The notes beneath the pieces are model-generated. The model made no database searches. It was not told the DNA's origin and saw only the letters and a list, made by a program, of their open reading frames with translations. 64,000 bases of DNA from Microglena sp. YARC (taxonomy: Eukaryota; Chlorophyta; Chlorophyceae; Chlamydomonadales; Chlamydomonadaceae): assembly GCA_022414725.1 (NCBI GenBank), contig CM039462.1, forward strand, positions 53,828,534 to 53,892,533, in the 5' to 3' direction. The translations under genes and the position numbers were made by a program. Below, piece after piece: positions 1 to 64,000 of this stretch (position 1 is its first letter; each line of letters begins with the position of its first letter).

Positions 1-45
1 TAACCGTGACAATAACCATGTCCTTGACCACATTCCCATACTACA

Positions 46-3000
46 GGGTGTTTGACTCTATGTGGCCCATATTGGCTGCACTGACTTTCTTCGTCACAGG
101 AGCGGTTCTTCAGCACTTCCTAGCTTCAGCGGTTGCGTCTGCTGTGTGGAGGCAAGAGAAACTGGAAGGAAACTTCCGGTGGGTGGGTGTGGGTGGGTGG
201 TGGTGGTAGTTGAACCTTCCTTGTAAAAGGTTGTAGATGTTGAGGATGGGCGGATGGGTAATGTGAGCTGTAGAGCAGCACTTCCCAGCTCCAGCGGTGG
301 CGTCTGCTGTGTAGAGGCAAGAGAAGCTGGAGGGGAACTTCGGGTGTGGGTGGGTGGTGGGTGGGTGTGTATATGTGTGGGGGGATGGGGGGGGGGGGGG
401 GGGGGGGGGAGGGGTAGATGGTGGGCAGGGTGATGAGAGGATGAGGGGATGGTGGGATGGCGGTTTGGAGGCAGGGGATGGGCGGATGGGGTATGGGCGT
501 GAAGCTTGAGGGAAACTTCAGGTGGGAGGGTGGGGGTGGGGGGGGACTCTCGCTGAGTAGGATGGGAGGTGGGGGGTGGGTGGGGGGTGGGGGGTAGATG
601 AGGTTGTTAAACCTTCCTTGTGTTAGGTGTACGGTGGTAAGGGAGAGATGTCTTAGGTCTCAATCTTAGAATCGATTTATCACACTAACTCTTGCCATTG
701 TGCCCCCACATCGAGGCCCCCCCACGGAGCCCCCACTGAGACCCCCCATTCAGTCCCCAACCTAAGCTCTATACCCTAAACCCTACACCTTACACCTTGC
801 ACCCTAAACCAGAAATCCTGACATGTGAAACAACCACACTCCTGCCCAGGGCTGCCCATGGACAACTGAAATTTGAAATTTGAAACAACTGAAATTTGAA
901 ACAACTTTAATCCTGCCCAGGGCTGCCCATGGACGACTGAAATTTGAAATTTGAAACAACTGAAATCTTGAGATGTGAAACAACTGTAATCCTGCCCAGA
1001 GCTGCCCATGAACAACTGAAATTTGAAACAACTGAAATTTGAAATCTTGAATTGTGAAACAACTGTAATCCTGCCCAGAGTTGCCCATGGACAACTGAAA
1101 TTTGAAATTTGAAATCTCGAAACGTGAAACAACTGTAATCCTGCCCGGGGCTGCCCATGGAAGACTGAAATTTGAAATTTGAAACAACTGAAATTTGAAA
1201 TCTTGAAATGTGAAACAACCACACTCCTGCCCAGGGCTGCCCATGGACGACTGAGGGCATCCGCCGTCCCCATTTCCCTCTGGAGGGGGGCTTCGGCCGA
1301 ACTTGCTGGTGTCACTGACCCCTTCACTGCCCTTGCCAAGAACCAGCTAGGGCTGGTACTCTGGAGGTGGGCCCTAGGGCTTATCACCACAGCCCTGGAT
1401 TACAGCGGAGCTATGGTGGCGTACCTGTGTGTTGCTGTTGCTGTGTTCAGCGGTATATGGCAGCAGGCAGATGGCCCCCTTGGGGGGGGGGATGAAGGTG
1501 AGCTGGATGTACGTACCGTTTGTAATGTATGTATGTATGTATGTATGTAATGATGATGGTGTGTATGTCTGTATGTAGTGGTGATGGTGTGTTGGTGGGA
1601 GGTGGGCTGTAGGGCTTATCACCACAGCCCTGGATTACAGCGGAGCTATGGTGGCGTACCTGTGTGTTGCTGTTGCTGTGTTCAGCTTGAAAACACTGTC
1701 TTTATCCCTAATGCGACTCACCTTAAGAAAGCTGAAAATAAAAAGTAGAAGAGAAAGTATAAAAAATTGAATTTAACATTTGAAAACACTGTCTTATTCC
1801 CTTATGCTACCCAACGTGACCTACCATGTGCGCAACATGTAATGGCAAATGATTTGGCAAACGACCATTTGCCAACGTCGTTTCAGCACGTAAGTGAGCC
1901 GGTCCCGGGTCACCGGCGTTTGCCAAGTTTGTCCAACACCGTCGATTCAAACAAACTCAGTTCGACTGGTCCGGATCGCCTTGATCGTTCCTTGCATGCA
2001 CAGATTTCGAGATACAATGAGCTGGTCGCGCCTGTTGAAGCTGGTCGCGCCTGTCGAAGCTGGTCGCGTCTATCGCACTGACTGGTTTGAACGGCAGCGG
2101 TTTGAACTGCTGGATGCCACGTTTCTATGTCCCAGACCCGAAGGGTGATTCGCCCACAACCGTTCCGTTGCAAGGATCTGCCCCGAGCCTGGACTACTAC
2201 ATACGGAGGACAATTGCCACCCATACGTATCTCACAAAAAGGATTTGATGCACTGACCATTCCCCCCCTCCACCCCCCCAAAAAACACCACCAACATTAC
2301 TAATGAGTTTATCAGATTTCCTGAGTCGTTAGCCAGGCAAAGCCCTGATTTGGATCATTTCTTTTTCATAATATAACCGAGAGGAACTGTTTTTTAATGC
2401 ATTCCCAAGCAACCTACTGTTAAACATGGAAGAAGGAAACGTAACAAGCAAATTGGAGCTTTGCCAAATGTTTCCAAGTCAAACCTTGAGCAAGTCCCAG
2501 GCCCAAACCCTTTGCCAAATAAGTTTTGCCACACATTTGTGATCCAAGAAATATGTTAAAAAAACGCATTTGCCAATGTTTATTCTTGCCATTACATGTT
2601 GCGCATACGGTACAGAAAGCTGAAACATTGAAAGTAGAAGAGAAAGTATAAATGTGAAATTATATTATTTGTTAAATTTAATTATATTATTTAATGAAAT
2701 TTAACATTTGAGATGTTGTCTTAATCCCTTTTGCCACTCAACTTGACCTACAGAAAGCTGAAACACATGAAAATAAGAGAAAAGATGTACAATTTAACAT
2801 TTGAAAATGTTGTCTATATATTCCCTACCCAACTTGCAGAAAGCTTAAAATAAAAAGTAGAAGAGGAACCTGGAGGAACTGAACAAATTTGAAATTTAAC
2901 ATTTGGGAAAAGTGTATCTATTCTGCTACCCTACTGAACGTACAGAAAGGTGAAACATAGAAAGTAGAAGGGAAAATCAAGGGGGGGGCAACTTCAAACC

Positions 3001-3304
3001 AAAATGACCCCATCATCAAACCTTGTAGATATCATTGAGAGGATGAAGAATCCGGTCTTATTTCTTAATTTGGCCCAGTAGAAAAAAGTGCCGGTCCTCC
3101 AAAGTTTGGGGCCGAGGGGGGGGGGGGGGGGGGGGGGGGGTTAGGAAAACATCTGACATTTCAAAAATTAGGTACTTTTCAGCGGGGCCCTCAGGAAGTT
3201 GCTCGTGCACCGCATGCCAGAATTGGGGCCGGAAGGGGTCGTAAGCCCCGGAACCATTGAAAAAAGTCGGAAAATGTGTCGGGGTGGGGTAGATATCGAC
3301 CCCT

Positions 3305-3336
<32 letters not shown>

Positions 3337-4259
3337 CCGACGGCTTTCAGAAATTTCCTCTGGTGAAGACTGTTAGAGGCCAAAACTTCCTCAGTACTCG
3401 GTCTCTGCTAAAATTAAGCAGATCTATGACACAAGCTTGGCGAGATCTTTCCGAATCCACCCTCATTTCCGACACCAAGTGAATATGGAGGCGTGATCCT
3501 CTAGATCCTGTCTAGATCCAAGTCGAGGCACCTGCCAGGCTGGCAGATCCTCGTTCAGGGGTCGAGTCGGTTTAGGAAATATCTTCGTAACTTCCTCACC
3601 AGACGGAATGTGACGAAGTTAAGCATACCCACGAAACTGGTTCGACGAGAGCATTCTGACTCCGCGAATGTTTTCGAGAATGAGTAAATGTGTCGTGGTA
3701 GTGCTTGAGTTCCACAGGTTCTAAGTACACCAAGTGTGAAGGTTGGGTCAAACCAGAAACTCAATCTTTCCTCCCCAAACTTCTTGGGTATAAGGAGGGT
3801 ACTTGGGCATGCGACAGGCTTGACACCACCTTCAAATTCTCAAACACCAACACTAGCTAGCTCAGCTCAGAATCAGGACTAGGAAAGGGTGTTTGTTTGA
3901 CCATGTTGTCAAACTTTGATCAAATCCAAATGTTAGACCACAAATGTATAGAGCTCGTCGAGGGGATCATTATAGACCCTACTTTGACCCCCTTATTATA
4001 ATTTGTGAAGGAGATATGGGCCTTTTTTTGTGTGTGTGTGTGTGGGGGGGGGGGGTAAGGCTGATTACAAAAACTTCCGGCATAGGTATTTAAAAAAAAC
4101 TTCCTGAGGCCCCCCTGCTTTTCAGGCACTTTTTGTACAGCCCTCAGAATGGCATGGGAGTGGAACTAGGGTGTTCCCCTACTAAATACCAGTCCATTTA
4201 TGCTATTGAGGTAGGGATCCACCCCATATTATGCCCAGGGCAGAGGGGGGGGGGTCCAG

Positions 4260-4312
<53 letters not shown>

Positions 4313-7300
4313 GTCTTTTTCGTTCTGGTGCCTTGTGCTATTTGATGTTATTTGATGGACCCACAATCCAAGGGCACTACCTGCGACAAGTGCGGTCTTT
4401 GCGGCAACCACGGAAACTTAGAGCGCCATCAGAATTTCCTAAACCCTCAACCCTAATTCCCTCAACCCTACCCCCCCCCCCCCCCCCCCCCCAAGCCCCA
4501 CCAAACAAAGTAACATTGGTGATGATGATTTCCTATGCTTCAAACATTCCCAATAGTCTCGAGACCAACCTCAATGGATAGGCCTTTGAATAGCCTGTAA
4601 AATGAGCCTAATTAGACACCATAACACGAAGTGGTGGGTGAGATAATGGCTGTTCAGTGGGTTCCGGAGCCGGGGGGGGGGGGGGGGGTGAGGGCTGCAG
4701 AAGGGTGCCTCAGCACTTTTTTGTGATGGGGTCTAGCACCTTTTGTTTTTGCCCCCCCCCCTGGAGAAAATGTAAAACAAATGAAATTTCATTTGAAAAA
4801 CGTTTGCAACCCAACTTAAAGAAAGCTGAAACATAGAAAGGACAAGAGAAAATATGCAAATAGAAAACAAATTGAAAATTTACTATCCCCCTATGATCCC
4901 TGTATGTCAGCTGCAACTGGTCTTCTAAAGTACATCCTTGTACCCCACTATTTCCTCTCGTCCGTCTCCACCCCTAGCTGAAAATTATGAAGTAGAACTG
5001 AGTAGAAGAGAAAATATAAAAAATGAAAATTTGATTTTTTTTGTTGTTGAAAAACTGACCATCCCCCTATGATCCCTGGTTGGCAGCTGCAACAGGTCTG
5101 TGGCAGTATATCCCTGTACATCTCTCTTCCCTCACGTCTGTCTCGACCCCCTCGTCATTTGGGGCTGCAGGAGATGCAGATGTGTCAAGCCCAGGAGATA
5201 TTGCAAGCTTGGTTTCCAATGGAACATTCTTCCTCCTCTCTCTAGTCTACAAGTAAGTGCTAGTGCTTGGAGAAATGGGACACATGACAAATCAAGTGCT
5301 AGTGTGGTGGTGGGGGTGGGGGGGGGGGGGGGCTTTGTGGAAGGGGATATTGCAAGCTTGGTCTCCAATGGAACATTCTTCCTCCTCTCTCTAGTCTACA
5401 AGTAAGTGCTAGTGCTTGGAGAAATGGGACACATGACAAATCAAGTGCTAGTGTGGTGGGGGTGGGGGTGGGGGGGGGGGGAGGGGGGGCTTTGTGGAAG
5501 GGGATATTGCAAGCTTGGTCTCCAATGGAACATTCTTCCTCCTCTCTCTAGTCTACAAGTAAGTGCTAGTGCTTAGAGAAATGGGACACATGACAAATCA
5601 AGTGCTAGTGTGGTGGTGGTGGTGGTGGGGGGGGGGGGGGGCTTTGTGGAAGGGGATATTGCAAGCTTGGTCTCCAATGGAACATTCTTCCTCCTCTCTC
5701 TAGTCTACAAGTAAGTGCTAGTGCTTGGAGAAATGGGACACATGACAAATCAAGTGCTAGTGTGGTGGTGGTGGGTGGGGGGTGGGGGGGGGCTTTGTGG
5801 AAGGGGATATTGCAAGCTTGGTCTCCAATGGAACATTCTTCCTCCTCTCTCTAGTCTACAAGTAAGTGCTAGTGCTTGCAGAAAATGGGGAAATGGAAAA
5901 TAAAGTGGTATGGGGGTACTAGTGGTGGTATGGGGGGGGGGGGGGAGGGGGGGGGGGGGGGCTGTGTTAATGGAGATATTGCAAGCTTGGTCTCCAATGG
6001 AAAAATCTTCCTCCTCTCTCTTGTCTACAGGTGCTTGTGCATGGGTGTGGTGGGTCATGTATGGTAGCTATGTTGTGTGGTGGTGGTGGCGGTTGTGTTT
6101 GTTTACGTGTGTGTATGGGGGGGGGGGGGGGGGGGCTGTGGAAGGGGGTATTGGAAGCTTGGTCTACAACGGTGAAAGGGAGGGGAGGGGAGTCTGTATG
6201 TGAGTATGTATGTCATGGAGGGAGGGGGAGGGAGCCTGTGTGTGTAAGTGTGTCCAGGAGAGGGGTATGGCGGATGGCCACCTATTCCCCAGACCAGGAC
6301 TCTTTCACCACAACACAAACAACCCGCAACCGCCATCATTACCTCACCCCTACCCCCACCACGCAGCTACACGGGTCTACTAGACCTCCCCACTGAACAT
6401 TCCACTCATCTCCACTCCTACGCCACCACCACCGCCGCCACCACCACCCCACCACCAACCCCACCTCGACCTTCCACAGCTTCACGCGTCTACTAGACCA
6501 AGCCGCTGAGTTCTTTGCCGACTCACCACCTCACCACCACCATCACCACCCCTTCCCTCCCACCCCACATCACCATCACCCCAACCCCCACCCCAACCCT
6601 TCACAGCTCCACGCGTCTACCAGACATAGCCGCTAAGCTATTCACCGACCCACCACCACGCTACCCTCACCACACCACCGCCATCATCACCCCTTCCCCC
6701 CCACACACCACACCACCACACCACCATAACCATCACCTCAACCCCCACCCCAACTTTTTACATCTCCACGCGTCTATTAGACCTATCCGCTGAGCTCTCC
6801 ACCGCCTCACCACCACCACACCACCACCACCATACCCTCACCACCCCTTCCCCCCCACACCACACCACCACCACTACACCGCCATAACCATCACCCCAAC
6901 CCTCACCCCAACTTTTCACAGCTCCACGCGTTTCCTAGACCTAGCTGCTGAGCTCTCTACCGTCTCATTACCGCACTACCACCACCACCACCACACCACC
7001 ACCATCACCACACCACCACCACCACACCACCACCACCACCTCCCACCTCACCCCTATCCCAACTTTTCACAGCTTCACGCGTCTACTAGACCTCGCCTCT
7101 GAGTTCTCCACCTGCTGCGCCCTGGGATCCCCTCTTAGCACCCTCCTCCCACCCGCCACCCCAACCTTTCACAGCTTCACGTATCTGCTACCACCACCTC
7201 ACTCCAACCCCACACGCCCGTCAGAGCTCCTCCACTGTCTCACCACCACGCCACCCCCAACCCAATTTTCCACAGCTTCACGCGTCTGCTAGACCTAGCC

Positions 7301-9127
7301 TCAGAGTTCTCCAGCTGCTGCGCCCTGGGCTCCCGTATTGGCACCCTCTTCAGAGCAATGGAAAGGGGCGACAAGGAGGTGGAGGGCGACGCAAGCCCAT
7401 ACCTCCCCCCTCCACCACCATCTCCCCGCAGCCACGCCACCTCCATCCTGAGGGGAAACAGTGGGGTGGAGAGAGACTCGAGCGCATACCTCCCCCCTCC
7501 ACCACCATCTCCCCGCAAACACACCACCACCATTCTAAGTGGTGCCGAGGAGGTGGAGAAAGACTTGAGCGCGGACCTGCTCCCCCCCCTTCCCCCACCA
7601 TCTCCCCACCACCACCCCAGCACCACCACCCACCTCTGCGCCAATGCAAGGGGAGACAAGGATGAAGAGGGAGGCACCAGTCCAAATTTGCCACCTCTCC
7701 CACCACCTGACGAACAGTGCTACACCGCCACCCACCGGCCTGAGCCTGGGCCTGGGCCTACGTCTGATTCTCAGCCTGGATTCGGAGTCCCTGGCAGCCA
7801 GTCCGCCAGGCTGGATGCCAACCACGAGAAGCAGAACGGTAATGAGCAGTCTCACCAACCGAACGCCCTTGGAGATCCTCAGCCTGGTCCCGGAGCCCCT
7901 GGCAGCCAGTCCGCCAGGCTGGATGCCAACCACGACAGCAACGCTGTGTCATCCACCCTATCTACACCAGGTCCTCATCAGGCACTGCTGCAGCTGCACA
8001 GTCTGACAGTCTGGCGCCCGCAGGGCATCCCAGGTGCTGCACGAGAAGGAGGTCATGCCCCTGTGGTTGACTCTGTTGCCAGAGATGGGCCTGGGGGGCC
8101 TTGTCCAAGGGGGCTTCGGGGATCTTGCCCAAGGGTACCAGGGGGGCCTTGTCCAAGGGGGCTTGATGATGATGCACTGGCTTACCAGCACGTTGTGGTG
8201 GATGTGAGGGCAAGTGAAAGCATCTTGAGCAGTGAAGGTGAATGGAAGCTGCTCAAGGGGCAAAGCACCTCGCTCCGAGAAGCTGGGGGGAAGCTGTCCA
8301 TGGGGCATAGTACCTCGAACAGAGCATCTGATAGGAAGATGTCCTTGTCCTGGGATCCGTACCGCATGGTGTACCGCCCTCATGAGTTTCTCGTAAAGGA
8401 TCTTGACCTCAAGCTGTTCTCATGTCAGCGGCTGCTGGTGAGTGGTCCAGACGCATGTGGTAAGAGCACTCTAGCCCTACTGATCTCAGATCTCTGGAGG
8501 CACTACCACGGCTATGTACAGCTGAACGTTCCACACTCCAAGGTGATTGTACTGCCTCAGGCCCCCTTGGCAGGCCCCGGGCGAACCCTAAGGGAGCAGG
8601 TGCTGTACCCTGATGCTGCATCCTGCCAACTCAGCACAAATGGAGGTGCTTGTGGGCATGCCTGTCGAGGTCTAGCTGAAAGGGGGCGTGTAGATATAAG
8701 CGGTGCAGGTGTAGGTTTAGCTGCCTCTCAGCTTCCCTCAAGCGCATCATCTGATGCTCGTCTAGAGGCAGTCCTCCATGCTGTTGGCCTTAGCTGTCTC
8801 TTGGTCTCTCCCGCTGCATCCGAGACTGCTGGCCAGCCTGTCCACCCGTTGGACATCTGTCGTGACTGGAACGTCAGCCTGTCGCCAGGTCAGCTGCAAC
8901 GCCTGGCGCTAGCGCGGGCCCTCCGACTGGACCCCGAGGTTTTAGTGCTTGACGAGGCGACGGCCGCCCTGCCAGAAGAAGAGGAGGAGGCTCTGTACCG
9001 TGTTCTGATTAACATGGGTGTGGCCATCATCAGCATGGGCCACAGGAGTTCTTTGAGGGCACTTCATACACATGAGCTCTGCATTGATGGCGATGGACTG
9101 GGGGGCTGGCAACTGCAGGAGCTCTGA
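46..9127 (+). CDS. ABCD-type (peroxisomal/ABCD4-like) half ABC transporter, 5' end outside window
   Basis: Exons, by splice phase: about 46-178 (left edge uncertain, ctacag acceptor), 1235-1452, one 58-nt cassette from the array at 5195-5861, and 7276-9127 ending in TGA. The joined reading gives the ABCD/SbmA-type membrane signature RLRASAVPISLWRG, then hydrophobic segments and FTRLLDLASEFS before the ATPase domain. In the last exon Walker A is GPDACGKST (8443-8469), the Q-loop is LPQAPL, the signature is LSPGQLQRLALARAL (from 8879), Walker B is VLVLDEATAAL (about 8939) and the H-loop is MGHRSSL. LSPGQ replaces LSGGQ; the related LSPGE-type signature of ABCD4 proteins suggests that branch. 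Family role: ATP-driven export or import of acyl-CoA or cofactor-like substrates across peroxisomal or lysosomal membranes as dimers. Odd points are a Pro-rich, internally repeated linker (7358-7960) and a long insert between Q-loop and signature. The family is clear, the substrate is not. Confidence 0.85.
272..520 (+). repeat. Echo copies of the 3' edge of transporter exon ending at 178
   Basis: The end of the exon (CACTTCCTAGCTTCAGCGG through AACTTCCG, followed by the gtgggt donor) recurs at about 273-329 with a GT after it, and a shorter copy lies at about 497-520. In the first copy a TAG falls within the stretch corresponding to GTGTGGAGG. These copies are downstream of the real donor and separated by G-rich sequence. 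They look like decayed tandem duplicates of exon end plus intron start rather than used exons. Confidence 0.7.
360..600. repeat. G-rich low-complexity intron sequence
   Basis: Poly-G and GGTGGG-type tracts (for example about 380-410) lie between the echo copies. There is no coding signal; short open frames here are translations of the tract. Confidence 0.8.
832..1234 (+). repeat. Echo array of the acceptor of transporter exon 1235-1452
   Basis: The segment cctgcccag|ggctgcccatgg recurs at about 840, 912, 991, 1070, 1140 and 1226, that is every 70-86 bp, separated by TGAAATTTGAAACAACTG-type spacers. The last copy is the true acceptor: after CCCAG at 1234 the exon continues in frame from the preceding exon (FR|AAHGRLR). 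The five upstream copies carry the acceptor and the first exon bases only. Confidence 0.8.
1599..1687 (+). pseudogene. Decayed copy of the 3' half of exon 1235-1452
   Basis: Nearly identical to 1365-1452 (ITTALDYSGAMVAYL region), but the sequence after TTCAGC is TTGAAAAC, so the donor GTATAT is lost. It lies 235 bp downstream of the original. It is an exon-edge duplicate that can no longer be spliced in the same way. Confidence 0.8.
1824..2610. mobile_element. TIR transposon / MITE of 787 bp with TA target duplication
   Basis: The ends are inverted repeats: the left end contains TGCGCAACATGTAATGGCAA and the right end its exact reverse complement, with outer bases CC...GG. TA flanks both sides (1822-1823 and 2611-2612). 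Removing the element restores GACC-TA-CAGAAAG, which matches the uninterrupted host unit near 2745. TA duplication suggests Tc1/mariner-like mobilisation. There is no transposase reading frame, so it is non-autonomous. Confidence 0.8.
3115..4690. repeat. Homopolymer and microsatellite tracts in the intron
   Basis: Poly-G at about 3117-3140 and 3307-3335, (TG)n then poly-G at about 4029-4055, (CT)n at 4262-4310, poly-C at about 4471-4492 and poly-G at about 4671-4688. Sequence between them is unique intron with no coding support; one part (3941-4130) resembles the dispersed TTTGACCCCC-type repeat seen elsewhere. Confidence 0.8.
5195..6175 (+). repeat. Tandem array of a 58-nt transporter exon (GDIASLVSNGTFFLLSLVY)
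   Basis: Copies at 5195-5252, 5344-5401, 5501-5558, 5653-5710 and 5804-5861 are almost identical, each with an AG acceptor and a perfect GTAAGTGC donor. A sixth (about 5972-6028) is altered and a seventh (about 6140-6175) is degenerate. The spacing is 149-157 bp with G-rich spacers. The encoded segment matches the ABCD transmembrane stretch before FTRLLDLA. At 58 nt (phase 1 in, phase 2 out), inclusion of more than one copy would shift the frame, so only one can be used per mRNA. Confidence 0.85.
6367..7275 (+). repeat. Echo array of the acceptor of the last transporter exon
   Basis: The start of the exon (CAG|CTTCACGCGTCTACTAGACC) recurs at about 6367, 6480, 6607, 6763, 6922, 7073 and 7175 before the full exon at 7276. 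The copy at 6763 has lost its AG. The 7073 copy extends furthest (about 75 nt, to a CTGCTGCGCCCTGGG stretch). Spacers are (CAC/CCA)n-rich. The preceding phase-2 exon joins in frame to the 7276 copy (N-FTRLLDLASEF). Confidence 0.85.
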
Positions 9128-10175
9128 TGCGGATCCGGAGGCTCTGTGCCGTGTGTTGATTGGCATGGGTGCGGCCATCATCAGCATGGGCCACAGGAGC
9201 TCTTTGAGGGCACTTCATACACCTGAGCTCTGCATTGGTGGCCATGGACTGGGAGGCTGGGAGCTGAAGAAGCTCTGATGCGGCTCTGACATAACATTTA
9301 GACAATAGTGCATGAACGTATGATTCACTGTATATCATGTTAAATGTTTGGTGATGCACACACATGAGCTGGTGGACTGGGAGGGCTGAAGGCCAGGGTT
9401 GTTCAGGAGGCTGTGTCCTCCGTCGCAGACGCAGCATCGAAGGGTCTGTTGCGTCGCAGGACGCAACGTGGGGAGGGTCAGTTGACCAGAAGAAAGGGTC
9501 TGCTGCGTCGCAGGTCGCAGGCTATACAATTGGTCGCGTCTCTGGCAGCAGAGCTGGGGGTCCTCTTGACCAACTGCTGAAGGCGCTCTGATGCGGCTCT
9601 GACGTAACAATTTTCAACAATACTAATTAAAAGCTTTAAAATATTGTGAATGATTCAGTGTATATCATGTTAAATGTTGAGGGCGATGCACACACATAGG
9701 CTGTGCATTTCTTGTGATAGACTGGGGGGGCTGGGATTATGCGGAGTAAAGGAGCTCTGATGTAACAGTATTCAGTAAAAATAATAATTGATATAGCAGT
9801 TAGTGATTTCGTATTCAAAATATTAAACGTGTTTAATGACTGGAGGCTCTGGTGTAACAGTATTCTATAATAATAATTTATAATACAGTTGATGATTTCG
9901 TATTCAATAATATTAAACATTTGAAATGAAGGTAAGTGTTGGAGGCGCTGCTGTTATAGTATTCAATAATGATAATAATTTATAATGCAGTTTTTGATTT
10001 CGTATTCAGTAATATTAAACATGTTTAATTAAATTAAATGTTGGAGGCGCTGCTGTAACCGTATGAAGTATTAATACGAATTTATAATGCAGTTGTGGTT
10101 TCGTATTCAATAATATTAAACATGTTTAATTAAGTTAAATGTTGGAGGACTTGCTGTAACCGTATTAAGTATTAA
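9128..10175 (+). repeat. Echo array of the transporter's C-terminal coding end and 3' flank
   Basis: About 150 bp ending at the stop (from GAGGCTCTGTACCG, 8986-9130) is repeated at about 9137-9280, again ending in CTCTGATGC. Progressively degraded copies of the GATGGACTGGGGGGCTGGGA part follow near 9370, 9570 and 9720, then shorter units (GGAGGCGCTGCTGTAAC plus AT-rich TATTCAATAATATTAAAC). None is in frame with a gene. The array resumes at 17968, so a LINE has inserted into it. Confidence 0.75.
9385..9560 (-). mobile_element. GACGCAAC-palindrome MITE, copy 1
   Basis: It contains repeated palindromic TTGCGTCGCAGGACGCAAC modules and ends resembling CAGGGTTGTTCAGGA. Copies in the opposite orientation lie at about 18145-18325, 23843-24025, 38490-38675 and 47818-48075. 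There is no coding capacity. It interrupts a unit of the 3' echo array. Confidence 0.6.
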
Positions 10176-10449
10176 TTACATTACATTACATTACATGTTA
10201 AAGTCTACTTGACACCGCGAGGGTGTATGAGACTCTGTGCTTTAAACAAAAAGAAAAAGCACCCACAAAGCAAAAAAAACCATTACATCAGGGGTGTGTC
10301 GAGGACAAACAAACCAAACTCCCAACCACCGTTTTGGTGGCGTAGGTATTAAACCCCCTAGAGCAGGACCCAGATCTCAACCACTTACAGTGGCGGAGGT
10401 AAGAAGCTAACAAATCAGAAGTCACAAGAAGAAAAAAAGGGATAATAAA

Positions 10450-12645
10450 TTACGGTGCCACTAAGCAGTCCAGGGCTTCCTGTCTTGCTCTTCTACAAGT
10501 AGAAAGATAGTCGGCTAGGTTGCTCCAAAAAGACTTAGTGCCATTTCCATTCATAAAGGTTCTAAATGTGGAATCGCAGAATTCCACATTCCATACGGTT
10601 AAGTCGGTATCCTCATGGACATGCCTATAAATATCTGTAAACAGCTTCTGGTAGCGAAGGCGAATATCATTATAAAAAGGGCACTCAAACATATGCATTT
10701 CATCCTCAGGTTTTTGGAACCCACACATTTGACAGTGTCTCATTGAGCGAGGGATGTGTGCTCTATCCACCACCCTCATTCTTTCTGTGTTCAGCCAATG
10801 GGAACCCATTCTAAACTGTGCTATAGAACGAATCTGATCCTGCTTATGTAAGGCGGATGTAAATGGAATCAAGCCATTCTCATCATTGCTGTTGGCTGCG
10901 AACCATTTTTGGTATCGGAGGCGTTTAAAGCCAACCCTTCTCTCATCAGAGATGTCTCTAACTGCATTGGTGTCACTTGGGTACTTAAACCTCCATGACT
11001 CAAAAACTTCAGACATAATACCTTCGACATCGACAGCCTCCAAAATGTTGATGTTTTTACTGGATCCTAGCTTGTGGAGAGCACAACGCAAGTCATGAAC
11101 CCAGGCAGTGTTGGAGTCAAAAGATTCCTCAAGAGCCATTCTAATGAGATCCTCAAGTTCTTTATGTATGGTCTTGTTCCAGAAGCGCAAAGCTTGTTTA
11201 AGCCAAGCAAAACACAACGGGGGTTCTACCCAGCTCTTCCATGATAATATTAGATGTAGTAGATTGGCAAACACCCAACATTTGTTTAAGTATACCTCTA
11301 TGCCATTTCTCACAAGGCATGGTCATTTGAGATAAGTGTGTTGTTCAGAATAGAAGGAGCCCACACCTCACAGCCAAAATTCAGGATAGGTTGTACAAGA
11401 GAATCAAACAGGTGGGTGAGAATATCAATATTGTATATCTCCATAGTATGGCATCGCCTACGGAGCATGTGGTGTGCCTTTTGGGCCTTAGTGAGCATCC
11501 TAGAAAAAGCAGCTTTTGCACGATTGCTTGAGTCACCATCCACAAAGAGGGATCCCAAGTAGATAAAAGATAACTTTGTAGAAAGTTGTGCTCCATCATA
11601 GACAAATTTGTAATCAGGATCCATGCGGGCCTCATCACAGAATTGCTTGTTGAAAACGACAATCTCAATTTTCTTTTATATTCACAGCCATCTTAGTAGC
11701 CTCGCAGAAATCTCTCAGGCAGTCAAGCATCGCTTGCATATCTGCCGGGGATTCTGCCATTATAGCTAGGTCATCAGCATAAAGTAACAGTTGCAGAATC
11801 TTTCCCCTAAGCTCAGCCCCTACATTTGGGAGCTTGGATTGGAGGAACGATTCAATTCTATCAATGAACAGACCGAATAGGAGCGGGGATAGGGGGTCTC
11901 CTTGTTTAACTCCTACAAGGATGGAAAGGAGGATCCAATGTCCCCATGTAGGCGAACTTGGAAAACAACATGATTATACATGGACTTAAGAATACTGAGA
12001 TAGGGGTCCTTGACTCCTAGCCTTGCTAAGCAATACCATAGCAAGTCTCTGTTGACCCAATCATAAGCCTTCTTGAAATCAACAAAAGCCACAAAGAGTG
12101 GTTTTTTCTTCTCTCTATATTTATCTACAATATGGTTAAGAATGAATGATGCATCTGCAGTACCCCTACCACTTCTAAATCCATATTGGCCAGCGGCTCT
12201 GAGGTTGAATTCTTCTGACCAATCATCTAGTCTACGTAGCATGCAAAGGGAGAAGATCTTTCCTATGGAGTTGCTCACCGCAAGACCTCGATAGTTGTCC
12301 TTGTCATACACACTGCCTTTGGATTTTGGGTACGGGTACCAAGGCAGCTGCAGCCCATTGGCTAGGGTAAGAGGTCTTCCAGATGAGATTAAACAGGTTA
12401 GTCATAGCTTGTACAAATCGGGAGTTGGCCTCATGGGAAGCAAATCTGTACCATTCTGCAGGGATACCATCTACCCCGGGGGAGGAGTTTTTCCGTAGGG
12501 ATTGGAGAACAGAAAACACCTCCTGGGTGGTAAACTCTTGACATAACCACGTTGGTGCGGCCTCTATCTGAGGTCCATCAGCTTGAGGGACAAAGTCCCT
12601 AGCATCCAGACTTGGATCAATACCTACTTGCACATCAAAGAGGTC
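10450..12645 (-). pseudogene. LINE reverse transcriptase and C-terminal zinc-finger-like region, frameshifted
   Basis: Three frames together cover one RT. Frame 1 (12645-12304) carries NSSPGVDGIPAEWYR. A shift near 12305 leads to 12311-11913 with YGFRSGRGTADASF and FVDFKKAYDWVNRDLLW. A further shift gives VGVKQGDPLSP and the catalytic YADD box (about 11770-11785). The final segment (11313-10450) has CQMCGFQKPEDEMHMFECPF, the Cys/His cluster seen after RT in many LINEs. In life this protein performs target-primed reverse transcription. The shifts make it non-functional here. Confidence 0.8.
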
Positions 12646-12943
12646 TATCAGCTTGGATAACACTCCGGAGAGTGGACTTTGTGTGTGCAGCACGCCAATC
12701 TATAAATGCGGAGACGAGAATAAGTTACAAGCACAGGAGACCCATTAAGGGGCACCAGTGGAGGAAAGGGGGCGGTAGCCTGGAACCTGATCAGGGTGCA
12801 GGCTAGACAGCGCGTGTCAGAAGAACCGATGACGCAGTCAACAGGAAGCTGACATAGTACTGTCAGGATCGATAGTTCTAAGGGAGTACACAAGGAGTCA
12901 CCAAGACATAAAACAAGCGAGAGCACCGCTATTCATGCTGATA
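12646..12943. repeat. Left LTR (298 bp)
   Basis: Starts TATCAGCTTGG and ends ATTCATGCTGATA. Contains TATAAAT at about 12711. Differs from the right LTR at two positions by my reading. Confidence 0.85.
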
Positions 12944-15900
12944 CTCCACCTATGACGCAGGTGACATACAATACTAGTACTCCACCTATGGCACTGGGGA
13001 CATAGAACCATAAACTGGTAGCAAACAAAAAATTATTAAGGAACGGCGGAAAACAGGAAACCAGAAGAAAGCCTTGTCTAAAATAAAAGGATGAGAAAGG
13101 ATGAACCAAAAACCACTGTAGTACTCCGAAAATGTAGCAGCAAAAACTTGGGTCATACCGAGCTGTGCTGAGACCAAAATGGAAATGTAACCATCCATGG
13201 TAAGCGCAAAAATACTATTCATCCAGAATAGTAGGCACCAAAACCAGAAAATCACAGGGAGGCCAAACAGAAATCAATCCCAATACCAAAGGAAGGGGAA
13301 CAACGGTGACTGAAAGAACCGAGAACTTAACCTAAAGAGAAGACTGAAAAAATCGTATATCAAAGTTGGGGAACAACGGTATAGAAAACCCGATCCGGGA
13401 ATAGGAACCTAACGCAATCAATGATAACCAAAGAGACGGATTGAAATATCGTGTGAGAGCAGCACACGAGAGAATCAAAGCCTAAAGGACGCAGACAAGA
13501 GGACACTAAAGACTACGATGGAAAAAAAAGAAAAAAAGTCGATGGAAAAATCCACTACCTTAAAAACTATTCTTAGCATAGAATTCATGACTAGGTTGGG
13601 ATGAAAAAACCATGATGAACTGGTTTCTCACTCAAAGATGGAAGTAAGAAGATTTATGAAAGTTAATTATCATAAATCCCCAGCTACGGCACTAACGAAA
13701 AAACATTCTAAGAGGTGGGTATCGCACCGCAAAGAACTCATGCACTCAAGACACACCAAGCGCCTAACCACAAGCAAACCAAACCTGCAGTAACTGAAAA
13801 ATCCAAAGGATGCGAAGTTAAAATTTTCAAGAAACTTGTAACCAACAAAGGAAACACAGTTCAATGAACAATAGAAGGGTAGATGTACAACCATAGTACA
13901 TAAAACCTATTGTCCACCTGACAAATAGTAAACGCATAAAAAGGACTTCAAAGAATTTACTGCAAAGGATGGACTGAAAGGGCGCTTGAAATTCACTCGG
14001 AAAACAAGAAAGAGGTGAGCGGCGGTACATCTGCAAGTACAACTGCAAGATTACCCAGCCCACCAATTCACAGTAAAATCCGAAGGGAAACAACTACTAC
14101 ACTCCACAAAAAGTTCCAATCACATGAGGGGCTGGTGATCTAAAAACAGTGTGGAGTAAAAAGAAATAGCTAATCTATGATGAGCTCCACCGAACGAACC
14201 ATCTGCCTATGGAACTAAGAGTTAGAAACCATCAAGACGCCTATAACGGTGGTCTGAATTAAGTACCACCTTCCACCAAAACCAAGAAAGACAGCTGAAA
14301 GGAAGCTGCCTAAACAAAGCGTCGTAACGCTCCACCAATCTAGACTACCATATAAGTCAGTCTAGAGGTGCTGAGGAATAGGCACTCACACATAGGGCCA
14401 TGTTAACCTACGTATGAGAACCAGCAGCACCTAAAACAATGAATCCTGGGTTGACTGTAACACCCCAGCCATACGCAGTATCAAGCTAGACCAGTGTTCA
14501 AGATCATCACTTACCCATTCGGCAACGGCTACATCATCACATGGGCTTGACCCCGAGTAATCCACCAGGGACGACAGGAGGCGTCGGAATTATCGACACC
14601 CGCGAGCCATCCGAGGTGGTCGGAGGTTGGCGACTATTAGTCAATGGACCTGATCCAGGTACCACTATGATCGAAGGCTGTCTAAATCCTAAAGCTTCAC
14701 CGCTAAAACGTGGCACAGAGGAGGGCCTGGCGACCCCCTGAGATTCGGCTAAGATTATAGTTGGATATCCAACTCCCACCCGCCCTAAAACTTCACACAC
14801 AATACAGCAAGATCAGGCCCTGGTCTAGAATGCAACAATGATACATCCAGCCAGGCCAGCCAACAACAATTGGGTTGTTAAAGGGCGTAGGGAATTACCG
14901 GTAACACCTAACATATCACCGTTTGATGACAGGAGGGATGCAAGCGGGCACGGGGACCCATACTAATGGGAGAACCCAGAAAGACAGTTTAGAACTGAAC
15001 TGGATATAGAGAGTACATCACTACTCACTACTAACTGGCGCAACATTGGAAACCCCAATATAATAACCCTTACTCACCAGGGAATACCCAACCAGTCTAC
15101 CAAATAATGCCTTTCTAACTAGCTTGTTGCGTGACTGCCCAATACTAAGATTACATAGCAAGGGCAACCAAACAAACGCAAACAACGACACATCAGGTGC
15201 AACCCCAAAGAAAAGCTCCGAAGGAGTCTTGTCTCCCTAGATGAACACGCGATTGCAAAGATAACACACTAGCACCATGCTGAGCAGTGTCATCATCAAC
15301 AACTCATGCATGCCCCAACTAATCGAGATCAACCATGCCTCTATACCACTTAACTAAAAATTCCTAAGCCCTATCAGAACTCAAACACTTGAACTCAAAC
15401 TCACGTAGCTAAGGCATACACCTAAGGGGGGAACCAGGGGCACGGGAAGACAAAGTAGTAACCTCTGTCGAACCACGGAACGCACCCAGGGTCACAAGGA
15501 GCCTAAGAGAGAAAAATATCCACCAAGATATCATGCCAAAGATCCTCCACGGCCGCTGGACTAGGGCCAGGACGGCGTCCACTGCGGCCTGTAGCATGGG
15601 CGAAGTCCGGCGCTGCGAGACCTGGGATCACAGAAGGTGGGGAAGCGTTAGGTTGAAGTCGAGATTTGAGGTATGGGAAAAAGGAGACGAGAATGACAGT
15701 GCGGCAAGTCGCACCTGGTGCAGAAAATCGCACCAATGGCAGAAAATCGCAAATCGCAAGGGCAGAATTCGAACATGTATCGCTAGGATGCGAAGAGCAG
15801 AGCCGAGGCATGTAAAGGTCCTAATATCCCGCCGTCGATGATCAGTCAATCCCAAGTCCCCCCCTCTATCGCTCGACTCACCCGGTTGGGGGTAGAGGGA

Positions 15901-16616
15901 GCAGCACCCGTAGTGGTGCTGACCATACCCCCCTGCCTCCTTCCACCTCCATAATCTCCAGGTCCAGACGCGTAGGTCGTCCTCCTCTGGCGAACCCTAC
16001 GCAGTGCCGGCGATCCGCCAGCTTGATCGAAAAAATTCTCCAGAAGGTAGCACAGAGCCACTAGAGCGCAAGCTCATGCCAGTAGCCGACCGTCGGCTGG
16101 GCAGAGCAAAGGGGGCAAAGACGACGTAGACATCAGCAGGGAGCTTGGTCGGCTTGGCAACCTCCGGTATGCAGGCAGAGCCTCAAACACCGGAGAAAGG
16201 TTAGCTACGTCAAGGACGCGAGCAGACGAAGACGGGGTATCTCCACCGATGTCCAGGCTAGTCGCCGACTTGAGTCTGCACGTCACAGTCATCTACGACA
16301 GACGGGAGGAGGCGACAGACGGCAGGGGAGGAAAAAGAAGAGAAGATGGAGGAATGACCGGGGGGGTTACTTCCACGATGGCGGAAGGACTCTCATGACC
16401 GCTAGCAGAGGCAGCTGGTGCACAAACGTCTAGCCAATCATCAAGAGGAGCCGTTCCTCCGTTGGAAGGATTGGTCGCAGCCATCGCTGAGAATGATACT
16501 GCGCATTCCGCGCGTCCAGGAAAGACCATCCATGTCATGGAGTTTCTCAAAATGGCGGGAGGTCCTCGCGGAAGTTGCATCGCAAAGCAGTGGTAGTAAA
16601 TAAAGGCCGTATAACC
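12944..16616. other. Interior of the LTR element, no gene recognised
   Basis: The + strand is A-rich over about 13000-15400. No open frame exceeds about 125 codons and none resembles a retroviral-type protein. A short duplicated CTCCACCTATG motif follows the left LTR (12944 and 12978). Confidence 0.6.
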
Positions 16617-16914
16617 TATCAGCTTGGATAACACTCCGGAGAGTGGACTTTGTGTGTGCAGCACGCCAATCTATAAATGCGGAGACGAGAATAAGTTACA
16701 AGCACAGGAGACCCATTAAGGGGCACCAGTGGAGGAAAGGGGGCGGTAGCCTGGAACCTGATCAGGGTACAGGCTAGACAGCGCGTGTCAGAAGAACCGA
16801 TGACGCAGTCAACAGGAAGCTGACATAGTACTGTCAGGACCGATAGTTCTAAGGGAGTACACAAGGAGTCACCAAGACATAAAACAAGCGAGAGCACCGC
16901 TATTCATGCTGATA
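16617..16914. repeat. Right LTR (298 bp)
   Basis: Same termini as the left LTR; the target duplication AGGTC follows directly. Confidence 0.85.
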
Positions 16915-16919
16915 AGGTC

Positions 16920-17967
16920 TGCAAAATAATCAGTCCAATCATGAATTGTGATATCTGCCGTAGTGGCCTTGTTAGGCTCACGCACGTCTTTCCAAAAACT
17001 TTTCGGATTATGCCGAAGATTCGTATGAAGGTACTCCATGCGTGTTTCTAGCCACTTCCTCTTCTTTCTTCTGAGAATCCTCTTGTACTCCTTGTGCATA
17101 GAACCAGCCAAGTCAGAGCTAGAGCCATGTTGATGTTCTGCTTGGCTTGCTGCCTGTCTAGCACGATTGCATTCATCATCATACCATGCGTTCACGGGCC
17201 CGTGCTTACGCTTAGCTACAGGTTTGTGACATGGTGTGCATTTGCTTATGGCTAGTTCAATAGCACTAGCAATCCCCTTCTCTGAATCTTCCATAGATGA
17301 GCTATGGAGTGCATTGTCAAGTAATCGGTTAACGTCTGGGTCACGCTTAATTGTGTGTGCATACATCTGGACATAGTTGTCTTTCCATTTCAGTTTGGGC
17401 GAAGGTTTACCACCAGCAGGTGTACTAATAGTACCTTGAGAAGGCCTAAGGGCAGCATCTGGTATGTGGAGTGTGATAGGCATGCGGTCAAACTTTCTAC
17501 CCCCGGGCCTGAGAGGGCAGTCATGCTTGGGAGCCACACTAAACTTGACTCCTGGGGTGTTGAGAAGACTAGGGGCGGCTAGCGCATAATCAATGACAGA
17601 TTTCTTGTCCATGCCATCTGCAAAGAAGGTATGTGCACCTTGCATATCACCTTCTGTTCTACCGTTAAGGATGATAAGACCAGTTACTACACATAGCTGG
17701 AGTAGGGCCCCCCCCCAATCGATTGGGGGGAGCTGTGTCCATGCTACACCTCGGTTGAATGGTTTGGTTGGGGGCTGTACTATTGTTTTGGGATACTGGT
17801 TCATCTCCTAACTCGGTATCATCATTTTCCACACCAAGACCAACCCGAGCGTTGAAGTCACCCATCACCACAACGTTGCCTTTTTCCTGGAAGTTCCCAA
17901 TGATTTTAGCTAGAGTGAGGAAGTGGTCCTCTATACTAATGCAGTCGTCACCATGTTTGTAGTATGA
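16920..17967 (-). pseudogene. LINE endonuclease domain, 5'-truncated
   Basis: The reading (17967-17665 in one frame, then 17804-16920 in another) shows the apurinic-type endonuclease motifs GDFNARVG and SVIDYALAAP and a CPLRPGG stretch. The N-terminal third of the domain is missing. A C-run near 17709 coincides with a frame change. The LTR element interrupts the linker between endonuclease and RT (DWTDYFADL | IDLFDVQVG). Part of this segment (17185-17967) is copied in the 5.7-kb duplication (22882-23665). Confidence 0.75.
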
Positions 17968-18760
17968 GCTGTAATTTATAATGCAGTTTGTGATTTTGTA
18001 TTTAATTATATTAATCATTTTAATAATGAAGATTGTGATTCACTGTAATAGATGTTAAATGTTAGAGGCGCTGCACACACATGGGCTGAGCATTCAAGGT
18101 AATGGACTAGAGGGCTGGGAACTGAAGGGGCTCTGGTACAGAGTAATTCAGGAGAACCCCCAGCTCTGCTGCCTGAGACGCAACCAATTGTATAGCCTGC
18201 GTCCTGCGACGCAACAGGCCCTTCCTTCTGGTCGGACCCTGCCCATGCTGCGTCCTACGACGCAACAGACTCTTCGACGTTATCTGTGCAGCGGAGGATG
18301 CAGCGCCTTGAAAAATCCTGCTCCGGGGGGGCTCTGATGCGATAGTTTCCAGTCAAAAAGCAATTTTAATATTCGTTATGTCTGGATGTTTCACTGTCGT
18401 ACATGTGGAATGTTGGAGGCGCTGCACACGCATGGCCTGTGCACGCAAGGTGATCTACTGGGAGGCAGGGAACTCAAGGAGCTATGGTGCAGCTCTGACG
18501 GAACAATTTCCGGTTAATGGTGTAACAGTTTCCGATTAAAAAAGCATTTCGAATGAAGGTTTCTGATTTACTGCCTTAGTCCTGGTAAAAGTTGTGAAAT
18601 GTTGGAAGCGCTGCACACACAAAAAGCATTTCTAGTGATGGACTAGGGGGCTGGGAGTCGAAGGAGCTCTGATGCGACTCTGTTGTACCCGTTGTCTATC
18701 AAGAAGCAGTTCGAATGCAGTTAATGATTGACTGTAAGAGATTTTACATTTTGGAGGCGC
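17968..18760 (+). repeat. Continuation of the transporter 3' echo array beyond the LINE
   Basis: Units with GGAGGCGCTGCACACACA, a GGACTAGGGGGCTGGGA stretch and a CTCTGATGCG tail recur near 18062, 18414, 18600 and 18750. They match the degraded C-terminal copies at 9280-10170. A second set lies at 23760-24455 through the segmental duplication. Confidence 0.7.
18145..18325 (+). mobile_element. GACGCAAC-palindrome MITE, copy 2
   Basis: Contains CCTGCGTCCTGCGACGCAAC and TGCGTCCTACGACGCAAC modules. It is repeated at about 23843-24025 in the duplicated block and sits inside an echo unit. Confidence 0.6.
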
Positions 18761-19001
18761 ATTACTTTCCATTGTCATAGATATGTTCTTGTTGCCCTAA
18801 AACAAGCCCAAGCCACAAGGATGATCTTCCCATGTTAGATTTCTCCTCCTTTCTTTCTGAATTCTCATTGGGCGCTATTTGTGAACGGTGTCTCACTTCC
18901 TGGGGTGAACATATACATTGTAAACAAATATGAGGCCACGATTCATCGGATGATTCATTCACGAACAGGCAACTGATCTACAACTGCTAACCGATCTGAC
19001 G

Positions 19002-19011
19002 ATGACGTCAT
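19002..19011. promoter_or_regulatory. ATGACGTCAT palindrome upstream of first-exon copy 1
   Basis: A perfect bZIP/CRE-type palindrome lies about 220 bp before the ATG at 19233. The second copy has it at 24695-24704. This is a motif match only; function is inferred. Confidence 0.3.
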
Positions 19012-19232
19012 TCAAAATCGTACCAGCAGCGCCCGCGCCCGCTTGCTAGCGGTACAGGAGATTGATAGATTATACCCGCAAGCCAGAGCGATGGAATACA
19101 TCTCCGTTCTCATCCACTCATCAACACTCGCCTCTGTTTAGTTGCCTATTTTGTAGCTGATCAAGAAAGGAAACCCTCTCCTTTCCTCCATCCTCCTATT
19201 CCCTCCCAGAGTTACATACTAGCTCTTGCATC

Positions 19233-19417
19233 ATGAAGATGACTATGTCCTCACGCATCTCCGCCTCTAAGCCTGCTGCTGCAGTAGCAAGGAAGGTTTC
19301 CTCCATCAAGCCAGTACGCCCGGTGGTGACCAAGGCTAGTGAGACGGGCACTGGTGCTCGTGCCCAGAAAGTGCTGAAAGGACCTTACATTGTCAAGATT
19401 ACCTCCAGCAATATCGA
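19233..19417 (+). pseudogene. Duplicate first exon of the DUF1997 gene (orphan or alternative first exon)
   Basis: It encodes MKMTMSSRISASKPAAAVAR... to SSNI and ends in phase 2 at a GTAAGC donor, as at 24926-25110. It has its own copy of the upstream promoter sequence. No coding exon of this gene lies between it and the second copy. It could therefore be a silent remnant or an upstream alternative first exon spliced across the duplication to 29665. One residue differs (Gly versus Cys in GTGAR/GTCAR). An in-frame continuation after ATTAG at about 20593 is possible but would give an unknown short protein. Confidence 0.6.
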
Positions 19418-19439
19418 GTAAGCATTCCGACAAGTTCTT

Positions 19440-21200
19440 AGTAGCGTGTAACTTTTTTCAGTCGGTTGCGTTGCAAATCGGATGCTTACCCGATGCGCTG
19501 CGAACTCTGACGTTGGAAACACGGAAACCTCGTAACGTCAGCCGAATCACAGCATCAGGGATGCTGTCGACCGGACCATGCACGACCTGCGCGCTGTTCC
19601 GATCGATTGCCTGATGAGGGAGATCAACAAAACGAAACCGCAATCCCAGCAGAACTGTCAACACCAGTGGCATACTTCGATGTCGATTCACAAAACGCCC
19701 CCTCAGTGTTCCATCGCCTGCGCTATCAATGCAAGTGGAAATGCGAGCGTGCTGTTTCTCGACTAGAAAGACAGAAGAACGACTCCATGCGGAAGAATCC
19801 TGCCCATGTCCATGCCCATGCCAGTCCACCGCCCACACTGGGTGTTGGGCCACCAGGAAGCTATTTTGATCGCCATAAAAAGAAAACTCGTTGAAGTAGA
19901 TCGGATTTTGCAAGCGTTTTTTTTGCACACTTGCGTTTCTCCTTTTGAAATGCCCAAGTCCTAAACTCTGAGATGCAGAGCATCTCACAAAGTCCTGTGC
20001 AGCTTCAGCTTGGATTTTGATCCTTTACTCATCATGCAATCACATGGGACAAGGCAGTTTAATGACATGGCAATGTTATCTTGATTTAAGCAGTGTCTTC
20101 ACACTTTCTAAGAGAGGGTCTCCTCACAGGATATCATGAGGGGGGCCCTCCTCAGAATTCCTAAAACATCTAGAGTACCACTGTTTCTTTTTTAGGCTAA
20201 GCAGAGCAGCTTCTAGGCAGCTCCTCTCCCCTGTCCTTCGGCCAAACCTAGAGCTAGAAACTGAATCTGAGTGCTTATAAGACAAGCATTCCGATGTATT
20301 AGAAAGCTTTGGACTCGACCCAGTGCCTGGTAAATGGATCTGGCTGTAAGCTGCGATTTGTAGCAACAACCAAAAAGAGCAAGGTGCCCTGGCAGGTCCC
20401 CTGGAGGTCGGCCCCGGGGGTGGTGTAATGTTCGTCAAGCAGCAGTGGCAGCCTCCTTGGTGATAGATGCACAAGCAGTTGCTTACTTATCCGTACAATT
20501 TAATATTGGGGAGACCAAGAATCAATGTAGCATGGCATGGCATGGCATTATTATTCAACTTGTTGGCCTGCAAGGCTAATGAACTTATTAGCTCACTGAC
20601 TTCCCGAAGTTCCCTGGAGGCAGGTGCAGCAACTCCCGAGGCAACAGTTGCTACAGCGCAACCTGCAGGAACTAGTGCGAAAGATTATATTTCCTTGTCA
20701 AGCACAATGCGCTGATGCAATGAGCTACGAGAGGCACGGAGAAGCGAATTTTTCAAGGGGAAATCGTCGACATGCTCCAGGTCCCTAGATTGAGTCCACA
20801 TGACAGTAGGGTTAAGACAAATGAAAACGCCGCGTCCACAGTCCGCAACCCTGATATACGAACGCGAAAAAGTGCCCTCCAAGTTGTCCGCCCCCGACGG
20901 GAATCGAACACGAGTCGCTTTGATTTCAGGCCAATCAGATTAATCGGCTGATTTGACCGGCGTTCTTGGGAAACGTGAGGATGTGAAGATTTGAAAAAGA
21001 GCACGATTACCCTTAAGTAGCGCATAGGTCTGTCCTCCATAGGGGGCCGACCAGCGACCCGAGTACCACCGTACTGTCGTCAGGATTTGTTTTCAAATAT
21101 GAAAGTGGTTTTGTTTAGGTTTATGGTTTTAGGCCGCCTCCAGGGACAGCGCTTTTACAGTGTTTAGGGCCATTTAGCGCAAACATAAAATCGTGTTGTC
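19440..21200. other. Non-coding part of the duplicated block
   Basis: After the first exon there is no recognisable exon. Short open frames occur (for example 20467-20715, Ala/Thr/Ser-rich) without family resemblance. A B-box-like GGGAATCGAACAC (minus strand) near 20895 hints at a tRNA-derived piece. The same content recurs at 25133-26896. Confidence 0.5.
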
Positions 21201-21207
21201 TTGTATG

Positions 21208-21361
21208 TAGGGACCGGCATATCATATGATTTTGACCAAAGGCGAGTATGATACCATATGATTTAGTATATAAATGGTAACTTAGGCCTAGTCAGACTGC
21301 CGGCATCATATGATATTATATGATGACATGATATCATACGATATCATATCGCCGTTCCCTA
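21208..21361. mobile_element. hAT-like MITE (154 bp), 8-bp TSD CTTGTATG
   Basis: Termini are TAGGGACCGGC and GCCGTTCCCTA (inverted). CTTGTATG flanks at 21200-21207 and 21362-21369. The 8-bp target duplication and TAGGG ends fit hAT elements. The interior is made of ATCATATGAT-type palindromes. Confidence 0.75.
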
Positions 21362-21464
21362 CTTGTATGCATGGTACCGTCCAAGGGGTAGCCAATTAGG
21401 CTGAAGGGACTTGCCCAACCTCTAACCTTCAAGATAATTACAGAAAACAAGGAGGGGCGACAAC

Positions 21465-21663
21465 TAGGGACCGGCGTATCATATGATGTTGACCCAAGGC
21501 GAGTGAGATATCATATGATGTCATACAAATGTCATCATATGATATCATATGATATTCTCGTATGAGATCGGTCAGAAATGTTCATTTAAGCCCAGTCAGT
21601 CTGCCGGCCGGCTGGCTTCATATGATGACTTGAGATCATATGATTTCATTTTGCTGTTCCCTA
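21465..21663. mobile_element. hAT-like MITE (about 199 bp), diverged TSD
   Basis: TAGGGACCGGC at the left and GCTGTTCCCTA at the right. Flanks GCGACAAC and GCTGTAAC are a possible decayed 8-bp duplication. The interior carries the same CATATGAT palindromes. Confidence 0.6.
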
Positions 21664-22366
21664 GCTGTAACAAGCAATATTTTTTCCGTAATATATTCCG
21701 ATCGGAACACGAGACCCCGTTTTGGCCAAAATTGCTGGAATAAGAAACCTAAAAAACAAAAGTTTTTTTTTACTGCAGTTGACTAAAAATGACCCAAATC
21801 GACACAAATCGGAATAAGGATCCTGTTTAGGGAGGAAAAAAGAGAGGGGAAAAAGGAATACGATTTCCTCTTTTTGATTTGAATAAATATCCCTGGTCTT
21901 TCGGCATTCAGGCTGCTCACAAGCTGCAGATCAAACATGGGTGATATAGACACTACTGCATGCACCGCACTCCCAAACACAGAAAGCTATCTGGTTGGTT
22001 TCTAGAGTTTATCATAATTATGATGGTGGTGATGATTATGACTTCGTTGTCGATGGTGAGTTGGTGGTAGTGCGGTACTGACTTTCTTGTTGCTGACAGT
22101 GGTGTGCTGATGGTGGCGGTGGTGGTGCTGATGGTGCTGCTGAACGTAGCTGAAAAGACAACCTATGCTTGAGCTAGCTGGAATCCAGATCTCTCTTTCA
22201 CTCGATAGATGCAAGCTATGCCCTCTTCAACACATTCTTTTGGGGGCTACGCGTGGCAGCTTCTAGTCAGCTCCTACCACCCACTTTTGGGCCAAACCTG
22301 AAGCTAGCTAGTGTGTCTGACAGCTGGCATGACAGGCATTCCTATGTACCTGTTATAGCCCCTCTC

Positions 22367-22615
22367 AGTGACATACAATGGTCTAGTGGTATACCAGATC
22401 GCTTGAGTATGAAGAGTCGGGGTTTGACTCCCCGTTCGGTCGCTCTTGGCGTTGCAGGTAGTCGTCAACCGCGATGGTAGCTTGTCCTGTTGAGGTAGGA
22501 GACGGCTCCCCACCCGCGTACGACGGGCTCCCTTAACACCACGCCTCACCAGGCGTTATTATTACCTCTTTTTTCCCCCATCGCCTCCAGACTCTTCGCC
22601 ATCAGTCTTTATGTA
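22367..22615 (+). mobile_element. tRNA-derived SINE-like element, copy 1
   Basis: A pol III A-box-like TGGTCTAGTGGTAT and, about 40 bp on, a T-arm GGGGTTTGACTCCCC (B-box) form a tRNA-like head. A body with GTCAACCGCGATGGTAGCTT and ACCACGCCTCACCAGGCGTT follows. The body recurs at 51258-51432 and, diverged, at 52905-53035. Confidence 0.6.
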
Positions 22616-22759
22616 ATGATACCTGACGTTACCTTTTGTATGCACCTGTTATCTATGGGCTCGACTCAGTTGGTAGCTAATGGAGCTGGGTAGAAGCTGC
22701 TATGCGTAGCCCCGAAAAGAAACAGTGCTGGTTGAGTTGAATTAAACTTGGTCGCTTAG

Positions 22760-22795
22760 CTCCAGCCATCAATTTGGCTGGTCGCCGTCCTAAGC
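22760..22795. repeat. Short hairpin repeat CAGCCA-N-TGGCTG...TCGCCGTC
   Basis: CTCCAGCCATCAATTTGGCTGGTCGCCGTCC-like sequence can fold on itself. Related copies: 28460-28491, 39923-39950, 40232-40262, 46907-46944, 47008-47044 and 47598-47636, with inverted ones at 51652-51694 and 51991-52035. Probably the end or core of a dispersed element. Confidence 0.5.
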
Positions 22796-23842
22796 AGTAA
22801 CAGCAATATTATTCAAAATGCACGGATCAAGAGACACATTGACTTGGCCCTCATGCATTGTTTTTGGCGGAGCTCCCCCTTCATGCGTTCACGGGCCCGT
22901 GCTTACGCTTAGCTACAGGTTTGTGACATGGTGTGCATTTGCTTATGGCTAGTTCAATAGCACTAGCAATCCCCTTCTCTGAATCTTCCATAGATGAGCT
23001 ATGGAGTGCATTGTCAAGTAATCGGTTAACGTCTGGGTCACGCTTAATTGTGTGTGCATACATCTGGACATAGTTGTCTTTCCATTTCAGTTTGGGCGAA
23101 GGTTTACCACCAGCAGGTGTACTAATGGTACCTTGAGAAGGCCTAAGGGCAGCATCTGGTATGTGGAGTGTGATAGGCATGCGGTCAAACTTTCTACCCC
23201 CGGGCCTGAGAGGGCAGTCATGCTTGGGAGCCACACTAAACTTGACTCCTGGGGTGTTGAGAAGACTAGGGGCGGCTAGCGCATAATCAATGACAGATTT
23301 CTTGTCCATGCCATCTGCAAAGAAGGTATGTGCACCTTGCATATCACCTTCTGTTCTACCGTTAAGGATGATAAGACCAGTTACTACACATAGCTGGAGT
23401 AGGGCCCCCCCAATCGATTGGGGGGAGCTGTGTCCATGCTACACCTCGGTTGAATGGTTTTGGTTGGGCTGTACTATTGTTTTGGGATACTGGTTCATCT
23501 CCTAACTCGGTATCATCATTGTCCACACCCAAGACCAACCGAGCGTTGAAGTCACCCATCACCACAACGTTGCCTTTTTCCTGGAAGTTCCCAATGATTT
23601 TAGCTAGAGTGAGGAAGTGGTCCTCTATACTAATGCAGTCGTCACCATGTTTGTAGTATGAGCTGTAATTTATGATGCAGTTTGTGATTTTGTATTTAAT
23701 TATATTAATCATTTTAATAATGAAGATTGTGATTCACTGTAATAGATGTTAAATGTTAGAGGCGCTGCACACACATGGGCTGAGCATTCAAGGTAATGGA
23801 CTAGAGGCTGGGAACTGAAGGGGCTCTGGTACAGAGTAATTC

Positions 23843-24025
23843 AGGAGAACCCCCAGCTCTGCTGCCTGAGACGCAACCAATTGTATAGCCTGCGTCCTGC
23901 GACGCAACAGGCCCTTCCTTCTGGTCGGACCCTGCCCATGCTGCGTCCTACGACGCAACAGACTCTTCGACGTTATCTGTGCAGCGGAGGATGCAGCGCC
24001 TTGAAAAATCCTGCTCCGGGGGGGC
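23843..24025 (+). mobile_element. GACGCAAC-palindrome MITE, copy 3 (by segmental duplication)
   Basis: Same as the copy at 18145-18325, carried by the 5.7-kb duplication rather than by an independent insertion. Confidence 0.6.
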
Positions 24026-24694
24026 TCTGATGCAATAGTTTCCAGTCAAAAAGCAATTTTAATATTCGTTATGTCTGGATGTTTCACTGTCGTACATGTG
24101 GAATGTTGGAGGCGCTGCACACGCATGGCCTGTGCACGCAAGGTGATCTACTGGGAGGCAGGGAACTCAAGGAGCTATGGTGCAGCTCTGACGGAACAAT
24201 TTCCGGTTAATGGCGTAACAGTTTCCGATTAAAAAAGCATTTCGAATGAAGGTTTCTGATTTACTGCCTTAGTCCTGGTAAAAGTTGTGAAATGTTGGAA
24301 GCGCTGCACACACAAAAAGCATTTCTAGTGATGGACTAGGGGGCTGGGAGTCGAAGGAGCTCTGATGCGACTCTGTTGTACCCGTTGTCTATCAAGAAGC
24401 AGTTCGAATGCAGTTAATGATTGACTGTAAGAGATTTACATTTTGGAGGCGCATTACTTTCCATTGTCATAGATATGTTCTTGTTGCCCTAAAACAAGCC
24501 CAAGCCACAAGGATGATCTTCCCATGTTAGATTTCTCCTCCTTTCTTTCTGAATTCTCATTGGCGCCTATTTGTGAACGGTGTCTCACTTCCTGGGGTGA
24601 ACATATACATTGTAAACAAAATATGAGGCCACGATTCATCGGATGATTCATTCACGAACAGGCAACTGATCTACAACTGCTAACCGATCTGACG

Positions 24695-24704
24695 ATGACG
24701 TCAT
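24695..24704. promoter_or_regulatory. ATGACGTCAT palindrome upstream of the DUF1997 gene
   Basis: Located about 220 bp before the ATG at 24926, in the presumed promoter. Motif match only. Confidence 0.3.
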
Positions 24705-24925
24705 TCAAAATCGTACCAGCAGCGCCCGCGCCCGCTTGCTAGCGGTACAGGAGATTGATAGATTATACCCGCAAGCCAGAGCGATGGAATACATCTCCGT
24801 TCTCATCCACTCATCAACACTCGCCTCTGTTTAGTTGCCTATTTTGTAGCTGATCAAGAAAGGAAACCCTCTCCTTTCCTCCATCCTCCTATTCCCTCCC
24901 AGAGTTACATACTAGCTCTTGCATC

Positions 24926-27900
24926 ATGAAGATGACTATGTCCTCACGCATCTCCGCCTCTAAGCCTGCTGCTGCAGTAGCAAGGAAGGTTTCCTCCATC
25001 AAGCCAGTACGCCCGGTGGTGACCAAGGCTAGTGAGACGGGCACTTGTGCTCGTGCCCAGAAAGTGCTGAAAGGACCTTACATTGTCAAGATTACCTCCA
25101 GCAATATCGAGTAAGCATTCCGACAAGTTCTTAGTAGCGTGTAAACTTTTTTCAGTCGGTTGCGTTGCAAATCGGATGCTTACCCGATGCGCTGCGAACT
25201 CTGACGTTGGAAACACGGAAACCTCGTAACGTCAGCCGAATCACAGCATCAGGGATGCTGTCGACCGGACCATGCACGACCTGCGCGCTGTTCCGATCGA
25301 TTGCCTGATGAGGGAGATCAACAAAACGAAACCGCAATCCCAGCAGAACTGTCAACACCAGTGGCATACTTCGATGTCGATTCACAAAACGCCCCCTCAG
25401 TGTTCCATCGCCTGCGCTATCAATGCAAGTGGGAAATGCGAGCGTGCTGTTTCTCGACTAGAAAGACAGAAGAACGACTCCATGCGGAAGAATCCTGCCC
25501 ATGTCCATGCCCATGCCAGTCCACCGCCCACACTGGGTGTTGGGCCACCAGGAAGCTATTTTGATCGCCATAAAAAGAAAACTCGTTGAAGTAGATCGGA
25601 TTTTGCAAGCGTTTTTTTTTGCACACTTGCGTTTCTCCTTTTGAAATGCCCAAGTCCTCAACTCTGAGATGCAGAGCATCTCACAAAGTCCTGTGCAGCT
25701 TCAGCTTGGATTTTGATCCTTTACTCATCATGCAATCACATGGGACAAGGCAGTTTAATGACATGGCAATGTTATCTTGATTTAAGCAGTGTCTTCACAC
25801 TTTCTAAGAGAGGGTCTCCTCACAGGATATCATGAGGGGGGCCCTCCTCAGAATTCCTAAAACATCTAAAGTACCACTGTTTCTTTTTTAGGCTAAGCAG
25901 AGCAGCTTCTAGGCAGCTCCTCTCCCCTGTCCTTCGGCCAAACCTAGAGCTAGAAACTGAATCTGAGTGCTTATAAGACAAGCATTCCGATGTATTAGAA
26001 AGCTTTGGACTCGACCCAGTGCCTGGTAAATGGATCTGGCTGTAAGCTGCGATTTGTAGCAACAACCAAAAAGAGCAAGGTGCCCTGGCAGGTCCCCTGG
26101 AGGTCGGCCCCGGGGGTGGTGTAATGTTCGTCAAGCAGCAGTGGCAGCCTCCTTGGTGATAGATGCACAAGCAGTTGCTTACTTATCCGTACAATTTAAT
26201 ATTGGGGAGACCAAGAATCAATGTAGCATGCATGGCATGGCATTATTATTCAACTTGTTGGCCTGCAAGGCTAATGAACTTATTAGCTCACTGACTTCCC
26301 GAAGTTCCCTGGAGGCAGGTGCAGCAACTCCCGAGGCAACAGTTGCTACAGCGCAACCTGCAGGAACTAGTGCGAAAGATTATATTTCCTTGTCAAGCAC
26401 AATGCGCTGATGCAATGAGCTACGAGAGGCACGGAGAAGCGAATTTTTCAAGGGGAAATCGTCGACATGCTCCAGGTCCCTAGATTGAGTCCACATGACA
26501 GTAGGGTTAAGACAAATGAAAACGCCGCGTCCACAGTCCGCAACCCTGATATACGAACGCGAAAAAGTGCCCTCCAAGTTGTCCGCCCCCGACGGGAATC
26601 GAACACGAGTCGCTTTGATTTCAGGCCAATCAGATTAATCGGCTGATTTGACCGGCGTTCTTGGAAACGTGAGGATGTGAAGATTTGAAAAAGAGCACGA
26701 TTACCCTAAAGTAGCGCATAGGTCTGTCCTCCATAGGGGGCCGACCAGCGACCCGAGTACCACCGTACTGTCGTCAGGGATTTGTTTTCAAATATGAAAG
26801 TGGGTTTTGTTTAGGTTTATGGTTTTAGGCCGCCTCCAGGGACAGCGCTTTTACAGTGTTTAGGGCCATTTAGCGCAAACATAAAATCGTGTTGTCTTGT
26901 ATGTAGGGACCGGCATATCATATGATTTTGACCAAAGGCGAGTATGATACCATATGATTTAGTATATAAATGGTAACTTAGGCCTAGTCAGACTGCCGGC
27001 ATCATATGATATTATATGATGACATGATATCATACGATATCATATCGCCGTTCCCTACTTGTATGCATGGTACCGTCCAGGGGGTAGCCAATTAGGCTGA
27101 AGGGACTTGCCCAACCTCTAACCTTCAAGATAATTACAGAAAACAAGGAGGGGCGACAACTAGGGACCGGCGTATCATATGATGTTGACCCAAGGCGAGT
27201 GAGATATCATATGATGTCATACAAATGTCATCATATGATATCATATGATATTCTCGTATGAGATCGGTCAGAAATGTTCATTTAAGCCCAGTCAGTCTGC
27301 CGGCCGGCTGGCTTCATATGATGACTTGAGATCATACGATTTCATTTTGCCGTTCCCTAGCTATAACAAGCAATATTTTTTCCGTAATATATTCCGATCG
27401 GAACACGAGACCCCGTTTTGGCCAAAATTGCTGGAATAAGAAACCTAAAAAACAAAAGTTTTTTTTTACTGCAGTTGACTAAAAATGACCCAAATCGACA
27501 CAAATCGGAATAAGGATCCTGTTTAGGGAGGAAAAAAGAGAGGGGAAAAAGGAATACGATTTCCTCTTTTTGATTTGAAAAAATATCCCTGGTCTTTCGG
27601 CATTCAGGCTGCTCACAAGCTGCAGATCAAACATGGGTGATATAGACACTACTGCATGCACCGCACTCCCAAACACAGAAAGCTATCTGGTTGGTTTCTA
27701 GAGTTTATCATAATTATGATGGTGGTGATGATTATGACTCTGTTGTCGATGGTGGAGGTGGTGGTAGTGGCGGTACTGACTTTCTTGTTGCTGACAGTGG
27801 TGGTGCTGATGGTGGCGGTGGTGGTGCTGATGGTGCTGCTGAACGTAGCTGAAAAGACAACCTATGCTTGAGCTAGCTGGAATCCAGATCTCTCTTTCAC

Positions 27901-30900
27901 TCGATAGATGCAAGCTATGCCCTCTTCAACACATTCTTTTGGGGGCTACGCGTGGCAGCTTCTAGTCAGCTCCTACCACCCACTTTTGGGCCAAACCTGA
28001 AGCTAGCTAGTGTGTCTGACAGCTGGCATGACAGGCATTCCTATGCACCTGTTATAGCCCCTCTCAGTGACATACAATGGTCTAGTGGTATACCAGATCG
28101 CTTGAGTATGAAGAGTCGGGGGTTTGACTCCCCGTTCGGTCGCTCTTGGCGTTGCAGGTAGTCGTCAACCGCGATGGTAGCTTGTCCTGTTGAGGTAGGA
28201 GACGGCTCCCCACCCGCGTACGACGGGCTCCCTTAACACCACGCCTCACCAGGCGTTATTATTACCTCTTTTTTCCCCCATCGCCTCCAGACTCTTCGCC
28301 ATCAGTCTTTATGTAATGATACCTGACGTTACCTTTTGTATGCACCTGTTATCTATGGGCTCGACTCAGTTGGTAGCTAATGGAGCTGGGTAGAAGCTGC
28401 TATGCGTAGCCCCGAAAAGAAACAGTGCTGGTTGAGTTGAATTAAACTTGGTCGCTTAGCTCCAGCCATCAATTTGGCTGGTCGCCGTCCTTAGCAGTAA
28501 CAGCAATATTATTCAAAATGCACGGATCAAGAGACACATTGACTTGGCCCTCATGCATTGTTTTTGGCGGAGCTCCCCCTTCTGGGGGGCAGGAGCCTCC
28601 ATACACACCCCGCTGTCCGTTTGTGCGACCGACCAACCCGACCGACCAAAAGAACAAAGTCTGACACGTCAGCCAACTGTCTCAAAACTATCTGGCTTTG
28701 GTCAGCTCCAGTCCGTTGCCACCTGTCGTTCCGTTGCCCACACTCTCCGCCATTTTTTGCTGCATAGGACTTATTTTCCGCTCCGTCGTTGGATAGTGAC
28801 GCATGGGTTATGCACTACCCCCGACCCCCCCCCCCCCCCGGGCTCCATGCGATGGCTACGCAACAATCCTGAACTCAGACTTGAGTAGCCAAAGTAGCTA
28901 CGCAACCTGGCCTACAGAAATCCGAAATAAATAACTCTGCCCTCGTACCTGCCGTACAATCTTGATCATGACCAATAGGAATGTTCTCACTTGACCCCCC
29001 TCCCAATATCCCTCTCCACCATCACAGCTGTCACTTAATCATTACCACCAGCAATGTTATATATGGTTGGTGGATGAGTTGGCGGGTGTATGGGGTATTG
29101 GTGTGTGTGGGGTGTTAGTGGTGGGGTGGTGGGTGGGTGTGAGTTCGTGTGGGTGTGTGTACCCCCCTCCCGGTATCCCTCTTCACCCAGATATGTGTCA
29201 TTTATCAGCGCCCCTCATCCCCCCACAGTAACTGCCAGGGCATTAATGTATGCTCAAGCACCAGCTCACCCCTCCTAATATCCTTCTACCCAGATATTTA
29301 CCACTTTATCAATGCCCCTCACCCCCCCACACTAACTGCCAGGGCATCAATGTATGCTCAAGCACCAGCTCACCCCTCCTCGTATCCTCCTCCTTCCCCC
29401 TCTCCTCTACCCATATATTTGCCATTAATCAGTGCCCCTCTTTCCCGCACAGTTACGACCAAAAGACCAACGTCTCCCCATGTACTGACTCACCCCTCCT
29501 AATATCCCCTCTCCTCCCCTCTCTCACTCTTTTCCTCTCCCTCTCCTCTCCCTCTCCCTCTCCCTCTCCCTCTCCCTCCCTCTCCTCTCCCTCTCCCCTC
29601 CCTCTCCCTCTCCACCAACACCAACACCAACACAGTAGTCACTTAATCAGTGCCCCTCTCACAGGTACGAGCAAGGCATCAACGTCTCCCCAGGCACCGA
29701 CTCAGAACTACTTGAGTACCTCTCCACTAGCATTGCCTCCTTCCCTGATATCGCACTTCCCCTGGGCGGCTCCTTGGCAAGAATAGACGCTTCAAACTTC
29801 AAACTCACCACCCCAAAGCTCGAGCTCTTTGATATCTGGCTGCAGCCCACTGCCGAAGCCCTTGTACGGTAAGTAACAGCCTCGTTACAACTGTATGTAT
29901 ACCTCCCAATGCCCCATGGGTGGCTCCCTGGTGTTAATGGTGGACGCCCTGAAGTTCAAACTCACTACCCCGAAGCTTGAGCTCTTTGATATCTGGCTGC
30001 AGCCCACTGCCGAGTCCCTTGTATGGTAAGTTACAGCCTCGTTACGACTTTTTCTATACCTTCCAATGCCCCATGGGTGGCTCCTCAGTGATGGTGGGTG
30101 CCCTGAACTTCAAACTCACCACCCCCCAGCTTGAGCTCTTTCATATCTGGCTGCAGCCCAATGTCAAGGCCCTTGTTAGGTAAGATGCAGCCTCGTTACA
30201 ACTGTATTGATACCTTCCTATGCCCCATGGGCGGCTCCTTGGTGATGGTGGGCTCAGAAGTTCAAACTCGATACCCCTAAGCTCTACTAGTACTGCTGAT
30301 ACTGCTAATACTGCTGATACTGCTTGAGGCCCTACTAATACTACTACTAACCTAGTAATACTAACCTGACCTAACCTAACCTAACCTAACCTGACCTAAC
30401 CTAACCTAACCTAACCTAACCTAACTTAACCTCCTGCTAAATCCACCCCACCATGGAATTGCTTGTCCCCAGGTGCCGAGATCAGGTGGTGAAAGTGATG
30501 GCTGGGGACTGCTGCTACTGATACCAATACTAGCCTAGTAATACTAACCTAACCTAACCTAACCTAACCTAACCTAACCTAACCTAACCTAACCTACCTA
30601 ACCTAACCTAACCTAACCTAACCTAACCTAACCTAACCTAACCTACTGCTTACCCCATCCCACCGTTGGATTGCTTGTTCCCAGGTGCCAAGAGCAGGTT
30701 GTGGAAGTGGTGGCCAAGGACTACTACTGATAATAATACTAATACTACTGCTTGAGTCCCTACTAATACTACTACTAACCTAGAAATACTGACCTAACCT
30801 AACCTAATCTAACCCAACCAAAACTACTACTACCAACCCAACCTAACCTACTTCTAACTCCATCCCACCATTGAATTGCTTGTCCCCAGGTGCCGAGAGC

Positions 30901-32577
30901 AGGTGGTGGAGGTGGTTTCTGGTGACTGCTGCTACTGATACTAATAGTAATACTAACCTAAAATAACCTAACCTAACCTAACCTAACCTACTGCTAACCC
31001 CTTCTCACATATGGGTTGCTTGTCCCCAGGTGCCGAGAGCAGGTGGTGGAAGTGATGGCCAGGGACTGCTGCTACTAATACTAATACTGTCCTAGCAACC
31101 TAACCTAACCTAACCTACTGCTAACCCCACCCCACCATTGGATATCTTGCCCCCAGGTGCTGAGATCAGGTGGCCGAGGTGATGGCCAGGGACTGCTGCT
31201 ACTAATACTAATACTGTTCTAGCAACCTAAACTAACCTAACCTAAACTAATCTTACCAAAACTAACATAAACTAACCTAACCTAACCTACTGCTAACCCC
31301 ACCCATATCTTGCCCCCAGGTGCCGAGATCAGGTGGTCGAGGTGATGGCCAGAGACTGCTGCTACTAATACTAATACTGTCCTAGCAACCTAAACTAACC
31401 TAAACTAAACTAAACTAACCTAAACTAACCTACTGCTAACCCCTCCCCACCATTGGATATCTTGCCCCCAGGTGCCGAGATCAGGTGGTGGAGGTGATTG
31501 CTGGTGACTGCCTCTTGACTGGGAGTCACCATGTGGAGGACATGAAGTTTAACGATAGATTCATCGTTGATGTCAATGTGCGTGCATAAGAGATCAATAG
31601 ATAGGAAACACAGTTTATTTGTATTTGTTTGTGGAGGACTTGAAGTTTAACGATAGGTTCCGTGTTGATTTCAATGTGCGTGAAGAAGAGATCAATAGAT
31701 AGGAAACACAGTTTATTTGTATTTGTTTGTGGAGGACTTAAAGTTTAACTATAGGTTCTTTGTTGATTTCAATGTGTGTGACTAAGGGATCGATGGATAG
31801 GAAACACAGTTTATTTGTATTTGTTTGTGGAGGACTTGAAGCTTAACGCTAGGTTCTTTGTCGATTTCAAATTTCCAATGTGCGTGAAGAAGAGATCAAC
31901 AGATAGGAAACACAGTTTATTTGTATTTGTTTGTGGAGGACTTAAAGCTTTGCGTTAGCTTCTTCCTTGATTTAAAATTTCCAATGTGCATGAATTAGGG
32001 ATCAAGGAATTGGACAGATACAGTTTTGATATTGACTGCCTGGCTGACTGCCTAACCAACTGACTGCCTGACCAACTGACTGACTGACCGAGCGACTGAC
32101 TGACTGACTGACTGACCGCCTGACCAACTGACTGACTGACTGACTGACCCTGTGTTCCTTGCACACCCTGTAGATCACCTTCTAGGAGAAGCCTAAGTGT
32201 AGCTCTGACTGCCTGACCAACTGACTGGCTGGCTGGCCCCCCCTGTGTTCCTTCCACACCCTGTAGATCACCTTCTAGGAAAAGCCTAAGCGTAGCTCTG
32301 ACTGACCAACTGACTGACTGACTGACTGACTGACTGACTGACTGACCCTGTGTTCCTTGCACACCCTGTAGATCACCTTCTAGATGAAGCCTAAGCGTAT
32401 TCCCTCTGACTGACTGACTGACTGACTGACTGACTGACTGACTGGCTGACTGACTGACTGACTGACTGACTGACTGACTGACTGACTGACTGACTGACTG
32501 ACTGACTGACTGACTGACCCTGTGTTCCTTGCACACCCTGTAGATCACCTTCTAGATGAAGCCTAAGCGTATTCCCT

Positions 32578-32608
<31 letters not shown>

Positions 32609-35600
32609 GCTGACTGACTGACTGACTGGCTGACTGACTGACTGACTGACTGACTGACTGACTGACTGACTGACTGACTGACTGACCGACTGACTGACCC
32701 TGTGTTCCTTGCACACCCTGTAGATCACCTTCTAGATGAAGCCTAAGCGTATTCCCTCTGACTGAGTGACTTACTGACTGACTGGCTGGCTGACTGGCTG
32801 ACTGACTGACTGACTGACTGACTGACTGACTGACTGACTGACTGACTGGCTGGCTGACTGACTGGCTGACTGATTGACTGACTGACTGAGTGACTGACTG
32901 AGTGACTGACTGACTGAGTGACTGACTGACTGACCCCTCAGTGTACCTTGCGCGCCCTGTAGATCACCTTCTTGGAAAAGCCTAAGCGTAGTCCCTCTGA
33001 CGAGACCAAGATCCAGTCCAAGGTACGAGAGCGTTTTGTTTTTTGCGGAGCCCCCCTTTGTGGGGGGCGGGAGCCCCCAGGGTCACCCTGTTGTCTGTCT
33101 GTTTGTTTATGCGACCAACGTGCGACCGAGACGATGCCTGACATGTGAGCCAATCGGCCAGCAGTCTCGTAACTACCTGACGACCGACCGACTGACTGAC
33201 CGACTGGCTGACTGACCGACTGGCTGACCAACTGACCAACTGACTGGCTCCTCCTGACACGTGAGCCAACAGTCGCATAACTAACTGGCTTCGGTCTGCT
33301 CAATTCTGTTGCCAACACTTTCCGCCAATTTTCCGCGTCCCTTGTGGCGCTGCCTAGGACTTCAGCATATATAGTTGGCCTTGACAAGTTGCTAAACTGT
33401 TGGTGTAGAGGCCTGGTCATGTGTACAATCAGTCCGAGTTCCCTGTCACACTCCCTGGGTTCCGTGGATATCGCTCGGGTGGGAAGCATATTGTTTTCCG
33501 CAGACGGTTAGCCTGCCCCCTCCAGCCTCCTTTGGTCAACATCATATGATGCCGGTTCCTATTTATATGTAGGGATAGGCAATATGATATCATGTCATCA
33601 TACGATATCAAATGATGCCGGCAGTCTGACTAGGCTAAAGCTACCATTTATATGCAATATCATATCATGCAATTTGTATGGTATCATACTCGCCTTTGGT
33701 CAACATCATATGATATGCCGGTCCCTATTTATATGGTGCTGATCGTGTACTGGGCCATATATCTAGGGAACGGCAACTAATATTAGTGTTTGAAAAACGA
33801 ATATTAACAAATATTATGTCAGTGTCACAATAATATTAGTTTTTCATATAAATTCGAAAATCTGGTAAGACGGTTTGTCCGACTAATATTATATAATAGT
33901 GCATAATATTATTTATTCACTTATATTACACAACATAGCCGACCCCTGCATATATCCGTGGACTCAGATGTGATGATGCTGGTTTCATTTTTCTGGTGCC
34001 CTACTGGACTCCAAATGTGCCCTCGGCTTGAGGGAGTCAAGGGTGACTTCAAGCAAGTCAGGGGATGATTTGGGAAGCACACTTCGTACTTCGGACTTGG
34101 TTCTCAGAATCTCAGGCCATTTATCGAGAATTCTCGCGAGAATTCTCAGATTTCCAGGCAAAATTCTCGATTTCATATACGAAGTCTGGGTTCTCCAGGA
34201 ACCTTGAACCCAAATCATCCGCTGAATTGCTATAACGTACTTGGTGTGCCTGCCCCCTTCAGTCTCAAACCTGCATGCATTCCACTCAACTAGATTGCAT
34301 CAAATCTCTTATGATACGTCACTAACACTATCTGGATTATAGCACCACCAACAACCAACAACCAACTACAACAACGAACAACCAACAACTACCAACAACA
34401 ACAACCAACCTACAAACAACTAACAACAAACAATTATTTTCATCTGCAGGGCTGTATCTCGGTGGACGTTGATGTGCCTGCCCCCTTCAGCCTCCTACCT
34501 GCAAACATTGCACACATCACCAACCACCACCACCAACAACAACCGATAAACCACCACAAACAAAAACAACCAATAAACCACCACCAACAACAACCAACAA
34601 CAACCATCAAAAAGTACCATCTCTTATTTTCATCTCCAGGGCTGTATCTTGCTGGATGATGATGTGCCTGCCCCCTTCATCCTCATACCTGCATACATTG
34701 CACACATCACCAACCAAAAACAACCACCACCAACAACCAACCACCACTCATTTTCATCTGCAGGGCTGTATCTCGGTGGATGTTGATGTGCCTGACCCCA
34801 TCAGCCTCATACCTGCAAACATTGCACACATCACCAACCACCAATAACAACCACCAACAACATTCAACAACAACAACCAACAGCAACATCACCAACCACC
34901 ACGAACCACCACCACCTACCAACAACAACAACAACAACCAACCAACCAACCAACACTTATTTTCATCTGCAGGGCTGCATCTCGGTGGATGTTGATGTGC
35001 CTGCCCCCTTCAGCCTCATAAATGCATACATTGCACTGAACTGTATTCCATCAAATCTCTTATGATACGCCACTAACACTATCTGGATTATAGCACCACC
35101 AACAACCAACAACAACAACAACCAACAACAACAACAACCAACAACAACAACCAACAACAACAACAACCAACAACAACAACAACCAACAACAACAACAACC
35201 ACCAAAAACCACCAACCACCACCTACCAACAACAACAACCACCAGCCACCACCTACCACCACCACCAAAAAACACAAAAAACACCAACCACCACCTACCA
35301 CCACCACCAAAAAACATAAAAAAACTACCACCTACCACCACCACCAACATCCACAAAAAAACACCAACCACCACAACCACTTATTTTCATCTGCAGGGCT
35401 GTATCTCGGTGGACGTTGATGTGTCTGACCCCTTCAGCCTCATACATTGCGCACATCACCAACAGCAATAACCAACAATAACCAACAACCACAACCATCG
35501 CTTATTTTCATCTGCAGGGCTGTACACGGTGGACGGTGATGTGCCTGCCCCCTTTAGCCTCATTCATGCAAACATTGCACACATCACCAACCACCACCAC

Positions 35601-37142
35601 CAAAACCACCACCACTTATTTTCATCTGCAGGGCTGTATCTCGGTGGATGTTGATGTGCCTGCCCCCTTTAGCCTCATGCCCTCCCAAGCTATTGAAGCA
35701 GTCGGCAATACAGCTCTGGCGCTCACTACTCAGCTCATTATTGTAAGTTTGTTGTTTGGTGGTTGTACCCAGTGCAAGTTTGTTATTTGGTGGTTGGACC
35801 CAGTGCAAGTTTGTTATTGGGTGGTAGGACCCAGTGCAAGTTTGTTATTAGGTGGTTGGACCCAGTGCAAGTTTGTTATTAAGTGGTTGGACCCAGTGCA
35901 AGTTTGTTATTGGGTGGTTGGACCCAGTGCAAGTTTGTTATTAGGTGGTAGGACCCAGTGCAAGTTTGTTGTTTGGTGGTTGGACCCAGTGCAAGTTTGT
36001 TATTAGGTGGTAGGACCCAGTGCAAGTTTGTTATTTGGTGGTTGGACCCAGTGCAAGTTTGTTATTGGGTGGTATGACCCAGTGCAAGTTTGTTATTTGG
36101 TGGTTGGACCCAGTGCAAGTTTGTTATTAGGTGGTTGGACCCAGTGCAAGTTTGTTATTGGGTGGTTGGACCCAGTGCAAGTTTGTTATTGGGTGGTTGG
36201 ACCCAGTGCAAGTTTGTTATTGGGTGGTAGGACCCAGTGCAAGTTTGTTATTTGGTGGTTGGACCCAGTGCAAGTTTGTTATTAGGTGGTTGGACCCAGT
36301 GCAAGTTTGTTATTGGGTGGTTGGACCCAGTGTAAGTTTGTTATTAGGTGGTTGGACCCAGTGCAAGTTTGTTATTTGGTGGTTGGACCCAGTGCAAGTT
36401 TGTTATTGGGTGGTTGGACCCAGTGCAAGTTTGTTATTGGGTGGTTGGACCCAGTTAAGGCAAAGAGGCTGGCCCCCTCAACCTCACGTCTCGTAGTAGT
36501 ACTGGCCCCTTCTTTTGATGTCATTTTTTATCCACCACCGATTTGCGTTTTCGCCCCAATTTCCGCTATAAAGATAAAAAAAATTGCCTTGCATTCTTTA
36601 TGCTATAAAAACGCTGTCCCTGGGAGAGGCCTAAAACCATCAAGCTAGAAAAGAAAAGAAAACTTCCAGATTTGAAAAATGGTAATACGGCGTACTGTAT
36701 ATTTAATTGTGTATTGATTCATCTCCCCATCGGGTGTTGGCCCAGTGCAAGCAATCAGGCTGGCCCCCTCAACCTCATGCCTCATTATATTTAGCGTACT
36801 ATTAATTTATAATAAAATGTACTATTTAATTCTGTTATGGGGTAGCCTTTGTTACATCTCTATGGAAAACTGTTTTGCCTTAGCAATACATGTTTGCAGT
36901 ACAGTATAGTACTCTGCTCATTCTCGGATTCTTCTGGGGGGCGGGAGCCCCCAGAGTCACCTCGTTGTCCATTTGTTGTGTTGTAGGCTCATAACCATGG
37001 CTTCGGTCCGCTGCACTCGATTTCGGTGCCACCTGTCCCTCCAGTAGCCAACATCCTCCGCCATTTTCCGCATCGCTTGCAACGCGCCTAGGACTAGTCA
37101 TTTCAGTACACCTGTGCAGTACACATTCGCCCCCCCCCCCCC

Positions 37143-37194
<52 letters not shown>

Positions 37195-38138
37195 ACTGCG
37201 TATACGGTAATCATGCATGTATGTTACAGTCCAGGGGTAGGCTAAAGATACTTGCCCAACCTTGATGGGAAGGGCCAAAAAGAAACCGCTTCGATGAACT
37301 GAACCCCAAACAATCGTTTTACCAACGGGGGGGCTGAGTTGGCACTTCAGTGATGCTTCAGTTCTACAATCAGAATAAATCGTCATCCCGCCCCTGGGTT
37401 AGATGACCAAATGGTACTGTTGCTCGTCAACCGGTGTTTGCATGTGTGAAACTGTCCTGCTATTCGCCCTACCCCTAGCCTCGCCCTGCCCCCGCCCTCG
37501 CCCTACCCCTGCCCTCACCCTACCCCTGCCCTCGCCCTACCCTCGCCCTACCCCCGCCCTACCCCCGCCCTCACCCTAGCCCCGCCCTCGCCCTACCCCT
37601 GCCCTCACCCTACCCCTGGGTTAGATGAACAAATGGTACTGTTGCCCTACAACCGGTGTTTGCATATGTAAAACTGTCCTGCTATTCGCCCTACCCCTGG
37701 CCTCGCCCTGCCCCTGCCCTCGCCCCACCCTCACCCTACCCCCGCCCTCGCCCCACCCCTGCCCTCACCCTACCCCTGGGTAACATGATCAAATGGCACT
37801 GTGGCTCATCAACCGGTGTTTGCATGTGTAAAACTGTCCTGCTATTCGCCCTACCCCTGCCCTCGCCCTACCCTCGCCCTGCCCTCACGCTGACCTCACG
37901 CTGCCCTGCCCTCACTGCCTACCCCTGCCCTCGCCCTGCCCTTGCCCTCGCCCTCGCCCTACCCCGCCCTCACCCAACCCCCGCCCTCACCCAACCCCCG
38001 CCCTCACCCTACCCCTGCATTATTGACATTGCCCTAATGCTCGCCACACCCCGATTGAATTTCAATTTGCAGAGCACTATCACCAACGTGCTTGTGAACG
38101 ACTACAACAAGTGGGCTGCCACCAGGATAAAGGCATAG
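24926..38138 (+). CDS. DUF1997-family protein, probably plastid-targeted
   Basis: Six exons join without frame conflict: 24926-25110, 29665-29868, 31472-31577, 32963-33022, 35632-35742 and 38073-38138, giving 243 residues and a TAG stop. Splice sites are GTAAGC, GTAAGT, GTGCGT, GTACGA and GTAAGT donors with AG acceptors. The first about 35 residues are rich in Ser, Ala, Lys and Arg with no acid, as in a chloroplast transit peptide. The C-terminal half shows the DUF1997 pattern: VDVDVPAPFSLMPSQAIEAV, then GN, then LVNDYNKWA. This family is found in cyanobacteria and plastid-bearing eukaryotes and its biochemical role is unknown to me. Introns of 0.5-4.6 kb are packed with copies of the gene's own exon edges. 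The first exon and promoter are duplicated upstream. Confidence 0.75.
26904..27057. mobile_element. hAT-like MITE, duplicate of 21208-21361
   Basis: Present through the 5.7-kb duplication, with the same flanks. Confidence 0.75.
27161..27359. mobile_element. hAT-like MITE, duplicate of 21465-21663
   Basis: Present through the 5.7-kb duplication; the right end reads GCCGTTCCCTA. Confidence 0.6.
28066..28315 (+). mobile_element. tRNA-derived SINE-like element, copy 2 (by segmental duplication)
   Basis: Same sequence as 22367-22615, with one extra G in the T-arm run. Confidence 0.6.
28555..28790 (+). mobile_element. Dispersed repeat with GGAGC-CCCCTTCTGGGGGGC stem, copy A
   Basis: A stem of Cs and Gs, then a GTTGTCCGTTTGTGCGACC-like block, ACACGTCAGCCAACTGTCTC, CTGGCTTTGGTCAGCTCC and TCCGCCATTTT. 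Related copies lie at 33031-33362, 36927-37110 and 58238-58400, with a truncated end at 22862-22881. No coding capacity; class unknown. Confidence 0.6.
29229..29664 (+). repeat. Echo array of the acceptor of DUF1997 exon 2
   Basis: Decayed copies of the exon start (GGCATCAACGTCTCCCCAGG region, giving readings such as QGINVCSSTSSP and YDQKTNVSPCTDS) begin at about 29229, 29333 and 29453. The functional copy begins at 29665. Two retain CACAG and one has lost it. Pyrimidine-rich CTCCCT repeats precede the real acceptor. Confidence 0.75.
29909..30292 (+). repeat. Echo array of the donor end of DUF1997 exon 2
   Basis: Copies at 29909-30025 and 30062-30179 reproduce the LTTPKLELFDIWLQP end of the exon, each followed by GTAAG. 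A third (about 30211-30292) is truncated. The functional exon end (29868) is upstream of all of them. Substitutions and small losses mark the copies as decayed. Confidence 0.8.
30360..31471 (+). repeat. Echo array of the acceptor of DUF1997 exon 3, with (CCTAA)n spacers
   Basis: CCCCAG|GTGCCGAGATCAGGTGG-like copies lie at about 30473, 30684, 30890, 31030, 31157 and 31320, then the functional one at 31472. Each copy holds about 40 exon bases (CRDQVVEVMAGDC), then CTGCTACTAATACTAATACT. Spacers are telomere-like CCTAA runs (30365-30430, 30548-30645 and shorter ones). Confidence 0.85.
31628..31990 (+). repeat. Echo array of the donor end of DUF1997 exon 3
   Basis: Four copies of GTGGAGGACTTGAAGTTTAACGATAGG...TTTCAATGTGCGTG at about 31631, 31730, 31827 and 31933 follow the true exon end (31577) at roughly 100-bp intervals. 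Each has intron sequence AGGAAACACAGTTTATTTGT attached. Later copies carry more changes. Confidence 0.85.
32030..32962 (+). repeat. Echo array of the acceptor of DUF1997 exon 4 with (ACTG)n spacers
   Basis: CCCTGTAG|ATCACCTTCTAG copies at about 32174, 32267, 32372, 32544 and 32724 precede the functional exon at 32963 (ATCACCTTCTTGG). All five echoes share a TAG stop in the exon frame where the functional exon has TTG. ACTG/ACTGACTGG tetranucleotide tracts separate them; their translation gives spurious Ser-Gln-Val repeats. Confidence 0.85.
33031..33362 (+). mobile_element. Dispersed GGGGGGCGGGAGCCCCC repeat, copy B
   Basis: Begins just after the exon 4 donor with GCGGAGCCCCCCTTTGTGGG and ends near CCTAGGACTTCAG. 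Matches 28555-28790 in order, with an internal ACTG-rich expansion at about 33175-33250. Confidence 0.6.
33570..33727. mobile_element. hAT-like MITE (158 bp), TSD TTTATATG
   Basis: TAGGGATAGGC at the left and GCCGGTCCCTA at the right, with TTTATATG at 33562-33569 and 33728-33735. A fragment of a related copy's right end abuts it at about 33530-33561. Confidence 0.8.
33764..33948. mobile_element. hAT-like MITE (185 bp), TSD CATATATC
   Basis: TAGGGAACGGC and GCCGACCCCTG termini are flanked by CATATATC on both sides (33756-33763, 33949-33956). Here the interior is built of AATATT palindromes instead of CATATG. Confidence 0.8.
34046..34230. mobile_element. Possible MITE with GGATGATTTGG inverted ends, copy 1
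   Basis: GGATGATTTGGG near 34062 and CCCAAATCATCC near 34210 face each other; the interior is rich in GAGAATTCTC-like palindromes. A relative lies at 38692-38918. Confidence 0.4.
34330..35631 (+). repeat. Echo array of the acceptor of DUF1997 exon 5
   Basis: TTTTCATCTGCAG|GGCTGTATCTCGGTGG copies start at 34450, 34640, 34764, 34973, 35397 and 35518; the complete exon starts at 35632. Echoes hold about 45 exon bases (GCISVDVDVPAPFSL) and then diverge into a shared CAAACATTGCACACATCACC. Spacers are (CAA/ACC)n. Several echoes are nearly perfect, including the acceptor. Confidence 0.9.
35743..36458 (+). repeat. 31-bp minisatellite seeded at the exon 5 donor
   Basis: About 23 units with core GGTTGGACCCAGTGCAAGT plus TTGTTATTNGGT. 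The first unit is the intron's own 5' splice site (GTAAGTTTGTT); nearly all later units read GCAAGTTTGTT. One unit near 36331 has GTAAG again. A long open frame through this array is an artefact of a repeat without stops. Confidence 0.9.
36927..37110 (+). mobile_element. Dispersed GGGGGGCGGGAGCCCCC repeat, copy C
   Basis: TTCTTCTGGGGGGCGGGAGC to CGCCTAGGACTAG, diverged but collinear with copies at 28555 and 33031. Confidence 0.55.
37130..37192. repeat. Poly-C followed by (CA)n
   Basis: Uninterrupted poly-C of about 28 bases then about 15 CA units. Confidence 0.9.
37397..38060. repeat. CCCTACCCCTGCCCTCG minisatellite with a longer interspersed unit
   Basis: Pyrimidine-rich 6-mer to 12-mer repeats interrupted by three copies of a block containing CAACCGGTGTTTGCATGTGT and ACTGTCCTGCTATTCGCC (about 37397, 37617 and 37776). 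It precedes the acceptor of the last DUF1997 exon. Confidence 0.85.
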
Positions 38139-38489
38139 ACTGCCTCCCCCCTATCATAGCCCGGCTATGTGGTCAGTGAAGGTGGGCATGGTGGAGAAGT
38201 CGAAGTGCCCCCCCCCCATCCCTACGGTGATGTGGTTGGTGAAGGTGGTCATGGTGGAGAGGTCCAAGTACCCCCACCCACCCCACCCCCACCCCCCCAG
38301 CATAGCCCGGATATGTGGTTAGTGAAGGTGGCCATGGTGGAGATGTCGAAGTGCCTCCCCCCATCCCCACGGTGATGTGGTTAGTGAAGGTGGCCATGGT
38401 GGGGATGTCGAAGTGACTCCATGCCTGAGCCATTGGAGGCATGGTTATGTTGCAAAGGCCCACTGCATGATCTACCTCCATGGATACCG

Positions 38490-38675
38490 GGGTACTTTGG
38501 AAGGACCCCAACTCTGCTGCCTCAGACGCAACCAATCGTATAACCTGCGTCCTGTGTCGCAACGCACCCTTCTTTCTGATCAACGCACCCTCCCCTGTTG
38601 CGTCCTGCGACGCAACGGACCCTTCAACGTTGCGTCTGTGAAGGAGGACGCAGCGTCCTGAACAACCCTGATGGA
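38490..38675 (+). mobile_element. GACGCAAC-palindrome MITE, copy 4
   Basis: Starts near GGACCCCAACTCTGCTGCC and ends GTCCTGAACAACCCTGATGG, with TGCGTCCTGCGACGCAAC inside. Confidence 0.6.
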
Positions 38676-38691
38676 TATCTCCATTCTATGC

Positions 38692-38918
38692 AGTTGTAGC
38701 AATTCAGGATGATTTGGATTCTGATTTGGATCCCATAGTTCGAAGTCTGTACCTCCACTTTTCCATGCAAAATTTCCGACAATCCTCATAAATTGTCAGA
38801 ATTCTCGATTCTCAGGCCCAAAAGCCTGAATTTTCGGGCCAAATTCTCAAGTTGAAGGTTCAAACTACGAAGTGATTCGAAAACCTAAATCCAAATCATC
38901 CACTGACTGGCTATTATG
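38692..38918. mobile_element. Possible MITE with GGATGATTTGGATT inverted ends, copy 2
   Basis: GGATGATTTGGATT near 38708 faces AATCCAAATCATCC near 38887. Related to the piece at 34046-34230. Confidence 0.45.
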
Positions 38919-39009
38919 CCATGATTGTGTTTGAAAGGCCCAAGGCATGACCTATCTCAATGGGGTTTACGTCGAAGGCATGATTGCGTTGGGAAGCCTG
39001 GCTGCAAGA

Positions 39010-39706
39010 CATCTGTCCCCAATTTATCCTATACATCTATTTCATTACGGCCTGATTGTGGAGTAAGTATATGTTCAACGTGTGAACGGTTATGATTGTT
39101 AGAACATGTGAACGGTTATGATTGTAACAACGATGTGATCAACTTATGATCATGTATTCATAATGACAAAACACTGTTGTGATCAGTATAACGGTGTTGG
39201 TAGGTGTACCAGTCGGCGGTTCCCCTCATCACGTGAGGTAGATTGTTTGCTGCTGAATTCTGGTCACTTCTTCCTTGCCCTCCTTTACCATCGCTGATTT
39301 TTTTTTTTTTGGCGAAAGCTTTTATTTATATCACCAATGCACGGGAAGATGACTTGTTGGTGCTGTATGTGTGTTAGATTGTTGGTTACTTGTTACGACA
39401 GATCAGATCAGGCACGAGGCACCTGTGTAAAATATGGAACGCCTTGTTAGTTTGTTTTTGTTTGATAACAAAGGTGGTGAAGTTCGATTCCTAAACGGCT
39501 TTTGTGTCCTGGACCTGGGATACTGGCGGTGCCGGTTTGATTGGTCGTGGGTCGGCACCTCCCGCCAACCTAAGGGCGCCTAATCTCCCATTCCGACTTC
39601 TGGAAAGGCTCTGCCACATCACATATTAACATATACAGTAGTCCTCTTTGTTTAAGACTAGTGCAGGGAAACCCACCCTTTAAGGTGAAAATCCATTTTG
39701 CCCCCC

Positions 39707-39738
<32 letters not shown>

Positions 39739-40932
39739 TCGAGGCGGAAATCCTTTTTGGCCCCCCACCCCCCCATCCCCACCCCCACCCCCACCCTTTG
39801 AGGCGAAAATCCTTTTTGCCCCCCCACCCACACCCCACACACACACCACCATCACCACAACAAAAACACAATTAGTCTATCAGCCTTCGAGCTACCGCGC
39901 TCTTGGCCGTGACCTTGGTTATACAGCTTCAGCCAGCAATTTGGCTGCTCGCCGTCTCAAGCAGTACAAAAATTACCAGGAAAATGTAAACGCGATCAAA
40001 TCTCTTCACTTACCGAGCTCGCAATCCGGGTTGTACAAGTAAAATACTGGGGACATTTATTTATTATTTGCAGATGGATTTTCAGCACTACATGAGCAGG
40101 ATAAGCGATCCAATCGGTACACCACACTCTTGAGAACATAATGCAATCACAGAAGTTTAGATAAGACATCTTAAAGACAGTTCCAGGCCCAGGAACTTTT
40201 GGGATGATTGAATTTGATTCTTACATGGTGTTCAGCCAACTCTGGGCTGTTCACCGTCTTTCATTTTTTCTTTTTCAATGCTAAGACCCCTCGTGCGATA
40301 TGGATAATAGCGCAGCTGGTTATTATCACAGAGACCGGGGAGCACACTAAACAGATTACCGGTCGACGCCTTTGAGCTGGCTGTCCCAATTTCCCACGGG
40401 CCACGCCCTGACTATTTAAGTCGAGACGAAGTGTTAGCAACGTAGCACGCGTGCTCCACTTCCGGATGCTTGGAAGACCCACCCAGGTGTTGTGTGTACT
40501 GGACTGGGCTTGGACTGGGCTTGTCCTCAGTCAATACCGGCCTGCTTATGACACCAAGGGGGGACTTACAATTGACAGACGGTGAACAGCGCAGAGTCGG
40601 CTTGAGAGCCGTGCGACAATTCTTCTTCTTCTGATGATGACGATGGAACTAGATGCAGTCTTATTCTTCCGCTGTTGCTGTGCCTGCACCACACCCTGAA
40701 GCGCGTCAACCAGTGCGAATGCGCGCATCCCTGTGGTGTATCCCACTCCAGTGTACTGGCCAGTGCCGGCCTTCAGTATCGCATCGTCCTGCGAGTCTGA
40801 GTCTGGGCGTACATCCTGCTGGCGGAAGCTGTACAGCTGTACAGTTCGGCAGCGGCGTCTTCAAATACTTAGCCCATTGTATGACTCGTCCTTTCTTCTC
40901 ATTGCATATACTTCCTCTCCATCAACTGCACC
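39010..40932. other. Intergenic region before eIF5A, no gene seen
   Basis: It holds a T-run (39298-39311), a poly-C/CA block (39700-39845) and two hairpin repeats (39923, 40232). The segment before the eIF5A ATG (about 40500-40932) should include its promoter and 5' leader. A GTACAGCTGTAC palindrome lies at about 40830. No TATA box is obvious. Confidence 0.5.
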
Positions 40933-43900
40933 ATGGCTGATCACGAGAACGAGACCTTCGACAACGTGCGTGTTCCAGGTTTATATAGATGGGTCGGCGG
41001 GGAGATTCTCATCCGGGCGGTTGCTCTTTTCAACGATGGGCGGTATATTGCGTGAACTGTATATACACGAGATCTTGCCTCGATTGCTTGTGGCGGATCA
41101 CCAGCAGTTCTCATCCAACCACCTGGTTGCTTTCTGCAAGCTGCCTTCAGGAAATCTTGCTGAAGTCGGGCAACGGCCGCTGCGTTAGCAGTTTCTGTTA
41201 ACTGCAATTGTGGAAGCTGACGTTGATCTGATTTTTCTTCCTTCCAGGCCGACTCCGGCGCTTCTCTGACCTACCCCCAGCAGGCCGGAACTATCCGTAA
41301 GGGTCACTACATTGTGATCAACGGGCACCCCTGCAAGGTGCGCGTGACTCGGATGTTTCAACTCGTGCCGAAAAGGCGTCTCGACGTTGCCGCATGGTCT
41401 ATGTCTTGTTGTGTCCCCTCCCAAGCCCCTTGTAGCCGACAGGGCAGCCCCGGATGCCACACGCTCGTCTTGTTGTAAGCCAGAGACCTACTGGCTTCGT
41501 GATTGGGTAACTCGGAGTGTCACTCTCCTGGACCTTATTTGCGGCTGTGAAACCAGTTTACGTGCCGTACCACTTAACCCCCCCCATCTTGAAGCTGCAT
41601 ATTACAGTATGCTTGGCCGCCCGTTGCTGTTCATCTGGTTGTGTAGTTCGGCCGAAAGATTGGAAGTAGCTAGTGGCCTCAGATTTCCACCTCATGGCAG
41701 CGACTGAGCAAGTCTTGCTTCTTCATATCTTTGCGCTCGCTCTGCCGAATTGGAAGTAATTCTGTTAGAGATCATAAGTTTGAAAATGTCCGACGTGCCC
41801 CCGGCAACCACCTTCTCCCAATATCTGACTTGTCATCCTTAGGAACATGTGTCTTGGCTCATGCCGTCCTTCCTCGACGTTGTTATCCACCACCACAGGG
41901 GCCAGACTCCCTTGGGTTAGCCTCCACTCATCCCCTACCTGCCCACTCCCCTTCCACCCCCCTGCCCAAATCCTTAATTGCCCCTCGGAACAGCCTCCCC
42001 ACCAGTTCATGACCTCTGGGCATCCATACCTTCGTCCAGCCTAGGTTGCCTCTCCCACTCGTCCCCCCACGCCCCTCCTTCCACACTCAATTGTCACATA
42101 TTCTGAAGTACCCCACCCTCCCCACCCCCAACCACAGTTAGAGATCACAAGTTTGAAAATGTTCGACGTGACCCCGGCACTCCCAACCACCTTACCTCTC
42201 CCACTCGTCCTCCCATGCCCCTCCTTGCATACTCAATTGTCACACATTCTGAAGTGCCCCCCCCCCACCCACCCACCCCACCCCAGCCGCCCCAGCCCTA
42301 CCTACCATTCTACATTCATACTCACACTCACACTCACACTCACACTCAACCCCACGTACTTCAGGTTGCTGACGTGTCTACCTCCAAGACTGGAAAGCAC
42401 GGTCACGCCAAGTGTCACTTTGTTGGCATTGATATCTTCACTGGAAAGAAGTACGAGTCTCTGGAGCCTTCTTCCCACAACTGTGATGTCCCCAACGTGT
42501 TCAGGACTGAGTACCTGTTGATCGACATCAACGACGAGGGCTTTGTAAGTACACTACAAGCAATGCAAAGGACGTGTGCACTCCATCCTTAAGATTATCT
42601 TGACTATTCAAGGTTGATTAATCAGCGTTGGACACGTCCCAACAAGTATGACTGTCTACGTGGGGCTGTAACATATATGTACATATATCAGTACAGTGGC
42701 CGTAGATACATGTCAGTATATGTACTGCCATTGTCCAAGGACACATTTCTGTGTTTCGTGTTACAGGGTGCGAACTGCAGTAGGGTTATGGACCGTCCAC
42801 CTCTTGGATGTCCACTCTGGGCAACACTCTTTCGTCTTCTCATCCACCTGCCTTTCTCTTCTCCCTCGAGCCCCCGTGTCCTACCTGCAGCTTTCGCATG
42901 GCTCCGAATTTGGGTTGATGGGTGATTTTGTTTGGCACTGCCTCCCGTGATTATGTGCACCGTGGGTGGTCACTGCTAACAGAGGGGGTACACCCTTTTA
43001 TTTGGCTTGAAATAAAAGCTTTTAGTCCTTCAAAAGTCAAATCCTATATCCTCTGAGACCAGGAAGCCAGCCTTATGTAAGAAGGAGGGCGTGTGGAAGA
43101 ACAAAGCACCCCATTAATGTGATCAATGGAGACAGGGTCGCCAGGCAATAAATTTCTTGAGATTGATCCATTCCCCTGGATTGGGTCAGAATGGTGCTGT
43201 GCCCCCCACCCCCACCCCTTAGACACACACCTGAACGTTAAACCCAACTAAAACCTGAACCCCAAAATGGTAATAATTCAATTCAAGCGGCCTAGTATTC
43301 TTGACTGTGGTGCCTTTCATTGATGCACAGTCCCTGCCACAGTACATCCATATTTCCCGGCAGTTGCACTATGTATGGTATGGCCCCATTGCAAGCACTA
43401 GGAATCGCCCATGCCGGTTCTTTATCTCTCTTTCCTTGCTCTGTTGACCGGCCACCCACTCTTTCCTTGCCCTGTTGACTGGCCACCCACTTGACCACCC
43501 ACCCACTGGTTTTTCTTGCCTTGCCCTGTCAACCAACCACTCCCGGCTGATCAGCCACCCACCTCACCGTCTCTACACCCACCCACCCACCCACTCGCTA
43601 GTTTCTCTTTCCTTTCCCTGTTAACCAGGCACACGCAGCTGACCAGCCACTCATCTTTCAACCTACCCATCTCTCCACCTACCCACCTACTTGACCACCC
43701 ACTAATTTATCTTTCCTTACCCTGTAAGCACTTGACCAGCCACTTCCAAATCACTGTTATTTGATCACCCACCTCCAGCCACCCACTCCTCAATTGACTA
43801 CCCACCCACTCGACCACTAAACTAACTAATTTCTCTTTCTTTGCTCTTCAAACACTCTGCCAGACACTTCTCCAATCACTGTGATTTTACCACCTTGGTC

Positions 43901-45550
43901 CACCCACCTTCCATGAACCACCCACCAACTTAACCACTTATCATAAGCAGCGCAATCCAACACAACATACGCCAACACTAAGGAACTTAACGTAGCACAA
44001 TCTAACGCAACCAAACACCAAGCAACCAAATTCAAACTTACCCAACCCACCCACTCATTTCTCTTTCCTTGCCCTGTAACCCAGTCCTTCCTGATGGAGA
44101 AGAACAGCACCATGGAGGAGAACCACACATTTCTCTTTTCGTGCCCTGCCCACCCACCTCCCCACTTGACCACCCACCCACCTTGTCATTGATCCCACCC
44201 ACTCATTTCTCTTCCTGTACTGTGGAACCGAGGTCTTCCTGATGGAGGAGAACGGCACCACCAACCACTTAAGTATCTTGTCTTGCTCTGTGAACTGGTC
44301 AGCCACCTCCCCACTTGACCACCCACCCACCTCTTCAATGACCCCACCCACTCGTTTCTCTTTCCTTGCTCTGTAACCCAGGTCTACCTGGCGGAAAATA
44401 ACGGCATCACCACCCACTTATTTATTTGTTCTTGCTCTGTGGACTGGCCACCCACCTCCCCACTTGACCACCCATCCACCTCGTCATTGACCCCACCCAC
44501 TCATTTCTCTTTCCTCGCTCTGCAACCCAGGTCTCCCTGATGGAGGAGAACGGCACCACCCGCGATGACCTGGCCCTGCCCAGCGGAACTGAGGAGAACG
44601 ACAAGCTGGCCAAGTTGGTGCAGTCTGACTTTGATGAGGGCAAGGAGCTCAATGTCACTATCACCAAGGTATGTTGATGGATTGACAGTGATGGTGGAGG
44701 TGGTGTTGGTAAGAGAGAGTGGTCTCTGACTGTGGTGGTGAGCGCTCTACCTGGTACATGGTGTCGAAGCTGGTTTAGGTACAGAGATGTATACATGCAG
44801 TGTTGCAGAACTACACATAAGTACATGAAAACATGCACACACAGGCACCAAGTACATATAGGTGTTAGAGCAAAAGTACAAGCTGGTACTGGTGCGCAAA
44901 CACTGTAGGTACACTGGAAGCACAAAGCATATTCTCATTGCATGAAACAACCAGCTCCCCTCTCCCCATCAGCCTCAATGCCTTCTCCTCGACCCTCCTC
45001 CTGCACTCTCCCCCTCCCCTCCCCTCATCAGCCCCATGCTTTCTCCCCCCCCCCTTCCCTCTCCCCATCAGCTTCAATGCCTTCTCCTCGACCCTCCTCC
45101 TCCACTCTCCCCCTCCCCACACCTCCCCACACCAGCCCCATGCTTTCTCCCCCCTTCCCCCCCCCCCCCCCTCTCCCCATCAGCCTCAATGCCTTCTCAT
45201 CGCGTCTCCTCCTTCACTCTCCACCTCCGCCTCCGCTCCCCACCAGCCCCAATGCCTTCTCCTCGACTCTCCTCCTGCACTCTCCCCCATCCCTCCCCTC
45301 CCCTCATCAGCACCATGCTTTCTCCCCCCTCTTCCCCCCCCCCCCCCCCCCCCCCCCCCTCTCTCTCTCTCACACTCCACCCTCCTCCCCATTGGTAAAA
45401 TAGCCCCAACACGTAGACCAGTAGATTTTCGTTGTCATTCTACCATTGCCCAGTAGCCTCAATGCCAACTCCCCTCCTATTTTTTGCTTCCTGCAGGCCA
45501 TGGGGACTGAGATGATGTCCTCCTCCAAGGTCCAGCTGGGCGCCAAGTAG
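40933..45550 (+). CDS. Eukaryotic translation initiation factor 5A (eIF5A)
   Basis: Five exons join in phase 0: 40933-40965, 41248-41337, 42365-42544, 44531-44668 and 45497-45550 (TAG), giving 164 residues, normal for eIF5A. It binds the ribosome and promotes peptide-bond formation at difficult sequences, and needs hypusine. The hypusine loop [12 protein letters not shown] is intact with the modified Lys at residue 52. Other landmarks are [30 protein letters not shown] and the OB-fold end. Donors are GTGCGT, GTGCGC, GTAAGT and GTATGT. ATG at 40933 sits in CACCATGGC and is the only in-frame start in that exon. Intron 3 (2 kb) and intron 4 (0.8 kb) carry copies of the following exon edge or acceptor region. 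Confidence 0.95.
41340..42364 (+). repeat. eIF5A intron 2 with a duplicated internal unit
   Basis: A block TAGAGATCACAAGTTTGAAAATGT...CCCCGGCA occurs at about 41765 and 42140, and a CCTCTCCCACTCGTCC...CACACTCAATTGTCACA block at about 42050 and 42196. (ACTCAC)n lies before the acceptor. The first block faintly resembles exon 1 around GATCACGAG, too weakly to call an echo. Confidence 0.55.
43290..44530 (+). repeat. Echo array of the acceptor of eIF5A exon 4
   Basis: Copies of CAG|GTCTCCCTGATGGAGGAGAA begin at about 44085, 44233 and 44382 before the functional exon at 44531, a spacing of 148-149 bp each time. Each copy carries about 30 exon bases and a CCCACTCATTTCTCTTTCC intron end. Earlier degraded units with TTTCCTTGCCCTGTT and CCACCCAC extend back to about 43430. 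Confidence 0.9.
44942..45496 (+). repeat. Pyrimidine-rich repeat array before the eIF5A exon 5 acceptor
   Basis: CATCAGCCTCAATGCCTTCT-type units occur near 44968, 45068, 45180 and 45243, with alternate CATCAGCCCCATGCTTTCTC units and poly-C/CT runs. The final unit (AGCCTCAATGCC at 45456) leads to the true CTGCAG acceptor. Here mainly the intron side is repeated. Confidence 0.75.
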
Positions 45551-45569
45551 TTCAATTAATGAGTATTCA

Positions 45570-46010
45570 GGTGAGACCCTGCTTCATGCACCAGGATGTG
45601 GTGGTGATGGGGAGGGGGGGTAGAGCTTGGTGGTGGGGAGGAGGGGGAGGGTATTAGAGTTTGATGGTGGGGATTGTTTATGTGTTGTGGGGTGGGGGGT
45701 GGGGTGGGGGGGCAGAGGTAATATATTTGGAGAGCTTGGTGGTGGGGAGGGTACTAGAGTTTGATGGTGGGGGTTGTGTGGGTGGGGGTGGGGGGAAGGG
45801 CAGAGGGTAATAGATTTTGAGAGCTTCGTGGTGGGGAGGAGTGAAGGGTACTAGAGTTTGATGGTGGGGATTATGTGTGGTGGGGTGGGGGGGGGTGGGG
45901 GGGGGGGGGGGGGGGGGGGGGGCAGAGAGGGTGATAGATTTTGAGAGCTTGGTGGAGAGGTGGTGTTATCAGAGAGTATTAGATTTACTGAGTTTGTTGG
46001 TGATGGTGTT
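45570..46010 (+). repeat. 3'-flank tandem repeats of eIF5A
   Basis: GAGAGCTTGGTGGTGGGGAGG...TTTGATGGTGGGGATT units recur about four times (45625-45990) with G-run spacers. Confidence 0.75.
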
Positions 46011-46039
46011 GGTGGGTGGGGGAGGGAGGTATCGGAGGA

Positions 46040-46240
46040 TAATCTATTTATATCTCCCCCCCCCCCCTACCCCACCTAAAATGGGGGTCACATGAAAGAT
46101 TTTTCTTACCCTGTCCATTTATGCACTTTCATGGGTTTGTTGACCAAACATGATTTATTGCCAAGTTAAGATTTGGGTCAAAACAACTTTGGAGACCCCC
46201 ATGTCCAACTACATTTTGTGGAATCGGATCCTGGGGATAT
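46040..46240. repeat. Dispersed repeat CTAAAATGGGGGTCA..., copy 1
   Basis: CCTAAAATGGGGGTCACATG, then TTCATGGG...TGATTTATTGC...AAGTTAAGATTTGGG. A collinear, diverged copy is at 62360-62560. No coding capacity. Confidence 0.65.
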
Positions 46241-46439
46241 GTTCTGTTAGATGTGAAAATGGGTTACAGCAGCTTATTTCCTGCCCACCTATCCCACCCC
46301 ACCCCTGCGTTTAGCTCATTAATAGTGTATGATAATACGAGCTCTGCCTTATTTAGGGTTGACGAAGTTAATTCTACCCTCTATTATTAAGTGGGATTGG
46401 ATAACCAAGGAATCCGAATGAATGATGGATTTCCCTAAC

Positions 46440-46474
<35 letters not shown>

Positions 46475-48219
46475 TTTACCTCTCACCTGCCCCCACACAA
46501 ACCTTCTCTGCCCCGCAGGAGTACCTCTTGAATTCTTTTTTTGCTTTGGTTGCGGATCTAGTATGATGCTGCCAGTCTTCTTTAGCAGCTGAAATCCTGG
46601 TCCATAGTATAGATGATTGTTGATGGTAAATCCAAGAGAAGTATGAATCCACCTTGGCTAATGCCTGTCTCCCCCTGCCCCCTTTTGTTTTATGTCGGTG
46701 TGTCGAAGGGCATCCACCGGGTTTTTTCTGGGGGACTCTAAAATCTGCATCATTATAAGCAACCAGATATGCTAAGGTATAAATTGTGTCGGCATTGTAC
46801 TCAACCATGCGAGAAGGAATTGACCCTTCAAAAGATGTGAACGTGTGGAACGAATCTGACGCCCACCCCCAAGTGACAATCCCAATTTCCTTGAAATAGC
46901 TCGGTTAACTGGCTCCAGCTAACAATTTGGCTACTCGCCGTTTCGGCATTACAACAAAGCAAAATAACACATTGTCAAGCTCAAGGCAGCACAACTTTAA
47001 CTCGGTTACTCGGCTCTGGCCAGCATTTTTGCTGCCCACCGTCTTCGGCAAGGGAGGAAAATTATTAGGATAAGTCCTGGTAGCATGTCGTGAGAAACTC
47101 AGGAAACGCTTTACCTGTCACCGGCAGGGGGTTTCAAAAATAGGGGAGAAAGCAGCTCTGCGTAGCCGAATAGAGCCATAAACATTGAACAACTTTTGCG
47201 AAGCATCTTGACCGCTGCGATTCTGACAACTCTGGTCATGCAACTATTAGCAAAATGTTTGTGTGGGGAGGTGGTCGGAATCGTTTCAAACACCTCGACA
47301 TCTGTTGGAGGGTGGCGGAGTGAGACACGGGGGGAACTTAGGGCTTCAGCCCCGGTACCCTGGGGTCCAGAGGGGGTTAAACCGAAAAACCAAGGTCAGC
47401 TGAAAGAGCATTGAAAACCAATGTTTAGGTGGCCCGTTATGTAGATCGTATGGAATTTATCAGCCGCCCAGCCTTAATATTGATTATTGTCTGTCCGGAT
47501 AACACAGGGGTGTAGAAGACGCGCTCAGCAGGGTGCTCCCTGGTGCATAGCTCGGATAGCGCTCTGCAGTCCCAATTGCTGCCACTAGGATGGGATACAA
47601 GCTGACAGTTCCTCACAATCTGGGGTGCTCGCCGTTTCCCAATTTACGTTATCTAAGCAACTTCAAACGAACATAGAGCAAACATACAGTTCCCAACTTC
47701 CCATCAGCAAAGCATCTTCCAGGCCACCAAGGGGGGAAAACTGAAAATACTCAAGGCTGGTCCCGAGACATCGGAATACGGATTTCGTCGAACATCATGT
47801 ACCAGTAGACCAGTATGATAGGGTTTTTCAGGAGGGCGCCCAGCTTTGAGGTCAGACACGCAACTTGAACTTGTCACACCTGCGACGCATCCGAACCAGC
47901 ATAGCCTGCGTCCTAAGACACAACCAATCCATAGCCTGCATCCTGCGACACAACCATCTGTAGCTTCGTCTACGGCGCAACATACCCTCCCCACATTGCG
48001 CCTCAAAGGGGCGGCGCAACATACCCTTTGGCATTGCGCCTACGACATAGGACGCAGCGTCCTGGACTACCCTGCATGGAACTGCCCCCCGTTCGATTGT
48101 TTGGGATTCAATTCATCTGTACTTTTAGCCCCTCCTGTCACGATTGCACAAGTCCGATAAAGCCCCCCTTTATCTCGAGTCACTGGATCCCCCTGTGTTG
48201 TTTTATGCATGGCGCTTCC

Positions 48220-48251
<32 letters not shown>

Positions 48252-49610
48252 ATCCTTACCGCCTCCCTTTCCCCGTAGTCCAGCAGTGCTTAAGATAGTT
48301 TGTTGGTTTCGAATCGGCAACTACCGGTAATAGTACCGGTAGTGTTTGAAAAACTAATATTAACTACCGGTAATACTATTTTAGTATTATGTCATGGTAC
48401 GCCTTTCAGGTCGTATCATACTTACCTTGTACACGGTCACACCCGGCCAAGTCTGCGACTCTGGACCGGCAGCCAGCTAGCGGCTGATACCATCAGCCAG
48501 CTAGGACGCTTAGATTAGATACCGGCATACCCTGAGGCCGCCGGCTCCTATCGCTATTAGTTCTGGCAAGTTCGTCATTGCCTTCATCTCAACACTGTGT
48601 AACAACTGTGACATTGGCTCCAGGGTACTTCAAACGGCCAAAATGGCCAGTGCTTTAGCGCACTTGAAAACAAAAAAACTGCGCTTTGTAGTGCAAAAAG
48701 CGCAAAAATTGCTTTCGGCGCCCACAAGAGGTTGCAAAAAACTGCGCTCAAAGCGCAGAGGGGGTCAAAAAGTCAGCGCTCAAAAGCGCAAAAGCGCGCT
48801 TTGAATTACCCTGATTGGCTCATTGCCTACCGTGTCTTTGCCCCATCGTCAACGAGAAGCAAGGAAAACTACATATTATAATAATAATAGTTTTTCAAAT
48901 AAATTCAAAATTCTGGTGAGACGGCTCGTCTGTCTAATATTAACTAACATTCACTTATATGATTTATTCGCTAATATTAACTTCCTTAGCCTTTCCCTAC
49001 TCATGTAGTCCTGTGTGCCTGCTTGCTGAGTCTTGCTAGGTTGTTTTCTGTACTCTCTGTCTCGAGTCTCGACTCCCTCTTTACTTCATGGTGAGCCTAT
49101 GGTTGTCATCCTCGGCACTCAGGTCCTTTTCTGCAAGATGGTTGTGCTTGGGTGAATTTGCTTTTTTCCTTGAAGGGCATTATCGCTGCATATTAAGGTT
49201 CTCATAGCGCATGCCCTTGGTGTCTTTAGTTCTTTTTGGTTCGGCCCTCCTCTCTTGTCTTTCTTGGGCATCGTGCTCTGGATTGCCTTCCTTGGTATCC
49301 CTCCCCTTTCCGCTCTCCTTTCCGCCTCAAGTTTCTTTCCATTTTGTTCCTAGTTTCTTTTTCAGGTTTGTGGGGGTGCCTCAAAATCCATCATGCTCCT
49401 TGTTATAAAATTGGATGGTAGGCAGGCTGTGCTGCTGTCCGGTCTAGGCAGTGATTTGACGACTTTATGTAACTCACCCTCTCCCTCATTCTCGAGCACC
49501 CCTATTCTGTGGCAGGGAACTATAGCAAGACAAAATTAAAGGCCGTGTTGTGGGCCGTGTTAGTGGGAAAAGTAGTGTCGATATGCGAAGAATAGCACAT
49601 AAGGAAAACT
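46241..49610. other. Intergenic region with repeats only
   Basis: Poly-C at 46441-46474, hairpin repeats at 46907, 47008 and 47598, a MITE at 47818 and a poly-C run at about 48222-48250. ACCGGTA/AATATT palindrome-rich segments (48315-48400, 48885-48990) resemble the interior and TTTGAAAAAC arm of the 33764 hAT-like MITE. A GCGCTTT-rich stretch lies at 48650-48810. A 110-codon minus-strand frame (46808-46476) has no recognised domain. Confidence 0.5.
47818..48075 (+). mobile_element. GACGCAAC-type MITE, copy 5 (largest)
   Basis: Left AGGGTTTTTCAGGAGGG and right GTCCTGGACTACCCTG are inverted relative to one another; the interior has CCTGCGTCCTAAGACAC and related modules. Confidence 0.55.
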
Positions 49611-49680
49611 GCGACACGAGGAAATCGAATCCCCGTCTGTTCAGTAGCAGGGAACCAATCTACCACTATACCACTACCGC
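49611..49680 (-). tRNA. tRNA-Gly-like gene or pseudogene with GCT in the anticodon position
   Basis: The minus strand gives GCGGTAG for the 5' acceptor strand, TGGTATAGTGGTAGA (A box), a GTTCC-CTGCTAC-TGAAC anticodon arm, and GGGGA-TTCGATT-TCCTC (T arm, B box), 70 nt in all. The body resembles tRNA-Gly(GCC). The loop reads GCT, and there are mismatches at the acceptor base and anticodon stem end. It may be a pseudogene or a SINE head. Another T-arm-like GTTCGAGTCCC lies at 49758 on the + strand. Confidence 0.4.
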
Positions 49681-49889
49681 ACGATGATGGTGCTATGTTA
49701 TCCGATTCGTGGTTTCGTCAAAATAGCCGAGAGAGCCGTTAGGTGGATTACGGCGAGTTCGAGTCCCACTGCCGGAAGACAGTGGGTTCGGAGTCCGCTC
49801 CCTCGGGGGCGGTGGTGTTTCCACTGCCAGGATAAGTGCCCATTGTAATCTTCTTCTACGGCGAGATCCGTTCGCCCAGACCACCGCGG

Positions 49890-50360
49890 TGGCCAGAGGG
49901 AATGCTACGACTTCGAAATCCGTCCGCCTAGAATGGGTCAGGCACTGAGGCGCTTGCAGTACGCACAGTTGCTCAACTTGCTTTACTTTATGCTTGAGAA
50001 TATGGTAATCCTATGTTTGCTACAAACATATGGAGACTATTTCTTGGACTTGCGACTCGGTCGCGCTTATCAACAGGGCAACAAATACCGTCAAGTGAGT
50101 TCAGGCGAGATTCGTTCGTTCAGACCACCGGAGGCGGAGGGCTACGACTTCGCAATCCGTCCGGCTATAATGGGTCAGGCGCTTGCAGTACGCACAGTTG
50201 CTCAACTCGCGTAACTTCATGCTTGAGATTATCTCGTAGTTATTCCAGAGTTACTCCTATACTTGCGACAGACCCATCGAGACTCTTTCTTGGACTCGCG
50301 ACTCAGTCGCGCTTAGTGATGCAGTTTCGCAGTAAACCTTCCTTCAACTCTTCGAGCCAG
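49890..50360 (+). repeat. Two-unit tandem repeat of about 250 bp
   Basis: GCTACGACTTCG...ATGGGTCAGGC...GCTTGCAGTACGCACAGTTG occurs at about 49906 and 50140. The following TTTCTTGGACT...GCGACTC-GTCGCGCTTA part occurs at 50040 and 50286. Open frames across it are short. No gene recognised. Confidence 0.7.
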
Positions 50361-51257
50361 CAATTTCAGCAACCGAGGTTGCCTCGGATATATCACGCTT
50401 GCTCAACCGCCTCCAGGGCGTTCCCTCGGATCATATCCCGGTATCAAGGAATGTTGCACCGAAACAGAGTCCTTTGCCCACCAGGCAGAAGAATGTCACA
50501 TACTGACATACGGCACTCGACGACTATGCCGTGCCCCCATTGCTAGATCGCCCATGCAGGACGTAAGGAACCAAGGGTGATCAAGTCCACACTCAACTCA
50601 ACTTCAATGATCTCATGTCTTCCATCCAACTTCACTTTTCCAGCTCTTACTCCCCCCCATTCCCCTTGAACCCTACACCACCTAAACAGCCAAGGAAGTG
50701 CCCCTTCACCACCTGCACTGTCACGGGACGCCCCTCGACCACCCGCACTGCCATGCGATTTACTGGGATCAGATCGCACGGTGCTTGTTAACAGCCCCTC
50801 CGGATATTGAATGGACCCAGTGGCTGGGCTTCGGGGAGCTGCCATGAGAAGCCCATAAATGAAACAGTGTTTAAGACAGCCCGAAGGCTGCTAGACCATG
50901 CCGTCGAACAAGATCCCAAATCGTCGAGTTTACCGTATGCGCCTAATAAAATGGCGGTAAATAGGGCTTGCGGAAAATTCCCTAAACGAATGAAATAATT
51001 TTACGCCATTAAAGTCGGCGGAGTAGCAGAGCAGCCCAGAGTTGGATGAAATAAATGTAACAATCAAATTCGGAGTCAGGTTGATAGATTTTATACGGTA
51101 CCACTGGGTACCACCAAGGTTTATTCTGCCAGCAAACACCAAGCCTCAAGGTTGATCGACCGTGCGATTCAGGTGGGAGCCAAGAGTTGGATGAAAACAA
51201 ATGTAGCAAAGGTGTCTACCTACTCTGTCCATGCATCGGACAACCCCTCGACTCCTC

Positions 51258-51432
51258 CTTCGGTCGCTCTTGGCGTTGCAGGTCGTCGTCAACCGCGATG
51301 GTAGCTTGTCCAGTTGAGGTAGGACACCGCTCCCCACCAGCGTACGACGGGCTCCCTTAACACCACGCTCCACCAGGCGTTATCATTACCTATTTTTTCC
51401 CCCATCGCCTCCAGACTCTTCGCCATCAGTCG
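51258..51432 (+). mobile_element. SINE-like body, copy 3 (lacks the tRNA-like head)
   Basis: CGGTCGCTCTTGGCGTTGCA through TCGCCATCAGTC matches 22430-22605. Confidence 0.6.
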
Positions 51433-52309
51433 AATTCTCAGACAGCCCCTCGTCAAGCTCTAAGCCCTCATCTATCAACACCTCGTCATCAGACTGAGCA
51501 TCCTCATCAGAGCCATCGCCACCAGCCCCTTCAACCTCTTCATCGCTTCATAGGTCGGCAGCATAGGTAGGAGCAACCTGCCTTTGCATACTTTCTTTAA
51601 AACAATGATTTGTTCGAGTTTACATTTTCCTAGTAATAATTTGTTTAACTGCCGAAGACGGCGAGCAGACAAATTGCTGGCTGAAGCTATGTAACCAAGT
51701 TCAAGTTCAAGTATACTTCTCTTCCTCTTTCCTAGCTCAGATGCTGGAACGGAACACCTCTCGGTGCCTTCTGAATTAGAAGCACCTACCATCCTAGTTG
51801 CAACAGCACTCATCCTCTTAGCAGATATAATCAAATTATCACTGTAGCACGAACTCAGGGCCCCCGTCGGTTAAACGATTGTTTGGGGCTCAGTTCATCA
51901 GTGCTTTTTCTTTTTAAGCCCTTCATATACGGTTGGGCAAGTCCCTTTAGCCTATTTGGTCTACCCCTGGACTGTAACATACACATTTACATCCGAAGAC
52001 AGCGAGCAGCCAAAATGCTGGCTGAAGCTATGTATAAATATGTGCATTAATAGTACGCCTTATTGTGAGGCGTGAGGTTGAAGCTATGTCACCAAGTTCA
52101 AGTTCATCGAACAAGATCACAAATCACAAATTGTTTAGTTGTGAAAGGAATTTCACCCCAGGTGGTGGGTTACTAACCAGCTAATCTAACCAGCAACACC
52201 GAGGATTCAGTTTGAATGGCGCTGCCACTCCTACAAAAGAGTGGGCGCACACACATGGCAGAATTCGTGTGTCTACTGCTATCCAGTTGTGTCAGATAGT
52301 GTGCGTGTT

Positions 52310-52313
<4 letters not shown>

Positions 52314-52366
<53 letters not shown>

Positions 52367-52400
52367 TGGTGGTGGTGGTGGTGGTGGTGGTGGGGGGGGG
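52314..52400. repeat. (GT)n then (GGT)n microsatellite
   Basis: About 25 GT units followed by about eight GGT units and a G-run. Confidence 0.9.
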
Positions 52401-52654
52401 CATGTGTGTGAGTGTGTGTGTGCGCGCGTGAGAGTGTGTGCATGTGTGAGGGTGAGGGTGAGGGTATGCGTACATGTGTGTGTGTTTGAATGCAACTATC
52501 TCATGCCACTTTGTAGACACAATTCGTGTGTGCACCGCTATCCACTTGAGTCAGTCAGAGACTTTAGTTAGTTTGTGTTTACGGTTGTGTTGTGTTGTGT
52601 TGTGTTTTGTTACGGTTGTGTTGTGTTTTGTTGTGTTGTACGGTTTACCCATCC

Positions 52655-53117
52655 CTGATCTTCGCCCCAAACGGATCTTAGGGGAGGGGCCAGATACACA
52701 CATAAACACTGACTCCAACCCTAATCTGGGGACCCTGATCTTCGCTCCAAACGGATCTTAGGGGAGGGGCCAGATACACACATAAACACTGAACACCAAC
52801 CCTAATCCGAGAACCCTGATCTTTTGCCTAAGATCCCTCTTATCCCAGAGGGACCTTGGGCAAGGAGCCAGCTAGGTACGGTGAAACAATATCCCTACGG
52901 GTTCGCTTTAGTGTTCGAGGTCGCTGTCAACCGCCATGGTAGCTTTGTCCAGGTAAAGTAGCAGCCCGTTCCCTACCGCCGTAAGACGGGGCTCCTTGAT
53001 ACCACGCCTTACCAGGCGGTATCATAACATTACTGTGAGACAAGATCTTGGACAGCAGAGCATGTGATTGCACTGACCCTGATCTTCACACAAACCCTAA
53101 TCCCGAAACCCTGATCT
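52655..53117 (-). repeat. Echo array of the nucleoredoxin C-terminal coding end and 3' flank
   Basis: Read on +, CCCTGATCTTC...GGATCTTAGG...GGGCCAG units at about 52660, 52731 and 52815 match 53112-53160, which holds the last codons and stop. A further piece (TTGGACAGCAGAGCATGTG) near 53050 matches 53172-53193. The copies lie 3' of the gene, as in the transporter gene. Confidence 0.7.
52905..53035 (+). mobile_element. SINE-like body, copy 4 (diverged)
   Basis: GTCAACCGCCATGGTAGCTT and ACCACGCCTTACCAGGCGGT match the 22367 family. It lies inside the nucleoredoxin 3' echo array. Confidence 0.5.
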
Positions 53118-56100
53118 TCACGCTAGAGGGATCTTAGGCAGGGAGCCAGCTAGGTACTGTGACACAAGCTCTTGGATGGCAGAGCCTGTGATTGCTCCAC
53201 TTGGGTAGTAGCCCCCCTCTGCCCCGGGAGCCATTTCAGCACCCATCTTGTAAAAGCATTGGGAAGGTACATCGAGCAGCACTACAGTCTCCTTCCCAGC
53301 TCGCATTGGCTCCATCTGCGTTATTGCCAAAGATAGGGGTGCTGGTGTTGGTGGCGTTGCTTTATTTGATCACAGTGGTGGTGGTGGTGGTGGTGGTATT
53401 GACGTCGTTCTTTGTTGTTGTAGTGGTGGTGGTAAAAGCGTTGGGAGGGAACGTCGAGCAGCACTACAGCCTCCTTGCCAGCACTCATTGGCTCCATCTG
53501 CGTTATGGCCAGAGAGGGTGGTGTTGGTTTAATTTTATGTTTGTTGTCGTGGTGGTGGTCGCATTGTCGCCGTCCTTAGTTGTAGTGGCGGTGGTAGAAA
53601 AATAGAAAAGGTGCATCGAGCAGCACTACAGTCTCCTTGCCAGCACTCATTGGCTCCATCTGCGTTATGGCCAGAGAGTTTGTTTTGTTTGTTTGTTTTT
53701 TGTCGTGGTGGTGGTGGTGGGTGGTGGTATTGACGTCGTGCTTAATGTTTGCTTTTGTTTGTTGTAGTGGTGGTGGTAAAAATATAGAAAGGGTACATCG
53801 AGCAGCACTACAGTCTCCTTGCCAGCACTCATTGGCTCCATCTGCGTTATGGCCAGAGAGATGTTTTTGTTTGTTTGTCGTGGTGGTGGTGGTGGGTGGT
53901 GGTATTGACGTCGTGCTTAATGTTTGCTTTTGTTTGTTGTAGTGGTGGTGGTGGTAAAAATATAGAAAGGTACATCGAGCAGCACTACAGTTTCCTTGCC
54001 AGCACTCATTGGCCCCATCTGCGTTATGGCCAGAGAGATGTATTTGTTTGTTTGTTGTCGTGGTGGTGGTGGTGGGTGGTGGTGGTAAACCACATCAAAT
54101 CAAACCACATCACACCAGCACTTCCCACGTCTCCCCTTTCAGAACTCCATCACCTGTCCCATCAGCTCATTGCTCTTGGGGGTATACCACACCACACCAC
54201 AGCATACCACACCAAACCAAAGTATACCACACCACACAACAGCAGTACTTCACACGTCTCACCTTACATAACTGCATCACCTGCTCCATCAGCTGATTGC
54301 TCTTGGGGGTGTACCACACCACACCACACTACAGCATAGCACACCACACCACAGCATACCACACCAAACCACACCAGTACTTCACACGTCTCACCTTACA
54401 TAAATCTATCACCTGTCCCATCAGCTGATTGCTCTTGGGGGTATACCACACCACACCACACCACACCACACTACAGCATACCACACCAAACCAAAGTATA
54501 CCACGCCACACCACAGCAGTACTTCACACGTCTCACCTTACAGAAATCTATCACCTGCTCCATCAGCTGATTGCTCTTGGGGGTGTATAAGAATGTGACG
54601 TCTTCGCCAGCTGCCAGGGTGGCACGTGCCACGTCACCAAGCAGCTCCTCAGATCTAGCAGCACCTTCCTCAGGTGTGGTGTCGTCTAGCGCCAGAAGCA
54701 GTACAGGACCATCGTTCAGACTGGACGCGGTGTATGGGCCTAGCCGGTCGACTGGGGGGTGAGTGGGGGAGTCAGGGTAGGGTAGTGAGTGGGGAGGGGG
54801 GGAGGGGGGGTTAACCGTGTGGAGTGGTGTCGTCTAGCGCAAATGGAAGTACAGGAGCATTGTTGAGGCTGGACGCGGTGTAGGGGCCTAGCAGGTCCAC
54901 TGGGGTGGAGAGGGAGGGTGCGGAGAGTCAGGGTGGGTTGGTGGCAAGGAGGGAGGGGAGGGAGGGTGGGTGAAGGGTGTCAGGGTGTAGTGTGATGTTG
55001 TCCAGCGCAAAAGGAAGTACATGACCATAGTTGAGACTGGAGGCGGTGCAGGGGCCTAGCAGGTTGACTGGGGTGGAGAGGGGGGTGGGTCGGGAAGGGG
55101 GGAAGTCAGGGTAGGGTGGTAAGCGGGGTGGGGAGTGGGGTGGCGTGGGGAGGGGGGGAGTAAGGGTGGGTGAACTGTGGGGGTGTTGTCTAGCGCCAGA
55201 AGCAGTACAGGACCATCGTTTAGGCTGGACGCGTTGTAGGGGCCTAGCAGATTAACTTGGGCGGAGAGGCGGGGTGGGGTGGGTAGGGGGGTAGTCACAG
55301 TAGGGTGGCAAAGAGAGTCAGGGTGTATTGGTGACAGGGGGAGACGGGAGGGAGGGTGAGTGGAGGGTGTCAGGTTGTGGTGTGGGCTTGCCTAGCACCC
55401 AAAAAATCACAGGACCATCGTTGAGATTGGACGCGGTGTAGGGGCCTAGCAAATTGACTGGGGTGGAGGGAAAAAATAGGACTCACCAGGCTTGGGCCGC
55501 CATGGGAAATCCACCCCCTCAGGGTCAGTCCCAACTGCTTCCCTGCTGTTAGTGGCCACCACATTATCCTCAGGGTCTACCACCACCACCACCACCACCA
55601 GGGTGGGGATGCCATCTAAGTCAAAATACACACATAGGAGGGGAAAAAACATGAAAAAGCACCCCACACACCTACACCATACACGCACATGATAAATCCA
55701 ACGCCTACCTGCTGTTAGTGGCCAGGTTAGGGATGCCATCCAAGTCAAAGACATACACATTCGAGCTTGCAAAAAAGCAAAAAAGCAAAAAAGCAAAAAA
55801 AAAATGAAATCTCACCTGGCTTGGGCCTCCATGGGTGGTCCACCCCCTCAGGGTCAGTCCCAACTGCTTCTCTGCTGTAAGGGGTCGTCACTGCCAGGCT
55901 GGCGCTTCTAAAATGCATTTTTAATAAATAGTAATAACAAATATATACAAATATATTAAAATTAAAACTCACCAGGCTTTGGCCGCCATGGGAGGTCCAC
56001 CCCCTGTGGGTCAGTCCCAACTGCCTCCCTGCCGTAAGTGGTCGTCACTGTCAGGCTGGCGCTTCTAAAATGCTTTTTTAATAAATTAGTGATAACAAAA

Positions 56101-58885
56101 TATATTACAAATATATTAAAATTAAAACTCACCAGGCTTGGGCTGCCATGGGAGGTCCACTCCCTCAGGGTCAGTCCCAACTGCTTCCCTGCCAATAGTG
56201 GTAGTCACCGCCAGGCTGGCGCTGCCAAATTGTAAAAAAAAAAGCGCTCACCAGGCTTGGGCCACCATGGGAAGTAAAAAATCGAAAAATGAAGAATAAA
56301 CATGAGCATTAAAAATTAATAATGTAAAAAATGTAAATAATGCAAAAAACCACTCACCTGGCTTGGGCCGCCAAGGGAAGTCTACCCCCTCAGGGTCAGT
56401 CCCAACTGCTTCCCTGCCATTAGTGGTCACCAAATTGTCCTCAGGGTCCACCACCACCAGGGTGGGAATGCCATCTAAGTCAAAAAGAGTGTTCAGGGCG
56501 GCCTTGGTTGGCTGATCGGCAAAGGGCACAGCAAGAAAAGAGCCCATCTCACTAAGGTAGGACTTGAAGTCTTCATCGCTGTGTGGTGGGGTGGGGTGTG
56601 GGTGGGGTGGGGGCGTGTGAGGGGTGTGTGGGGGGGGAGGGATGGGGGCAGGGGGATGGGGGGTCTGTGTCCTGGTGTCCTGGTGTGTTGGGGGGTAGGG
56701 GGGGTAGGGGGTAGGGGGGGGTGGGGTGGGGTGGGGGGGCTGTTAGTGATTTCAGGCAGTGGTGGTGAGGGTGGTGGCCTTGGTTGGCTGATTGGAAAAG
56801 GGCACAGCAAGAAAAGAAACCCATCTCGCTTAAGTAGGACTTGAAGTCTTCATTGCTATGTATTGGGGTGGGGTGGGGGGGGTGGGGGGGGGTGGGGGGG
56901 GGCAGCCTTGTGAGGGGGGTGGGGGTGGGGGTGGGGGGTCTGTGTGTCTGTGTCCTGGTGTGTTGGGGGGGTAGGGATGGGGGTAGGGGGGGGGGGGGGG
57001 GGGGTGTCTGTGTGTCTGTGTGTCTGTGTCCTGGTTGTGTTGGGGAGGTAGGGGGGGGGGGGGTCTGTGTGTCTATGTCCTGGTGTGTTGGGGGGTAGGG
57101 ATGGGGGTAGGGGGGTCTTTTGTGTCGGTTGTGTCGGTGTCCTGGTGTGTTGGGGGGGTAGGGGGGGGGGGGGGGGGGTCTGCTAGTGATTTCAGGCAGT
57201 GGTGGTGAGGGTGGTGGCCTTGGTTGGCTGATTGGCAAAGGGCACAGCAAGAAAAGAGCCCATCTCACCAAGGGAGGACTTGAAGTCTTCATTGCTGTGT
57301 ATTGGGGTGGGTGGTGTGGTTAATTGGGTTGGTTGTTGGTTGGAGGGTGGTGGCGTGTGAGAGGGGGGGGGGGGGGGTCTGGGGAGCTGGTAGAGATTTC
57401 AGCTGATCGGCGAAGGGCACAGTAAGGCAAGTGGCATTCTTTCATAGATAGAAGCCTTGAAGTATTCCTTACTGTTACTTTGGGGTATGGTTGGTAGTTG
57501 GAGGGTGGTGGTAGTTGTTGCTAGGTGGCTGGTGGGGGTGAGGGGGTGTTAGGGTGCTGGGTGTGTGTGGTGTGGGGTGTGTGTGGTGGTGGGGGGGCTG
57601 GTAGTGATTTTAGGCAGTGGTGGTGGTGGTGGTGATGGCGGGGGTGGGCACTTAGGTGGGCGTTGAAGTCTTCCTCGCTGTTACTTGGGGTATGGTTGGT
57701 GGTTGGAGGGTGGTGGTAGTAGTTGCTAGGTGGCTGGTGGGGGTGAGGGGGTGCTAGGGTGCTGAGGTGTGGGGTGTGTGTGTGGGGGGGGGGCTCGGTA
57801 GTGGTTTTAGGCAGTGGTGGTGGTGGTGATGGCGGGGGTGGGCACTTAGGTAGGCGTTGAAGTCTTTCTCGCTGTTCATTGGGGTGGTTGGTAGTTGGAG
57901 GGTGGTGGTAGTTGTTGCTGGGTGGCTGGGGGTGAGGGGGTGCTAGGGTGCTGGGGGTGTGGGATGTGTGTGTGTGTGTGGGGGGGGGGCTAGGTAGTAA
58001 TTTCAGGCAGTGGTGGTGGTGGTGGTGGCGGGGTGGGCACTTAGGTAGGCGTTGAAGTCTTCCTTGCTGTTAATTGGGGTGGTGGCGTGTGAGGGGGGCA
58101 TGGGGGAGGGGGAGGGGTCTGCGTGTCTGTGCTGGTGGTGGTGATGGCGGGGGTGGTCAGTTAAGTAGGCCTTGAAGTCTTCCTTGCTGTTTATTGGGGT
58201 GGGGTGGGATGGGGTGGGTCTAGTTTAGTTTGGGTTGTTTTGGCAGAGTCCCCCCCTTCTGGGGGGCGGAAGCCCCCAGTGTTATCCCGTTGTCCGTTTG
58301 TGCGACCGAAACATGGAAGCCCGACACGTCAGCCAACTGTCTCATAACTAACTGGCTTTGGTCAGCTCCATCGTTGCCACCTTTCGTTCTGTTGCCTGTC
58401 CTCCCCACCCGCACCTCCACCCTACCCACGCCACCCACACCCACAGACCCCCCCCCCCCCTCCTTCTGCCAGCACTAATGAATAATGAAAACACACTCCG
58501 AAGCTTTTGCCCTATCCCACCACCACCCACCACCACCACCCAAAACCAACCTAACCCCCTCACCTTATGCCTCAGCAATTATAAAGACTATATACAGCTT
58601 TGCCCTATCCCCCCCCCCACCCCCCACCCCACCCACCCACCCACACACACTTTCTGTCAGCACTAATGAAGACACACTCCAAAGCTTTGCCCCCCCTCTC
58701 CACCCACCCCCCACCCCCCCCACCCACCACTCACACACCTTCTGTCAGCACTAATAAAGACGCACTCCAAAGCTTTGCCCTACCCCCCCCCTCCCCCTTC
58801 CCCCCACCCCCACCCCACACACACACACCCTTACCTTTCTGTCAGCACTAATAAAGATGCACTCCAAAGCTTTGCCCTGTCCCCC

Positions 58886-58916
<31 letters not shown>

Positions 58917-61277
58917 ACCACGTACATCCCCCCCACCACACCCTTACCTTCTGTCAGCACTAATAAAGACGCACTCCAAAGCCTTGTCCCCCCCCCCACA
59001 CCCCCCACACACCCACACGAACACCCAAACACTCTTACCTTCGGTCAGCACTAATGAAGACGCACTCCAAAGCCTTCCCTCCCCCCCCCCCCCACACACA
59101 CACACACCACTCACACACTTTCTGTCAGCACTAATTAAGATGCACTCCAAAGCTTTGCCCTATCCCCCCCCCCCCCCCCCCCCCCCCCCCTCCCCCCACA
59201 CACACACCCTTACCTTCTGTCAGCACTAATAAAGATGCACTCCAAAGCTTTGCCTTCAGCCTTCAGCTTGTTAACTACCTGGCTCAGCTGGGGGGTGAAT
59301 GCTTTGCAGGGGGGGCTGTGGACAAGGAGGGAATGGTGATAGGGTGGGGGGATAGGTGGTGGAAGACGATGTGTGTGGTGGTGGTGTGTGTGGTGTGTGT
59401 GGTGTGTGTGTGGTGTGTGTGGTGTGTGTCGGGGTGGGGTGGGTGTGTGTGTGGTGGTGGTGTGTGTGGTTGTATGGTGTGGGGGTGTGGGTGTGTGGGG
59501 TGGGTGTGTGTGTGTGTGGTGGTGGTGTGTGTGTGGTGTGTGTGTGTGGGGTGGGGGGTGTATGTGGTGTGTGTGTGGTGTGTGTGGGGTGGGTGTGTGT
59601 GTGTGTGGTGGTGTGTGTGTGGTGTGTGTGGTTTGTGTTGGGGTGGGGGGTGGTGTGTGTGTGTGTGTTTGTGTGTATGGTGTTAGTGGTAATATGTTTG
59701 GTGTTTGTGTGTGGTGTGGTGTGTTTGTGTGTTGTGTGCGTTGTGTATTTTTCTGTGTGGTGGTGGTGGTAATATGTTTGGTGTTTGTGTGTGGTGTGGT
59801 GTGTTTGTGTGTTGTGTGGTGTGTTTGTGTGTTGTGTGTGCTGTGCGTGTTGTGTGTTTTTCTGTGTGGTGGTGGTGGTAATATGTTTGGTGTTTGTGTG
59901 TGGTGTGGTGTGTTTGTGTGTTGTGTGTGTTGTGTGTTTTTCTGTTTGTTGCTGGTGGTAATATGTTTGGTGTTTGTGTGTGGTGTGGTGTGTTTGTGTG
60001 TTGTGTCATTGTGTGTGTTGTGTGTTTTTCTGTGTAGTGGTGGTGGTAATATGTTTGGTGTTTGTGTGTGGTGTGGTGTGGTTGTGTGTTTGTGTCATTG
60101 TGTGTGTTGTGTGTTTTTCTGTGTGGTGGTGGTGGTAATATGTTTGGTGTTTGTGTGTGGTGTGGTGTGTTTGTGTGTTGTGTCATTGTGTGTGTTGTGT
60201 GTTTTTCTGTGTGGTGGTGGTGGTAATATGTTTGGTGTTTGTGTGTGGTGTGGTGTGTTTGTGTGTTGTGTCAATGTGTGTGTTGTGTGTTTTTCTGTGT
60301 GGTGGTGGTGGTAATATGTTTGGTGTTTGTGTGTGGTGTGGTGTGTTTGTGTGTTGTGTCATTGTGTGTGTTGTGTGTTTTTCTGTGTGGTGGTGGTGGT
60401 AATATGTTTGGTGTTTGTGTTGTGGTGTGGTGTGTTTGTGTGTGTTGTGTCATTGTGTGTGTTGTGTGTTTTTCTGTGTGGTGGTGGTGGTAATATGTTT
60501 GGTGTTTGTGTGTAGTGTGGTGTGTTTGTGTGTTGTGTCATTGTGTGTGTTGTGTGTTTTTCTGTGTGGTGGTGGTGGTAATATGTTTGGTGTTTGTGTG
60601 TGGTGTGGTGTGTTTGTGTGTTGTGTCAATGTGTGTGTTGTGTTTTTTCTGTGTGTGGTGGTGGTAATATGTTTGGTGTTTGTGTGTAGTGTGGTGTGTT
60701 TGTGTGTTGTGTCATTGTGTGTGTTGTGTGTTTTTCTGTGTGGTGGTGGTGGTAATATGTTTGGTGTTTGTTGTGGTGTGGTGTGTTTGTGTTGTTGTGT
60801 CATTGTGTGTGGTTGTGTGTTTTTCTGTGTAGTGGTGGTGGTAATATGTTTCGGTGTTGTGTGTGTGGTTGTGTGTCTGTGTGTGTGTGTTGTGTGTCGT
60901 GTGTGTGTGTGTGGTGTGGTGTGTTTGTGTCATTGTGTGTGTTGTGTGTTTTTTCTGTGTGTTGCTGGTGTAATAGTCATGTAGGATTGGCCCTTAGGCA
61001 TGAAGCTGTGGGGTGATTGCTTTGCAGGGGGGGCTGTGGACGAGGAGGGGATGGTGTTAGGAGGGGGTTGGGGGTTGGGGTTGGAAGGGAGATAGGTGAT
61101 GGAAGACGATGTGTGTGTGTGTGTGGAGGGTGGTGGTGGTTGGTGTGTGTGTGTGTGTGTGTATGTGTGTATGTGTATTTGTGTGTGTGCGAGGGTGGTG
61201 GGTGGTGTGGTGGTGTGTGTGTGTGTTGTGTGTGAATGTATGTGTGTAAGTGTATGTGTGTAAGTGTATGTGTGTAA

Positions 61278-61308
<31 letters not shown>

Positions 61309-61362
61309 GAGGGTGGTGGTGGTGGTGGTGGTGTGTGTGTGTGTGTGAATGTATGTGTGTAA

Positions 61363-61393
<31 letters not shown>

Positions 61394-61478
61394 GAGGGGT
61401 GGTGGTGGTGGTGGTGTGTGTGTGTGTGTGAGTGTGTGTGTGTGTATGTGTGTGAGTGTATGTGTGTGTGTGTGTGTG

Positions 61479-61542
<64 letters not shown>

Positions 61543-63231
61543 GGGGGGGGGGCTTCAGCGTGTTATATACTTGGCTCAGCTGGGGGGTGAATGCTTTGCA
61601 GGGGGGGCTGTGGACAATGAGGGATGGTGTCGGCGTTGTTGTGTGTAGTGTGTGTGTTTGTGTGTGGTGTTGATGGTAGTATGTTACGTAGGGTTGGCCC
61701 TGAGGCAAAACTGTGTGGCGTGAATGCTTTGCAGGGGGGGCTGCGGACAAGGAGGGGATGGTGTGTGTGTTCGTGTAGTGTGTGTTTGTGTGTGGTGTTG
61801 ATGGAAGTATATTACGTAGGGTTGGCCCTGAGGCATATCTGTGTGGTGTGAATGCTTTGCAGGGGGGGCTGCGGACAAGGAGGGGATGGTGTGTGTGTTC
61901 GTGTAGTGTGTGTTTGTGTGTGGTGTTGATGGAAGTATGTTACGTAGGGTTGGCCCTGAGGCATATCTGTGTGGCGTGAATGCTTTGTAGGGGGGGCTGC
62001 GGACAGGGAGGGGATGGTGGTAGTGGTAGGGAGGGTGTGTGTGTAGTTTGTGTGTTTGTGTGTGATCGTGTGTGTGGTGTTGGTGTTAATATGTTGTGTA
62101 GGGTTGGCCCTGAGACATATAGTCTCCTATTGTCAACAAGCCAAGCCAGAAGATTTTAAAACATAACTTTTATGGTGGTGAGCAGGGGGGGGGCAGAAAG
62201 ACAGATTTTGGACCGAATCTTCGATATGGTGTCCGATTCAGATGGGAGTTGGAATTGTGGACGTTTCATACAAAAAGAGGGGAAATATAAAGTTGGCTAA
62301 AAGTATTTTTACCCCCCCCACCCCACCCCCCATTCCCCCTCCTAAAACCCAATTACCTCACCCTACCCCCCCTAAAATGGGGGTCATTCGAAAGATCTTT
62401 TAAAGCCCATTTCAGTTATGCTCTTACATCTTTCATGGGGTTACCCAAATGTGATTTATTGCGAAGTTAAGATTTGGGCCGCTTTGGTTGAAAAAAACTT
62501 TGGACCCCTCTAACTTTTGTGCAACTTTATTTTTGGCTCAATTTTTTTTTTTTTTTAATATAGTTTGAGGATAGGCTCTATCCAAAGCTAAGGTGCGGTA
62601 CGGCAGCTTTTTTCTTGCCCCCCCCTCGGTGGTGAGTGCAAGTTTTGTTCTATATTTTTTCTTGTGTATATATATATATATATATATATCCACTTATGGA
62701 TATGTATATTTAAATATAAAATAAAAATGTACACAAGAAAAAATATAGAACAAAACTTGCACTCACCACCACAGTGCAGAGAAATAGATGAGCTTGTACT
62801 TGTTGGCTAGTGCGGCTGTGCCGCCATGCTCCTTGCCTTCCTTGTCAACAAGCTTGCCAGACAAAAGATTAAAAAAACTAAAAAACCCATAAAAAATCAA
62901 ATAAATAATATAAAAGAAGAAAACAATTGCACTCACCACCATAGTGCGGAGAAATAGATTAGCTTGTACTTGTTGGCTAGTGCGGCTGTGCCGTCATGCT
63001 CCTTGCCCTCCTTGTCCACAAGCTTGCCAGACAAAAGATACGAAAACAAATCGTATAAAAAATCATACAAAAGAAAAATAAATTGCACTCACCACCACAG
63101 TGCAGAGAAATATATGAGCTTGTACTTATTAGCTAGTGCGGCTGTGCCGTCATGCTCCTTGCCTTCCTTGTCCACAAGCTTGCCAGACAGAAGCTCAGAG
63201 AGGGTCTTGGGCTTCCAGGGGAACTGCTCTC
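53118..63231 (-). CDS. Nucleoredoxin-like thioredoxin-domain protein, N-terminal part outside window
   Basis: Minus-strand exons in order: 63231-63093, 59315-59214, 56578-56358, 54751-54537 and 53315-53118 (TGA), with consistent phases (1, 2, 2, 1, 0 at their starts). They encode about 290 residues. One tryparedoxin-type domain is complete: KLIYFSALW joins [13 protein letters not shown] across a splice to give the WCPPC redox site. [48 protein letters not shown] and [13 protein letters not shown] follow. The C-terminal part ([19 protein letters not shown]...[11 protein letters not shown], then [14 protein letters not shown]) fits nucleoredoxin's divergent last domain. [12 protein letters not shown] at the visible start is an inter-domain linker, so at least one more domain is expected beyond 64000. 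The family reduces disulfides in cytosol or nucleus. Each visible exon edge inside the gene has echo copies. Confidence 0.85.
53440..54035 (-). repeat. Echo array of the acceptor of the last nucleoredoxin exon
   Basis: Copies of CGCAG|ATGGAGCCAATG...GCTGCTCGATGTACC (minus) lie at about 53447-53500, 53611-53659, 53793-53841 and 53971-54018, upstream in transcription of the real exon start (53315). Each holds about 50-60 exon bases. GGT/TTTGTTTG spacers separate them. Confidence 0.85.
54100..54536 (-). repeat. Echo array of the donor end of nucleoredoxin exon 54751-54537
   Basis: Copies of TACACCCCCAAGAGCAATCA...(minus) occur at about 54184-54138, 54313-54262 and 54445-54394, after the real exon end in transcription. 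Period is about 125-140 bp; CCACA repeats separate them. Confidence 0.85.
54824..55470 (-). repeat. Echo array of the acceptor of nucleoredoxin exon 54751-54537
   Basis: Four copies of the exon start (minus: GGCCCCTACACCGCGTCC...GATGGTCCTGTAC) at about 54902-54824, 55070-54991, 55260-55185 and 55462-55391, each with about 75 exon bases and a CCCCAGT-like acceptor side. G-rich (on +) spacers. Confidence 0.85.
55480..56275 (-). repeat. Echo array of the donor end of nucleoredoxin exon 56578-56358
   Basis: Copies of the [20 protein letters not shown] end with a GGTGAG donor at about 56235-56127, 56055-55968, 55900-55813 and 55625-55482, plus fragments near 56275-56247 and 55750-55705. The 55625-55482 copy is long and reaches back to [10 protein letters not shown] with an expanded GTG run. 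Confidence 0.85.
56760..58195 (-). repeat. Echo array of the acceptor of nucleoredoxin exon 56578-56358
   Basis: Copies of AGCAATGAAGACTTCAAGTC... (minus) at about 56862, 57297, 57472, 57681, 57869, 58060 and 58183 as start points. The first two keep about 90 exon bases (through [10 protein letters not shown]); the others are shorter. G-runs and TGTGTCCTGGTGTGTTGGGG blocks lie between. Confidence 0.8.
58238..58400 (+). mobile_element. Dispersed GGGGGGCGGAAGCCCCC repeat, copy D
   Basis: CCCCCCTTCTGGGGGGCGGA, TTGTCCGTTTGTGCGACCGA and ACACGTCAGCCAACTGTCTC match copy A. It lies within an intron of the minus-strand nucleoredoxin gene. Confidence 0.65.
58460..59160 (-). repeat. Echo array of the donor end of nucleoredoxin exon 59315-59214
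   Basis: About eight copies of AAAGCTTTGGAGTGC...ATTAGTGCTGACAGAA ([11 protein letters not shown], minus) at about 59155, 59075, 58982, 58873, 58773, 58690, 58590 and 58510 as start points, every 80-110 bp, many followed by GGTAAGG or AAGTGT. Poly-C/CA spacers on the + strand. Confidence 0.85.
59360..59680. repeat. (GT)n/(GTGTGG)n tract
   Basis: Low-complexity G/T sequence. Long Cys-Val-rich open frames over it are artefacts. Confidence 0.9.
59685..60970. repeat. 88-bp minisatellite
   Basis: About 13 units with TGTGTTTTTCTGTGTGGTGG, GGTAATATGTTTGGTGTTTG and TTGTGTCATTGTGTG blocks. Middle units are nearly identical at exactly 88 bp; end units vary. Confidence 0.9.
61005..62120 (-). repeat. 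Echo array of the acceptor of nucleoredoxin exon 59315-59214, with (GT)n
   Basis: Minus-strand CCACAG|CCCCCCCTGCAAAGCATTC copies start near 61033, 61608, 61740, 61868 and 61993. The 61608 copy extends to about 58 exon bases ([14 protein letters not shown]). (GT)n tracts occupy 61100-61545. The last three units are about 126 bp apart. Confidence 0.85.
62360..62560. repeat. Dispersed repeat CTAAAATGGGGGTCA..., copy 2
   Basis: CCTAAAATGGGGGTCATTCG through TGATTTATTGCGAAGTTAAG matches 46072-46205. Confidence 0.65.
62628..62770. repeat. Perfect 41-bp inverted repeat around a (TA)n loop
   Basis: Left arm 62628-62668 (GGTGGTGAGTGCAAG...) is the exact reverse complement of right arm 62730-62770. 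The 61-bp loop contains (TA)n and TCCACTTATGGATATG. The arms include the GGTGGTGAGTGC donor sequence of nucleoredoxin exon 63231-63093. Confidence 0.95.
62757..63042 (-). repeat. Echo copies of the donor end of nucleoredoxin exon 63231-63093
   Basis: Two copies (about 62866-62763 and 63040-62934) of [20 protein letters not shown]...FSAL with the same GTGGTGAGTGC donor follow the real exon end. They keep roughly 100 exon bases with few changes; the period is about 165 bp. Confidence 0.85.
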
Positions 63232-63239
63232 CTGTGGGT

Positions 63240-64000
63240 TGGTTGGGTTGGTTGGTGGTTGGTTGGGTTGGTTGGGTTGGGTTGGTTGGTTGGTTGGTGG
63301 GGTGGGTGGTGGAGGGTGTTTGAGAGGGGGTGGGGTAGGTGGGCTTCCAGGGGAACTGCCTCACCTGTGGGTGGGTGGGTGGGTGGTTGGTGGGTTGGGT
63401 GGGGTGGGTGGTGGGAGGGTGTTTGAGAGGGGGTGGGGGTAGGTGGGCTTCCAGGGGAACTGCTCACCTGTGGGTGGGTGGGTGGTTGGTTGGTGGTTGG
63501 TGGGGTGGGTGGTGGGAGGGTGTTTGAGAGGGGGTGGGGGTAGGTGGGCTTCCAGGGGAACTGCTCACCTGTGGGTGGGTGGGTGGGTGGTTGTGTTGGT
63601 GGTGGGTGGGTGGTGGGAGGGTGTTTGAGAGGGGGTGGGGGTAGGTGGGCTTCCAGGGGAAACTGCTCACCTGTGGTTGGTTGGTTTGGTTTGGTTGGTG
63701 GTTGGTGGGGGGTGGGTGGTGGGAGGGTGTTTGAGAGGGGTGGGGGTAGGTGGGCTTCCAGGGGAACTGCTCACCTGTGGGTGGGTGGGTGGGTGGTTGG
63801 TGGTTGGTGGGGTGGGTGGTGGGAGGGTGTTTAAGAGGGGGTGGGGGTAGGTGGGCTTCCAGGGGAACTGCCTCACCTGTGGGTGGGTGTGGTGGTTGGT
63901 TGGTGGTTGGTGGGGTGGGTGGTGGGAGGGTGTTTGAGAGGGGGTGGGGGTAGGTGGGCTTCCAGGGGAACTGCTCACCTGTGGGTGGGTGGGTGGGTGG
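63240..64000 (-). repeat. Echo array of the acceptor of nucleoredoxin exon 63231-63093, running off the window
   Basis: Seven copies at about 63342, 63447, 63548, 63649, 63752, 63853 and 63957 (+ positions), every 100-105 bp. On the minus strand each reads CCCACAG|GTGAG(G)CAGTTCCCCTGG, with about 25 exon bases. The functional exon has CCCACAG|GAGAGCAG instead. GGTTGG/GGTGGG spacers. Confidence 0.9.

Follow-up and report, generated by a model that had tools for sequence, protein, structure and literature searches.

Why do the introns of a gene contain repeated copies of the edges of its own exons, together with their splice sites? This question is raised by a 64,000-nt stretch of DNA (hereafter, the window) that carries parts of four protein-coding genes. 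Three of these are on the + strand: an ABC transporter gene that extends from the beginning of the window to 9127, a DUF1997 gene whose first exon occurs twice (at 19233 and at 24926) and the rest of which lies at 29665-38138, and eIF5A (42365-45550), whose N-terminal exons were not found in the window. The fourth, a nucleoredoxin-like gene, is on the - strand (63231-53118); its public model, P0006, has extra N-terminal sequence absent from the window. Functional exons were placed by open reading frame and protein homology, and the mapped edges of the four genes comprised 16 acceptors, 13 donors, and 4 stop edges. Every mapped splice gave a single open frame, and the spliced products had Pfam matches to ABC transporter, DUF1997, eIF-5A, and thioredoxin-like domains. 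The transporter splice matched public model P0001. Against the Pfam DUF1997 profile, our splice scored 63.3 bits (profile positions 20-153 of 153), vs. 29.2 bits for public model P0126. A 5.7-kb head-to-tail duplication (99.3% identity) was also present in the window. Rfam gave one tRNA match close to the cut-off, and ARAGORN gave zero in the window.

Copies of exon edges were searched for with 40-base probes that straddled each junction (24 exon and 16 intron bases); each probe was given a threshold higher than the best score it reached on the opposite strand and >12 kb away. Copies were found for 13 of 16 acceptors (59 copies upstream, 0 downstream) and for 8 of 13 donors (30 downstream, 0 upstream). 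One donor match, at 10517, was discarded (score 15 vs. threshold 14, outside the gene), leaving 29. Thus, 21 of 29 junctions were echoed, by 88 copies that were all on the intron side. Each of the 59 acceptor and 29 donor copies comprised exon edge and adjoining intron as one block, in agreement with the original prediction, which had proposed a duplicated unit straddling the junction and copies on the intron side in all four genes. Probes of 40 exon-only bases gave a similar picture: 11/16 acceptors with copies (50 upstream, 0 downstream), and 9/13 donors (30 downstream, 0 upstream). The placement rule held on both strands and in unrelated genes, i.e., in the three + strand genes and in the - strand nucleoredoxin gene. 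The strength of the pattern differed among genes: junctions with copies numbered 5/6 in the transporter, 6/9 in DUF1997, and 9/9 in nucleoredoxin, but only 1/5 in eIF5A, which is a weak case. A tenth DUF1997 junction (the first-exon donor) had no array. The predicted 2-8 copies per array applied to 19 of 29 junctions with at least two copies; two of the 21 echoed junctions had a single copy, and the other 8 of the 29 had none, with straddling probes.

Over 92 intervals, the median spacing between copies was 149 bp (IQR 104-175), with some outliers as large as 1.7 kb. It was divisible by three in 25 of 92 cases, indicating no preference for multiples of 3. When flanks were dinucleotide-shuffled (20 shuffles), a set of 29 junctions gave a mean of 1.75 copies and a maximum of 4, vs. 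the 88 observed. Among 290 random positions outside mapped gene bodies, which took in the first DUF1997 intron and were searched at a radius of 4.5 kb, 43 had at least one copy and 2 had at least two, vs. 21/29 and 19/29 for junctions. At strictly non-genic positions, the corresponding numbers were 41/255 and 9/255. An initial non-genic control (145/290) was set aside; at its 6-kb search radius it had been inflated by the 5.7-kb duplication. The exon-edge arrays were confirmed as real in every test run.

In the transporter gene (+ strand), a donor array of 2 copies follows exon A1 (179-540; probe scan and spacing), and an acceptor array of 5 copies, each with ~20 bp of exon, precedes A2 (812-1254; TRF and probe scan). 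Exon A3 has a single acceptor echo (4895-5086; straddling probes) and a donor array of 5 copies (5193-6042; TRF and straddling probes). The acceptor array of A4 (6366-7275) contains 6 copies by straddling probes, plus one at 6366-6405 found with the exon-only probe. In DUF1997 (+ strand), exon D1 has an acceptor array at 29221-29664 (1 copy by straddling, 3 by exon-only probes) and a donor array of 2 copies at 29795-30253 (TRF and straddling probes). Exon D2 has an acceptor array of 6 copies with (CTAAC)n linkers (30457-31471) and a donor array of 2 copies by straddling or 4 by exon-only probes (31532-32005). Acceptor arrays precede D3 (5 copies, (CTGA)n linkers; 32158-32962) and D4 (6 copies, CAA/CCA linkers; 34434-35631). 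The sole junction array found in eIF5A is the acceptor array of E2, with 3 copies (+ strand, 44069-44530).

The nucleoredoxin gene (- strand) is arrayed at every mapped junction. The acceptor array of N1 (7 copies) reaches the window end (63232-64000), and the N1 donor array has 2 copies (62752-63092; both probe types). Exon N2 has 5 acceptor copies at 59316-62012, with a repeat array lacking recognised exon content between them, and a donor array of 8 copies (58447-59213; both probe types). N3 has 6 acceptor copies (56579-58202) and 5 donor copies (55487-56357), and N4 has 4 acceptor copies (54752-55457); these three arrays were identified with straddling probes. The remaining arrays are those of the N4 donor (3 copies, 54120-54536) and the N5 acceptor (4 copies, 53316-54035). 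By eye, microhomology was visible at breakpoints in D3 (CTCTGAC beside (CTGA)n) and in N5 (TTTTAC beside (CAC)n).

The original prediction treated growth that is always into the intron as a special property of these introns. That interpretation was not upheld: geometry and selection are enough to account for one-sided placement, and no special mechanism is needed. An extra junction copy is always intronic because a straddling tandem duplication preserves the protein only in that arrangement; copies on the exon side would require a duplicated coding segment and would be purged by selection. If one-sidedness reflects selection, the same rule is expected at borders that involve no splicing, and we observed it at 2 of 4 stop codons. 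Straddling probes found 4 copies of these two stop edges and exon-only probes found 2, all downstream of the stop and with no splice site involved. In the transporter, a copy of the coding end and stop follows the stop codon at 9128-9278 (+ strand); its 149-bp unit is not divisible by 3. In nucleoredoxin, coding-end copies lie past the stop at 52648-53117 (- strand; 3 by straddling probes, one of them barely above threshold, and 1 by the exon-only probe). The placement rule therefore extends beyond splice junctions. Of the repeats that lie entirely within the A4 coding exon of the transporter, the two with longer periods had periods divisible by three (87 and 24); the weaker, shorter repeats reported there by TRF had periods of 3 to 13, some of them not divisible by three.

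The explanation that we favor, with a probability of roughly 0.7, is that these introns were lengthened by local tandem duplication, kept where the mRNA was unchanged. Shorter ancestral introns would have been extended by tandem units of roughly 70-200 bp, and in a short intron most such units would overlap one of the two junctions. The survivors would be duplications in which exactly one junction was doubled; the spliceosome would stay with the copy adjoining the exon body, and the spare edge and its site would become intronic. A single founding duplication per junction would then have given rise to an array, often with simple-repeat linkers. Exon definition would presumably silence the inner copies, allowing arrays to accumulate as introns lengthened. 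The mutational step may have been slippage or microhomology.

The structure of the arrays bears on how they grew. In 60 of 86 copies, the exonic part ended within 4 bp of the median exon depth of its own array, indicating a shared breakpoint, although exon depths in a few arrays were blurred by low-complexity alignment. In only 3 of 15 arrays was the exon-proximal copy the one most similar to the exon, alone or tied with another. The predicted repeated duplication was borne out in that the units are tandem and straddling, but not in the sense of repeated copying of the live edge; outward growth by such copying was rejected, as no similarity gradient was found across the arrays. A better fit was obtained if each junction had a single founding breakpoint and amplification came afterwards, with the live edge staying near the pool. 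Only 9 of 616 exonic columns were fixed between the live exon and the full set of its copies; a lone old founder cut off from the exon is therefore not a complete explanation.

Eight introns were arrayed at both ends. These introns now have a median length of 1,605 nt. The core enclosed between the innermost donor copy and the innermost acceptor copy measures 28-771 nt (median 285); two D2 donor copies from exon-only probes were included in this measurement. In nucleoredoxin intron 3, the core read off the sequence is 29 nt from GT to AG (55486-55458, - strand; 28 nt by the offset used in the core measurement) and is proposed as an ancestral remnant; the core of nucleoredoxin intron 4 is 117 nt. 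We infer that the bracketed core corresponds to the ancestral intron. A simple count based on 80 of the 92 spacings (12 were dropped, being >212 bp or from stop edges) put the proportion of duplications that straddle a junction at 81% for an intron of 200 nt, 63% for one of 300 nt, and 13% for one of 2 kb. Should the core represent the ancestral intron, most units would straddle a junction, and the abundance of junction arrays would be explained without targeting.

The copies supply the introns with many apparent splice sites. Within the window, as the original prediction of a decoy supply had it, the terminal dinucleotide was intact in 84 of 88 copies (AG in 57/59, GT in 27/29), and 50 of 88 scored at least as high as the live site (33/59 acceptors, 17/29 donors). 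Judged from sequence, these genes therefore appear to carry many good-looking splice sites that need to be ignored. At all 21 echoed junctions, the live site, as identified by reading frame, was the closest across the exon and the farthest across the intron. This arrangement suggests that exon definition governs the choice of site, so that the decoys would be silent. In the excerpted text of Carranza, Shenasa and Hertel 2022 (PMC9225289), the competing pair closest across the exon is preferred when flanking introns are long, the opposite preference is found with short introns, and a transition is cited at flanking introns of 200-250 nt. On this basis a tentative extension of the duplication model can be proposed, in which the process is a self-permitting ratchet. 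Once an intron passed the length for cross-exon pairing, duplicated junctions would be silent and further duplication would be free of cost; with growth beyond ~200-250 nt, both halves would inflate and the ancestral intron would be left as a small central fossil.

The decoys could instead have a function and be retained because they are used, either in regulated unproductive splicing or to remove long introns stepwise (recursive splicing). The high proportions of intact and high-scoring decoys are in line with this idea. Mismatches in the GT/AG of decoys numbered 6 of 176, about half of the 12-13 expected from neighbouring bases, and all 7 acceptor copies of N1 carry AG/GTGAG, the form of a zero-length exon, from which the live N1 site differs. 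The excess conservation was marginal, however. The raw rate ratio of 0.28 was rejected as proof of function, because with the within-array control it gave p 0.04-0.06; this marginal excess leaves room for selection. AG/GT was missing from most other acceptor arrays, and in the D2 copies and some E2 copies it is followed by a poor donor. Spacing was neutral with respect to frame. If used, 82 of the 84 intact decoys would introduce a stop or shift the frame, and 76 of the 84 would run into a stop; the stop-codon echoes have no splice site at all. We therefore consider a function of the arrays unlikely.

Another possibility is that copying was targeted to junctions, through RNA-templated repair or through damage at exon-intron borders linked to splicing or R-loops. 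A local copy was found for 303 of 444 intron probes, vs. 41 of 255 strictly non-genic probes, i.e., arrays are concentrated in introns. GC skew was higher at the 5′ end than at the 3′ end in 13 of 13 introns, some of which switch sharply from G/T-rich to C/A-rich; transcription-linked events could produce such strand asymmetry. Pairing of the G/T-rich with the C/A-rich intron halves was also considered and rejected, since shared 12-mers were not specific to the same intron. Against targeting, junctions were no richer in arrays than intron interiors: 21 of 29 junctions lay in arrays, as did 151 of 227 interior points (Fisher p=0.68), the latter being points at least 200 bp from any junction, many of which sit in the same junction-anchored arrays. 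Junctions are thus not exceptional within introns, a comparison that says nothing for an independent origin of arrays in the interiors. In addition, the copies detected by straddling probes carry intron sequence along with the exon edge, and the two stop-codon edges are echoed likewise. We likewise judge targeted copying to be unlikely. The scarcity of arrays in non-genic DNA is nevertheless not what duplication at a uniform, neutral rate would give, and a bias tied to introns, to transcription, or to simple repeats must be added to the duplication model. The arrays anchored at intron ends cover 60% of the DNA of the 13 introns, or 56% without one weak D4 copy. Some introns are array-poor: local copies were found for 4 of 64 probes in the body of the first DUF1997 intron and for 24 of 89 in the second transporter intron (A2).

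An assembly or sequencing artefact, with reads expanded over simple repeats, is very improbable: many arrays are split by simple repeats and long homopolymers that are hard for assemblers, and the 5.7-kb duplication could be a haplotype artefact, but the copies are diverged from one another (645 substitutions, ts/tv 0.95, and 334 gap columns), exon frames are intact, the placement rule is unlike a product of misassembly, and public models P0006 and P0126 include decoy-derived peptide, though these models may share the same assembly.

These public models also carry a warning for annotation, since for two of the four genes they annotate decoys as exons or leave out real ones. P0006 includes peptide from decoy copies at ~55600 and ~54900 and is without the exon bearing the CPPC motif, and P0126 starts inside the first decoy of the D1 donor array. 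Repeated peptide was also seen in the part of P0006 beyond the window and may represent another array. If the pattern is general across the genome, it would provide a clear record of intron lengthening. It would also set near-identical splice sites against each other in dozens of natural contests, each of which has to be won by the exon-proximal site, and such contests would make exon definition directly testable. If the ratchet is true, the history of an intron's growth could be read from the intron itself, and the genome would contain many natural experiments in splice-site competition.

Junction-crossing tandem duplication has been described in the RdRp gene of potato (Ma, Lan and Niu 2016, PMC4974935). 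According to the excerpted text of that report, one duplication in one gene gave a new intron, whereas here 1-8 copies are present at one end of the intron or at both, for 21 of 29 junctions; these arrays appear to make introns longer, and no new intron is inferred. The original prediction had regarded the arrayed introns as a class of their own; this status is not warranted, as intron interiors are as rich in arrays as junctions and a single straddling duplication is already in print. Introners, as described in the excerpted text of PMC9860276, likewise shape the introns of many genes within a lineage; they do so by inserting copies of themselves across many genes, whereas each array here appears to be private to its own junction within the window. 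For the 29 exon-only junction probes, the highest-scoring match at a distance of >12 kb or on the opposite strand, in this window only, reached at most 18.5 of 40. The proximity rule of exon definition in the excerpted text of PMC9225289 makes the same choice of site as the reading frame demands here, where it is deduced from the DNA alone. Local tandem duplication within an exon is known and likewise copies splice signals, with the version that gives an acceptable mRNA being kept; the unit here spans an existing junction, and the outcome is growth of an existing intron. Human introns have reportedly been traced to tandem arrays by Zhuo et al. in 2007, a likeness that concerns the title only, in that introns arise from tandem arrays. 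Junction-straddling duplication is already known from one case (PMC4974935, from its excerpted text), and among the matches listed from the open-licence full-text literature (titles and abstract starts) there was no description of introns built largely of such arrays. The arrays represent an ordinary type of mutation that has reached an unusual extent.

The decoy acceptor copies stacked in tandem upstream of exon N1 of the nucleoredoxin-like gene (63232-64000, minus strand) all carried the sequence CACAG/GTGAG (7 of 7 copies; the slash marks the junction). GTGAG directly follows AG in these copies, which is the zero-length-exon form. The live acceptor of N1, i.e., the one that adjoins the exon body as assigned by reading frame, differs from its seven copies and reads CACAG/GAGAG.

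Self-alignment revealed a long repeat array in nucleoredoxin intron 1 (59680-60990); no exon sequence was recognised in this array by self-alignment and inspection of the sequence. In the DUF1997 gene, a purely intronic repeat with a 31-bp unit (~23 copies; 35745-36455) begins immediately 3′ of the GT in the donor of exon D4. A pattern search of the window for the N-terminal coding exons of eIF5A (GRPCK region), upstream of 42365, did not find them. At 41765 and 42138 lie two similar stretches, each possibly a copy of an exon edge located upstream.

The first exon of DUF1997 is present twice (at 19233 and 24926), within a 5.7-kb head-to-tail duplication (17185-22882 and 22882-28582) with 99.3% identity. 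The origin of this duplication is either a recent duplication event or a haplotype/assembly artefact. Reverse-transcriptase fragments of a retroelement lie within 10450-12700, and include a match to Pfam RVT_1 at 11913-12401.

GC skew was higher at the 5′ end than at the 3′ end in all 13 mapped introns. These introns are bipartite, with a sense strand that tends to be rich in G/T in the 5′ part and in C/A in the 3′ part, as exemplified by the intron at 59213-56579.
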